Positions 1 through 49,290 of a DNA stretch of 49,290 nt are shown here, in pieces; positions within the stretch are counted from its first letter, which is position 1; the number at the start of each line of letters is the position of its first letter. The position numbers and the translations under genes are program-made. Source of the stretch: Actinomycetota bacterium (GTDB taxonomy: Bacteria > Actinomycetota > Thermoleophilia > Solirubrobacterales > 70-9); contig JAFDWG010000316.1 of the NCBI GenBank assembly GCA_018268605.1, positions 1-49,290 on the forward strand. Reading direction: 5' to 3'. The notes below the pieces were generated by a model. The model was not told the DNA's origin. It saw only the letters and a list, made by a program, of their open reading frames with translations, and searched no databases.

Positions 1-29
1 GTCCCTTTCCTCCGGCGCCGCGCCCACGA

Positions 30-57
30 AAAAGGGCGGCCCGGAGGCCGCCCTTTT
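30..57 (-). terminator. Intrinsic terminator after the HtaA-like gene
   Basis: A perfect 12-bp stem (30-41 with 46-57) encloses a 4-base loop. Read on the minus strand it is followed by a short T run, the complement of the A run at 29-33. It lies about 22 bases beyond the stop codon of the minus-strand gene that ends at 80, so it most likely ends that transcript. Confidence 0.85.
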
Positions 58-79
58 CGAACTGCGTCGCTTGGCTGGA

Positions 80-1423
80 CTATTCGCCGGTAGCGACGAA
101 GGAGAACGAACCGAGGGATTCGCCCGCCTTGATGTGGTCGTTGGCGACTTTTTCGGCGCCGGCTTTCTTCGCCGCCGCTTCGATTTCGGCTTTGCTCATT
201 TTCGGCGTTTTGCCTTCTTTGGCTTCGGCTTCGGCGATTTTGCCGAGTTCGTCGCCGACTTTGAGGGCGTAGGCGCCTTCGTAGACCTTCACGAAGCCCT
301 CGAGGACTTCGGCGGCCACCGCCTGGATGGTGCTGGTCGCGCTGATGCTGACGGTGCGGGTCGCCGGGCTCGGCGAGTTGCTGGTGATCGTCAGATCGGC
401 GATCGAGCTGCGGCCCAGGTTGCCGACGTTCAGCGGCTTTTTGCCTTCGACTTCGACGTTCGATTCGCCGTTCACTTCGACCGTGGCGGTCTTCGCGGCG
501 AGGTCGACGCCGATCGACCCGAGGGTGATCGTGGTCGAGAACGTGGTGCCCGGGATGTTCTGCACGAGCTTGATGCCGCCGGCGCTGTTGACCTGGCCTT
601 CCGTGCCCAGCGGCGAGATGGTGCCACCGCTGATGCCGGAGCTGTAGGTCGTCCCGTTGACGCTCGTCGGGCTGATCGTCTGGATTTCCACACCGACGTC
701 TTTGAGCTTGCCGAACAGGCCCGAGTCACCGGCGTAGGTCATCGTGCCGGTCGGCAGGACGTTGTCGGTCTTCGGTTCAACTTCCGTCGTCGACTTGCCT
801 AGCACCATGTTCGCCTTGAAGGCGGGCGGGGTCTTCACGGTCTTGGTCTTGATCACGGTCTTGCCGTTCTTCTTGACCTTGACCTTCACCTTTTCCGGCT
901 TCGGGGTCAGCGCCTTGTTCAGCGCGTTGGCGCCGGCCTTGGTCAGCTTCACGCTCTTCGCGCTGATGCTGTTGCCGAAGCCGAGACGGGCCGAGGAGGT
1001 ACCGCCGAGCGTCGCGATCTGGACTTTCTTGCCGCCCGCCGTCGCGGTAAGGGTTTTCTTGGTGGTGTTGATTTCGAAGGCCTTGAGCGCGATCGACTTC
1101 TTACCCCAGGTGATCTTCAGGCCGCCGCTGTGGGTGACCGTGCCGGCGCCGGTGGTCGGTTCGACCGAGCCGCCGGTGACGGCGAACGTCGCCTTGGTGC
1201 CCTTCAGCGTCGCGGGCTTGATGGCGGTGATCTTGATGCCGGCCTTCTTGGCCTTGTTGTTCAGGCCGCTGTTGATGGTGAGCGTGGTGCTGCCTTTGGC
1301 GATCGGATTGGACGCGGCGGAAGCGAGCGGTGCGAGAACCAACATCGCGGCTACCGCCGCGGCCACGATTGCGACCGACAGCATCCTTCCCCTGGCCCTG
1401 CCGAGCCGGGTCGATTCAGACAT
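80..1423 (-). CDS. Secreted HtaA-like repeat protein
   Basis: The protein has 447 residues. An N-terminal signal peptide (basic residues, then a long Ala/Val/Leu run ending in LASAAS, about residues 12-38) predicts export. The mature part holds two similar beta-rich modules. The first is roughly residues 45-180. The second is roughly 230-390. Both contain Gly/Thr/Ser-rich stretches of the kind seen in actinobacterial HtaA-domain surface proteins, some of which bind haem. A Lys/Glu/Ala-rich helical tail follows. I see no C-terminal membrane anchor. The start at 1423 is chosen because a strong GGAGGAAA ribosome site lies just upstream and the signal peptide starts right after it; an in-frame extension to 1525 has neither. 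Glutamate is mostly GAA here, unlike most neighbours. The HtaA assignment is by resemblance only; haem binding is not shown. Confidence 0.72.
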   Translation of the reverse strand: MSESTRLGRARGRMLSVAIVAAAVAAMLVLAPLASAASNPIAKGSTTLTINSGLNNKAKKAGIKITAIKPATLKGTKATFAVTGGSVEPTTGAGTVTHSGGLKITWGKKSIALKAFEINTTKKTLTATAGGKKVQIATLGGTSSARLGFGNSISAKSVKLTKAGANALNKALTPKPEKVKVKVKKNGKTVIKTKTVKTPPAFKANMVLGKSTTEVEPKTDNVLPTGTMTYAGDSGLFGKLKDVGVEIQTISPTSVNGTTYSSGISGGTISPLGTEGQVNSAGGIKLVQNIPGTTFSTTITLGSIGVDLAAKTATVEVNGESNVEVEGKKPLNVGNLGRSSIADLTITSNSPSPATRTVSISATSTIQAVAAEVLEGFVKVYEGAYALKVGDELGKIAEAEAKEGKTPKMSKAEIEAAAKKAGAEKVANDHIKAGESLGSFSFVATGE

Positions 1424-1580
1424 GTATTTCCTCCAAATTGCGTTTGCCGCCCCCTGCTGTTGCCCTCGGCGACTTACGGCAAGTCGATTAATGGGAAGCC
1501 TATTGCCGGCCCCCTCCCTCAACAACCCCTTGTCACACTCCTGGTTGCGGTCTCCCAGGCCGCCGGGCGCGATCTCCCAA

Positions 1581-1586
1581 TATCCT
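1581..1586 (+). promoter_or_regulatory. -10 box (TATCCT) of the mutase gene
   Basis: TATCCT ends 7 bases before the ATG at 1594, and no Shine-Dalgarno sequence lies between. This spacing fits a leaderless mRNA starting at or next to the ATG. No convincing -35 box is seen. Confidence 0.5.
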
Positions 1587-1593
1587 CCTGAGC

Positions 1594-3235
<1,642 letters not shown>

Positions 3236-3237
<2 letters not shown>

Positions 3238-3353
3238 GGCGCCTGGACCGGCGCATTTCGGCGTCCTCGGTCGCTCGGCTCGGGTCACGCACTGAAGTGC
3301 GCTCCCCTCGCCTCGCTTCCCTGCGTCCTTGAACTGCTTGGTCCAGCCGCCTC
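3236..3353 (+). repeat. Structured intergenic repeat R1, copy A
   Basis: This 118-base element fills the gap between the convergent mutA and recQ genes. Its ends (3236-3249 and 3340-3353) are complementary at 13 of 14 positions and overlap the stop codons of both genes. An inner hairpin CGCACT-GA-AGTGCG lies at 3288-3301. The core differs from copy B (23616-23743) at only about 7 of 98 positions. It resembles copy C (16919-17063, opposite strand) in its conserved blocks. There is no T tract, so it is not a standard intrinsic terminator, although it could end transcription from both sides. Confidence 0.75.
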
Positions 3354-4977
3354 AGGTCGCTTTCAATAACCCCTCTTCCTCGACCAGGTCGAGGGCGAGG
3401 GTGCGGTACCCGACCGACTCGAAGAGGACGACCACGCGGTCGCGTTCGTAGCGCTGGACTTCGCCGGGTCCCCAGGACTTGTGGGTGACGGCGGCGCCGA
3501 TCGGGAAGGGGCGCTCGACCTCGTCGGCGTGGACCAGGCCGGCGTCACAGTTGTCGCAGTAGAAGCACGGGACCTCGTGCTCCTCGCCGAAGTAGCTGAG
3601 GATGTGGTCGCGCCGGCAGCCCTGGGTCTCGGCGTAGGAGCGCATCATGTCGAGACGCGTTTTGTCGAACTCCCGGCGCTCGCCGCTCTCGCGGACGCCT
3701 GACTGGACCGCGTCCTCGAGGGACGGCCCCCCGCGGGCGCGGTGGACTCCGCCACCGGGGGAGATCTCCAGCCAGCCGACCTCCTCGAGGCGCCCGACCG
3801 CCTCCAGCACCTTGGACCGCGAGAGGTCCAGGCGCCCGACCAGGGCGATCGGATCGGCCTCGCCGCCGGCCTCCTCGACCGCATGGCCGACCGCTTCCAG
3901 GCCCTCCCCGTCGATCCCCCCGGCGCTGCCGAGGAAGCGCCGGATCGCTTCGTCCTCGGGGCGGTAGAAGAGGACCGCCTCGGCGGGCTCGCCGTTGCGG
4001 CCGGCGCGTCCCACCTCCTGGTAGTAGGAATCGATCGAGTCCGACGGGCCGGCGTGGAAGACGAACCGCACGTCGGGCTTGTCGATGCCCATGCCGAAGG
4101 CGGTGGTGGCGACGATCACGTCGACCTCGTCGGCCATGAAGCGGTCCTGGAGGTCGCCGCGGCGCCGCGCCGCGAGGCCGGCGTGGTAGGCCTCGGCGTT
4201 GACCCCGGCCGCCCGCAGCTGCTCGGCCAGCTCCTCGCTCGCCTTGCGCGTCGCGATGTAGACGATGCCGGGCTTGGGGGCGTCGGCGACCGCCGCCACG
4301 AGCGCCTCCTCTTTCGCCTTCGCCTCGGTGAAGCGGCGCACCGCGAAGTGGAGGTTGGGACGGTCGAAGCCGCGGATCACCTGGGCGGGGTCCTTCATCC
4401 CGAGGCGCTCGACGATCTCGCGGCGGACCGGGGGAGAGGCGGTCGCGGTCAGTGCCAGGATCGTGGGACGGCCGAGGCGCTCGGCGAATGCGCCCAGCTG
4501 CAGGTAGTCGGGGCGGAAGTCGTGCCCCCACTCGCTGATGCAGTGGGCCTCGTCGACCACCAGCAGCGAGGGTTCGGTCGCCGCCAGCTCCTCCAGCACC
4601 TCCGGTTTGGCGAGCTGCTCCGGTGCCAGCAGGACGAACTCGTGCTCGCCCCGCTCGAGCGCCTCGATCAGCGCGTGGCGCCTGCGCTCGGACACGGTCG
4701 AGTTCAGCTCCGCCGCCTCGCCGTCGCCGATGTGATCCTCGATCGCCTCGACCTGGTCGCGCTGTAGGGCGATCAGGGGGGAGACGACGATCGTCGGCTT
4801 GCCGAGCAGCTCGCCCGCCAGCTGGTAGATCGCCGACTTGCCGTAGCCGGTCGACATCACGGCCAGGGTGTCGCGGCCGCCGAGGACCGCCTCGGTCGCC
4901 TCGAGCTGTCCGCGGTGGAGCTCCTCGATCCCCAGCTTCTCCCTCGCCACGCTTTCGATCCGCTCCGCGTCCGTCAT
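3352..4977 (-). CDS. recQ: RecQ-family ATP-dependent DNA helicase
   Basis: A 541-residue superfamily-2 helicase that would unwind DNA 3'-5' in recombination and repair. Visible motifs in order are Walker A TGYGKSAIYQ (near residue 45), DEAH box VVDEAHCISEWGHDFRPDY (near 135), motif III ALTATA, then FGMGIDKPDVRFV and QEVGRAGRNGEP (motifs V and VI). The RecQ zinc-binding subdomain (CRRDHILSYFGE plus CFYCDNC, near 440-460) and a partial winged-helix region follow. The C-terminus ends in a short FPIGAAVTHKSWGPGEV segment. This resembles the small beta-barrel tail of some actinobacterial helicases and replaces a typical HRDC domain. The reading frame is open up to 5442, but helicase similarity begins at the ATG at 4977, and the upstream part overlaps another gene and its terminator. 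Its stop codon lies inside repeat R1-A. Confidence 0.93.
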   Translation of the reverse strand: MTDAERIESVAREKLGIEELHRGQLEATEAVLGGRDTLAVMSTGYGKSAIYQLAGELLGKPTIVVSPLIALQRDQVEAIEDHIGDGEAAELNSTVSERRRHALIEALERGEHEFVLLAPEQLAKPEVLEELAATEPSLLVVDEAHCISEWGHDFRPDYLQLGAFAERLGRPTILALTATASPPVRREIVERLGMKDPAQVIRGFDRPNLHFAVRRFTEAKAKEEALVAAVADAPKPGIVYIATRKASEELAEQLRAAGVNAEAYHAGLAARRRGDLQDRFMADEVDVIVATTAFGMGIDKPDVRFVFHAGPSDSIDSYYQEVGRAGRNGEPAEAVLFYRPEDEAIRRFLGSAGGIDGEGLEAVGHAVEEAGGEADPIALVGRLDLSRSKVLEAVGRLEEVGWLEISPGGGVHRARGGPSLEDAVQSGVRESGERREFDKTRLDMMRSYAETQGCRRDHILSYFGEEHEVPCFYCDNCDAGLVHADEVERPFPIGAAVTHKSWGPGEVQRYERDRVVVLFESVGYRTLALDLVEEEGLLKAT

Positions 4978-5100
4978 CGCGTCACCGTACCCAGCGATCG
5001 GGCGGACGACCCCGTCGGCGGCCTCCGGCCGGGCCATGAACTTTCCCGCCCAAACGGCGTCGGCGGCAGGAACGGGGAGGCCACGGCCGAAACGGGGGCC

Positions 5101-5310
5101 ATGATCGAGGCGTCCAGGACCCTGATGAAGTCCGAGCCGGAGCTCGCCGAGCTGATCGCCGCCGTCGAAGGCGTCGAGGTGACGATGGCCGTGAAGGGCT
5201 TCGGCACGCGGGTCCACGTGCGGGCGGACGAGGAGACCGGTCTCGAACAGGCCGACCTGGAGGCCTTCCTCGACGGGCTCGCGGAACCGCAGCGACGCCC
5301 CTTCAGCTGA
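5101..5310 (+). CDS. Small hypothetical protein (69 residues)
   Basis: No family is recognised. The protein is acidic and soluble, with a helical N-terminus (about 1-22, [15 protein letters not shown]), a beta-like middle ([18 protein letters not shown]) and a helical C-terminus. A run of G bases lies just before the ATG at 5101; ATG 5125 is an alternative start. The case for a real gene is that a good intrinsic terminator on the same strand follows 22 bases after the stop (5333-5364). The region also lies outside the helicase similarity of the opposing recQ gene. It is divergent from recQ, with 123 bases between the starts. Confidence 0.5.
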
Positions 5311-5332
5311 GAGCTTCCACCAAAGCGACAAC

Positions 5333-5364
5333 AAAGGCCCGCCCCCGGCGGGCCTTTTGTTTTC
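5333..5364 (+). terminator. Intrinsic terminator upstream of pccB
   Basis: An 11-bp perfect stem (5333-5343 with 5347-5357) has a 3-base loop and is followed by a T-rich tail TTTTGTTTT. It is placed to end transcription of the small gene at 5101-5310 before the pccB promoter. Confidence 0.85.
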
Positions 5365-5373
5365 CGGTCCACA

Positions 5374-5379
5374 TAGAAT
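5374..5379 (+). promoter_or_regulatory. -10 box (TAGAAT) for pccB
   Basis: TAGAAT lies 28 bases upstream of the chosen pccB start and directly after the preceding terminator. It would give a leader of roughly 20 bases. No clear -35 or Shine-Dalgarno site is seen. Confidence 0.45.
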
Positions 5380-5407
5380 CGCCCGCGCCCCCTGCGGCAA
5401 CCCCTGT

Positions 5408-6988
5408 ATGGCACCCGATATCCGCGAGAAAAACCCGGTCACCCATGAGGAGAAGCTCGCCTACCTGCGCGAACTGCGCGAGGCGGCGATCCACTCCGCT
5501 TCCGAGGAAGCGGTCGAGAAGCAGCACGCCCGCGGCAAGCTGACCGCGCGCGAGCGCATCGCCCTGCTGCTCGACCCGGGTTCCTTCGAGGAGCTCGACA
5601 CCTTCGTGCGGCACCGCACCTACGACTTCGAGATGCAGAAGAAACGGCCGTGGGGCGACGCCGTCGTCACCGGCCACGGCACGATCGAAGGCCGTACCGT
5701 CTTCGTCTTCTCCCAGGACTTCACCGTCTTCGGCGGCAGCCTCGGCGAGGTCATGGCGGAGAAGATGTGCAAGGTCATGGACTTGGCGGCCGAGGTAGGC
5801 GCTCCCGTGGTCGGCATCAACGATTCCGGCGGCGCGCGGATCCAGGAGGGCGTCGTGAGCCTCGGCGCCTACGGCGACGTCTTCGCGCGGAACGTGAGAT
5901 GCAGCGGCGTGATCCCGCAGGTCAGCCTGATCATGGGCCCCTGCGCGGGCGGCGCGGTCTACTCGCCGGCAATGACCGACTTCATCTTCATGGTCAAAGA
6001 GACCAGCCACATGTTCATCACCGGCCCGGAAGTGATCAAAACCGTGACCGGCGAGGAAGTCGAGTTCGAGGCGTTGGGCGGCGCGATGTCGCACAACTCG
6101 AAATCGGGGGTGGCCCACTTCGCCTCCGAGAGCGAGGAGGCGTGCCTCGAGGACGCCCGGTACCTTCTGAGCTTCCTGCCCTCGAACAACCTGGAGCTGC
6201 CGCCGCGCTTCGAGCCCTCCGACGACCCGGAGCGCGAAGACGAGGACCTCGACACCGTCGTCCCCGACGACCCGTCGAAACCGTACGACATGCGCGAGGT
6301 GATCAAGCGCATCGTCGACGACGAAGAGTTCTTCGAGGTCCACGAGCACTTCGCCAAAAACATCATCTGCGGTTTCTCCCGCCTCGACGGCTATCCGGTC
6401 GGGATCGTCGGCAACCAGCCCGCCTTCCTGGCCGGCGTGCTCGACATCGAGGCCTCCGAGAAGGCGGCCCGCTTCGTCCGCACCTGCGATTGCTACAACG
6501 TCCCGATCCTCACCTTCACCGACGTCCCCGGCTTCCTGCCCGGGACCGACCAGGAGTGGAACGGGATCATCCGGCACGGCGCAAAGCTCCTCTACGCCTA
6601 CACCGAGGCGACCGTGCCGAAGCTCACCGTCGTCACCCGCAAGGCCTACGGCGGCGCCTACGACGTGATGGCGTCCAAGCACATGCTCGCGGACTTCAAC
6701 TACGCCTGGCCGACCGCCGAGGTCGCCGTGATGGGCCCCGAGGGCGCGGTCAACATCATCTACCGCAAAGACATCGCCAATTCGCCGACTCCCGACGAGC
6801 GTCGCCAGAAGCTGATCGACGACTACAAAGCCCACTTCGCCAACCCGTACTCGGCGGCGGAGCGCGGCTACATCGACGACGTCATCGAGCCCCGCCAGAC
6901 GCGCCCGAAGCTGATCAAAGCACTGCGCATGCTGCAGTCCAAGCGCGTCCCCCAGCCGAAGCGCAAGCACGGCAACATCCCGCTCTAA
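5408..6988 (+). CDS. pccB: Propionyl-CoA/acyl-CoA carboxylase, carboxyltransferase beta subunit
   Basis: A 526-residue carboxyltransferase of the crotonase fold. It transfers carboxyl from carboxybiotin on a partner alpha chain to propionyl-CoA (or another acyl-CoA), giving methylmalonyl-CoA. Diagnostic stretches are [16 protein letters not shown] (about 135-150, acyl-CoA oxyanion region), [12 protein letters not shown] (about 178-189), [20 protein letters not shown] (about 337-356) and [15 protein letters not shown] (carboxybiotin side, about 406-420). The biotin carboxylase/BCCP alpha chain is not in the window. The start at ATG 5408 fits the family N-terminus; an upstream in-frame ATG at 5357 overlaps the terminator. 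Together with the mutase at 1594-3237 it forms the propionyl-CoA to succinyl-CoA route. A role in acetyl-CoA carboxylation cannot be excluded. Confidence 0.92.
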
Positions 6989-7027
6989 GCGGCCTCCGCG
7001 CCCCCGAAGGGGGGTCAACCCTCCCTA

Positions 7028-7066
7028 GCTGTTCCTTATGGACCTGTGGCGTCCAAAAAGAACAGC
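7028..7066. promoter_or_regulatory. Inverted repeat across the start of the AbiEi-N/DUF559 gene
   Basis: Two 16-base arms (7028-7043 and 7051-7066) are complementary except at two positions and are separated by 7 bases. The GTG start codon at 7046 lies in the loop. It could be a DNA operator for a winged-helix protein or an RNA hairpin that hides the start codon. AbiEi antitoxins are known to bind inverted repeats at their own promoters, which favours autoregulation. Confidence 0.5.
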
Positions 7067-7975
7067 CAACAGGCATGGACTTGGCGCGCGGTGGGGGTAA
7101 TTGCGTCGGAACAGCAAGGGATCGTGTCGCGGGATCAGTTGCGTGGGACGGGACTCGGCGATCGCGCGATCTCCCACGCGTTGGAACGAGGTTGGCTGCG
7201 ACCCGTGTTTCATGGCGTCTTCTCGGTCGGGCACGGCCACCTGACGGTCAACGCGCGGATGTTGGCGGCGACGATGGCCTGCGGGGAAGGGAGTGTGATC
7301 TCGCATGAGACGGCGGCTTGGGTGCTTGGGCTGAGTTCTCGGCGGCCGCTGGAGATCGACGTGATCGCGCCGGTGGAAGCGGGGAGGAAGATCGCGGGGA
7401 TCCGGAGGCGGTTCGTGCCACCGCCGGTCGGCGGCGAAGTTTGGTGGCGGAACGCGGTGCCGCTGACGAGTCCGGCGCGGACCATCGTCGATTGCGCGGG
7501 GATCTTCGATGCTCGCGAGGTCGACGGGCTGATCGAGCAGGCCTCGGTCGAGGGACTACTCGACATCGTCGCGATCGATCGGGTTCTCGACGGCCCGCGG
7601 CGACGTGGAACGAAGAAGCTGCTCCGCGCCCTGGCTCCCTGGCGCCGCTATCGGCGCGGGATCAAGATCCGCAGCCGCATGGAGGCGAAGCTGCTGCCGC
7701 TCCTGACCGATGCCGCCCTACCGATCCCTGAGACCAACGCGAAGCTCCGCCTCGCGGGCAAGGTCTACGAGGTCGACTTCCTCTGGCGCGAGCAAAACCT
7801 CGTCGTCGAAACCGACGGCGGGCGCTTCCACGACAACCCCGCGGCGGGAGGCCGGGACAGCGAACGCAATCACGCCCTCGCGCGCGCCGGCTACCACCTG
7901 CCGCGCCTTGGCTGGGAGGACCTGCGCGACCGCCCGGAGCCGACGATGCGCGAGATCGCCCGGCTACTCCGCTAG
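7046..7975 (+). CDS. AbiEi-type winged-helix plus DUF559 (endonuclease-like) protein
   Basis: A 309-residue two-domain protein. The N-terminal part (about residues 10-60, including ASEQQGIVSRDQLRGTGL and ALERGWLRPVFHGVFSVG) matches the winged-helix domain of type IV AbiEi antitoxins. The middle includes the SHETAAWVLGL and PLTSPARTIVDC stretches common to that family. The C-terminal part (about 205-309) carries the Vsr/DUF559-like core YEVDFLWREQNLVVETDG, with Asp, Glu and Asp residues of a PD-(D/E)XK-type fold. No AbiEii nucleotidyltransferase toxin gene is adjacent, so a functional toxin-antitoxin pair is not supported. Such stand-alone proteins are frequent in actinobacteria and their role is unknown. 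The GTG start sits in the loop of an inverted repeat. An imperfect hairpin without a T tract follows the stop (about 7978-8005). Confidence 0.8.
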   Translation: MASKKNSQQAWTWRAVGVIASEQQGIVSRDQLRGTGLGDRAISHALERGWLRPVFHGVFSVGHGHLTVNARMLAATMACGEGSVISHETAAWVLGLSSRRPLEIDVIAPVEAGRKIAGIRRRFVPPPVGGEVWWRNAVPLTSPARTIVDCAGIFDAREVDGLIEQASVEGLLDIVAIDRVLDGPRRRGTKKLLRALAPWRRYRRGIKIRSRMEAKLLPLLTDAALPIPETNAKLRLAGKVYEVDFLWREQNLVVETDGGRFHDNPAAGGRDSERNHALARAGYHLPRLGWEDLRDRPEPTMREIARLLR

Positions 7976-8259
7976 AGGTTCGCGACGTCTGACGAGTCGC
8001 GGAACGACGTAAACGGCAAACGCGCAGCCTGATCGCGCACTCAGTCGACTTAGGGGTGGTGATCGCGGGCGATCGTCTCGCGGAGGTTGCGGCCCGTGCG
8101 GCGGCCTTTGATGAGGAGCCACACGCCGCCGAGGAGGAGTAGGGGAGGCTTCGACGGCGGATGTAGCCGGCGGCGAGTTCGATCTCCTCCTGTGAGAACG
8201 CGGCCAGGACGATCAGGGCGAGGGCGACGTCCGGGAGGTCGTGGAGAACGACCGTGAGG
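7976..8259. other. Intergenic stretch with a start-less small frame
   Basis: This stretch holds a short hairpin just after the preceding gene (7978-8005). On the minus strand there is an open frame of 69 codons (8259 down to the stop at 8050-8052). It contains a hydrophobic segment (LPLLLLGGVWLLI) followed by basic residues. It directly follows potC but has no ATG, GTG or TTG start before the potC stop in that frame. It may be a decayed small membrane protein gene or chance. Nothing else is recognised here. Confidence 0.3.
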
Positions 8260-9141
8260 CTAGTGCGCGGCGGCGGCCTCGGTCTCGGCGATCGTCGCGG
8301 GACCGGCCGTGCTGCCGTCGCCGGCCGCGGCGCCGCGGCCCGGGGTGAGACCGGCGTCGTCTGACGAGAGGCGGTGGGCGAGGTAGACGGGGATGATCGA
8401 GAGGACGATCAGGATCACCGCCACCGCGGGGACGACGGGCAGCTCTTTGGGGCGGAAGAGGTTGTGGTAGATCCAGATCGGCAGCGTTTCTTCGCCGGCG
8501 CCGATGGTGAAGTTGGTGACGATGATCTCGTCAAAGGAGAGGGCGAAGGCGAGGAGGGCGCCGGCGCCGAGGGCGCTGCGGAGGGCGGGAAAGGTGACCC
8601 AGCGGAAGGTCTGCCAGGGGTCGGCGCCGAGGTCGGCCGAGGCTTCCTCGAAGGAGCCGGAGGTGCGGCGGAGGCGGGCGACGACGTTGTTGTAGACGAC
8701 GACGATGCAGAAGGTGGCGTGGCCGATGATCACCGTCATCAGGCTGAGGCTGACGCCGAGCACCTGGGTGAAGGTGTTGGAGAGGGCGACGCCGGTGACG
8801 ATGCCGGGGAGGGCGATCGGGAGCACGACAAGGAAGGAGATCGAGTCCCGCCCGAAGAAGCTCCGCCGCCCGACGGCGAGGGAGATCAGGGTCCCGAGGA
8901 CGACGGCGATCAGCATCGCTGCGAGGCCCGCCTCGATCGAGGTCAGGAGCGCTTCCCGGGCGCTTTCGGATTCGAACGCCTTGCCGAACCAGCTGAGGGT
9001 GAAGCCGGGCGGCGGCCATTTGAGGATGCGGCTCGAGTTGAACGCCTCGACCACGATCACCAGCAGGGGGATGTAGATGAAGGCAAGGATCAGCGCGACC
9101 ACCGCACGCAAAGTGATCTTGCCGCGCCGGGAGAGTCGCAT
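8260..9141 (-). CDS. potC: Spermidine/putrescine-type ABC transporter permease PotC
   Basis: Inner-membrane permease of 293 residues, the second of two transmembrane subunits of a polyamine-type importer. A signal-anchor-like first helix (about 10-30) is followed by five further hydrophobic helices. The cytoplasmic EAA loop (EEASADLGADPWQTFRWVTFPAL, about residues 170-192) contacts the ATPase. The C-terminal tail is Ala/Gly/Thr-rich and low in complexity. The ATG at 9141 overlaps the potB stop by one base (TGATG), which implies translational coupling. It is the last gene of the potA-D-B-C operon. Substrate is inferred from family resemblance; other small cationic or carboxylic solutes are possible. 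Confidence 0.88.
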   Translation of the reverse strand: MRLSRRGKITLRAVVALILAFIYIPLLVIVVEAFNSSRILKWPPPGFTLSWFGKAFESESAREALLTSIEAGLAAMLIAVVLGTLISLAVGRRSFFGRDSISFLVVLPIALPGIVTGVALSNTFTQVLGVSLSLMTVIIGHATFCIVVVYNNVVARLRRTSGSFEEASADLGADPWQTFRWVTFPALRSALGAGALLAFALSFDEIIVTNFTIGAGEETLPIWIYHNLFRPKELPVVPAVAVILIVLSIIPVYLAHRLSSDDAGLTPGRGAAAGDGSTAGPATIAETEAAAAH

Positions 9142-10028
9142 CAGACGTGTTCGAAGGCGCCGAGCTTCCGGGCGACGCCGAGGTAGGCGATGACGATGAC
9201 GATCGGCACCAGCGCGAAGGCCGCCGCGAACGGCTGGTTGTTGGTGATCGAATCGAAGATCGAGGTGCCGATGAACTGTTCGTTGGAGACGAGTTTCGGC
9301 GCCAGGTAGTCGCCGAGGGTCAGCGAGAAGGTGAAGATCGACCCGGCCACCACGGCCGGGAAGGCGAGCGGCAGGATCACCTTGCGGAAGGTGGTGAAGG
9401 GATGCGCTCCGAGATCCTCGGAGGCGGCGATCAGCGAGTCCGGGATCCGCTCCAGCCCGGCGAAGATCGGCAGGATCATGTACGGGAGCCAGAGGTAGCT
9501 CATCGTCAGCCAGACCGAAGCGGTGCCGGCCCCCGGCCCGTGTAGGCCGATCGGTTCGAGCGCCCAGTTCAGCACCCCGTGTTCGGCGAGGATCGCGCGC
9601 CAGGCGATGATCTTCACCAAGTAGCTCGCCCACAGCGGCATCAGCACCGCGACGACGAGAAGCGCCTTCGTCTTGCGGCCCGCAACCTTGGCCATGAAGA
9701 AGGCGATCGGGAAGGCGATGATCGCGTCGGTGAGAGTGACGAGGATCGCCGTGCGGACGGTGCGCCAGATGATCTCCCGGTAGACCGGGATGTTGACGAG
9801 TTCCTTGAAGTTGTCCCAGCTGAGTTCCTTGATCACCGTCCCGCTGAGCGGGTCGACGGTCCAGAAGGCGGTGATCAGGAGGACGACCAGCGACCCCAGG
9901 TAGAGGATCACCAGCCATGCCATCGGCGCCGCCAGCAGCGACCCGATCTGCAATCGGGGGCGACCGCTGAAGAAGCCGGCGAGCCGTCTGCCCGCCGACC
10001 TCTTCACCACGACTGCGTCAGTCGCCAC
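9141..10028 (-). CDS. potB: Spermidine/putrescine-type ABC transporter permease PotB
   Basis: Inner-membrane permease of 295 residues. A basic N-terminus precedes six hydrophobic helices. The first lies at about 30-52 (APMAWLVILYLGSLVVLLI). The EAA motif (AASEDLGAHPFTTFRKVILPLAFP, about 206-229) is clear. LTLGDYLAPKLV and FIGTSIFDSI near the C-terminus are typical of PotB/PotH proteins. The start is GTG at 10028, 32 bases after the stop of the binding-protein gene. Its stop overlaps the potC start. The protein would pair with PotC to form the membrane channel energised by PotA. Confidence 0.88.
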   Translation of the reverse strand: MATDAVVVKRSAGRRLAGFFSGRPRLQIGSLLAAPMAWLVILYLGSLVVLLITAFWTVDPLSGTVIKELSWDNFKELVNIPVYREIIWRTVRTAILVTLTDAIIAFPIAFFMAKVAGRKTKALLVVAVLMPLWASYLVKIIAWRAILAEHGVLNWALEPIGLHGPGAGTASVWLTMSYLWLPYMILPIFAGLERIPDSLIAASEDLGAHPFTTFRKVILPLAFPAVVAGSIFTFSLTLGDYLAPKLVSNEQFIGTSIFDSITNNQPFAAAFALVPIVIVIAYLGVARKLGAFEHV

Positions 10029-10060
10029 TGCGATCGCTCAACTTCGGACCGCCGCGGCGG

Positions 10061-11278
10061 TCAGCCTTTGATTTCGGTCCAGGCCCGGACCCAATCGTTG
10101 TAGTCCATACAGTCGGTTTCGCCGCCTTCCGAGCATTCGGCGAGGGGCGTCCGCCAGTACCAGACCCGTTTCCAGAAGGCCGGTTCTTCCGCGTGGTATT
10201 CCTTGCAGAAGTTCGGGTTCTTCGTTTCTTCGCAGGCCTTTTCCTGGGCCGGCGCCTCACCGAAGTATTCGGCGACCTCGGCGTTGGCTTTCGGGCTGAT
10301 GATGTAGTTCATCCACATGTACATGCAGTTGGGATGCTTGGCCTTGGCGCTGATCATCCAGGTGTCGGACCAGCCCGTCGCACCCTCCTTCGGCAGGAAG
10401 CCCTGGCTTGCCGGGCTCGCCGCCACCGGTTCCTTTTCGCCTTTGAGGGCGAAGTACTGGTACTGCCAGGTCGTGCCGACCTGATTCGACCCGTTGGCGA
10501 ACCCTTCGATCTGCTGTTCGGCGCTGGACCAGTATTCGCCGACGTTGGGCTTCTGTTCCTTCATCAGTTCGACCGTCGCGTTGAACTGTTCTTCGTTCAG
10601 CTCGTATGGGTCTTCGATGCCCAGCTTCGGTTCGTGTTCCATCAGGTAGACGGCGCCTTCGGCGATCGACATCGGATCGTCGTACTGGGTGATGTGGCCC
10701 TTGTATTTGCTCGCGACTTCCGGATTCAGCGTGACTTCCCAGGAGGTCGGCGCCGGCTTCACGTCGTTCTTGTTCCACATCAGCAGGTTCGCGCCGCGGC
10801 CGTGGGGGATTCCGTACGGCTGGCCTTCGAAGGTGTTGTAGACCTGGTTTTTCAGGTCGGGGAAGACCGTCTTGTAGTTCGGCACCAGGGCGACGTTGAC
10901 CGGGGCGACTTCGTGGGCCGCCCAGAGGCGCGCCGTCGCGTTGCCGGAGGCGGAGACCCCGTCGTACTGCCCGGTCTCCATCAGTTTCACCATTTCGTCG
11001 GAGGTGCCGGCAACCTTGTCGTTGACTTTGCAGCCGGATTCCGCTTCGAACGGCTTGACCCATTCTTCTTCGACGTAGCCCGCCCAGGAGATGAGGTTCA
11101 GTTCCCCCTCGCCTTTACCGAGCTTCTGCAGTTCTTCGCCGCCGCCTCCGCCTCCGCCGCCGCTGCTCCCCGAGCTCGAGCCGCCACCACCGCAGCCGGC
11201 CAGTACGAGCATGAACGCGACCAGGCCCGCGACGACGAACCACGCCGTCCGTGCCGGGCTGCCCTTGTGTCTCCTCAT
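10061..11278 (-). CDS. potD: Polyamine-type substrate-binding lipoprotein PotD
   Basis: Extracytoplasmic solute-binding protein of 405 residues. The N-terminus has basic residues, a hydrophobic run and a lipobox LVLAGC, so the protein is predicted to be a lipoprotein anchored at a Cys near residue 29. A flexible Gly/Ser linker follows. The mature part has PotD/PotF-like stretches (NLISWAGYVEEEWVKPFEAE, GIPHGRGANLLMWNKNDV). The start at 11278 is fixed by a GGAGG site 8 bases upstream and by the signal peptide. Its ATG overlaps the potA stop (ATGA). Glutamate codons are mostly GAA, whereas neighbouring cytoplasmic genes mostly use GAG, possibly reflecting high expression. Confidence 0.88.
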   Translation of the reverse strand: MRRHKGSPARTAWFVVAGLVAFMLVLAGCGGGGSSSGSSGGGGGGGGEELQKLGKGEGELNLISWAGYVEEEWVKPFEAESGCKVNDKVAGTSDEMVKLMETGQYDGVSASGNATARLWAAHEVAPVNVALVPNYKTVFPDLKNQVYNTFEGQPYGIPHGRGANLLMWNKNDVKPAPTSWEVTLNPEVASKYKGHITQYDDPMSIAEGAVYLMEHEPKLGIEDPYELNEEQFNATVELMKEQKPNVGEYWSSAEQQIEGFANGSNQVGTTWQYQYFALKGEKEPVAASPASQGFLPKEGATGWSDTWMISAKAKHPNCMYMWMNYIISPKANAEVAEYFGEAPAQEKACEETKNPNFCKEYHAEEPAFWKRVWYWRTPLAECSEGGETDCMDYNDWVRAWTEIKG

Positions 11279-12306
11279 GGTGCTACCTCCTCCTTTTTTG
11301 TTGCCCCGGCCACCGTCGCCGCGTGCTGCGGCCGCCATCCGACGGTGACCTCATCCCCCTTGGCGGGCACCGCTCCGGGCGCCTCGCCGACGTTCTGCCT
11401 GACCAGCGTCAGTGCTCCTCCGGCGTCGAGCTCCACCGTGTAGCGCGTCACCGCGCCCGCGTAGGCGACCTCGGTCACCCGTCCGGGCTCGGTCACGAGC
11501 CCATCGGTCGCCTGTCCCGGCCCGATCACCTCGATCTTCTCCGGGCGCACGGTGAAGCGCTCGCCGCCCCGCTCGAGCACGTTCGAGGTGCCGACGAAGT
11601 CGGCGACGAACTCGTTCACCGGATGCTCGTAGAGGTCTTCCGGGGTTGAGACCTGCTCGATCCGCCCCTCTTTGAAGACGGCGATCCGATCCGACATGGT
11701 CAGTGCCTCGTCCTGGTCGTGGGTGACGTAGACGAAGGTGATCCCGACCTCACCTTGGATCGACTTCAGCTCCGTCTGCATCTGCTCGCGCAGCTTCAGG
11801 TCCAGCGCGCCGAGAGGCTCGTCCAGCAGCAGCACCTTGGGGCGGTTGACGATCGCCCGCGCCAACGCCACCCGTTGGCGCTGGCCGCCGGAGAGCTCGC
11901 CCGGCTTGCGGTCGCCGTAGCCGGGCAGCCGCACCATCTCCAGCGCCTCGTCGCGCCGCCGCGCCCGCTCGGCCTTGTCCACCTTGGCCACTTTGAGGCC
12001 GTAGCCGACATTGTCGGCCACGGTCATGTGCGGAAACAGCGCGTAGTCCTGGAAGACCGTGTTGACCGCCCGTTCGTAGGGCGGCACGCCGGAGACGTCC
12101 TCGCCGGCCAGCTCGATCGTCCCCGAGGTGGGGTCCTCGAACCCGGCGATCATCCGCAGCGTCGTCGTCTTGCCCGAGCCGGAGGGGCCGAGCAGGGTGA
12201 AGAACTCGCCCGCGCGGACCTCCAGATCGATGCCGGCGACGGCGGTGACCCCACCGTAGGACTTGGTGAGACCCGCGAGACGGATGTCAGGCGAAGACCC
12301 CTCTAT
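11275..12306 (-). CDS. potA: Polyamine-type ABC transporter ATP-binding protein PotA, no canonical start codon
   Basis: The ATPase of the importer. It carries Walker A GPSGSGKTTTLRMIAG, a Q-loop in NTVFQDYALFPHM, signature LSGGQRQRVALARA, Walker B LLLDEPLGALD and switch-His THDQDEAL. A C-terminal TOBE-like region holds RPEKIEV and VTEVAYAG. The first ATG in frame (12153) lies after Walker A, so it cannot be the true start. Coding similarity (SPDIRLAGLTKSYGGVTAVA) continues upstream to a stop at 12316-12318, and that interval has no ATG, GTG or TTG. The coordinate given assumes an ATA codon at 12306, six bases after a TAACTT box, the spacing seen at leaderless starts here. A sequencing error or an ATC start at 12285 are alternatives. 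The stop overlaps potD. Confidence 0.85.
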   Translation of the reverse strand: MEGSSPDIRLAGLTKSYGGVTAVAGIDLEVRAGEFFTLLGPSGSGKTTTLRMIAGFEDPTSGTIELAGEDVSGVPPYERAVNTVFQDYALFPHMTVADNVGYGLKVAKVDKAERARRRDEALEMVRLPGYGDRKPGELSGGQRQRVALARAIVNRPKVLLLDEPLGALDLKLREQMQTELKSIQGEVGITFVYVTHDQDEALTMSDRIAVFKEGRIEQVSTPEDLYEHPVNEFVADFVGTSNVLERGGERFTVRPEKIEVIGPGQATDGLVTEPGRVTEVAYAGAVTRYTVELDAGGALTLVRQNVGEAPGAVPAKGDEVTVGWRPQHAATVAGATKKEEVAP

Positions 12307-12312
12307 CCCGCG

Positions 12313-12318
12313 AAGTTA
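12313..12318 (-). promoter_or_regulatory. -10 box (TAACTT) for the pot operon
   Basis: TAACTT on the minus strand ends 6 bases before the ATA codon at 12306. TTGTCC lies 22 bases further upstream, which is longer than usual for a -35 box. The promoter call therefore rests mainly on spacing to the predicted start. Confidence 0.35.
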
Positions 12319-12381
12319 TCCCAGCGGGACAAAATCCGCAGGACAATTTGGCCCGGCCGCTTTATCCGGGACGTAGTACGG

Positions 12382-12942
12382 CTAGAAGCCGGTGGGGTGG
12401 CGCGCGACGAAACCTTCGTTCGTGCGCAGTTCTTCGTGCCAGCGGGGGCCGGTTTCTTCGCCGGGGTCGCCGCTGGTGTCGAAGCGGTAGCCCGCGACCG
12501 TCATGTAGGCGTGGCCGCCGTTGGCGTAGACCGTGATCCAGCGACCTTCCCCTTCTTCGCCCCAGGTCATCATCGGGCCGGAGGGAAGCGGGCTTTCGAG
12601 GAACTTGCCGCCGTGAAGGGCGAAGGAGACGGAGCCGGAGCAGTCGTAGCCGGCGGAGGCGAAGCTGGCGTGCCCGCCGCCCCAGATATAGGGCTTGGTG
12701 CGGATCTTGTTCGCCGCGGCGATGACCGCCTTGACGCGGGCCGGGGCGGAGGCCGGCGGGATCAGTTCGCCGCTCGCCAGCAGCTTCGCCTTCGCGGTCG
12801 GGGTGCAGATGTCGACTTCAGCGGGGGTGAGGCCGCCGGTCCGGCAGGCGGCGGAGGCGCCACCGGGGACGGCGAGGGCCGCCACGATCAGGGCCATGAC
12901 TACGGCAAGACCCGTTTTGAGCTTGAAACCGCGCTTCGGCAA
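12382..12942 (-). CDS. Exported NlpC/P60-like peptidoglycan hydrolase
   Basis: A 186-residue protein with an N-terminal signal peptide (about 1-32, ending GGASAA). The C-terminal half resembles the NlpC/P60 cysteine peptidase fold. The likely nucleophile is the Cys in AGYDCSGSVSFAL (near residue 100) and the catalytic His is in NGGHAYMTVAG (near 143). Enzymes of this kind cut peptide cross-bridges in the cell wall. The start is TTG at 12942, supported by a GGAGA site nine bases upstream and by the signal peptide. A cyclic-di-AMP riboswitch lies in its leader, as is known for several actinobacterial wall hydrolase and resuscitation factor genes. The domain is short and lacks an SH3 or other wall-binding module. 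Confidence 0.8.
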   Translation of the reverse strand: MPKRGFKLKTGLAVVMALIVAALAVPGGASAACRTGGLTPAEVDICTPTAKAKLLASGELIPPASAPARVKAVIAAANKIRTKPYIWGGGHASFASAGYDCSGSVSFALHGGKFLESPLPSGPMMTWGEEGEGRWITVYANGGHAYMTVAGYRFDTSGDPGEETGPRWHEELRTNEGFVARHPTGF

Positions 12943-12956
12943 ACCGATATCTCCTT

Positions 12957-13080
12957 CGTCGGCCTACGGGGTTAGCTGTCGGGCTGGCGCTGAAAGAGCT
13001 CGCGCCTCCACCGGGTGGTGGATTAGCCCCGAAAACGTGGTTCCCCCGCTCCCGATGCCAGATGGCATGCAGGACTCGGC
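12957..13080 (-). ncRNA. Cyclic-di-AMP (ydaO/yuaA) riboswitch in the NlpC/P60 leader
   Basis: On the minus strand the leader contains the characteristic 3' block GCCCGACAGCTAACCCCG (within 12961-12984). It also has the 5' block GGGGGAACCACG (13036-13047) followed by CGGGGCTAATCC. Small hairpins lie between and around these blocks (for example CCACC..GGTGG near 13010). These blocks in this order are the hallmark of the ydaO/yuaA class, which binds cyclic di-AMP and usually turns genes off. The aptamer ends about 15-18 bases before the start codon. The boundaries given are approximate. Confidence 0.85.
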
Positions 13081-13104
13081 GTTTCGGTCGTGTTGACCGT
13101 CGGC

Positions 13105-13110
13105 ATAGTA
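13105..13110 (-). promoter_or_regulatory. -10 box (TACTAT) upstream of the riboswitch
   Basis: TACTAT on the minus strand would start transcription near 13098, just before the riboswitch aptamer. This gives a leader of about 155 bases before the hydrolase gene. No strong -35 match is seen at normal spacing. Confidence 0.45.
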
Positions 13111-13237
13111 GTGCATCCGTCCGGCGCTTGCTTACAAAACGCAAACATTAGGTTCGGATTCGCACTTGAAGCCGGGGTTCCTGCGCGCTGGGCGAATATC
13201 CCTGCGTAATCCGACACCGGTAGATTAGGGCTTTGGA

Positions 13238-14041
13238 ATGCAGATTTCCGGGCGCACAGCACTTCTGACCGGGGCCACTGGAGGCCTCGGTCGGGCGATC
13301 GCCAAGGGCTTGGCCGGCGATGGCGCCTCGCTCATGATGAGCGGACGCCGTGAGGCAGACCTCCTGGCGCTGGCCGAGAGCCTTCCCGGATCCGGCCATC
13401 GCGTCGTCGTCGCCGATCTCGGCGAGGACGGCGAGGCGGAGCAGCTCGCCGAGGCGGCCGCGGGTGTCGACATCCTCGTCGCCAACGCCGGGCTGCCTGG
13501 AGCGGGGTGGTTGGCTGAGTTCTCTGCCGAGGAGGTGAAGCGCACCCTGCGCGTCAACCTCGAGGCGCCGATGCTCCTCGCCCGTGCCCTATTTCCCGAG
13601 ATGCTGGAGCGCGGCTCCGGCCATCTGGTCTTCGTCTCCTCGCTGTCGGGTAAGTCGGCCAGCCCGCGTACCTCCGTCTACAACGCGACCAAGTTCGGCC
13701 TGCGCGGCTTCGCGCTCGGCCTGCGCACCGACCTCGCCCCGCGCGGGATCGGTGTGTCCCTCGTCTCACCCGGCTTCGTCCGCGACGCCGGGATGTTCGC
13801 CGACACCGGCGCCAAGACGCCCCCCGGGATGGGCACCACCACCCCGGACGCGGTCTCCGACGCGGTGCGCAAGGCGATCGTCGAGGACAAGGTCGAGGTC
13901 ACCGTGGCGCCGCTCTTCGACCGGGTCGCCGCCCACGCTGGGTTGGTCAGCCCGACGATCGCGGTCCGCGCCCAGAGCGGCAGCGTCGGCCAGCGGGCCG
14001 CCGCCGAGGTCACCGGCGGCCACTCCAGGGACAAGCGTTGA
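13238..14041 (+). CDS. Short-chain dehydrogenase/reductase
   Basis: A classical SDR of 267 residues. The nucleotide-binding motif is [12 protein letters not shown] (about 11-22), NAG occurs in [10 protein letters not shown] (about 81-90), and the catalytic Ser and YxxxK appear in VFVSSLSG and SVYNATKFG (about 129-155). The Asn of the structural tetrad is probably in the LRVNLEAP stretch. Substrate is unknown; NAD(P)-dependent oxidation or reduction of an alcohol or ketone is expected. ATG 13238 has a TAGATT box 11 bases upstream (13221-13226) and no ribosome site, so a very short or absent leader is likely. It reads toward aconitase, which starts 46 bases after its stop, but no metabolic link is evident. 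Confidence 0.85.
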
Positions 14042-14087
14042 GCCTGTCCTCACCCTTCCCCGTCCCTCCCCCCGAAAGGTTCGTCCC

Positions 14088-16904
<2,817 letters not shown>

Positions 16905-16918
16905 AGAAAAAGGAGGGT

Positions 16919-17063
16919 CCCCTCGCTCGCCACGAGCCGGCCTGGCGAGGGGCGGGGCCAGCAGCGCCAGGAGTCACGAGGGAGCCTGCTTCAGCAGGTG
17001 ACCGAGTAACGACGCCGCGATGCGCTCCCCGACCCCGCCAGACGGCACGTGGCGAGCGAGGGG
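16919..17063 (-). repeat. Structured intergenic repeat R1, copy C (divergent)
   Basis: This element fills most of the gap between acnA and the minus-strand DUF3817 gene. The outer arms 16919-16934 and 17048-17063 are perfectly complementary over 16 bases. Inner arms (16942-16957 with 17027-17041) pair with small gaps. The central hairpin at 16985-16998 reads CCTGCT-GA-AGCAGG on the minus strand. Flanking blocks (GCGCAT, CGGCGTC, CTCGG, TCAC, GCTCCC) match copies A and B in the same order, while the hairpin arms differ but still pair. The rest of 17064-17223 holds nothing recognised. Confidence 0.6.
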
Positions 17064-17223
17064 CGCGGGAGGCAGGGGGGTCCGCGCGCCCCTCGCTGCA
17101 CCTGCGCGCCGGTAGCCAGGGAGGGATGCCGACGCGGCCGTTCCCTGGCGTAATTGCCTAGGAACAGTCCGGGTTACCTATACCGCCGTTACAGGTTCCG
17201 GTCAAGCGCCGTATACCGAACTA

Positions 17224-17562
17224 CTACGGTCGTTCGGTCGCGATGCCCCAGCCCTTGCGTTCGATCAGCTCGATGCCGATTACCGAGCCGATCGGGCCGA
17301 AGGGGGTGAGGGTGGCGGCGAGGAGGGTGTAAGGGGCCTCGTGGCGCACGCAGGCGACCCAGATGACGACACAGAGGGCGCAGAAGCCGATCCCGTGCGC
17401 CCAGCCGAAGAGCATCGTCTCGGTTTCGAAGCCCGGGGCCAGCCAGAAGAAGAGGAGGCCGATGAAGATCGCCAGCTCGACGTAGGAGACCCGCTTCACC
17501 CAGACGAAGAGCTCACCGGGGACTGGCTTCTCGAACGGTTTGAAAGGGCGCGGTCGGCGCAT
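17224..17562 (-). CDS. DUF3817 integral membrane protein
   Basis: A 112-residue protein with about three hydrophobic helices (VELAIFIGLLFFWLA, near 28-43; IGFCALCVVIWVACV, near 58-73; and a weaker one near 78-98). The conserved GWAHGIGF and TPFGPIGSVIGIEL stretches match the DUF3817 (YdzA-like) family, whose function is unknown. The start is the ATG at 17562, 24 bases after the kgd stop on the same strand, so the two are probably co-transcribed. No ribosome site is obvious. Confidence 0.8.
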   Translation of the reverse strand: MRRPRPFKPFEKPVPGELFVWVKRVSYVELAIFIGLLFFWLAPGFETETMLFGWAHGIGFCALCVVIWVACVRHEAPYTLLAATLTPFGPIGSVIGIELIERKGWGIATERP

Positions 17563-17586
17563 CGTCGGGCGGGCCCGGCACGGCGC

Positions 17587-20500
17587 TTAGACGCCGGGGG
17601 TGAGCGCGGTGAGGGCGATCCGCTCCTGCTCGAGCGCGTGCGCGGCGGCGTAGCCCTCGCCCGGGCTGGCGCGGCCGGGGCGGCCGATGTAGGTGAGATC
17701 GACGCCCTCGGCCAGCACCTGCGGGAAGCGACGCGACATGACCTTCCACGCGCCCATGTTCCGCGGCTCCTCCTGGACCCAGGCGATCTCCTTCAGGTTC
17801 GGGTAGCCGGCGATCACTTCTTCGAGGCGCGTTTTGGCGAAGGGGTAGAGCATCTCGACCCGCGCGATCGCCACGTTCTCGGCCTTCTCGCGCTGCGGCG
17901 AGCCATCCATGTCGTAGTAGATCTTGCCGGTGCAGAGGACGAGGCGCTCGACCTTCTCGCGGCGGTCCTCGGCCTTCGGGTCGTCGAGGATGTGGCGCCA
18001 CTCGCCGCTCGTCAGGTCCTCCATCGTGGAGGAGGCGCGGTCGAGCCGCAGGAGCCCCTTCGGCGTGAAGACGATCAGCGGCCGCGGCTTGCGGATCAGG
18101 GCCTGGCGGCGCAGCAGGTGGAAGTACTGGGCGGCCGTGGTCGGGTTGGCGATCCGGATGTTGCCCTCGGCGCCGAGCGCCAGGAAGCGCTCGATCCGAG
18201 CGCTCGAATGCTCGGGGCCGGAGCCCTCGTATCCGTGCGGCAGCAGCAGCGTGAGGCGGCTCGTCTGGCCCCACTTGGCCTCGCCGGAGACGATGAAGCT
18301 GTCGATGATCACCTGGGCACCGTTGGCGAAGTCGCCGAACTGGGCCTCCCAGAGAACCAGCGCGCTCGGGTTGGCCGCCGAGTAGCCGTACTCGAAGCCC
18401 ATGCAGGCGACCTCCGACAGCGGGCTGTTGTGCAGCTCGAACGGCGCCTTGGCGTCGCGCAGGTTCTGCATCGGCGTGTACTCGAGGCCGGTGTTCTCGT
18501 CGTGCAGGACGAGGTGGCGGTGGGAGAAGGTGCCGCGCTCGGTGTCCTGGCCGGTGAGGCGGATGTGGACTCCTTCGGTGAGCAGCGAGCTGAAGGCGAG
18601 CCCCTCGGCCTGGCCGTAGTCGATGCCGCCTTCGGCCAGCGCGTCGGTGCGACGGCCCAGCGGGCGGCGGAGCTTGCGATGGACGTTGAAGCCGTCCGGC
18701 ACCCGCAGCAGTTCCTCGTTCAGCTTGATCAGCTGGTCGGCGCTCAGCGCCGTGTCGACCGGCGGGCTCGCGGTGCGGTCGAGTTCGCCGGTGCCGGTGG
18801 CGACGGTCGGATCCTCATAGTCGCCCGCCTCCATCCGCTCGCGGAGCTCCTTGAGCGCTTTCTGCAGCAGCGCTTTCCGTTCTTCGCCCTCACGCTGGAC
18901 GATCTCGGCGGTGGTCGCGCCCTCCTCGATCAGCTTCTGCGCGTAGAGCTCGGAGACCGGCTTGTGCTCCTTGATCTTCGCCGCGGTCGCCGGCTGCGTG
19001 TAGGCGGGCTCGTCGGTCTCGTTGTGGCCGTAGCGCCGGTAGCCGATGACGTCGATGACGACGTCGCGGTGCCAGCGCTCGCGATAGGCCATCGCCAGGC
19101 GCACCGCCGCGACGCACCCCTCGACGTCGTCGGCGTTGACGTGGATGATCGGCACGTTGAAGCCCTTGGCGAGGTCGCCGGCGTACGGGGTCGAGCGGGC
19201 GTCCTCGGGATCGGTGGTGAAGCCCACCTGGTTGTCCTGGATGATGTGGACGGTGCCGCCGGTCGAGTAGCCGCGCAGGCCCTGCAGGTTGAGCGTTTCG
19301 GCGACTACGCCCTGGGCGGGGAACGCCGCGTCGCCGTGGAGCAGGACCGGGACCGCGGCCATCGTGTCCTGGGTCAGCTCGGCGCCGTCGACCTTGTTCT
19401 GCAGGAAGCGGGCGCCGCCGGTGACGACCGGGTCGACGAACTCGAGGTGGCTCGGGTTCGGGTAGAGGCGGACGGAGGTCTTCTCGCCGGAGAAGCTCTC
19501 GTAGACCCCGCGGTGGCCGTAGTGGTATTTGACGTCGCCGGTGCCGCCGTGCGGGATCGCGGCGACCGCCTTCACCGCGCTCAGTTTCTTCGACCCCTCG
19601 AACTCGGCCAGGATCGATTCGAAGGGGCGGCCGAGGTTGTGCGCGAGGACGCTGAGGCGGCCGCGGTGTGCCATGCCGAAGACGACGTCGTCGGCCCCGG
19701 CGCGGTGGGCGAGGGTGACGGCCTCGTCGAGCATCGGCACGATCACGTCGAGCCCCTCGATCGAGAAGACCTTGGCGCCGAGGTACGTTTTGCCGAGGAA
19801 GCGCTCGAAGGTGAAGACGTCGATCAGCCTGTGCAGGAGGCGCTCTTTCTCCTCCGGCGAGAGCGGCTGGCGGTGCGCGCCGGTCTCGATCATCTCGCGC
19901 ATCCAGATCCGCTGCTGGTGCGATGCGATGTGCTCGAACTGGTAGCCGATGGTCGAGCAGTAGGCGTCGCGCATCCGCGGAAGCGCCTCGAGCAGCGTTT
20001 CGCCGGGGACGCCGATCCGCAGGATCGAGGCGGGGATCCGCGCCATCAGCTCCGGGGTCAGGTTCAGGTTCTCCGGCTCCAGGCCCGGGTCGCCTTTCGG
20101 CTCCGACCCGAGCGGGTCGAGGCGGGCGGCGAGGTGGCCTTGGGTCCGGTAGGCCTTCAGCAGCGAGGTCGCGGCCTGGACCGCCTGCAGCAGCTCCTCG
20201 TCGACCTGGCCGGGCACGCTCGCTTCCGCCGCCGGGGCGGCGCTGGTGAGCGGGGCCGGGGAGGCCGAGGCTGGATGGGCGTTGGTGACCGGCGCCGCGT
20301 CGATGCCGAGGTCGGCGGCGACCTTCTCGTAGAACTCGTCCTCGCCCTGCAGCAACTGCTCGACCCGGCGCAGGAACTCGCCCGACTCGGCGCCCTGGAT
20401 GACCCGGTGGTCGTAGGTCGAGGTCAGCGTCATGATTTTCGAGACGCCGAGCTGCTTGATCCGTTCCGGCGAGGCATGCGACCACTCCGGCGGGTAGGCG

Positions 20501-21564
20501 ATCGAGCCGGTCGCGATGATCGCGCTCTGGCCGGAGAGGAGTCGCGGCACCGAGGCGACGGTGCCGATCCCGCCGGGGTTGGTGAGGCTGATGTTGGTGC
20601 CGATGAAGTCGTCCGCGGTCAGCTTGTTCTCGCGGGTCTTCGCGATCAGCTCCTCGTAGCGCGAGTGGAAGCCCGCGAAGTCGAGGTCCTGGGCGCCCTT
20701 GATCGCCGGGACCATGAGGCTGTGGGAGCCGTCCTTCTTGGTCACGTCGACGGCGATGCCGAGGTTGACCGGGCCGTTCTCGATCGCGAACGGCTTGCCG
20801 TCGCGCTCGGAGAAGGTGCGGACCATCACCGGGTGGTCCTTGGCGGCCGCGACGATCGCCCAGGCGACGAGGTGGGTGAAGGAGGTCTTCAGGCCGCGCT
20901 CTTTCAGCGCCGCGTTCAGCACCTTGCGCTTCGCGTCGAGGGTGTCGACGGCGATCGTGCGGAAGCTGGTGGCGGTGGGGACGGCGCGGCTCTCGTCCAT
21001 CGCTTTGGCGAGCATCGCGGCCGGGCCCCGCAGCGCCTTCTCCTCACCGGTGGTGGGGGCCGCGGCGCCGTTGCCGCCGTTCAGGACGTCGCCTTTGGTG
21101 ACCTTGCCGCCGAAGCCGGTGCCGGTGACGCCGCCGAGGTCGACGCCGGTCGCCTCCGCCATCCGCCGCGCGACGGGCGTGGCTTTGACGTCGGCGCCGT
21201 TGGTCGAGCCGTTGCCGTTGCCGCCGTTGACCGCGGCCGGCTGGGCGGTCGCGGGTGCGGCGGCGCCGGGCTCCTCGACCTTGGCCTCGGGCGCCGGCGC
21301 GCCGCCGTCGCCCTCGCCGGCCTCGATCTCGAGCATCGGCGCGCCGACCGGAACCTCGTCGTCGACCTCGACCAGAAGCTGGGTGACCGTGCCGCTGACG
21401 GTGGCCGGGACCTCGGCGTCGACCTTGTCGGTCGAGACCTCGACGACGGTGTCGCCCTCATTGACGAAATCGCCGACGGCGACGTGCCACTCGAGGACGA
21501 TGCCCTCGGTCACGGACTCGCCCATCTCGGGCATCGTGATCTGCACGGTTGCCGTATCTGGCAT
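17587..21564 (-). CDS. kgd: Fused lipoyl-E2-E1 2-oxoglutarate dehydrogenase (Kgd/OdhA type)
   Basis: A 1325-residue multifunctional enzyme for 2-oxoglutarate oxidation in the TCA cycle. Module 1 (about 5-82) is a lipoyl domain with the modified Lys in EVSTDKVDAEVPA (Lys47). Module 2 (about 126-162) is a peripheral subunit-binding domain. Module 3 (about 185-420) is an E2 succinyltransferase with TYDHRVIQGAESGEF around residue 384. Module 4 (about 450-1325) is a thiamine-diphosphate E1, with GMAHRGRLSVLAHNLGRPFE, HGDAAFPAQGVVAE and RRYGHNETDEP. Linkers are Ala/Pro/Gly/Asn rich. Mycobacterial and corynebacterial homologues fuse E2 and E1 but lack the lipoyl and subunit-binding modules, so this looks like a more complete single-chain form. 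Only E3 would be needed in trans. The start ATG 21564 has a weak GAAGAA site. It is divergent from the gene at 21628. Confidence 0.93.
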   Translation of the reverse strand: MPDTATVQITMPEMGESVTEGIVLEWHVAVGDFVNEGDTVVEVSTDKVDAEVPATVSGTVTQLLVEVDDEVPVGAPMLEIEAGEGDGGAPAPEAKVEEPGAAAPATAQPAAVNGGNGNGSTNGADVKATPVARRMAEATGVDLGGVTGTGFGGKVTKGDVLNGGNGAAAPTTGEEKALRGPAAMLAKAMDESRAVPTATSFRTIAVDTLDAKRKVLNAALKERGLKTSFTHLVAWAIVAAAKDHPVMVRTFSERDGKPFAIENGPVNLGIAVDVTKKDGSHSLMVPAIKGAQDLDFAGFHSRYEELIAKTRENKLTADDFIGTNISLTNPGGIGTVASVPRLLSGQSAIIATGSIAYPPEWSHASPERIKQLGVSKIMTLTSTYDHRVIQGAESGEFLRRVEQLLQGEDEFYEKVAADLGIDAAPVTNAHPASASPAPLTSAAPAAEASVPGQVDEELLQAVQAATSLLKAYRTQGHLAARLDPLGSEPKGDPGLEPENLNLTPELMARIPASILRIGVPGETLLEALPRMRDAYCSTIGYQFEHIASHQQRIWMREMIETGAHRQPLSPEEKERLLHRLIDVFTFERFLGKTYLGAKVFSIEGLDVIVPMLDEAVTLAHRAGADDVVFGMAHRGRLSVLAHNLGRPFESILAEFEGSKKLSAVKAVAAIPHGGTGDVKYHYGHRGVYESFSGEKTSVRLYPNPSHLEFVDPVVTGGARFLQNKVDGAELTQDTMAAVPVLLHGDAAFPAQGVVAETLNLQGLRGYSTGGTVHIIQDNQVGFTTDPEDARSTPYAGDLAKGFNVPIIHVNADDVEGCVAAVRLAMAYRERWHRDVVIDVIGYRRYGHNETDEPAYTQPATAAKIKEHKPVSELYAQKLIEEGATTAEIVQREGEERKALLQKALKELRERMEAGDYEDPTVATGTGELDRTASPPVDTALSADQLIKLNEELLRVPDGFNVHRKLRRPLGRRTDALAEGGIDYGQAEGLAFSSLLTEGVHIRLTGQDTERGTFSHRHLVLHDENTGLEYTPMQNLRDAKAPFELHNSPLSEVACMGFEYGYSAANPSALVLWEAQFGDFANGAQVIIDSFIVSGEAKWGQTSRLTLLLPHGYEGSGPEHSSARIERFLALGAEGNIRIANPTTAAQYFHLLRRQALIRKPRPLIVFTPKGLLRLDRASSTMEDLTSGEWRHILDDPKAEDRREKVERLVLCTGKIYYDMDGSPQREKAENVAIARVEMLYPFAKTRLEEVIAGYPNLKEIAWVQEEPRNMGAWKVMSRRFPQVLAEGVDLTYIGRPGRASPGEGYAAAHALEQERIALTALTPGV

Positions 21565-21613
21565 TTCTTCGATCCAGTCTTACAAACCGTGGCCCTCGGC
21601 GGCTTTCTCGGGA

Positions 21614-21619
21614 TAACCT
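21614..21619 (+). promoter_or_regulatory. -10 box (TAACCT) of the acyl-CoA reductase gene
   Basis: TAACCT ends 8 bases before the ATG at 21628 in the 63-base divergent gap with kgd. The lack of a ribosome site and the spacing suggest a leaderless transcript. Confidence 0.5.
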
Positions 21620-21627
21620 GGTACCCG

Positions 21628-23619
21628 ATGAGCTACTTCGTAACTGGGGCAACGGGTTTCATCGGCCGCAATCTCGTCGAGCGACTGCTGCAACGGGAGG
21701 GCACCATCTACGCGTTGGTGCGGGCCGGCTCGCGCGGCAGGTTGGAGGAGCTGCGGACCGGCTGGGGGGCCGACGGGGCACGTGTGGTGCCGATTTCCGG
21801 CGACCTGACCCAGCCCGGGCTGGCGATCTCCGAGGAGGACCTGGTGACGATGCGGGGGGAGATCGAGCACTTCTTCCACCTCGCCGCGATCTACGACATC
21901 ACCGTCGACGCCGAGACCCAGCGGATCGCCAACGTCGAGGGCACGCGCCATGCAATCGAGCTTGCAGGCCTGGTCGAGGCGGGCTGCTTCCACCACGTCA
22001 GCTCGATCGCCGCGGCCGGTCTCTACAAGGGGATCTGGACCGAGGACATGTTCGACGAGGCCGAAAGGCTGGACACGAACCCCTACTTCCGCACCAAGCA
22101 CGAAGCCGAGCGCCTGGTCCGTGAGGAGAGCCCGCGGCCGTGGCGGGTGTACCGGCCGGCGATCGTGGTCGGCGACTCGCGCACCGGGGCGATCGACAAG
22201 ATCGACGGGCCCTACTACCTCTTCAAGTCGCTGCAGCGGGCGCGCAAAGTGCTGCCCTCGTGGCTGCCGACGGTCGGCATCGAAGGCGGCGAGATCAACA
22301 TCGTGCCGGTCGACTTCGTCGCCAACGCGATCGACCACATCGCCCATGAGCCGGGCCTCGACGGGCGCGCCTTCCACCTCACCGACCCGAACCCGCGCCG
22401 CGCCGGACAGGTGATGAACATCTTCGCCAAGGCGGCGGACGCGCCGCGCTCCGCGTGGCGCCTGGACACCGACGTCACCGAGCCCGCGACCGGTGCGCTG
22501 CGCTCGGCCCTGCGGCTCGTGCCGGGATCCAAGCGGGCGGTCTCGGCGGTGCTCGGCGAGCTCGGGCTGCCGGCCGAAGTCCTCACCTACCTCGACTACC
22601 CGACCCGCTTCGACTCGGCCAAGACGCAGGATTTGCTGGCCGGGACCGGCATCGACGTGCCGCCGCTGGAGAGCTACGCGACGCGGATCTGGGATTACTG
22701 GGAGCGCAACCTCGATCCCGGGTTGTTCAGCGACCGCAGCCTGTCCGGCGCCGTGCGCGGCAAGGTCGTGCTGATCACCGGCGCGTCGTCGGGGATCGGG
22801 CGGGCGACCGCGGTCAAGGTCGCCGACGCGGGGGCGACGGTGCTGCTGGTCGCCCGCTCGGTCGACAAGCTGGAAGAGACGAAAGAGGAAATCCTTGCCG
22901 CCGGGGGGATCGCCCACATCCACCGCTGCGACATGGCCGACGTCGACGACGTCGCGCGGATGGCCGACGAGGTGCTCACCTACCACGGCCACGTCGACAT
23001 CCTGGTGAACAACGCGGGCCGCTCGATCCGGCGCTCGGTGGCGCTCTCCTACGACCGCTTCCACGACTACGAGCGGACGATCCAGCTGAACTACCTCGGC
23101 TCCCTGCGGCTGATCCTGGCCCTGCTGCCGGCGATGCGGGCCCGCAAGTCGGGGCACATCATCAACATCAGCTCGATCGGGGTGCAGACGAACCCGCCCC
23201 GCTTCTCCGCCTACGTCGCCTCGAAGGCCGCGCTCGACGCCTTCAGCCGCGTGATCGCCTCCGAGGTGATCGACGACAAGGTCCACATCACGACGATCAA
23301 CATGCCCCTGGTGCGGACCCCGATGATCGCGCCGACGCGGATGTACGACATGTTCCCGGCGATCACCCCCGAGGAGGCCGCCGAGATGATCGCCAAGGCG
23401 ATGGTCAACAAGCCGAAGAAGGTGGCGACCAAACTCGGCAACTTCGGCGAGCTCCTCTATGCGGTGGCACCGAAGGCGAGCGACTCGATCCTCAACACCG
23501 CCTACAAGCTCTTCCCCGACTCGCAGGCGGCGAAGGGCAAATCCGAGGAGCGCCCCGACCGCGCCCCGTCGACCGAGGCCGTGGCCTTCGCCCACCTGAT
23601 GAAAGGCGTCCACTGGTGA
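21628..23619 (+). CDS. Fatty acyl-CoA reductase/SDR two-domain fusion
   Basis: A 663-residue protein with two Rossmann domains. The N-terminal extended SDR (about 1-365) begins with FVTGATGFIGRNLVERLL and carries HVSSIAAAG and NPYFRTKHEAERLV (YxxxK). It resembles NAD-binding-4 fatty acyl-CoA reductases. The C-terminal classical SDR (about 375-620) has LITGASSGIGRATAVKVA, LVNNAG, INISSIG and SAYVASKAALD. The layout is like mycobacterial AcrA1-type multifunctional acyl-CoA reductases, which make aldehydes or alcohols from long acyl-CoA. The next gene is alkyl-DHAP-synthase-like, which would use fatty alcohol. ATG 21628 is favoured by similarity and the -10 box. Its stop lies in the left arm of repeat R1-B. 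Substrate chain length and whether both domains are active are unknown. Confidence 0.85.
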   Translation: MSYFVTGATGFIGRNLVERLLQREGTIYALVRAGSRGRLEELRTGWGADGARVVPISGDLTQPGLAISEEDLVTMRGEIEHFFHLAAIYDITVDAETQRIANVEGTRHAIELAGLVEAGCFHHVSSIAAAGLYKGIWTEDMFDEAERLDTNPYFRTKHEAERLVREESPRPWRVYRPAIVVGDSRTGAIDKIDGPYYLFKSLQRARKVLPSWLPTVGIEGGEINIVPVDFVANAIDHIAHEPGLDGRAFHLTDPNPRRAGQVMNIFAKAADAPRSAWRLDTDVTEPATGALRSALRLVPGSKRAVSAVLGELGLPAEVLTYLDYPTRFDSAKTQDLLAGTGIDVPPLESYATRIWDYWERNLDPGLFSDRSLSGAVRGKVVLITGASSGIGRATAVKVADAGATVLLVARSVDKLEETKEEILAAGGIAHIHRCDMADVDDVARMADEVLTYHGHVDILVNNAGRSIRRSVALSYDRFHDYERTIQLNYLGSLRLILALLPAMRARKSGHIINISSIGVQTNPPRFSAYVASKAALDAFSRVIASEVIDDKVHITTINMPLVRTPMIAPTRMYDMFPAITPEEAAEMIAKAMVNKPKKVATKLGNFGELLYAVAPKASDSILNTAYKLFPDSQAAKGKSEERPDRAPSTEAVAFAHLMKGVHW

Positions 23620-23743
23620 CGAGGTCCTGGGACCGGCGCATCTCGGTGTCCTCGGTCGCTCGGCTCGGGTCACGCACTGCAGTGCGCTCCCCTCACCTCG
23701 CTTCCCTGCGTCCTTGAGCTGCTCGGCCCCAGGACCTCGTCAC
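23616..23743 (+). repeat. Structured intergenic repeat R1, copy B
   Basis: This 128-base element spans the stop codon of the acyl-CoA reductase gene and ends 11 bases before the next start. The terminal arms 23616-23631 and 23728-23743 are perfectly complementary over 16 bases, but their sequence differs from the arms of copy A. The inner palindrome CGCACTGCAGTGCG is at 23673-23686. Because both flanking genes run in the same direction, the element is not confined to convergent gene ends. Confidence 0.75.
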
Positions 23744-23754
23744 GAGGTCGCCGG

Positions 23755-25386
23755 GTGACCGGGCGTCGCCTCAAGCATTGGGGATGGGGATTCGAGGACC
23801 AGGCACCTTCCGCGACCGTCCTCGCCGAGGCGGCGGCGGGGATCCGGGAGCGGTTCGGGTTCGGGGGTGAGGTGCGGGCGGCGATGCCGCTGGAGGAGGT
23901 CGAGGTGCGGGCGCCGCGGTTGAGGCGCCCCGACGCGTTCGGGGACCTCTTCACCGACGAGAAGTACGAGCGGGTGTCGCGGGCGCTCGGCAAGGCCTAC
24001 CGCGACATCGTTCGAGGGCACCGGGGGGAGTTCGAGCACCCGCCCGACCTGGTGGCGCTGCCGCGCGACTGCTCGGAGGTGGAGACGGTGCTCTCCTGGG
24101 CCGAGGCGGAGGGCGCCGCGGTGGTGCCGTTCGGCGGCGGGACGAGCGTGGTCGGTGGGGTGGAGGGGCGGCTCGGCGACCGGCCGGTGGTGACCATGGA
24201 CCTGCGGCGCCTCGACCGCCTGGTCGAAGTCGACCCGGCCAGCCTGGCGGCGCGGATCGAGGCGGGGGCGACCGGCCCACGTCTGGAGGAGCAGCTGCGC
24301 GAGCACGGGCTGACCATGCGCTGCTTCCCCCAGTCGTTCGAGTACGCGACGCTCGGTGGCTGGATCGCGACCCGGGCGGGCGGGCACTTCGCGACCAAGG
24401 AAACGCACGTCGACGACCTGGTCGAGTCGGTGCGGGCGGTGACCCCGCGGGGGACCTGGGAGAGCCGGCGGCTGCCGGGCTCGGGCGCGGGGCCGTCCCC
24501 GGACCGCCTGCTGCTCGGCTCGGAGGGGATCCTCGGCGCGATCGTCGAGGCCTGGGTGCGGGTGCGGCCGCGGCCGGAGTGGAAGGCGGCGGCGACGGTG
24601 CGCTTCGAGCGCTTCGCCGACGCCTGCGAGGCGGTCCGGGAGATCGTCCAGGCCGGACTCGATCCGGCCAACTGCCGTCTGCTCGAAGCCGTCGAGGCCG
24701 AGATGACCGGCGCGGGCGACGGCACGTCCCATCTCCTCCTTCTCGCCTTCGAGTCGGCGCACCACCCGATGGAGGCCCAGCTCCGCCTCGCGATCGAGGC
24801 CGCCGAGTCCCACGGTGGCGCCGCCGACGCCCCCCGCGTCTCCGGACCGTCTGCAGTTGACCGGCCTATAGACGGTGAAATGCAGACGGCCGCGGATTGG
24901 TGGCGCGGGGCGTTCCTGCTCGCGCCCTACCTTCGTGACACGTTCGTGTCCTGTGGCGTACTTTCGGAGACGTTCGAGACCGCGATCACCTGGGACCGGC
25001 TGGAGGAATTCCACGCGAACGTGATGGAGACGACCCGGCGCGCGGTCGCCGAGGTGTCCGGGGCGCCGCGCGAGGGCCGGGGCGCGCCGCTCGTAACCTG
25101 CCGCTTCACCCACGCCTACCCCGACGGCGTGGCCCCCTACTTCACCGTCCTGGCACCCGCCATCCGCGGCGGCGAGGTCGAGCAATGGGACGAGATCAAG
25201 GCAGCCGTCTCCGAGGAGCTGATGGAGGGGGGCGGGACGATCACGCACCACCACGCCGTCGGCCGCGATCATCGTCCGTGGTACGACCGCCAGCGCCCGG
25301 CCCCTTTTGCCGCCGCCCTGCGCGCCGCCAAGGCCGAGCTGGACCCGGCCGCGATCCTGAATCCCGGCGTTCTCCTCGACCCCTGA
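23755..25386 (+). CDS. Alkyldihydroxyacetonephosphate-synthase-like FAD enzyme
   Basis: A 543-residue FAD-linked oxidase-fold protein. A PCMH-type FAD domain (about 95-270) contains PFGGGTSVVGGVEG, YATLGGWIATRAGGHFATK and LLLGSEGILGAIVEAWVRV. The C-terminal cap ends with THHHAVGRDHRPWY and ELDPAAILNPGVLLDP, typical of the alkyl-DHAP synthase branch. That enzyme swaps the acyl chain of acyl-DHAP for a fatty alcohol, forming an ether bond without net oxidation. D-lactate or glycolate dehydrogenases share the fold and remain possible, but the His-rich HHHAVG tail and length favour AGPS. The start is GTG 23755, a few bases after repeat R1-B. The acyl-CoA reductase immediately upstream would supply the alcohol, so an ether-lipid step is inferred. 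Confidence 0.8.
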   Translation: MTGRRLKHWGWGFEDQAPSATVLAEAAAGIRERFGFGGEVRAAMPLEEVEVRAPRLRRPDAFGDLFTDEKYERVSRALGKAYRDIVRGHRGEFEHPPDLVALPRDCSEVETVLSWAEAEGAAVVPFGGGTSVVGGVEGRLGDRPVVTMDLRRLDRLVEVDPASLAARIEAGATGPRLEEQLREHGLTMRCFPQSFEYATLGGWIATRAGGHFATKETHVDDLVESVRAVTPRGTWESRRLPGSGAGPSPDRLLLGSEGILGAIVEAWVRVRPRPEWKAAATVRFERFADACEAVREIVQAGLDPANCRLLEAVEAEMTGAGDGTSHLLLLAFESAHHPMEAQLRLAIEAAESHGGAADAPRVSGPSAVDRPIDGEMQTAADWWRGAFLLAPYLRDTFVSCGVLSETFETAITWDRLEEFHANVMETTRRAVAEVSGAPREGRGAPLVTCRFTHAYPDGVAPYFTVLAPAIRGGEVEQWDEIKAAVSEELMEGGGTITHHHAVGRDHRPWYDRQRPAPFAAALRAAKAELDPAAILNPGVLLDP

Positions 25387-25472
25387 TCCGGCGTCCGGCT
25401 GCGGCCGGCGTTACCCTTTCGCGATCACTTCGGCGGCGGGATCACCACCTGCCATGCAGCTTGCCGCCCCAA

Positions 25473-26426
25473 ATGATGGAAACGATCACGTCCGAACAGC
25501 CGACCGTGCCGCCTCCTGACGGGGCGCCGAACCCCGACGAGCCGGTGGTCCCGCGCCGCAGCCCGCTGCGCGCCGCGATCAAGACCGGGCGGCCGAAAGA
25601 GTGGATCAAAAACGTCTTCGTCTTCGCCGGGCTGCTCTTCTCCGGCCACTTCAAGCACCCCGAGGACATCGCCCTGGCGACCGTCACCTTCTTCGCCTTC
25701 TGCTTCATCTCCAGCGCCGGCTACTTCGTCAACGACCTGATCGACGTCGAGCTCGACCGCAAGCACCCGAAGAAGCGCTACCGCCCGCTGGCCGCCCGCG
25801 AGCTCTCCGAGCGCAGTGCGATGACGATCGCCCCGATCCTGGCGATCGTCGCGATCGCGATCGGCTTCGCCGTCAACTGGAAGGTCGGCCTGATGGTGGT
25901 CGGCTACGGCGTCGCCCAGATGGCCTACAGCCTCGGCCTCAAGCAGATCGTGATCATCGACGTGATGACGCTGGCGGGGCTCTTCGTCCTCCGCGTCGCC
26001 GCCGGTGCCAGCGCCGTCGACGCCCATGCCTCCGAGTGGCTACTGCTCTGCACCGGCTTCCTCGCGGCCTTCCTCGGCTTCACCAAGCGCCGCCAGGAGG
26101 CGGTCTCCGAGCTCCACGAGGGGACCTCGACCAGGCCCGTCCTCGAGCACTACTCGCTCCCCTTCCTCGACCAGATGGTGTCCTTGGTCACCACCGGCAC
26201 CGTGATCTCCTACGCGATCTACACGGTCAACAGCCCGATCATCGGCAACCAGATGATGCTGACGATCCCGCCGGTGGTCTACGCGATCTTCCGCTACCTC
26301 TACCTGATCTACGACCGCAACGACGACCGCTCGATGTCAGGCATCGTCGCCGGCGACCCGGGCATCCAGGCGGCCGGCGCCGTCTGGGCGATCCTCGCGT
26401 TCCTCCTCCTCTACGTCTTCAATTGA
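25473..26426 (+). CDS. UbiA-family prenyltransferase, decaprenyl-phosphate phosphoribosyltransferase-like
   Basis: A 317-residue polytopic membrane enzyme with about eight or nine helices. The first Asp-rich motif is in YFVNDLIDVELDRKHPKKRY (about 80-99), and WIKNVFVFAGLLFSGHF and KRYRPLAA are typical of the DPPR-synthase group related to mycobacterial Rv3806c. Those enzymes transfer 5-phosphoribose from PRPP to polyprenyl phosphate to make the arabinose donor precursor. Homologues occur widely outside arabinan-producing genera, so the final glycan is uncertain. Two adjacent ATGs (25473, 25476) could start translation. A TACCCT box is at 25411-25416. The stop overlaps the TTG start of the deacetylase gene, so the pair is translationally coupled. 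Confidence 0.83.
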   Translation: MMETITSEQPTVPPPDGAPNPDEPVVPRRSPLRAAIKTGRPKEWIKNVFVFAGLLFSGHFKHPEDIALATVTFFAFCFISSAGYFVNDLIDVELDRKHPKKRYRPLAARELSERSAMTIAPILAIVAIAIGFAVNWKVGLMVVGYGVAQMAYSLGLKQIVIIDVMTLAGLFVLRVAAGASAVDAHASEWLLLCTGFLAAFLGFTKRRQEAVSELHEGTSTRPVLEHYSLPFLDQMVSLVTTGTVISYAIYTVNSPIIGNQMMLTIPPVVYAIFRYLYLIYDRNDDRSMSGIVAGDPGIQAAGAVWAILAFLLLYVFN

Positions 26427-27202
26427 GCGGCCGCGCGCTCGTCCGCGCCACCGTGCTGGCCATCGCCCTGGCCCTGGTCGGGGGCGCCTCGGTGGCGGGC
26501 GCGGGCACGGGCGTCGGCAACGGTGGCACCCTCTACGGCGAAGGCACCGCGCCGATCGGCTGCACCTCGCACCCCGGCACCATCGTCTCCGTGGGCCCGC
26601 GGCGCCCGTTCGTCGCGCTCACCTTCGACGACGGCCCGAGCTCGACCCAGACCCCGGCGATCCTCACCACCCTCGACTCGATGGGTGCCCGCGCGACCTT
26701 CTTCGAGGAGGGGCGCCACGTCGCCGGCCGGGAAGAGTTGATGCGCCAGATCCTCGACGCAGGAGACGAGATCGGCAATCACTCCTACCACCACCCACAC
26801 GACCCCGGGCTGGGGGAGCTCGCCTCGACCGATGCCGCGATCCGCGCCGCGACCGGCTTCACCCCCTGCCTCTTCCGCCCGCCCTACGGGCTGGTCAACG
26901 CCAAGGTCGAAGCGGCGGCGCTCGACCAGCGCCTGCAGACGGTTCTCTGGACCTTCGACTCGGCCGACGACCATCACCCCGGCGTCGACGCGATCGTCCA
27001 CCACACGGTGAAGTCCGCGAGCGACGGCGCGATCATCCTGATGCACGACGGCGGCCGCCATCCGCAGACCGTCGAAGCCCTACCGGAGGTGATCGCCGGC
27101 CTGCGCGCCCGCGGCTTCCGCTTCGTCACGGTCACCGAACTACTGGGCGGCCAGATGCTCTACGCCAATTCGCCGCCGTCCGGGACGCCTTCCATCAGGT
27201 AG
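26423..27202 (+). CDS. Exported polysaccharide deacetylase (NodB fold)
   Basis: A 259-residue secreted or membrane-anchored carbohydrate esterase 4. The N-terminus (RALVRATVLAIALALVGGASVAGA) is a signal sequence. NodB motifs follow in order: TFDDGPSSTQTP (motif 1, catalytic Asp and metal Asp), GNHSYHHPH (motif 2, metal His pair), RPPYG (motif 3), WTFDSADDHH (motif 4) and ILMHDGG (motif 5). The enzyme would remove N-acetyl groups from peptidoglycan or another envelope glycan. The TTG start at 26423 overlaps the UbiA stop (TTGA) and keeps the basic signal-peptide N-region; GTG 26453 is an alternative. The last 43 bases overlap the end of the convergent gene at 27160-27582. Confidence 0.88.
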   Translation: MSGRALVRATVLAIALALVGGASVAGAGTGVGNGGTLYGEGTAPIGCTSHPGTIVSVGPRRPFVALTFDDGPSSTQTPAILTTLDSMGARATFFEEGRHVAGREELMRQILDAGDEIGNHSYHHPHDPGLGELASTDAAIRAATGFTPCLFRPPYGLVNAKVEAAALDQRLQTVLWTFDSADDHHPGVDAIVHHTVKSASDGAIILMHDGGRHPQTVEALPEVIAGLRARGFRFVTVTELLGGQMLYANSPPSGTPSIR

Positions 27203-27582
27203 AAGCGGGCGCGGCCGAGCTCCTCGCCGTTGACCTCGACCACGGCGGCGTGGGGCCCGGCGGCGGTGAAGGTGGCGGTGGCAGCGATCGACATCACCAG
27301 GCGCTGCTCCTGACCTTGGGGCATGCCGGGGGGACGGCCGGTCTCGAAGTTGGCGGTGAGGCCCTCGCCGAGCTCGGTGCCGTCAGGGTCCTGGATGGTG
27401 ACGGAGAGCTCGTGGGGGCTGTTGGTCTCATGCCAGGCGACGTCGACGCCGAGGCCGATGTGGAATGACCACTCGTGGGGCAGCTCGGGGAGGCGGAGGA
27501 CGTTCCAGCCGCCGCCGGTCAGGTAGAGCTTCCCGTTCACCGCCTCGGAGTAGTCGGTGAGCATGATGAAGCCGATGTTCAC
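27160..27582 (-). CDS. DUF6941-like hypothetical protein
   Basis: A 140-residue soluble protein predicted to be all-beta. The N-terminal stretch FIMLTDYSEAVNGKLYLTGGGWNVL resembles the DUF6941 family of unknown function (assigned from memory of the motif, so tentative). The rest alternates beta strands with short turns and ends at a hydrophilic tail. The GTG start at 27582 overlaps the stop of the preceding gene by four bases (GTGA). Its 3' end overlaps the convergent deacetylase gene by 43 bases. It is the last of three tightly coupled unknown genes. Confidence 0.7.
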   Translation of the reverse strand: MNIGFIMLTDYSEAVNGKLYLTGGGWNVLRLPELPHEWSFHIGLGVDVAWHETNSPHELSVTIQDPDGTELGEGLTANFETGRPPGMPQGQEQRLVMSIAATATFTAAGPHAAVVEVNGEELGRARFYLMEGVPDGGELA

Positions 27583-27950
27583 TTGCCCTTCTTCTTGTCG
27601 AGCTTCTTGTTTTTGCCCTCGGTGCCGGGATAAGGGACGACGTCGAGGTCGGCGACGTGTTCGGTCTTGCCGTCGCGCTGGAACTGGATGTCCACTTTCT
27701 CGTCCTTGCGGTAGGTCCCCCAGAGGCCCAGGTACATGGCCAGCCAGCGGCTGGTGCCCATTTCCTCCTTGACGATCGGGCGGGTGAAGACCAGTTCCCG
27801 GTCCTCGATGTTGTAGTCGTCGCCCTCGGTCTGCTCGACTCCGTTGATGAAGACGGTGTAGGGCGGTTCGGCTCCGCCGGGGAGCTTCACCCGCTCGCCG
27901 GCGGCGTAGCTGCCCTTCGGCACACCGGGCATGTTCATGTAGTCGGTCAT
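27579..27950 (-). CDS. Hypothetical protein in a coupled three-gene unit
   Basis: I do not recognise this 123-residue protein. It looks like a beta-sandwich fold (repeated short strands such as PYTVFINGVEQ, YNIEDRELVFTRPI, KVDIQFQRDG) and has a strongly basic Lys-rich C-terminal tail after residue 112. It lacks a signal peptide and membrane helices. The ATG at 27950 overlaps the upstream gene stop and its own stop overlaps the downstream GTG, both by four bases. Translation of the three proteins is therefore likely linked, and they may act together. Confidence 0.68.
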   Translation of the reverse strand: MTDYMNMPGVPKGSYAAGERVKLPGGAEPPYTVFINGVEQTEGDDYNIEDRELVFTRPIVKEEMGTSRWLAMYLGLWGTYRKDEKVDIQFQRDGKTEHVADLDVVPYPGTEGKNKKLDKKKGK

Positions 27951-28303
27951 GCGTCTCCTTCCAAAGTCTCGCGTACCAGGTCGAATGGCGTGTCGTGGCC
28001 GCTCGGGTCGAGCTCTTCTCGCCGCAGCCCGCCGCGGTAGGGCATGAAGGTGCCGTCCCCACGCACGTCGATCCCGGCCGCCCGGATGCGCCCGAAACGT
28101 CCGCGGCTCAACTCCAGCCGCGCGGTCACCTGGTCCTCCGGCTCGAACTTGCGCAGCAGGTTGGCGGCCTTCGGCGGGCCCTCCGCGCGGATCTCGAGGG
28201 CCCGCTCGCGCATCCGCGCGACCGCCTCGCCGATGTCGTCGAAACCTTCATGGTCGACTTCGGCGCCGTTGCGGACGGTCAGCTTCCAGCTGGGACGGGG
28301 CAC
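27947..28303 (-). CDS. Hypothetical protein, first gene of the coupled unit
   Basis: No family is recognised in these 118 residues. The N-terminal half is helical (FDDIGEAVARMRERALEIRAEG, about 21-42). The C-terminal half is beta-rich and basic (DQVTARLELSRGRFGRIRAAGIDVRGDGTFMPY split across about 57-90). The start is GTG at 28303; a short G-rich stretch precedes it. It lies 36 bases downstream of citrate synthase on the same strand, so read-through from gltA is possible. A small GC-rich hairpin (about 28321-28336) lies between them and could reduce it. Confidence 0.65.
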   Translation of the reverse strand: MPRPSWKLTVRNGAEVDHEGFDDIGEAVARMRERALEIRAEGPPKAANLLRKFEPEDQVTARLELSRGRFGRIRAAGIDVRGDGTFMPYRGGLRREELDPSGHDTPFDLVRETLEGDA

Positions 28304-28339
28304 CGCCCCAGCTTATGCACGCTCCGTCGCGGAGCGCCC

Positions 28340-29728
28340 TCAGGCGCCGCGCCGCGGACGTTTCGGACGCCGAGCCGGCGGGCCGACGATTTTCTCGGGG
28401 CCCTCGCGCCCGGCGATCGAGACGTAGGAGCGCTCCCGCTCGCCCGTGTAGATCTGGCGCGGACGGGCGATTTTCTGCTCCGGGTCTTCTTTCATCTCCA
28501 TCCACTGGGCGACCCAGCCCGCCGTCCGCGGGATCGCGAAGAGCAGCGTGAACATGTCGGTCGGGATGCCCATCGCCTCGTAGATGATCCCCGAGTAGAA
28601 ATCGACGTTCGGGTAGAGCTTGCGCTCGGTGAAGTACTCGTCTTCGAGAGCCTGTTTCTCGAGCTCGCGGGCGATCTCGACCAGCGGGTTGTACTCGGTG
28701 GCCTCGAAGATCGGGTCCAGGTAACCCTGGATGATCCGCGCCCGCGGGTCGTAGTTCTTGTAGACCCGGTGGCCGAAGCCCATCAGTTTCTCCTCGCGAT
28801 CTTTCACCCGGGCGAGGAAGTCGGGGATGTTGTCGACCGAGTCGATCCGCCGCAGCATCCGCAGGACCGCCTCGTTGGCGCCGCCGTGCAGCGGCCCATA
28901 GAGCGCCGCGACGCCCGCCGCCACCGCCGAGTACGGATCGACGTCCGAGGACCCGACCCCGCGGACCGCGTTGGTGGAGCAGTTCTGTTCGTGGTCGGCG
29001 TGGAGGATGAAGAGCACGTCGAGCGCCTTCGCCAGCTCCGGCTTCGGCACGTGTTTGGCTTCGGTTTTCTTGAAGACCATCGAGAGGAAGTTCTCGGCGT
29101 AGCTGAGGTCGTTGTCCGGGTAGACGTAGGGGAACCCCATGTTGTGCCGGTAGGAGTAGGCGGCGAGGGTCGGCACCTTGGCGATCAGCCGGACGGCGGC
29201 CATGTAGCGCTCTTCCGGGTCGTTGATCTGCTTCGCGTCGGGATAGAAGGTCGAGAGCGCCCCCACGCCCGACAGCAGCATCCCCATCGGGTGCGCGTCG
29301 TAGCGGAAGCCCTCGAAGAGGTGCTTCAGGTCCTCGTGGACGTAGGTGTGATGGGTGATGTCGAAGACCCAGCGCTCCAGCTGCGCCTTGGTCGGCAGCT
29401 CGCCCCAGATCAGCAGGTAGGCGACCTCGAGGAAGGTCGAGTTCTCGCACAGCGTCTCGATCGAGTAGCCGCGGTGTTCGAGGATGCCCGCGTCCCCGTC
29501 GATGTAGGTGATCGAGGAGCGGCACGAGGCCGTGTTGGTGAAGGCCGGGTCGTAGGACATCATCCCGAATTCGTCCTCGTCGACCTTGATCTGGCGGAGG
29601 TCCAGTCCGCGGATCGTGCCGTCGGTGATCGGCAGCTCGTAGGTCTTGCCGGTCCGGTTGTCGGTGACGGTCAGGGTGTCCGTCCCGCTTGCGACACCGC
29701 CCTCAGTCGTCTGCTGCTCGGTGGCCAT
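28340..29728 (-). CDS. gltA: Citrate synthase
   Basis: A 462-residue type II-like citrate synthase condensing acetyl-CoA and oxaloacetate at the head of the TCA cycle. The catalytic residues are visible: His in LHADHEQNCSTNAVR, His in GPLHGGANEAVLRML followed by GFGHRVYKNYDPRA, and Asp in ERKLYPNVDFYSG. The longer N-terminal beta domain (about 1-60, DTLTVTDNRTGKTYELPITDG) is typical of the hexameric Gram-negative and actinobacterial form that can be inhibited by NADH. The basic tail PARRPKRPRRGA is extra. An AGGAG ribosome site lies seven bases before the ATG at 29728. Aconitase and Kgd elsewhere in the window belong to the same cycle but are not in this operon. Confidence 0.95.
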   Translation of the reverse strand: MATEQQTTEGGVASGTDTLTVTDNRTGKTYELPITDGTIRGLDLRQIKVDEDEFGMMSYDPAFTNTASCRSSITYIDGDAGILEHRGYSIETLCENSTFLEVAYLLIWGELPTKAQLERWVFDITHHTYVHEDLKHLFEGFRYDAHPMGMLLSGVGALSTFYPDAKQINDPEERYMAAVRLIAKVPTLAAYSYRHNMGFPYVYPDNDLSYAENFLSMVFKKTEAKHVPKPELAKALDVLFILHADHEQNCSTNAVRGVGSSDVDPYSAVAAGVAALYGPLHGGANEAVLRMLRRIDSVDNIPDFLARVKDREEKLMGFGHRVYKNYDPRARIIQGYLDPIFEATEYNPLVEIARELEKQALEDEYFTERKLYPNVDFYSGIIYEAMGIPTDMFTLLFAIPRTAGWVAQWMEMKEDPEQKIARPRQIYTGERERSYVSIAGREGPEKIVGPPARRPKRPRRGA

Positions 29729-29815
29729 CCACGCTCCTTTTTCTCCTGCGTCTACTGGGAGACTTTTCTCTTCCTCGAGTCGACCCGAGTATCGCAGTTT
29801 GGGCGCGGCGACCTG

Positions 29816-30772
29816 TTAACCGCGGGGAGCCGGGAGACCCTCGAACTGGGTCATCCGACGGAGCGCCTCGAAGCGCTCGTCGATCTCCTCGCGCTGGAGG
29901 CGAGAGACGCGCTCGGTGCCGAACTCCTCGACGTTGAAGGAGGCGAGCACGGTGCCGTAGCCCATCGCGCGGCGCAGATTCGGCTCGTCCAGATTGCCGT
30001 CGACCCCGTCGAGGTAGCCGAAGAAGCCGCCCGCGAAGCTGTCGCCGGCGCCGGTCGGGTCGCGCACGTCCTCGAGCGGGAAGCCGGGGAGCGCGAAGAA
30101 GCTGTGGTCGTCGCCCGCTTCGGTGCCCGCGCCAGAGGTAAACAAGGCGGCGCCGTACTCGCCGCGCTTGGCGACGACCGCGCGCGGTCCCATCTCCATC
30201 ACCGCGCGGGCCGCACGAGCCAGGTTCGACTCGCCGGTCAGCATGCGGATCTCGGCGTCGTTGACGACCAGGCAGTCGACCTCGGCGATCGCCGCGAGCA
30301 ACGAGTCCTTGGCGATGTCGATCCAGAGGTTCATCGAGTCGAGCCCGCTGAATCCGGCGGCGTCGCACTGGGCGCGGACCTGACGCTGGAGGTCGGGCTG
30401 GATGTTGGCGAGGAAGAGGGTGTCGGCCGCCTTGGCGGCGTCGGAGAGCTTCGGCTCGAACTCGCCGAAGACACCGAGTTGGGTGTCGTCGGTGTGGGCG
30501 ACGTTGAGGTCGAAGTCGTAGTGGCCGCGCCAGAAGAAGCTCTGGCCGCCGGGGACGTGCTCGATGTCGTCGGTGACGATGCCGCGGGAGCGCAGCAGCT
30601 CGAACTGCTCGTCGCCGAAGTCGTCCCCGACCGGACCGACCGGGCGCACCTGGGTGAAGAAGCTCGCCGCGAGCGAAAAGTGGACGGCGGCGCCGCCGAG
30701 CATGCGCTCGCGCTCCCCGAATGGGGTCTTGACGGCGTCAAAGGCGATGGATCCGACGACGGTGAGGGCCAT
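29816..30772 (-). CDS. PfkB-family carbohydrate/nucleoside kinase
   Basis: A 318-residue ribokinase-fold kinase. VVGSIAFDAVKTPFG at the N-terminus, GGAAVHFSLAASFF (substrate side) and the ATP-site motif RDPTGAGDSFAGGFFGYL with catalytic Asp near residue 248 are clear. The closest look is to adenosine or ribokinase-like actinobacterial PfkB proteins; the phosphoryl acceptor cannot be named. ATG 30772 is preferred over GTG 30784. A TAGGGT box at 30783-30788 ends 10 bases before it and overlaps the GTG, which suits a leaderless start at the ATG. The gene is divergent from the oxidoreductase at 30814. Confidence 0.85.
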   Translation of the reverse strand: MALTVVGSIAFDAVKTPFGERERMLGGAAVHFSLAASFFTQVRPVGPVGDDFGDEQFELLRSRGIVTDDIEHVPGGQSFFWRGHYDFDLNVAHTDDTQLGVFGEFEPKLSDAAKAADTLFLANIQPDLQRQVRAQCDAAGFSGLDSMNLWIDIAKDSLLAAIAEVDCLVVNDAEIRMLTGESNLARAARAVMEMGPRAVVAKRGEYGAALFTSGAGTEAGDDHSFFALPGFPLEDVRDPTGAGDSFAGGFFGYLDGVDGNLDEPNLRRAMGYGTVLASFNVEEFGTERVSRLQREEIDERFEALRRMTQFEGLPAPRG

Positions 30773-30782
30773 AGGGGATGGC

Positions 30783-30788
30783 ACCCTA
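30783..30788 (-). promoter_or_regulatory. -10 box (TAGGGT) of the PfkB kinase gene
   Basis: TAGGGT on the minus strand lies 10 bases before the ATG at 30772 and overlaps the alternative GTG at 30784. It therefore supports the shorter start. Confidence 0.45.
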
Positions 30789-30813
30789 CCGACTGGCCTG
30801 GGAGACTCGCCGC

Positions 30814-31761
30814 ATGAAAGCGATCCAACTGAGCGAGTTCGGGGGCGCCGACGCGATCGAGCTGGTGGAGCTCGAGGACCCGACGCCGGGCGAGGGCGAG
30901 GTCCTGGTCGACGTCGTCCGCTCCGGGGTGAACTTCGCCGACACGCACCAGACCCGCAACGACTACCTCTCCGGCCAGGAGCTGCCGCTGATCCCGGGGA
31001 CCGAGGTCGCGGGGACGACGCCCGACGGCCGTCGCGTCGTCGCGCTGACCGGGACCGGCGGCTACGCCGAGAAGGTCGCGGTGCCGGAGGCGATGCTGAT
31101 CCCGATCCCCGACGAGGTCGACGACGAGCAGGCAGCCGGGGGGATGGTGCAGGGCCTGACCGCGATGGCGCTGGTCAACCGGATGGCGCGGATCGAGCCG
31201 GGGGAGACGATCCTGATCGAGGCTGCCGCAGGGGGTACCGGCACGCTCGCCGTGCAGGTGGCGAAGGCCGCCGGGGCGCGGGTGATCGGGCTCGCCTCGA
31301 GTGCCGAGAAGCGTGAGTTGGTCGAAGGGCTCGGGGCCGACGCGACGGTCGATTCCCAGGCCGAGGACCTGCGCGGCGCGATCCTCGCGGCCAACGACGG
31401 CAAGGGGGTCGACGCGGTCCTCCAGATGAGCGGCGGCGATGCCTTCGACGCCGAGCTGGCCGCCCTGGCGCCGCTCGGCCGGATGGTCGTCTTCGGCAAC
31501 GCCACCCGGGAGGACCGCAAGGTCAGCACCGGCGCACTGATGCAGGGATCGAAGGCGGTGATGGGCTTCTGGCTCGTCCACATCCTCTCCCGGCAGGACC
31601 TCGCGGTGCCCCTGATCGGCGAGCTTCTGGGGGCACTGGCTTCAGGCGCACTGCGCGTGACGATCGGTGGCGTCTACCCTCTGTCGGAAGCGGCGCGTGC
31701 CCATGAGGCGCTTGAATCGCGCTCCAGTACCGGCAAGCTGCTGCTCGACCCCTCCCGATGA
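30814..31761 (+). CDS. Zinc-independent quinone oxidoreductase-like MDR enzyme
   Basis: A 315-residue medium-chain dehydrogenase/reductase. A GroES-like N-terminal domain (MKAIQLSEFGGADAIELVEL) is followed by a Rossmann domain with AAAGGTGTLAVQVAKAAGARVIG (the AxxGxxG NADPH motif, about 137-159). The zinc ligands of alcohol dehydrogenases are absent, which matches NADPH:quinone oxidoreductases. The start is ATG 30814 with GGGAG 10 bases upstream; an in-frame ATG at 30778 would add residues not typical of the family. The stop overlaps the helicase start (ATGA), so the two are co-translated, although no functional link is known. Confidence 0.86.
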   Translation: MKAIQLSEFGGADAIELVELEDPTPGEGEVLVDVVRSGVNFADTHQTRNDYLSGQELPLIPGTEVAGTTPDGRRVVALTGTGGYAEKVAVPEAMLIPIPDEVDDEQAAGGMVQGLTAMALVNRMARIEPGETILIEAAAGGTGTLAVQVAKAAGARVIGLASSAEKRELVEGLGADATVDSQAEDLRGAILAANDGKGVDAVLQMSGGDAFDAELAALAPLGRMVVFGNATREDRKVSTGALMQGSKAVMGFWLVHILSRQDLAVPLIGELLGALASGALRVTIGGVYPLSEAARAHEALESRSSTGKLLLDPSR

Positions 31762-33254
31762 CAACGTTCAAAGACCTCGGACTGTCCCCTGCGATCCAGC
31801 AGGCCCTCGACGAGCTCGGCTACGTCGAGCCTTCGCCGATCCAGGAGGAGGCGATCCCGGAGATGCTCGCCGGCCACGACGTGATCGGCCAGGCGCAGAC
31901 CGGGACCGGCAAGACGGCGGCCTTCGGCCTGCCGATGCTGCAGTACCTCGATCCCGACAACAACGAGGTGCAGGCGATCGTCCTCACGCCGACGCGGGAG
32001 CTCTGCATCCAGGTGACGCAGGCGCTGCGCTCCTACGCCGAGCACCTCGACATCGAGATCGTCGCCGTCTTCGGCGGCGCACCGATCCGCTCTCAGCAGT
32101 CGCAGCTGCGATCCGGCGCCCACGTCGTCGTCGCCACGGTGGGACGGATGATGGACCTGATGAGCCGCCGCTCGCTGGTGCTGACCGCGGCGCGCTTCGT
32201 CGTTCTCGACGAGGCCGACGAGATGCTCGACCTCGGCTTCATCGAGGACGTCGAGAAGATCCTCCGCATGTGCCCGAGCGGCCGACAGACGGCGCTCTTC
32301 TCGGCGACGATGCCGCCGCCGATCAAAAAGCTGGCCGAGGGCTACATGTACGACCCGGTGACGGTGCGCATCACCCCGAAAACGCTCACCGTGGACGCGA
32401 TCCAGCAGGCCTTCGTCGAGGTTCCCGCCCGTGAGAAGGCGGCGAAACTGGTCGAGATCCTGAAGCTGGAGGAACCGGAGCAGGCGATCATCTTCACCCG
32501 CACCAAGATCGGCGCCTCGCGCCTGGAGCGGACGCTGAAGGACAAAGGCCTCGACGTGAAAGCGCTCCACGGCGACATGAGCCAGGGCTCTCGCGACGGC
32601 GTGATGATCGCCTTCAAGGACCACCGCGTGAACCTGCTGGTGGCGACCGACATCGCCGCCCGCGGCCTCGACGTCGAGCACGTCACCCACGTCATCAACT
32701 TCGACGTCCCCAACTCCTCGGAGACCTACGTCCACCGCATCGGGCGGACCGGGCGTGTGGGACGGACGGGCCGGGCGATCACCTTCGTCACGCCGGACGA
32801 GCGCGACGAGATCGGTCGGATCGAGCGCGACGTCAACACCTCGATCGGCGAGTGGGAGAGCCCCGAGGAGCGGCTCGAGCACGCGCCGCGACCGCGCCGA
32901 CGCGAGCGCTCCCGCGAACGCGAGAAGCGCGAGCCGGAGGCCGAGGAGCAGGGCCCGTCGAAGGAGTCGAAGGACGAGGCGAAGCCCGAGGCCCCCTCTG
33001 CCGAGGACGGCGCCAAGAAGACCACCAAGCTCTTCGTCAACCGCGGCGAGCGCTCCGGCATCGAGGAGGAGGATCTCCGCTGGGCCCTCCGCGAGGGCGC
33101 CGTCCTTCCCGATGAGGCCGTCCACGACGTCCGCGTCCTCCACCGCTTCTCCTTCGTCGAGGTCGATCCCGACCAGGCCGAGCGCACCGTCGAGTACCTC
33201 GACGGCACCAAGCTCAAAGGCAAGGAAATCCGCCTCGAGGTCGCGAAGAGCTAG
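31758..33254 (+). CDS. deaD: DEAD-box RNA helicase with DbpA-like RNA-binding domain
   Basis: A 498-residue ATP-dependent RNA helicase. The Q motif (FKDLGLSPAIQQAL, PSPIQEEAIP) and Walker A AQTGTGKTAAF lead, followed by DEAD in VLDEADEMLDLGF, SAT in LFSATMPPP, and HRIGRTGRVGRTGR near residue 325. A charged Arg/Glu/Lys-rich linker (about 375-420) leads to a C-terminal RNA-binding domain (TKLFVNRGERSGIEEEDLRW to LKGKEIRLEVAKS), as in CsdA/DbpA proteins acting in ribosome assembly, cold response or mRNA decay. The ATG overlaps the stop of the oxidoreductase gene. Repeat R2 copy 1 starts directly after the stop codon. Confidence 0.93.
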   Translation: MTTFKDLGLSPAIQQALDELGYVEPSPIQEEAIPEMLAGHDVIGQAQTGTGKTAAFGLPMLQYLDPDNNEVQAIVLTPTRELCIQVTQALRSYAEHLDIEIVAVFGGAPIRSQQSQLRSGAHVVVATVGRMMDLMSRRSLVLTAARFVVLDEADEMLDLGFIEDVEKILRMCPSGRQTALFSATMPPPIKKLAEGYMYDPVTVRITPKTLTVDAIQQAFVEVPAREKAAKLVEILKLEEPEQAIIFTRTKIGASRLERTLKDKGLDVKALHGDMSQGSRDGVMIAFKDHRVNLLVATDIAARGLDVEHVTHVINFDVPNSSETYVHRIGRTGRVGRTGRAITFVTPDERDEIGRIERDVNTSIGEWESPEERLEHAPRPRRRERSREREKREPEAEEQGPSKESKDEAKPEAPSAEDGAKKTTKLFVNRGERSGIEEEDLRWALREGAVLPDEAVHDVRVLHRFSFVEVDPDQAERTVEYLDGTKLKGKEIRLEVAKS

Positions 33255-33261
33255 CTCCGTC

Positions 33262-33510
33262 GTGCCGGGCCAGGGCGGCCGTCCGAGGGGCGGTGCCCTG
33301 GGCATCTCATGGAGGTCCTGGCAGGCTGTGAGCTCCATTAGACGCGCAGGACGGGAGGGGCGCGGTGTCTCTCCGAGGGTTCGTGCGTGAGAGGCCACAC
33401 CTCGGCCGATCAGTCGACGAAGACGTCTGGAACTCCACGCTTCCTCGCGCCTTCTGTCGGAACCGGTGGACTTTCCGTGACGGTTCCGGACCCCGATCGC
33501 CGCTCGCTGA
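33262..33510 (+). repeat. Structured repeat R2, copy 1
   Basis: The element starts 8 bases after the helicase stop. A GC-rich lead is followed by an imperfect hairpin. Left arm 33297-33317 and right arm 33330-33350 pair at 17 of 21 positions around the 12-base loop CTGGCAGGCTGT (33318-33329). A tail of about 150 bases follows and aligns along its length with copy 2, including a block of about 42 identical bases (near 33368-33412). No open frame of interest is seen. The rest of 33511-33525 is unremarkable. Confidence 0.75.
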
Positions 33511-33525
33511 GTGAGGGCCGGTCCC

Positions 33526-35853
33526 TCAGAGCGTGAGCGTCTGGGGGAAGCGCGAGTTCTGACCGCCGGTTTCCTTCGTGGTCGCCACGAGGCCGAGCTT
33601 CTTCGTCTTTCCGGTCCTGACCCGTTCCCGGAGCTTGTCGGTGACGCTGAGGGCGGGCGAGGCGACCTTCAGTGAGATGGCTTGATTCGGGGAGAGGAGA
33701 CGGACCTGGATCGACTTGCCCACCCTTCTGACCGCGACCTTGAGGCGCTTGCCGCCGGCTCGGGCGACGATCCCGGTCGCGAGGTCCTCCTTCGTCGCCG
33801 CGAGGCGGAGGCCCGGGGGCATCGCGATCGTCACGGCTTCGATCTTCGCGCCCTGGCGCGCTTCGAGGCCGAGGGTCAGTTTCGGTGCGCCCTTGGCGAC
33901 GCCCGCGAGGCGGGAGGTCTTCAGGTGGGCGAGGGGCGCCGGGCTCGGGGCCGGAGTCGCGGTCGGCTTGTTCGTGCCGCTGTCGGACGGCGCCGGAGGG
34001 GTGGGCGGAGCCGGCGGCACGGGCGGATTGGCGAGTGCACAGAGGGACCCCCCGAGGGTCGTGCCGATCGGAGTGCCGATCCCCGTCGCCATGTCGTAGT
34101 GGGAGCCGGGGAAGAAGGGTTTGGTGTCGTCGAAGATGTCGTTCGATTTCAGGCCGCCAGGACGGGAACCGACCACGTCGTCGAAGTTCGCCTCGTAGGC
34201 GGCTCCGCCGATCGAGTAGAGGGCGGGGTTGGCGAAGCCGATCGCCTTGCCGCCGCAGGCGGGGCTGGCGTTCGCGAGCGTCGCGAAGGCCGCCCACAAT
34301 GGCGCCGCGGCGCTGGTGCCACCGGTCTCGCCCCATTTCCTTTCGGTGAAGACGACATAGGAGGTGTCGGGATCCGCCTCGGCGGAGACGTCGGGGACCT
34401 CGCGGCAGTAGCCGGGCAGCCCGCAGGTGGTGCCGGCCGCGAGGGGGCTCACCACGTTCAGCGACGGCGACGATTCGGCCTGGTAGGAGGGCATGCCCCA
34501 GTGGGCCGAGACGCCCCCACCCCCGGCGCCGCCTTTCGTCCCGTCGCTCCAGATGTACTGGACCGTCGGCGCCGTGGCCGATTCCAGGCGAGTGCCGCCG
34601 ACGTCGGTGGCGAACGGGTCGCTCCCCGGGTAGTCGACCGTGATCGCCTTGTCCGGGTTTTCGCTGTCGTAGCAGTCGGTCGCGCCGTCGTCCCCGGCGG
34701 CGACGAAGAAGGACTGGCCTTGCGCGGCGGCCTCCTGGAGGAGCGTGCTGATGGCGCTGAATTCGGCCGGGTCGGTTTCTTTCTCGCAGAGGCCCCAGGA
34801 GCTCGACATCACCTTCGCCCGGTTCTCGGTGATCCAGGTCGAAAGGATCTGCGTCGTCGTGCTCGATTCGTTGGGCCCCTGGTATACGACGATGTCGGCC
34901 TCGGGTGCAAGTCCGATCAGCTGCTCGATGTCGAGCTCCGACTCACCGCCGTCTTCTTCCTTGTACGGCCCCGGCCCGCCGTTGATATCGACCGGTTCTA
35001 CGCCGGCGTGGGTTCCGTAGCATTTCTGGAACTCCGCGATGTCGGCCGGCAGGTACGGTTCTTCCTCGAGCAGCGCGATCGTCTGCCCGGCGCCGAAGTT
35101 CCCCGCCGCGTAGTAACCGGTGAGGCTGTAGGCGGAGGCGATCTGGTCGGTGGTGTAGCCGCTTTCGAATTCTTCCCGGGTTTCGATCGCGTCCGCGCAC
35201 GGCTGCGGAACACCGGTGAGGACGGAGGTCGTCCCGGCCGTCGAGGGCGAGCTCGGCCCCGGCCGGGAAGGCTCCGCGCGTGGGGCCGCCTGGTTCTGCG
35301 GGACGTTCAGGTCGTCGAGGCCGAGGATACCGGCGACGTACGGGGCTGCCGCGGCGGGTACCTCAGGCGCGCTCGTGTTGGCGAAGGCGACCCGGCCGTC
35401 GGGAGTGCGGACGCGTTCGAAGCTCGTGCCCAGGGCCACTTCGGCTTCCGCCGCGGTCGCTTCCACCGGCAGCGAGAGGTTGTTCTCCGAGGGCGCTCCC
35501 ACGGTGAGCCCGCGCGCCTGAAGCGCCGTGCGGACCCTGGCCACCTGCGCGGGGGCCGCGCCGAAGCGGTCGGCGAAGCCTTCTACCGAGAGGTACTGGC
35601 CGTAGAGCGGTGACCCCGGGGTGGAGACCTCCGTGGCGAAGCTTTCGAGCCCGGCCGGGTCCCGCGGTTCCAGGGCGACGAAGAGGTTCAGCTCCTGCTG
35701 CGGGGCCACGGCGCCGAGAGTGGTGGCGCCCGGTGGCAGCGTCGGCGCTTCGCCGACCGGAACTCCGTCGGCCGAGGCGGCGGCCGGGATCAGGACGCAG
35801 CCGAATGCGAGGAAGGTGGACAGGACGGTGAGGAACCGCCGGGACGAAGGCAC
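33526..35853 (-). CDS. Secreted sedolisin (S53) serine-carboxyl peptidase
   Basis: A 775-residue exported protease. A signal peptide (about 1-29) precedes a pro-kumamolisin activation domain (about 45-180). The catalytic domain (about 220-610) shows Glu304 and Asp308 in GGESELDIEQL, the oxyanion Asp in VAAGDDGATD (about 388) and Ser514 in GGTSAAAPLWA. The calcium-site region FDDVVGSRPGG lies near 557-567. These enzymes are usually active at acid pH after self-cleavage of the propeptide. After a Pro/Thr/Ala linker (about 610-645) an extra C-terminal beta-rich domain of about 130 residues may bind cell wall or substrate. The start is GTG 35853, with the signal peptide directly following. It lies downstream of a sensor kinase and receiver gene on the same strand. 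Confidence 0.88.
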   Translation of the reverse strand: MPSSRRFLTVLSTFLAFGCVLIPAAASADGVPVGEAPTLPPGATTLGAVAPQQELNLFVALEPRDPAGLESFATEVSTPGSPLYGQYLSVEGFADRFGAAPAQVARVRTALQARGLTVGAPSENNLSLPVEATAAEAEVALGTSFERVRTPDGRVAFANTSAPEVPAAAAPYVAGILGLDDLNVPQNQAAPRAEPSRPGPSSPSTAGTTSVLTGVPQPCADAIETREEFESGYTTDQIASAYSLTGYYAAGNFGAGQTIALLEEEPYLPADIAEFQKCYGTHAGVEPVDINGGPGPYKEEDGGESELDIEQLIGLAPEADIVVYQGPNESSTTTQILSTWITENRAKVMSSSWGLCEKETDPAEFSAISTLLQEAAAQGQSFFVAAGDDGATDCYDSENPDKAITVDYPGSDPFATDVGGTRLESATAPTVQYIWSDGTKGGAGGGGVSAHWGMPSYQAESSPSLNVVSPLAAGTTCGLPGYCREVPDVSAEADPDTSYVVFTERKWGETGGTSAAAPLWAAFATLANASPACGGKAIGFANPALYSIGGAAYEANFDDVVGSRPGGLKSNDIFDDTKPFFPGSHYDMATGIGTPIGTTLGGSLCALANPPVPPAPPTPPAPSDSGTNKPTATPAPSPAPLAHLKTSRLAGVAKGAPKLTLGLEARQGAKIEAVTIAMPPGLRLAATKEDLATGIVARAGGKRLKVAVRRVGKSIQVRLLSPNQAISLKVASPALSVTDKLRERVRTGKTKKLGLVATTKETGGQNSRFPQTLTL

Positions 35854-35922
35854 GTCCCGGATATCGACCGACCGTGGGCTCTCCTTGAACCGGATCCTGG
35901 CGGGCGCGCCCGGCCCGGTTGG

Positions 35923-36297
35923 CTAGGCGGCTTTGGCGGTCAGTTCGGCGACCGCACCGAGCAGCGCGTCGAAGTCGATCGGCTTGGTGACGTAGCCGCT
36001 GATCTCGAGATCGGCCGGGGCGTCGGCGTCGTCGGGAGTCTGGTGGGCGCTGACGATCAAGGCCGGCGTCTCGAGCCCGGCAGCGCGCAGCTCGCGGAGG
36101 GCGTCGATGCCCGATTTGCGCGGCATCATCGCGTCCAGGAGGAGGATGTCGGGGCCATCGGTCGAGTTCGGGTCGACTCGCTCGGTGACCTCCTGGCCGT
36201 CGGCCGCGGTCTCCACCGTGTAGCCCGCCAGTTCCAGGCGCGTGCGCATCAACAGCAGGATCGTCTCGGAATCGTCGGCGACGAGGACGGTGGTCAT
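35923..36297 (-). CDS. Single-domain response regulator (receiver only)
   Basis: A 124-residue CheY-like receiver. It begins TTVLVADDSETILLLM with the acidic pair at residues 8-9. The phospho-acceptor Asp is in ILLLDAMMPRKSG (near residue 55), the switch Ser in PALIVSAHQ and the conserved Lys in YVTKPIDFD (near 106). There is no DNA-binding or enzymatic output domain, so it must act by protein contact or phosphotransfer. Its ATG overlaps the stop of the histidine kinase gene (ATGA), which marks the two as cognate partners. Confidence 0.9.
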   Translation of the reverse strand: MTTVLVADDSETILLLMRTRLELAGYTVETAADGQEVTERVDPNSTDGPDILLLDAMMPRKSGIDALRELRAAGLETPALIVSAHQTPDDADAPADLEISGYVTKPIDFDALLGAVAELTAKAA

Positions 36298-37589
36298 CGT
36301 CGGCCTCCTTCGCCGATCATCGGGGCGGTGGCGGGCGCCGCCCCGAGCGCCTCGGGGCCGCCGGCGGGGAGGGAGACGGTGAAGGTCGAGCCGCGGCCGA
36401 CCACGGAGTCGGCGGTGATCGTGCCGCCGTGCAGCTCGACCAGCGATTTGGAGATCGCCAGCCCGAGGCCGGTCCCGCCTACCCGCTGGGTCAGACCCGC
36501 GTCCCCGCGCACGAATCTCTCGAAGATGTGCTCAAGCTGAGCGGGGGGTATGCCTGGGCCATTGTCGGTCACGCTGATCTCCACTCCATTGTCGGCTACC
36601 CGAGCGGCAACCTGGATAGACGCGTGTTCAGGGGAATAGTCATGCGCGTTGGTAACAAGATTCACCAGTATTTGGCGAATTCGGTCTGCCTCGACGTTCA
36701 CCAGCGGCAGATCGGGGTCGATTCGCATGGTCAGGTCCTGGTCCGACGCCTCGGTCTGGGCCCTCATCGTGCGGACGACGTCTTCGACCAGCGGTCCCAA
36801 CTGGGTGGGCTCGGGCCGGACCTGGAGGCGGCCCGCGTCGGAGCGGGCGAGGTCCAGCAGGTCGTTCAGAAGGCGCACCAGATGCCGGCAGTTGTCGAGG
36901 ATGATCTCGACCGTCTCCACCTGGTGCGGCGTCAGCGAGTCGCGGTCCATCATCAGCAGCTCGGCGAAGCCCTGCACCGAGGTCAGGGGGCTGCGCAGCT
37001 CGTGTGAGGCGGTGAGGACGAACTCGTCTTTCATCCGGTCGAGCCGGTCGCGTTCGGAGGCCTCGAGCTCGAGCTCCGCGGCCATCTCGTTGAAGGCTTT
37101 GCCGAGCGTCGCCACCTCGGAGACGCCGCCTACCTCGACCCGGGCGCTGCGATCGCCGCCGGCGAGGCGTCCCGCCGCCCCGACGAGTGCCTCGAGCGGC
37201 CTTCGCATCGCCTGGATCAGGCCGACGAAGAGGAGGAGCGCGCCGAGCAGCCCGGCGATCAACCCGGCGCCGACGAGGATCACGGTGTCGCGAGTGTCGC
37301 CGGAGATCGAGTCGCGCAGGTGTTCGCGGGTGGCTTCTTCGCGGCTGATCGCCGCCCGCGCCGCGGTCGGGTTCGTCCCTTCGGCGAGCTGCACCCGCGC
37401 CGCGATCTCCCGCTGGTATGAGCGTTCGATCGAGTTCTCGTAGTCCTGGCGCTGCACGATCAGCCGGCCGACCCCGATCACGGTCACCGCGGTGAGCAGC
37501 GCGAAAGCGATCGCGAAGCCGATCCGGAGGCGGTTGGCAAGCGAGGGACTGAGGCGGCGGGCCTGGCGTGAATATGCTTGCGCGGCGAT
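36294..37589 (-). CDS. Membrane sensor histidine kinase, non-canonical start
   Basis: A HAMP-type histidine kinase. Order: N-terminal helix (RIGFAIAFALLTAVTVIGVG), a short external region (RQDYENSIERSYQREIAARV), a second helix (TVILVGAGLIAGLLGALLLFVGLI), HAMP domain, His box EFVLTASHELRSPLTSVQG, N box LVTNAHDYSPEH, G1 DNGPGIPP and G2 GGTGLGLAISKS. The first canonical start in frame is GTG 37487, but that cuts the first membrane helix to about 11 hydrophobic residues. The open frame extends upstream with basic and hydrophobic residues and has no ATG, GTG or TTG. The coordinate given uses an ATC codon at 37589, eight bases after a TAGCCT box; 37487 is the conservative alternative. It overlaps the receiver gene at its stop. 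Confidence 0.85.
   Translation of the reverse strand: MAAQAYSRQARRLSPSLANRLRIGFAIAFALLTAVTVIGVGRLIVQRQDYENSIERSYQREIAARVQLAEGTNPTAARAAISREEATREHLRDSISGDTRDTVILVGAGLIAGLLGALLLFVGLIQAMRRPLEALVGAAGRLAGGDRSARVEVGGVSEVATLGKAFNEMAAELELEASERDRLDRMKDEFVLTASHELRSPLTSVQGFAELLMMDRDSLTPHQVETVEIILDNCRHLVRLLNDLLDLARSDAGRLQVRPEPTQLGPLVEDVVRTMRAQTEASDQDLTMRIDPDLPLVNVEADRIRQILVNLVTNAHDYSPEHASIQVAARVADNGVEISVTDNGPGIPPAQLEHIFERFVRGDAGLTQRVGGTGLGLAISKSLVELHGGTITADSVVGRGSTFTVSLPAGGPEALGAAPATAPMIGEGGRR
37573..37578 (+). promoter_or_regulatory. -10 box (TATGCT) of the APH-like kinase gene
   Basis: TATGCT ends 9 bases before the ATG at 37588, without a ribosome site, suggesting a leaderless transcript. It lies within the N-terminal extension proposed for the divergent histidine kinase. 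Confidence 0.45.
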
Positions 37590-38664
37590 GGGAGACGAGG
37601 CTACAGGCCAGGACGACAGGTTCGCCGCGGCCGAGGTGGATGGGATCGACGCTGCCGGCGTCGGTATCTGGTTCGCCGAGCACGTGCCGGCGGTGACGCC
37701 GCCGCTTGCCTTCGAGCGGATCGCGGGCGGCCATTCGAACCTGACCTATCGGGTGAGCGACGCCGGCGGGAGCGAGTGGGCGTTGCGGCGTCCGCCACTC
37801 GGCAAGACCCTCAGCTCGGCCCACGACATGGCGCGCGAGCACCGCGTCGTCGCCGCGCTCGGCGGCACCCCGGTCCCGGTCGCGCCCGTCGTCGGGCTCT
37901 GCGAGGACGAGGCGGTGAACGGCGCGCCCTTCTACGTCATGGACTTCGTCCGCGGGCCGGTCCTGCGCGGCGTCGCCGAGGCAGAGGCCTCCTTCCCCGA
38001 CGAGGGCGACCGTCGCGAGATCGGCCTGCGCGTCGCCGACACGCTGGCCGCCATCCACGCCGTCGATCCCGACGCAGTCGGGCTCGGCGGGCTCGGCCGC
38101 AAGGAGGACTACGTCGCCCGCCAGCTGCGCCGCTGGTATGGGCAGTGGGAGAAGTCGAAGACGCGTGAGCTGGCCTCCATCGATCGCGTCCATGACCGGC
38201 TCGCCGCCCGCATCCCGGCCCAGGAGGGCGCCACGATCGTGCACGGCGACTATCGCCTCGACAACATGATCCTCAACGACTCCGGCGAGGTCGCGGCGGT
38301 GGTCGACTGGGAGCTCTGCACCCTCGGCGACCCGCTCGCCGACGTCGGCACCCTGATGGCCTACTGGCCGGAGCGCGACGCCCCCGACGTCGCCCTCGGC
38401 ATGCCCGCCAACCTGGCGCCAGGCTTCCCCACCCGCTCCGAGGTCGCCGCCCGCTACGCCGAGTCCTCCGGTCGCGACCTCGCCGAACTCGACTTCTACA
38501 TCGCCCTCGGCTACTGGAAGCTGGCGATCATCCTCGAGGGCGTCTACGCCCGCTACGCCGCCGGCGGCTACGGCAACTTCGAGCTGAACCGCGGCCTCGA
38601 AGAGTTCGCCCGCCTGGTCGAGCGCCTCGCCGTGGCTGCCGAGGAGATCGAGTCGCGCGGCTGA
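37588..38664 (+). CDS. APH-fold phosphotransferase (ACAD10/11-kinase-like)
   Basis: A 358-residue aminoglycoside-phosphotransferase-fold kinase. The N-lobe has FERIAGGHSNLTYRVSDAGG (nucleotide loop) and WALRRPP with the ATP-binding residue region. The catalytic loop is IVHGDYRLDNMIL (about 215-227) and the metal Asp is in VVDWELCTLGDPLADVG (about 236-252). This subgroup is linked in many bacteria with acyl-CoA dehydrogenases and resembles the kinase half of animal ACAD10/ACAD11, which act on 4-hydroxy acyl chains. An acyl-CoA dehydrogenase gene lies convergently just beyond it (38868-40133), which supports such a role. It is not expected to confer antibiotic resistance. ATG 37588 is preferred over the in-frame upstream start at 37492. 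Confidence 0.85.
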   Translation: MGDEATGQDDRFAAAEVDGIDAAGVGIWFAEHVPAVTPPLAFERIAGGHSNLTYRVSDAGGSEWALRRPPLGKTLSSAHDMAREHRVVAALGGTPVPVAPVVGLCEDEAVNGAPFYVMDFVRGPVLRGVAEAEASFPDEGDRREIGLRVADTLAAIHAVDPDAVGLGGLGRKEDYVARQLRRWYGQWEKSKTRELASIDRVHDRLAARIPAQEGATIVHGDYRLDNMILNDSGEVAAVVDWELCTLGDPLADVGTLMAYWPERDAPDVALGMPANLAPGFPTRSEVAARYAESSGRDLAELDFYIALGYWKLAIILEGVYARYAAGGYGNFELNRGLEEFARLVERLAVAAEEIESRG

Positions 38665-38665
38665 G

Positions 38666-38854
38666 ACTTCATCGCGACCCGGCGCGGTCGCGACGCTGAT
38701 CAACTTCGAAAACGGTGAGATTACCGCCGGGGTGGCGCCCGACAAACTCGGCTCCAGCTCGGTTTGCTCCATCGGGAACGTCGGGGCACGGGTCGAGACC
38801 TACAACGACGCGGGGACGATCGCCAACAAGGGCTTCATGGTCGTCTTCAACTGA
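38666..38854 (+). pseudogene. Orphan C-terminal gene fragment
   Basis: Between the convergent kinase and acyl-CoA dehydrogenase genes the plus strand holds an open frame of 62 codons ending in TGA at 38852-38854. It has no start codon near its beginning; the first GTG is about one third of the way in. The translated end includes FENGEITAGVAPDKLGSSSV and ANKGFMVVFN, which has the composition of a secreted or structural protein rather than chance translation. Codons such as GTT, AAA, GAA and ATT are more AT-rich than in the neighbours. It is best explained as the tail of a gene whose 5' part was deleted, possibly of foreign origin. Confidence 0.4.
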
Positions 38855-38867
38855 CGGAGCAGGTCAC

Positions 38868-40133
38868 TTAGACCATGCGGGCGGCGTGCCGCGGCTCCAG
38901 CGGCTCGCCGTTCGCTTCGGCCTCGGCGCGCTTCGACCAGCGGTTCAGCTCGCGACGGGCGAGGACCATCTTGTGGACCTCGTCGGGGCCGTCGGCGAGG
39001 CGCAACATGCGGCTGTAGCGCCACATCGGGGCGAGGACGGTGTCGTCGGCCATGCCGAGGCTGCCGTGGATCTGGATCGCGCGGTCGAGGACGTTCATCA
39101 CCATGTTCGCGGCGACGACCTTGATCGCCGAGATCGACTGGCGGGCGGCGCGCTTGCCCTCGGTGTCCATCTTCCAGGCGGCGTAGAGGGTGAGCAGGCG
39201 GGCCTGGTCGATTTCCATCCGCGAGGTGGCGATCGACTCTTGGACGAACTGCTTGTCAGCCAGCGGGCCGCCGAAGGCCTGGCGTTCGTTGGCGCGGCGG
39301 CACATCATCTCGTGGGCCCGCTCGGCGGTCCCGATCGCCCGCATGCAGTGGTGGATGCGCCCCGGGCCGAGGCGGTCCTGGGCGATCGCGAAGCCGGCGC
39401 CGCGCTCGCCGAGCAGGTTCTCCTTCGGGACGCGGCACTCGGTGTAGCGGATCTCGCAGTGCCCAGGGCCCTTGTCGTGTCCCATCACCGGGATCGCCCG
39501 CACCAGCTCGTAGCCCGGGGAATCGGTGGGGACGCAGATCATCGAGGCCCGCCCGTAGGCCGGCGCGTCGGGATCGGTGACGACCATCGCGATCGCCATC
39601 TCGGCGCCCACCGCGCCGCTGGTGTACCACTTGTGCGCGTCGATCACCCACTCGTCGCCATCGAGGACCGCGCGGCCCTGGAGCAGGGTCGGGTCGGAGC
39701 CCGACACCTCGGGCTCGGTCATCGAGAAGCAGGTGCGGATGCGGCCCTCCAGGGCCGGCTCGAGCCACTGCTCGCGCTGCTCGGCGGTCCCGTGCTCGGC
39801 GAGGATCTCCATGTTGCCGGTGTCCGGGGCGGAGCAGTTGAAGGCCATCGGCGCGGCGAGCGGGCTGCGTCCCATCTCCTCGCAGAGCAGCCCGTACTCC
39901 CAGTTCGTCAGCCCGGGGCCGAAACGCTCGTCCGCCATGAAGAGGTTCCAGAGCCCCTCGCCGCGAGCCTTCTCGCGGATCGCGGTGAGGTTCGCCGGGT
40001 AGGGGACACCGGGACCGACCTCCTCGTCGAGCGCCTCGGCGACCTCGCGCTCCACCGGATAGATCTCGGCGTCCATGAAGTCGAGGATGCGCTCGCGCAG
40101 CGCGGCGACCTCTGCCGTCGGTTCGAAGTCCAT
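38868..40133 (-). CDS. Acyl-CoA dehydrogenase
   Basis: A 421-residue FAD flavoenzyme that introduces a 2,3-double bond in an acyl-CoA. The N-terminal helical domain is followed by FSMTEPEVSGSDPTLLQ (FAD and substrate contacts, about 136-152), WYTSGAVGAEMAI, and the C-terminal domain with RQAFGGPLADKQFVQ, RAIQIHGSLGMADD and RLADGPDEVHKMVLARREL. It resembles the ACAD10/11 and FadE-like branch, in which the catalytic base varies in place. A GGAGG ribosome site lies close before the ATG at 40133. The convergent APH-like kinase gene is a plausible functional partner. The natural substrate is not evident. Confidence 0.92.
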   Translation of the reverse strand: MDFEPTAEVAALRERILDFMDAEIYPVEREVAEALDEEVGPGVPYPANLTAIREKARGEGLWNLFMADERFGPGLTNWEYGLLCEEMGRSPLAAPMAFNCSAPDTGNMEILAEHGTAEQREQWLEPALEGRIRTCFSMTEPEVSGSDPTLLQGRAVLDGDEWVIDAHKWYTSGAVGAEMAIAMVVTDPDAPAYGRASMICVPTDSPGYELVRAIPVMGHDKGPGHCEIRYTECRVPKENLLGERGAGFAIAQDRLGPGRIHHCMRAIGTAERAHEMMCRRANERQAFGGPLADKQFVQESIATSRMEIDQARLLTLYAAWKMDTEGKRAARQSISAIKVVAANMVMNVLDRAIQIHGSLGMADDTVLAPMWRYSRMLRLADGPDEVHKMVLARRELNRWSKRAEAEANGEPLEPRHAARMV

Positions 40134-40173
40134 CGTTCCTCCCTCTCGCTGATCCGGTCGCGGCGAATCTAGT

Positions 40174-40905
40174 TCATCGGCGCAGGTAGCGAGCGAAGAG
40201 CTCGGAGTCCTCGCGCAGGAGCCAGCCGAGCTCCAGCTCGGCGACCTCCGGCAGGGCGCCCTCGAGGATCGTCGACCCGGCGCCGACGAGCTTCGGCGCG
40301 ATCGTCAGGAAGAGCTCGTCGGCGACCCCCTCCGCCTGTAGCTGGGAGTGGAGGTGGGGGCCGCCCTCGCAGAGCAGCGCCCGGACGCCGTGCTCCTCGC
40401 GCAGCCGGCGCAGGGCGACGGTGACGTCGACCCGGCCATCGGGTTCGCGGACCACCTCGACCGGCGTCGCGGTCGCGGGCGGCTCGTCCTCGGGCTCGGC
40501 GCTGATCAGCAGAACCTGGCCGCCGCCGTCGGTGAAGAGGGGCGCGTCCCAGGGTAGGTCGAGGCTGCCGACGATCACCACCAGCGGGTCGCCCGGGAGC
40601 CCGAGCTCCTCGCGGCGCTCGCGCCTGGCAGGATCGCCGATCATCCGGCCGTACTTCTCGACCCGCATCGTCCCGGCGCCGATCATCACCGCGTCGAAGC
40701 GCTGCCGCAGCCCGACCAGCATCGCCGTGTCGGTGTCCGAGCCGATCTTCCCCGAGCGCCCTTCGATCGCGGCGCGACCGTCGAGCGTCGAGGCGAAGTT
40801 CAGGGCGACGCGGGGACGGCCTGCCGGCGGGTCGTGCCAGGGCCGATAGCTCTCGAGCTGGTCGGCGACCGAGGTCGCGCCGGGGTCGGGGACGAGGCGT
40901 TGCAC
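40174..40905 (-). CDS. RibD C-terminal-domain (pyrimidine reductase-like) protein
   Basis: A 243-residue DHFR-fold reductase of the RibD C-terminal family. NFASTLDGRAAIEGRSGKIG (about 36-55), DAVMIGAGTMRVEKYGRMIG (about 71-90) and LCEGGPHLHSQLQAEGVADELFL (about 178-200) are the family signatures. Bifunctional RibD has an N-terminal deaminase; that domain is missing, so the protein may reduce a pyrimidine or another pterin-like substrate, as actinobacterial stand-alone homologues are thought to do. The start is GTG 40905, eight bases after a TAGGGT box (40914-40919), indicating a leaderless mRNA. Confidence 0.85.
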   Translation of the reverse strand: MQRLVPDPGATSVADQLESYRPWHDPPAGRPRVALNFASTLDGRAAIEGRSGKIGSDTDTAMLVGLRQRFDAVMIGAGTMRVEKYGRMIGDPARRERREELGLPGDPLVVIVGSLDLPWDAPLFTDGGGQVLLISAEPEDEPPATATPVEVVREPDGRVDVTVALRRLREEHGVRALLCEGGPHLHSQLQAEGVADELFLTIAPKLVGAGSTILEGALPEVAELELGWLLREDSELFARYLRR

Positions 40906-40913
40906 GCCTAGAG

Positions 40914-40919
40914 ACCCTA
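40914..40919 (-). promoter_or_regulatory. -10 box (TAGGGT) of the RibD-like gene
   Basis: TAGGGT on the minus strand ends 8 bases before the GTG at 40905. It sits in a short tandem of TCTCTAGG and shows no ribosome site downstream. Confidence 0.45.
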
Positions 40920-40941
40920 GAGAGCGCCCCGGGCGGGCGAC

Positions 40942-41934
40942 TCAGGCCGGGTAGTCGTTCCAGTCGGCGAACTCGCGGCCGGCGAACTTCTGCAGCTCCA
41001 CGACTTCCTCGCCGAAGCGGCCGCGAAGGCCCTCGAGCAGGTCGTCGGGAAGCTTCGGCTTCGGCGCCGGGGGCTTGTCCGGGTCGTGGACGACCTTCTC
41101 GACGATCCAACGCATCCGCTCCGGCAGGCGATCGAAGTTACGGTCGAAGGAGCGGAAGCCCGGCAGTTTGATCAGCTTCTCCATGAACTGGTATTTGTCG
41201 CTCGACTTCGCCGCCGACTTCTCCCACTCGCGGTCGAATTGCTCGGAGGTGAAGTTCGCATCGACGCCCGCGTAGGCGAAGGCCTTGCGCATCGTCCCGT
41301 CGCGGTCCGACTGCAGCTCCTCCTGGGTGATGATCTCGATCTGGGAGCGATCGAAGTGCTCCAGGTACGGCTGGAGCTGCATCCAGTAGCGGGAGCGGTT
41401 CGTGTACTGGTTGTCCGGGTCGGAGAGGACCGGGACCATCTCACGCGTCTCGTAGCCGGCGCCGGTCGCATGGACCCAGTGGCTGAGGATGCGCTTGATC
41501 GGGTCGCGCACCATGTAGATCAGCTTCGCGTCGGGACAATGCCGCTTGATCCGCTCGGCGACGCCGTCGTAGCGTGGCAGGTTCGTGTAGTGCGGGGAGG
41601 ACTCGCCGCGCACGTTGAAGCGGTTGTCGAAGCGGCTCGCGTACCAGTCGAGGCCGAGGTCCCAGTTCAGCTCGGCGACGAAGAAGTTCAGCTCCTTCGG
41701 CTTGGACATCTGGATTTCCGGATGGAGGCCGAGGTAGTGGTGGATGCTCGTCGTCCCGCACTTGAGGCCGCCGATGATGATCAGGTTCGGCATCGCCGCA
41801 TGCGCTTTGCGGCGGCGGCGGCGGGCGCTTTTGCGATCGGCGGTGTAGCGCTCGCGGGCGCGGGCGCACATCGCCTCGTCGGCGGGGTCTGGGGGCAACT
41901 GGGTAGGCAAGGTGTGCGTGTCGGCTTCCGGCAC
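40942..41934 (-). CDS. PAPS-dependent sulfotransferase
   Basis: A 330-residue cytosolic-type sulfotransferase that would move sulfate from PAPS to a glycan, lipid or small acceptor. The 5'-phosphosulfate loop is PNLIIIGGLKCGTTSIHHYL (about 49-68) and the 3'-phosphate motif YMVRDPIKRILSHW (about 140-153). The likely catalytic residues include the Glu in KPKELNFF. A charged, Arg-rich N-terminal extension of about 47 residues precedes the core. GTG 41934 is chosen because a TAGAAT box ends nine bases upstream; ATG at the start of the core (residue 48) is a shorter option. It is divergent from a flippase-like gene, and an envelope glycan or lipid substrate is a reasonable guess. Confidence 0.85.
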   Translation of the reverse strand: MPEADTHTLPTQLPPDPADEAMCARARERYTADRKSARRRRRKAHAAMPNLIIIGGLKCGTTSIHHYLGLHPEIQMSKPKELNFFVAELNWDLGLDWYASRFDNRFNVRGESSPHYTNLPRYDGVAERIKRHCPDAKLIYMVRDPIKRILSHWVHATGAGYETREMVPVLSDPDNQYTNRSRYWMQLQPYLEHFDRSQIEIITQEELQSDRDGTMRKAFAYAGVDANFTSEQFDREWEKSAAKSSDKYQFMEKLIKLPGFRSFDRNFDRLPERMRWIVEKVVHDPDKPPAPKPKLPDDLLEGLRGRFGEEVVELQKFAGREFADWNDYPA

Positions 41935-41943
41935 GAGCGTGGC

Positions 41944-41949
41944 ATTCTA
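41944..41949 (-). promoter_or_regulatory. -10 box (TAGAAT) of the sulfotransferase gene
   Basis: TAGAAT on the minus strand ends 9 bases before the GTG at 41934. It lies in a gap of only 21 bases to the divergent gene at 41956, so the two promoters must overlap. Confidence 0.5.
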
Positions 41950-41955
41950 GCTGTG

Positions 41956-43005
41956 ATGCCGGTTCTCCTCGTTAAGCCACCGCCGGGCGACCTCGGGTCG
42001 AGCCTCGAACAGTTCTTCAACGCGACGACGGAATTCTTCCGCCACCTCTCCGAAGTGCGTTGGGACCAGTTCGGATTGGCGCTGCTCTGCCTTCTGGCGA
42101 TGCAGCTCTGCCGGGCCTGGGCCTGGCGCAACGTCCTGCGGGCGGCCTACCCGGGGAAGCGGATCGGCTTCACCCAGCTCTCGGCGGCCTACCTGGCCGG
42201 GGCGGGCATCAACGCGGTGATCCCCGCGCACGCCGGCGACGTCACCAAGGTCTTCCTGGTCAAGCGGCAGATCCCCGACTCCTCCTATCCCGCCGTCACC
42301 TCGTCGTTCCTCGTGCAGACCGTCTTCGACACCTCGATCGGCATCCTTGTCCTCCTCTACGCGATCACGCAGGGACTGCTGCCGCCACTGCCCGAGCTGC
42401 CGCATCTGCCGGCGTTCGAGGTCTCCTTCTGGGCCAACCACCCGAAGACGCTGGCGATCACCGTCGGCGTCCTCATCCTGGCGATCGTCGTCGGCGTCTG
42501 GCTCCTGGCGCATCGGGTGCGGCGCTTCTGGGACAGGGTCAAACAAGGCCTCGTGATCCTCACCCGCCCGCGGGACTACATGAAGCAGGTCTTCGCCTGG
42601 CAGGGGATCGGCTGGCTCTTCCGCTTCGCCGCCTTCTGGTTCTTCCTCGAGGCCTTCGGACTGAAGGGCTCGATCGGCAACGTGATGTTGGTGATGAGCG
42701 TCCAGGCGATCGCCAACATCGTCCCCTTCACTCCTGGAGGAGCGGGCGCCCAGCAGGCCCTTCTCGTCGCCACCCTGAAGGGGCCCTCGCGCGCCGCGGT
42801 CCTCTCCTTCTCGGTCGGCACCCAGATCGCGATGGCCGCCTGGTCGGTCGTCCTCGGCTTCGCCGCGATCTTCCTCGTCTTCCGGACCACCGACTGGCGC
42901 GGCCTGATCAAACAGGCCCGGGACGAGGCCGACCGCGACGAGGGCGGCGGCCCCGGCGCCTCCGGCGGCGGCACCAACGAAGCCCCGACCCCGAGCTCCG
43001 CCTAG
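41956..43005 (+). CDS. Flippase-like integral membrane protein (UPF0104/LPG-synthase TM family)
   Basis: A 349-residue membrane protein with about eight helices. AAYLAGAGINAVIPAHAGDV (about 76-95), SSFLVQTVFDTSIGILVLLY and ANIVPFTPGGAGAQQALLVA (about 254-273) match the lysylphosphatidylglycerol synthetase transmembrane/UPF0104 family, often linked with transport or flipping of polyprenyl- or phospholipid-linked molecules. The hydrophilic, Gly/Glu/Asp-rich C-terminal tail (about 315-349) is cytoplasmic. The start is ATG 41956; a longer open frame upstream is antisense to the sulfotransferase gene. Its stop overlaps the stop of the convergent gene at 43002 by three to four bases. Confidence 0.83.
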   Translation: MPVLLVKPPPGDLGSSLEQFFNATTEFFRHLSEVRWDQFGLALLCLLAMQLCRAWAWRNVLRAAYPGKRIGFTQLSAAYLAGAGINAVIPAHAGDVTKVFLVKRQIPDSSYPAVTSSFLVQTVFDTSIGILVLLYAITQGLLPPLPELPHLPAFEVSFWANHPKTLAITVGVLILAIVVGVWLLAHRVRRFWDRVKQGLVILTRPRDYMKQVFAWQGIGWLFRFAAFWFFLEAFGLKGSIGNVMLVMSVQAIANIVPFTPGGAGAQQALLVATLKGPSRAAVLSFSVGTQIAMAAWSVVLGFAAIFLVFRTTDWRGLIKQARDEADRDEGGGPGASGGGTNEAPTPSSA

Positions 43006-43694
43006 TCCGACCAGCCCGGGTAGCGGGCTTCGACATGCCACCGCCAGGGCGGTTCTTCGGCCGCGGGGAAGTCGTAGTGGTTGCGACCGGGAAGGATCTC
43101 GAGGGGGATCAAGGCGGGATCCTGGGACGCGCGGACCTCGGTCCCGGCGGCGGCCTCGACGTCGGCCGCGGTCGCGGTGCGGCGGACCGCGCGCCAGCCG
43201 AGGGTGGGGCGGTACTCCCAGTAGGCGATCTCGACCGTGCCGTCGGCGCGGCGATGGTCGACCAGTTGGGTGAAGGCGGTGGTGCGGCGGTTGGAGGCGG
43301 TCAGGTGGGGGCCGGCGGCGACGGCGCAGCTCGCACGGCGGCAGCGGCGGAAGTCGACCGGGACGAGAGGTAGGCCGCCGGGTCCGGTCAGAGGCTCGGG
43401 CGCAGGTGCGAGCGCGCGGGTGAGCCGGGCGAGCGGCCGACCGTAGGCGGGGACCAGCGCCTGGTGGCCGCAGGCGTCCGGCAGGTGCGGGGCGCAGACG
43501 ATGCGACGGCCGAGCGCGCGCGCGAGGTCCCTGCCCGCGTCGACTTCGCCGCCACCGGCGACGGCGGCGACGACCGCGACCGCGATCAGTGCGATGAGCG
43601 CCGCCAGCCCCGCCGATTCGACCGTCGCCTGCCCGAGGTCGCTCGCCGCCCCCCGCCTCTCGCTTCCGCTTCTCCATCCCCGCTTCGCGCCCAT
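43002..43694 (-). CDS. TadE/pilin-like secreted protein
   Basis: A 230-residue protein. The N-terminus has a class III (prepilin-like) signal: basic residues, then LGQATVESAGLAALIALIAVAVVAAVAG (split as GQATVES and the hydrophobic run, about 20-47), in which the Glu after the cleavage site is typical of Tad/Flp pseudopilins. The rest is globular, with four Cys (CAPHLPDACG and CRRASC) that could form disulfides outside the cell, and a Trp-rich end. No tad secretion genes lie nearby. A TAGCGT box (43701-43706) ends six bases before the ATG at 43694. The function is unknown; assignment rests on the N-terminus. Confidence 0.68.
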   Translation of the reverse strand: MGAKRGWRSGSERRGAASDLGQATVESAGLAALIALIAVAVVAAVAGGGEVDAGRDLARALGRRIVCAPHLPDACGHQALVPAYGRPLARLTRALAPAPEPLTGPGGLPLVPVDFRRCRRASCAVAAGPHLTASNRRTTAFTQLVDHRRADGTVEIAYWEYRPTLGWRAVRRTATAADVEAAAGTEVRASQDPALIPLEILPGRNHYDFPAAEEPPWRWHVEARYPGWSD

Positions 43695-43774
43695 AAGGCG
43701 ACGCTAGGCGGCAAATACGCACCCGTGGCACGCGGTTCGTGCCAATTGTGCATCGGCGGCCTGCCGGTTCTGCT

Positions 43775-43780
43775 TACATT
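43775..43780 (+). promoter_or_regulatory. -10 box (TACATT) of the small gene at 43787
   Basis: TACATT ends six bases before the ATG at 43787. No ribosome site lies between, so a leaderless mRNA is likely. Confidence 0.45.
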
Positions 43781-43786
43781 CGCTCC

Positions 43787-44056
43787 ATGGAGGGAAGCCC
43801 TTTCAATCTTTTCGGCGATCCCGACGAGTTCCGTGCCCGTATGGAGGAGCTCTCGGAGCAGATGCAGTCCTCGCAACGCGTCGCCTGGGCCGACAACGCG
43901 ATCAAGCTGGCGGTCGAGATGACCGTCGCCTCGATCGGCCGGCTCGACTTGAACGGCACTGCCGACGAGCAGGCGATGCAGGTCCGCGACGCCATCCGCG
44001 TCCTCTTCCCGGAGGCCGTGACCTTGGTGCGCGAGGCTCGCGAAGGCCTCAGCTGA
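43787..44056 (+). CDS. Small helical hypothetical protein
   Basis: An 89-residue, largely alpha-helical acidic protein of unknown function (GDPDEFRARMEELSEQMQSS, then RVAWADNAIKLAVEMTVASI). The pattern of charged helices with a conserved-looking hydrophobic stripe suggests a protein-binding or dimeric bundle. No motif is recognised. ATG 43787 is chosen over 43739 because of the TACATT box just upstream and the more typical N-terminus. The gene stands alone between divergent and convergent neighbours. Confidence 0.65.
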   Translation: MEGSPFNLFGDPDEFRARMEELSEQMQSSQRVAWADNAIKLAVEMTVASIGRLDLNGTADEQAMQVRDAIRVLFPEAVTLVREAREGLS

Positions 44057-44078
44057 CCCGCCGGACGCCGATCCGGTC

Positions 44079-44708
44079 TTAGAGCAGCTCGAAGCGCAGG
44101 TCGACGACCGCGCCGTTGCGGAAGAGCGCGCCGAGCAGCTCGACCGGCACCGCGACGATCGCCGCCGGGATCGCCAGGACGACGCTGGCGAGGGCGTCGA
44201 TGCGGCGCTGCCAGGGCTCGTGGGCCGGGGCAGCCGGGCGGGAGCCGAGCGCGGCGAGGGCGACGTTGTGGCCGAAGGTGACCGAGTTCAGCAGGGTCTG
44301 CCAGGTCTGGACGAAGCTCGCGCCCGGGACCCAGCGGCGGCGGCGGACCACCTGGTCACGCTGGGCGATCAGCCTGCGCACGGCCTCGACCGTGAACAGA
44401 TAGTGGACGCCGGGGACGAGGCCGGCCCAGCCGGCGCCGCCGATCGAGCAGGCGAGGCTCGCCCGGTTGACGATCCGCGCCCGCTCCTGGTCGCCCAGGC
44501 GGTCGAGCGCATGCAGGGCCTCCTCGGTCCCCGCCGACTCGCCGACGATCCCGAGCCCGCAACTCTCGCAGCGGCGCACCGGAGCACCGAGGCGGTCCTC
44601 GTCGGCGAGCCAGCCGAAGAGCGGCTCTCCACAGGCGGGGCAGGGCGGGTTGTCAGGGCCGGCGCCCGCCTCGAGGGGAACGGACCGACGCGTCGTCAAT
44701 TCATCCAT
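44079..44708 (-). CDS. Zinc-ribbon protein with hydrophobic C-terminus
   Basis: A 209-residue protein whose N-terminus has two Cys pairs, CPACGEPLFGW and CESCGLGIVG (about 23-55), forming a likely zinc ribbon. The middle is helical and basic (RRLIAQRDQVVRRRRWVPG). The C-terminal AIPAAIVAVPVELLGALFRNG stretch (about 170-195) is hydrophobic. Its style recalls the last helix of some actinobacterial methyltransferases, but no SAM-binding motif is present, so no enzyme function is assigned. A TACGCT box (44716-44721) ends seven bases before the ATG at 44708. It is divergent from the membrane protein gene at 44748. Confidence 0.65.
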   Translation of the reverse strand: MDELTTRRSVPLEAGAGPDNPPCPACGEPLFGWLADEDRLGAPVRRCESCGLGIVGESAGTEEALHALDRLGDQERARIVNRASLACSIGGAGWAGLVPGVHYLFTVEAVRRLIAQRDQVVRRRRWVPGASFVQTWQTLLNSVTFGHNVALAALGSRPAAPAHEPWQRRIDALASVVLAIPAAIVAVPVELLGALFRNGAVVDLRFELL

Positions 44709-44747
44709 GGGATGTAGCGTACGGGCCGTGCGAGAGAGCAGCCCGAG

Positions 44748-45776
44748 TTGAACCGCCGCAAAGAGGACGTCCTGGCGTGGGAGTCGCGTTGGAGGCTGCC
44801 CACCGGGTTGCTGACCTTCGCCGGTGTGGCGATCGTGATCGTCTCGTCGATCCTGATCGCCGGCGTCAGCGGTACCGGCGAAGCCGAAGTGCTGCGCTCG
44901 CTGTACGACGAATCCTCGACGGTCACGCTCTCCTCGGTGCTCGAGGCGATCGGCTTCGTGATGCTCGCCGCGCCGCTCTACTTCCTCTTCCGCGCCGCTC
45001 TGGCGCGTTCGGGAGGGAAAATGCGCGCGCAGCTGGTCGGGGTGATCGTTGTCGCGCCGATCTTCCTCGCGGTCGGCGGCGTCCTCAACGGGATCGCGAC
45101 CAACGAAGCCGCCGAAACCTTCCACAAGGGCGAAGCGAAGTCGACGATCAGCGCCGAAAAGGGCGCCGAAGAATGTCGTGACGAAGAGCGCGAAAAGGGC
45201 GCGAAGGAGTTCGGCGAAAAGTACGACTCTGGCGCGAGCCCACTCAAAGACTGCGAAGCCACCGAACAGGAAGAAAGCAAGGCCAAGAACGCGCTGAGTG
45301 AAGCCTCCTTGCGCAATCCGGCGACCGGCTTTGGCCTCGCCGGCCGCATCGGCCTTGCCGTCGCCCTGGTCTACAGCTGCCTCTGGGCGATGCGGGTGGG
45401 CCTGCTGACGAAATTCTGGGGCTCCTTCGGGATGGCGCTCGGAGTCGCAGCGTTCATCCTGCTGGTCCAGTTCTGCCTGATCTTCTTCATCTACCTCGGC
45501 CTGTTGCTCATCGGCAAACTGCCGCGCGGCCGACCACCGGCGTGGGCCGCGGGCGAAGCCGTGCCCTGGCCGACCCCCGGCGAGCGGATGGCGAAGGAAA
45601 TCGAACCGAAGGGCGGCGCCCCGGAGCCAGACGAACCCGTCGAAGCCCCGGGCCTGGGCCGGCCGATCGAAGCGCCGGAACCCAAGGAAGCGCCGGAACC
45701 CGAAGGCGACGGGAACTCGGAAGGCGGCGAAAGCGGCAGCGGCCCGCAGCGGCGCAAGCGCAAGCGCCGGGGGTAG
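44748..45776 (+). CDS. Integral membrane protein of unknown function
   Basis: A 342-residue protein with about five hydrophobic helices: near residues 19-41, 66-85, 94-112 (GVIVVAPIFLAVGGVLNGI), 195-215 and 222-255. An external or internal hydrophilic loop (about 118-182) is very rich in Glu, Lys and Ala. The C-terminal tail (about 262-342) is Pro/Glu/Gly-rich and ends in a basic cluster QRRKRKRRG. No known family is recognised. The start is TTG 44748; no ATG or GTG lies in frame nearby. Glutamate is mostly GAA, unlike most neighbours. Repeat R2 copy 2 begins within about ten bases of the stop. Confidence 0.7.
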   Translation: MNRRKEDVLAWESRWRLPTGLLTFAGVAIVIVSSILIAGVSGTGEAEVLRSLYDESSTVTLSSVLEAIGFVMLAAPLYFLFRAALARSGGKMRAQLVGVIVVAPIFLAVGGVLNGIATNEAAETFHKGEAKSTISAEKGAEECRDEEREKGAKEFGEKYDSGASPLKDCEATEQEESKAKNALSEASLRNPATGFGLAGRIGLAVALVYSCLWAMRVGLLTKFWGSFGMALGVAAFILLVQFCLIFFIYLGLLLIGKLPRGRPPAWAAGEAVPWPTPGERMAKEIEPKGGAPEPDEPVEAPGLGRPIEAPEPKEAPEPEGDGNSEGGESGSGPQRRKRKRRG

Positions 45777-45784
45777 GGGTCCCG

Positions 45785-46040
45785 GGGGTCGTTGTGCCGG
45801 CGGGGTGGCGGTCCGAGAGGGGGCCGTCCGAGGGGCGGTGTCCTGGGCGTCTCATGGAGGTCCTGGCAGGCTGTGACCTCCATGAGACGCCCAGGACGGA
45901 GGGAGTGCGGTGTTTCTCCGAGGGTTCGTGCGTGAGAGGCCACACCTCGGCCGATCTCGTGACGAAGGGCGTGGGAAGTCCACGGTTCCACGCATCTTCT
46001 GCCTGAATCCGCTGCCTTCCATGACGGTTCCACATCACCC
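45785..46040 (+). repeat. Structured repeat R2, copy 2
   Basis: A GC-rich lead is followed by a perfect hairpin. Arms 45841-45862 and 45875-45896 pair over 22 bases (one more G-C pair outside) around the loop CTGGCAGGCTGT (45863-45874). The tail to about 46040 aligns with copy 1, including the conserved TCCGAGGGTTCGTGCGTGAG stretch. It follows the stop codon of the upstream plus-strand gene. A 12-base part of the tail (CGTGCGTGAGAG) recurs in inverted form near 46140 in copy 4. Confidence 0.8.
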
Positions 46041-46064
46041 CAGAACGCGCTGCATGACTTAGGG

Positions 46065-46076
46065 CCCCTATAGGGG
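46065..46076. repeat. Perfect 12-base palindrome between R2 copies
   Basis: CCCCTATAGGGG is a perfect palindrome lying between the two oppositely oriented R2 copies. It could be a protein-binding site or the tail end of the elements. Its role is unknown. Confidence 0.35.
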
Positions 46077-46090
46077 GGTCAACTCATGCG

Positions 46091-46132
46091 GCGCTGAATT
46101 CGGTGTTGTGCAACACGCACCGAAGTCAGCGC
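46091..46132. repeat. 15-bp hairpin with 12-base loop
   Basis: Arms 46091-46105 and 46118-46132 are complementary except at one position and enclose the 12-base loop TTGTGCAACACG. The hairpin sits between R2 copies 2 and 4 and has the same loop length but a different loop sequence. It may be part of the 3' portion of copy 4. Confidence 0.5.
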
Positions 46133-46331
46133 TTCTCACGCTCTCACGCACGGAAGCGTGGACTTCCCGACATCTCCCGCGCATCTCCCTCAACGGCGTC
46201 GGAGTTTCTCCTCACCTCACATCCTCCGGCCGTCTCGGCCACGGCCACAGCCAGCCAGGGCCGTGGCCGAGACGGCCGTGCTGGCCGCAGACCCTTGCGT
46301 CCCTTGCCAGGAACGCCGCCCCGCCGACCGC
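46130..46331 (-). repeat. Structured repeat R2, copy 4 (inverted, different stem)
   Basis: Directly after the stop codon of the minus-strand ThyX-like gene, a perfect 19-bp hairpin (46228-46246 with 46259-46277) surrounds the loop CTGGCTGGCTGT as read on the minus strand. The loop differs from copies 1-3 at one base. The stem sequence differs from theirs but pairs fully. The G-rich lead (CGGCGGGGCGGCGTTCC) and parts of the tail (GGAAGTCCACG, CGTGCGTGAGAG) also match the other copies. Confidence 0.65.
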
Positions 46332-47936
46332 CTAGGACTCCGTCGGATGCACGCCGGCCGCGACCTGCTTGCGGTGGGTGCGGATCTCGCTCATCATCCG
46401 CTCGAGTCGGGGCTCGGTCGAATCGTCGACGAATTTCATCGCCGCGGCGACCCCGGGGTGGACCTCGGCGATTCCTTCGTGCATCGCCTGGGCGACCGCG
46501 CGATAGGTGGGGTGGCCCTCGCGGCCGGAGCGCAGCTCGATCAGGTGCATCGCCTCGCGGGCGTTCAGGTCGAGGATGTAGCGGATGCGGAAGGCGAGGC
46601 TGAGGGCGTAGGGGGCGAGCTCGTCGAGGCCGGCGACGGCGAGTCGCTCGTACTCGTTGCGGGAGATCTCCAGCGCCCGTTCGAATTCGCCGCCGACGCC
46701 GGCCTCGCGGACCTCGTCGGGGATCCCCGCGCCGAGCTCGGGGCCGAGCCGCTGCCACTGCACGGTCAGCAGGCGGTGGCGCTGGAGGTCCCGGAAGGCG
46801 CCGTAGTCGGAGACGATCTCGAACCGGTAGCGGAGCGCCTCGAAGCCCCGACCGGGACGGTGGCGGCGGTTGGCGCGCTCCCCGATCACGGCGGCGAGGA
46901 GCTCGCCGCGCTCGTCCCGGCTCAGCGCCTCGACGTGGGCGCGGATCTCGGACTCCGGTACGGCGGCAACCTCGTAGAGGCAGGCGGCGAGCAGGTCGGC
47001 TTCGGTTCCCTCGACGCCGAGGAGGTCGACCGTCGGCGCCGGATCGGCTTCTTCGCGTCGACCGAGCCCGAGGCGCTCGACCCAGCGCTCGGTGCCGGCG
47101 CGGCGCTCCTGCAGGTAGGACACCCACTCGCCGCCGCGCTCGGGCCGCTCGACCCGGGAGACGAAGCTCGGCATCACCTGCTGCAGCTCGGTGAGGATCA
47201 ACGCGCCGAATTCGCGCGCCTCGGGCAGAGGCGAGGCCATCAGCCTCAACAGCAGCTGCTCGTAGGCCTGGCCGGAGGCGTAGATGCCGACGTGGCTGAG
47301 CGTCGCCGCCGGCAGGAGGCCGCGCAGAAGGTCGAGCGCCTTGGCGCGGATCGAGCGCCGCCAGGCGGCCTCGGGCTCCTCGTCGCCGCGGGGCCAGCGC
47401 GTCGCCGCCCACTCCTCGACCTGGCCGAGGGAGCGCGAGTAGATGACGAAGATCTCGTCCATCGCGGCGGCGAACTCGGGGCCGAGCTTCTCGTCGCGGT
47501 AGAAGCGATAGCCGCCGCCGGGCAGCGCTTTGTCATAGGGGATATAACGGGTCGACTGCTCGAGGTAGGCGGCGAGCCGGCCCCGCTGCAGGACCTTGGT
47601 GAGGATGTTCGAGACCCACTCGCAGGCGACGTGGGCGCCGCCGACCTGGGCGATCGAGTCGTCCCCGTAGCCGACGAAGACGCGCTCATACAGGCCGGCG
47701 GCGCGAGCTCCCTCCTCGGCGTCGAAGGGTCGGCCCCCGGCGGGCGCGTCGGCGGCGAACTCTTCCAGGTAGAGACGGCGGACCGATCCGGAATAGCGCG
47801 AATAGCGGGCGAAAAGCGCGCCTTTGACGGTTTCCGGGAGGTTGACCAAGGCGAATACCGGTCGATCCAGATTGGTGAAGTGGGGCGCGAGGAGGGCCTT
47901 CTCCTCGGGCGTGAACTGTTCGGCCGGGTAGCGCAT
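46332..47936 (-). CDS. thyX: Tandem ThyX-like (FAD-dependent thymidylate synthase-like) protein
   Basis: A 534-residue protein with two ThyX-fold halves. The usual ThyX is about 220-250 residues, so this is a tandem form. In the first half the motif region at residues 118-131 reads RGRLAAYLEQSTRY. It keeps Arg, Arg, Glu, Ser and Arg-Tyr of RHRxxSxNExSxRY but has Gly for His and Ala for Ser. In the second half residues 386-398 read RHRLLTVQWQRLG: RHR is kept while the ExSxRY part is lost. The C-terminal LDLNAREAMHLIELRSG segment is ThyX-like. Thymidylate synthesis from dUMP with FAD and NADPH is the family role; whether this protein does it is uncertain. A TACGAT box (47946-47951) ends nine bases before ATG 47936. 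Confidence 0.8.
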   Translation of the reverse strand: MRYPAEQFTPEEKALLAPHFTNLDRPVFALVNLPETVKGALFARYSRYSGSVRRLYLEEFAADAPAGGRPFDAEEGARAAGLYERVFVGYGDDSIAQVGGAHVACEWVSNILTKVLQRGRLAAYLEQSTRYIPYDKALPGGGYRFYRDEKLGPEFAAAMDEIFVIYSRSLGQVEEWAATRWPRGDEEPEAAWRRSIRAKALDLLRGLLPAATLSHVGIYASGQAYEQLLLRLMASPLPEAREFGALILTELQQVMPSFVSRVERPERGGEWVSYLQERRAGTERWVERLGLGRREEADPAPTVDLLGVEGTEADLLAACLYEVAAVPESEIRAHVEALSRDERGELLAAVIGERANRRHRPGRGFEALRYRFEIVSDYGAFRDLQRHRLLTVQWQRLGPELGAGIPDEVREAGVGGEFERALEISRNEYERLAVAGLDELAPYALSLAFRIRYILDLNAREAMHLIELRSGREGHPTYRAVAQAMHEGIAEVHPGVAAAMKFVDDSTEPRLERMMSEIRTHRKQVAAGVHPTES

Positions 47937-47945
47937 GGGTGGGCC

Positions 47946-47951
47946 ATCGTA
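47946..47951 (-). promoter_or_regulatory. -10 box (TACGAT) of the ThyX-like gene
   Basis: TACGAT on the minus strand ends 9 bases before the ATG at 47936 and supports this start over longer in-frame options. Confidence 0.5.
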
Positions 47952-48078
47952 CGCCTGCCACTGGATGTCCTCGGGACGTGTGACGAAAGGCCTGACCGTG
48001 TGCCAACCAAGCACCAGTCTGTACCAATTCATCGGCATTACTTGACCCCTCCGGGGCAGCCGCGCTTGGGTGGCGCCA

Positions 48079-49203
48079 ATGCGGATCGCCGCCCTCGCCA
48101 TCGTCGCTTTCGTCCTCGCCGTCGCGCCCGCCGCAGCGCGTCCCACGGCGATCGTCTCCATCGGCGACAGCTTCATCTCGGGCGAGGGCGGCCGCTGGCT
48201 GGGCAACGGGTCCGATTCGTTCGGGACGCGCTCGGGAACCGATCGCGCCGCCTACGGGTGCGGTGTGCTCGGCTGTGAATACGACCCGGTACGCGTGTAT
48301 GGCGCGAGCGAGGCGAATGACTGCCACCGCTCCGACGTCGCGCCGATCGCGAGCGCCCCGATCGACGTCGACGAGAAGGTGAACCTGGCCTGCTCGGGGG
48401 CGACGGCGCGGGATCTGTGGCCCGGGGACGAAGGCGGCACGGGCCACTTCGAAGAGCCACCGGAGGCCGATCAGCTGGCGGCGGTGGCGCGGCGCGAGCG
48501 GGTGCGGATGGTCGTCGTGACGGTGGGGGCGAACGACGTCGGCTTCGGTGAACTGGTCGCCGAATGTGCGGTCGACTGGGCGCGCAGCCCGGAGGACGAG
48601 GAGGCGACGTGCCACCGCGAAGCCGAGGCGCATATCCAGGGCGCGCTGCCCGCCGCGACGCGACGGATCACGGCCGCCTTCCGGGGGGTGCGGAGGGTGA
48701 TGGGCGCGGCCGGATACTCGCGGTCCGACTACCGGCTGGTGGCGATGGGATACGCCTCGCCATTTCCCCGCGGGAGGTGGTTCCGCTATCCGGAGGACGG
48801 CTGGGCCAGACTGACCGAAGGCGGCTGTCCGGTCTGGAACGCCGATGCCGACTGGGCCGCGGATCGGGCGACCGTCGATCTTGCCGAGGCACTCCGCTAC
48901 GCCGCCGTAGCGACCGCCGCCGAGTACCTCGATCTGGTCCACGCCTTCGACGGCCACCAACTCTGCGACCGCCGCTCGCGGCGCGTCGGCGACGACGGCC
49001 CTTCGCCGCTGAGCGCCGAGTGGTTCCGCCGCCTTTCCTTCACCCAGGGCTCGACTCGCGAATCCCTCCACCCGAACGCCTACGGCCAGAAAGTGATGGG
49101 CACCTGCCTGGGACTGCTGTTCGGGCGCCCCCGCGGTGACTACGCGTGCGCCGATACCCCGGGTGAGTGGTTGGGCGGGGTTGGGTTGAGGGCGATCGGT
49201 TGA
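48079..49203 (+). CDS. Secreted SGNH/GDSL-family hydrolase
   Basis: A 374-residue exported esterase or lipase of the SGNH type. The signal peptide covers about residues 1-20 (RIAALAIVAFVLAVAPAAA). Block I is VSIGDSFISGEGGRW, with nucleophile Ser near residue 29. The Gly block is in NLACSGATARDL, block III is VTVGANDVGFGEL (oxyanion Asn) and block V SLHPNAYGQKVMG holds the catalytic Asp/His region. Several Cys in pairs suggest disulfides, as in Streptomyces extracellular SGNH enzymes. Substrate could be a lipid ester or a polysaccharide ester. ATG 48079 is used; GTG 48070 would add three residues. Repeat R2 copy 3 follows the stop codon and runs off the window. Confidence 0.87.
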   Translation: MRIAALAIVAFVLAVAPAAARPTAIVSIGDSFISGEGGRWLGNGSDSFGTRSGTDRAAYGCGVLGCEYDPVRVYGASEANDCHRSDVAPIASAPIDVDEKVNLACSGATARDLWPGDEGGTGHFEEPPEADQLAAVARRERVRMVVVTVGANDVGFGELVAECAVDWARSPEDEEATCHREAEAHIQGALPAATRRITAAFRGVRRVMGAAGYSRSDYRLVAMGYASPFPRGRWFRYPEDGWARLTEGGCPVWNADADWAADRATVDLAEALRYAAVATAAEYLDLVHAFDGHQLCDRRSRRVGDDGPSPLSAEWFRRLSFTQGSTRESLHPNAYGQKVMGTCLGLLFGRPRGDYACADTPGEWLGGVGLRAIG

Positions 49204-49206
49204 GGG

Positions 49207-49290
49207 GCAGGGCGGGTTGTGCCGGCGGGGGCGGCAGTCCTAGCCGCGGTGCCCTGGGCGTCTCATGGAGGTCCTGGCAGGCTGTGACCT
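49207..49290 (+). repeat. Structured repeat R2, copy 3 (cut by the window end)
   Basis: After the stop of the SGNH hydrolase gene the GC-rich lead (GTGCCGGCGGGGGCGGC), the left arm (about 49251-49273) and the loop CTGGCAGGCTGT (49274-49285) are present. The first five bases of the right arm (GACCT) pair as expected before the window stops. The left arm is almost identical to that of copy 2. Confidence 0.75.

Follow-up and report, generated by a model that had tools for sequence, protein, structure and literature searches.

Paired hairpins with an invariant loop form a probable non-autonomous mobile element at convergent gene ends in Solirubrobacterales

Four copies of a hairpin-bearing repeat are found in the window, which is the 49,290-nucleotide stretch of actinobacterial DNA analysed here, and all four lie at the positions and on the strands given for them in an earlier sequence-only reading. 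The loop reported in that reading, CTGGC(A/T)GGCTGT, is present exactly at 33318, 45863 and 49274 on the plus strand and at 46247 on the minus strand. When one mismatch is allowed, 0.43 matches in the window are expected from shuffles, none of which reaches four. Each loop is positioned 63-86 nucleotides from a stop codon (a TAG ending at 33254, a TAG ending at 45776, the TAG of a minus-strand gene at 46332 and a TGA ending at 49203). The genes upstream are indeed as unrelated as first described, encoding, in the same order, a DEAD/DbpA helicase, a protein that matches no Pfam family, a Thy1/ThyX protein and a GDSL/SGNH hydrolase.

The copies had been regarded as separate, and this part of the description does not hold for those at 45785-46040 and 46130-46331, which face inward as opposite ends of one composite insert (Table 1). 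Independent 3′-UTR copies at 45785-46331 are therefore ruled out, because the A and B units present there are two ends of a single insert. The copy at 46130-46331 shares the loop that is common to all, but its stem differs. We designate this stem type B (GGCCGTCTCGGCCACGGCC), whereas the other three copies carry the type A stem (GGGCGTCTCATGGAGGTC) and close variants thereof. The unit at 33262 is flanked by convergent genes whose ends lie at 33254 (+) and 33526 (-), and no B unit was found in the 271-bp gap around it. The contig ends inside the hairpin of the copy at 49207, as do many other contigs of the same assembly. An Rfam search of the window yielded only a c-di-AMP riboswitch located elsewhere; the hairpin gave no match that exceeded the gathering score.

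Table 1. Features of the repeat in the window.
Feature	Position	Strand	Evidence
Solitary degraded A-type unit (lead, hairpin 33295-33351, tail)	33262..33510	+	Covariance model match 33295-33351, 49.3 bits
Composite element, A unit (+) ... centre ... B unit (-)	45820..46306	.	Between stops of convergent genes ending 45776 (+) and 46332 (-); ends approximate, placed where copies lose similarity
A-type hairpin, ~23 bp stem, loop CTGGCAGGCTGT at 45863-45874	45840..45896	+	Covariance model, 74.6 bits
Central palindrome GCATGACTTAGGGCCCCTATAGGGGGGTCAACTCATGC	46052..46089	.	Sequence; paired in the minimum-energy fold of the composite
Second central palindrome GCGCTGAATTCGG...CCGAAGTCAGCGC	46091..46132	.	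Sequence; best inverted repeat of the core
B-type hairpin, ~20 bp stem, loop CTGGCTGGCTGT at 46247-46258	46224..46281	-	Covariance model, 72.4 bits
A-type unit behind SGNH hydrolase stop	49207..49290	+	Hairpin 49251-49290 cut by contig end; 45.0 bits, truncated 3′

Most of the 20-bp stem is paired across 175 distinct units, and many positions swap one Watson-Crick pair for another. The proposal that the repeat is structured is borne out by covariation, as evident by the 106 double-change cells observed for 36 diverse units compared with 38 in shuffles (0/500). This signal vanishes when the stem partner is slid, with 5-28 cells counted in such controls. Because units had been gathered with a pattern in which the loop is fixed, a separate scan was conducted with 18-bp arms and a free loop. 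This loop-agnostic scan recovered 123 hairpins with a 12-nucleotide loop, 81 of which have the known loop (79 by exact listing of its four main forms and single variants), and approximately 10 more hairpins carry a one-base variant of the loop on A- or B-type stems. Therefore, the conservation of the loop is genuine, and what is conserved in the stem is its shape. More than 50 different 12-nucleotide arms carry the invariant loop, whose consensus for A and B hairpins is the 12-nucleotide sequence C-N-GGC(A/T)GGCTGT.

Pairs of units that share a gap in opposite orientations face inward in 47 of 47 cases, and 46 of these pairs comprise one A and one B unit (nine unclear arms were assigned by eye) separated by an inner distance of 219-772 nucleotides. 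Either order of A and B relative to the chromosome is observed. A full element of ~0.3-0.9 kb consists of an A end (lead and 23 bp hairpin), an interior, and an inverted B end (20 bp hairpin and lead). The interiors usually hold further long palindromes of several unrelated sequences, one of which, GGGCCGAAAA...TTTTCGGCCC, is also found standing alone, and no gene was seen inside an A...B pair among the copies listed. For B copies in the window's own genome, similarity is lost abruptly ~45-50 nucleotides outside the loop, just before AAGGGACGC, and for A copies it mostly ends ~40-45 nucleotides outside the loop. The outer leads are variable, and genome G006 carries them as tandem repeats, such that the outer boundaries are partly blurred.

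The window composite can be aligned along its length to other composites, including a full-length relative, L184, that matches window positions 45822-46305. Its predicted fold is cloverleaf-like (-316.7 kcal/mol, z -8.06), and the median fold z for 23 composites is -8.7. The solitary copy at 33262, taken as a whole, exhibits no unusual stability (z -0.35). Homology between the tails of A and B units was considered and dropped, since the motif common to the window copies occurs in few units.

This family is abundant and restricted to a clade. The window's own genome contains 78 occurrences of the 12-nucleotide loop, compared with one occurrence for a control; a few of the 78 reside within coding sequence, where they have no hairpin. 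In six species that all belong to a single Solirubrobacterales genus, the pattern CCNGGCWGGCTGTG is represented by 105 copies in G000, 66 in G003, 320 in G006, 69 in G007, 313 in G008 and 196 in G011. The other 226 genomes of the order Solirubrobacterales that were searched, which include the six remaining species of the genus and 220 genomes from elsewhere in the order, carry 0-3 matches each, like a reversed-pattern control. A covariance-model search likewise uncovered further copies, with at least 107-111 matches in each of the same six genomes (a cap near 111 applied to the scoring), zero in the other six genomes of the genus, and one borderline match in the 38 additional family genomes. 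Bearing and non-bearing species are split by one bipartition of a tree built from concatenated proteins for eleven genomes. Named records that bear the hairpin are Solirubrobacterales-type MAGs, such as ‘Solirubrobacterales bacterium 70-9’ and Actinomycetota SZAS-9, -10 and -14. Single matches in named non-actinobacterial records were taken as chance, with the exception of L184.

In the syntenic region of eleven genomes, every unit found is located in a convergent gap, and orthologous convergent gaps measure about -9 to 71 bp when empty versus 439-705 bp when filled. In seven genomes, the gap corresponding to 45776|46332 spans 9, 9, 10, 13, 36, 55 and 71 bp; its filled forms span 555 (G000), 705 (G008) and 439 bp (G003). 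At this locus the ThyX gene is adjoined by a B unit in G000 and by an A unit in G003, demonstrating opposite orientations of the element. A second gap, 43005|43002, is -9 to 69 bp long in most genomes and 681 bp long in G011, where it holds an A/B pair; it is also long (1022 and 507 bp) in two more genomes in which no unit is recognisable. The filling differs by species, and at one locus also by orientation, which argues for insertion, and the opposite orientations at one locus together with patchy occupancy indicate at least two independent insertions. Like a MITE, the element is thus a non-coding insertion with empty orthologous sites. Since empty gaps are often only ~10 bp long, any insert must start beside both stop codons, hence the placement of the copies observed in the window. 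No target-site duplication was seen or definable at the junctions inspected; the two ends share the loop and differ in sequence. A less likely alternative is that gaps were enlarged by local growth of hairpins.

The preference for converging genes extends well beyond this region. Among 91 occupied gaps, 57 are convergent, 33 are co-directional and one is divergent, compared with 119, 551 and 184, respectively, for unoccupied gaps (Fisher P = 4e-23 for convergent and 4e-8 for divergent gaps). The background gaps are those in the neighbourhood of elements, because loci were picked around elements, and genes were called by a simple home-made script based on codon usage, so some co-directional cases may be misassigned. 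The flanking genes are diverse, and no transposase family is present among the 25 most frequent. A CTAG- or TAG-specific target was rejected, as TAG is found beside elements in 56 of 76 cases versus 96 of 158 at other convergent ends, which is a slight excess (P = 0.058).

From these data, we consider it likely that the hairpin is one end of a non-autonomous, non-coding palindromic mobile element of the REP/BIME/MITE kind. A palindromic mobile repeat was one of the options raised by the sequence-only reading, and it is this option that accords with the many copies, their restriction to one clade, the variable presence of inserts at orthologous gaps, and the defined pair of ends. The simplest explanation is that a non-coding element was amplified in trans. 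Under this scheme, a trans-acting enzyme would recognise both hairpins via the fixed loop, and divergent gaps, which bear promoters, would either be avoided or be cleared of the element by selection. The invariance of the loop suggests that the factor moving or binding the element would read this loop as a single strand of DNA or RNA. After insertion, transcripts arriving from either flank would fold into strong hairpins just past the stop codon, which probably stabilise 3′ ends and/or aid termination. Any such benefit at 3′ ends would be an effect on the host rather than the cause of the element's spread. The effect might be exerted through 3′-end stabilisation, through pausing that is free of a U-tract, or through a role in supercoiling such as has been proposed for REPs (PMC1525189).

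Several candidate mobilisers were evaluated and rejected. A RAYT transposase does not fit, as no Y1 transposase was found in assemblies of the genus: PF01797 (Y1_Tnp) was detected in 0 of 12 genus genomes, which are incomplete MAGs, and controls including E. coli were positive. Neither IS110 transposases nor reverse transcriptases have a distribution that follows the element.

The same preference for convergent gaps, with units oriented in the sense direction behind stops, would also be expected if the element were a host-selected bidirectional terminator or insulator for convergent genes, fixed for its ability to stop converging polymerases. The strong folds of the composites and the otherwise short length of convergent gaps that lack the element are compatible with this explanation. 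However, TTTT occurs within 20 nucleotides after the stem in only 1 of 215 units, there is no terminator-like site at either window locus, about one third of occupied gaps are co-directional, and occupancy of a locus is patchy among relatives. Furthermore, a terminator would need neither an invariant 12-nucleotide loop nor one A plus one B unit. We therefore regard this explanation as unlikely. The proposal that the repeat is a processing or termination element might hold as a secondary effect, given that units are read in the sense direction behind genes, but classical intrinsic termination is not supported because of the missing U-tract.

Likewise, a conserved regulatory RNA in the 3′ UTR, with a loop that is bound by a protein or small RNA, could account for a loop that is invariant over more than 50 different arms, for compensatory changes in the stem, and for an orientation that matches the upstream gene. 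The corresponding regulon would comprise ~100-300 genes, yet these host genes are unrelated in function, and orthologues of the same gene in sister species lack the element. Moreover, the paired A/B architecture is left unexplained, and an enzyme that reads single-stranded DNA would fix the loop equally well. This possibility seems quite improbable to us, and the undescribed 3′-UTR RNA that had been suggested may apply as a secondary effect only, with the mobile repeat being the supported option.

Among known repeats, REPs are close precedents, as they form inverted heterodimers, occupy gaps between convergent or co-directional genes at sites no more than ~20 bp from stop codons, and vary among species (PMC3733652, PMC2817692, PMC1525189). 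The element shares with REPs and BIMEs its high copy number, clade specificity, palindromic nature, predominance of inverted heterodimers, and compensated stems (PMC2817692, PMC3733652). As in BIMEs broadly defined, inverted pairs of palindromic units with motifs between them are present at high copy in intergenic regions. However, REPs are 20-40 bp long, have stems of 5-13 bp and are tagged with GTAG or CGTC (PMC2817692, PMC3733652), whereas the element described here has stems of 20-23 bp, an invariant 12-nucleotide loop, leads of ~40 nucleotides and central palindromes, with no tag and no RAYT. Similarly, CGTC-tagged REPs form inverted dimers and have no dedicated transposase, but they carry 8-9 bp stems, loops of 4-5 nucleotides and an unpaired CGTC foot (PMC3733652). 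In our element CGTC, if present, resides inside the ~20 bp stem, which is closed by a 12-nucleotide loop. Bacterial MITEs such as ERIC, NEMIS and RUP are also non-coding, are found beside genes and form strong hairpins, but they are 70-300 bp in length with terminal inverted repeats of 15-30 bp (PMC3733652); the element is longer, and its ends are different hairpins that have the loop and parts of the stem in common.

A classical GTAG-type REP/BIME moved by a RAYT transposase would be consistent with the inverted heterodimers, the convergent sites within ~20 bp of stops and the species-specific abundance, all of which fit REPs (PMC3733652, PMC2817692). This identity is nevertheless very improbable, given the lack of PF01797 in the 12 genomes and the longer stem and loop of a different design. 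GTAG is present in the 12 nucleotides before the stem base in only 1 of 188 units (0 of 94 A and 1 of 94 B), and CGTC is found near the stem base inconsistently, in 18 of 188 (15 of 94 A and 3 of 94 B), so the units belong to neither tagged superfamily. That the repeats are an assembly artefact from palindromic reads, as might be imagined from the many contigs that stop inside the hairpin, is hardly credible, because complete composites occur inside long contigs of several independently named MAGs and have stems that are diverged yet compensated.

We class the element as a variant of the BIME/MITE kind that falls outside of known REP families. The initial impression that no family fits is correct with regard to Rfam and to the REP superfamilies defined by a tag, but REP/BIME as a general kind is already known. 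A bolder proposal, which we advance tentatively and with some doubt, is that the element represents a class of hairpin-ended mobile DNA in Actinobacteria, in which an enzyme unrelated to Y1/RAYT transposases reads two different ends by way of the same single-stranded loop and in which placement is directed to converging gene ends.

These findings add a large and well-resolved palindromic repeat family for Solirubrobacterales, an order for which literature searches gave no such repeats. Nothing relevant was found in the literature on repeats in Thermoleophilia, and the word Actinobacteria is absent from the 2013 REP survey. Inverted hairpin dimers in convergent gaps are a recurrent solution, reached here without the known transposase. 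The presence of an invariant loop on so many different arms gives a concrete starting point in the search for the enzyme or RNA-binding protein by which it is recognised. Viral contigs gave 24 hits for a loop pattern, all of them single and scattered. The element also explains assembly breaks in these genomes, as well as why some convergent gaps in the clade are enlarged.

The window also carries a dispersed repeat other than R2, which is ~100 bp in length, starts with GGACCGGCGCATYTCGGYGTCCTCGGTCGCTCGG and is situated immediately 3′ of stop codons. Unlike R2, this repeat is genus-wide, as evident by its presence in 12 of 12 genomes (1 to 38 matches per genome, from candidate lists limited to 40). 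A separate short palindrome, GGGCCGAAAA...TTTTCGGCCC, is likewise distinct from R2, and its inner part is both variable and self-complementary. It is observed alone as well as adjoining R2 units, and may act as a bidirectional terminator or belong to a further family of palindromic repeats. The inverted repeat CCCCTCGCTCGCCACG ... CGTGGCGAGCGAGGGG, which resides in another convergent gap, also differs in sequence from R2.

Positions of additional elements in the window and in other sequence records (L-handles)
Element	Position	Strand	Remarks
c-di-AMP riboswitch	window 12946-13091	(-)	73.3 bits, E 3.3e-15
GGACCGGCGCATYTCGGYGTCCTCGGTCGCTCGG repeat	window 3245-3344		behind stop codon
GGACCGGCGCATYTCGGYGTCCTCGGTCGCTCGG repeat	window 23626-23738		behind stop codon
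Inverted repeat	window 16919-17062		between facing gene ends, 16904|17224
Short palindrome	L031 72, L109 6087, L110 7789, L111 1446, L124 3275, L126 6358
Expanded B-unit lead	L263 11171-11463		genome G006

R2 elements are present on a contig labelled Proteobacteria (SZAS LIN-13; L184, JAFEFH010000094.1), which matches a locus of the window's own genome at 96% across 388 bp. This contig is probably mis-binned, its true source being an organism closely related to that of the window. In G006, one of the six R2-bearing genomes of the genus, the lead of an R2 B unit has grown to approximately nine tandem copies of 32-35 bp each.
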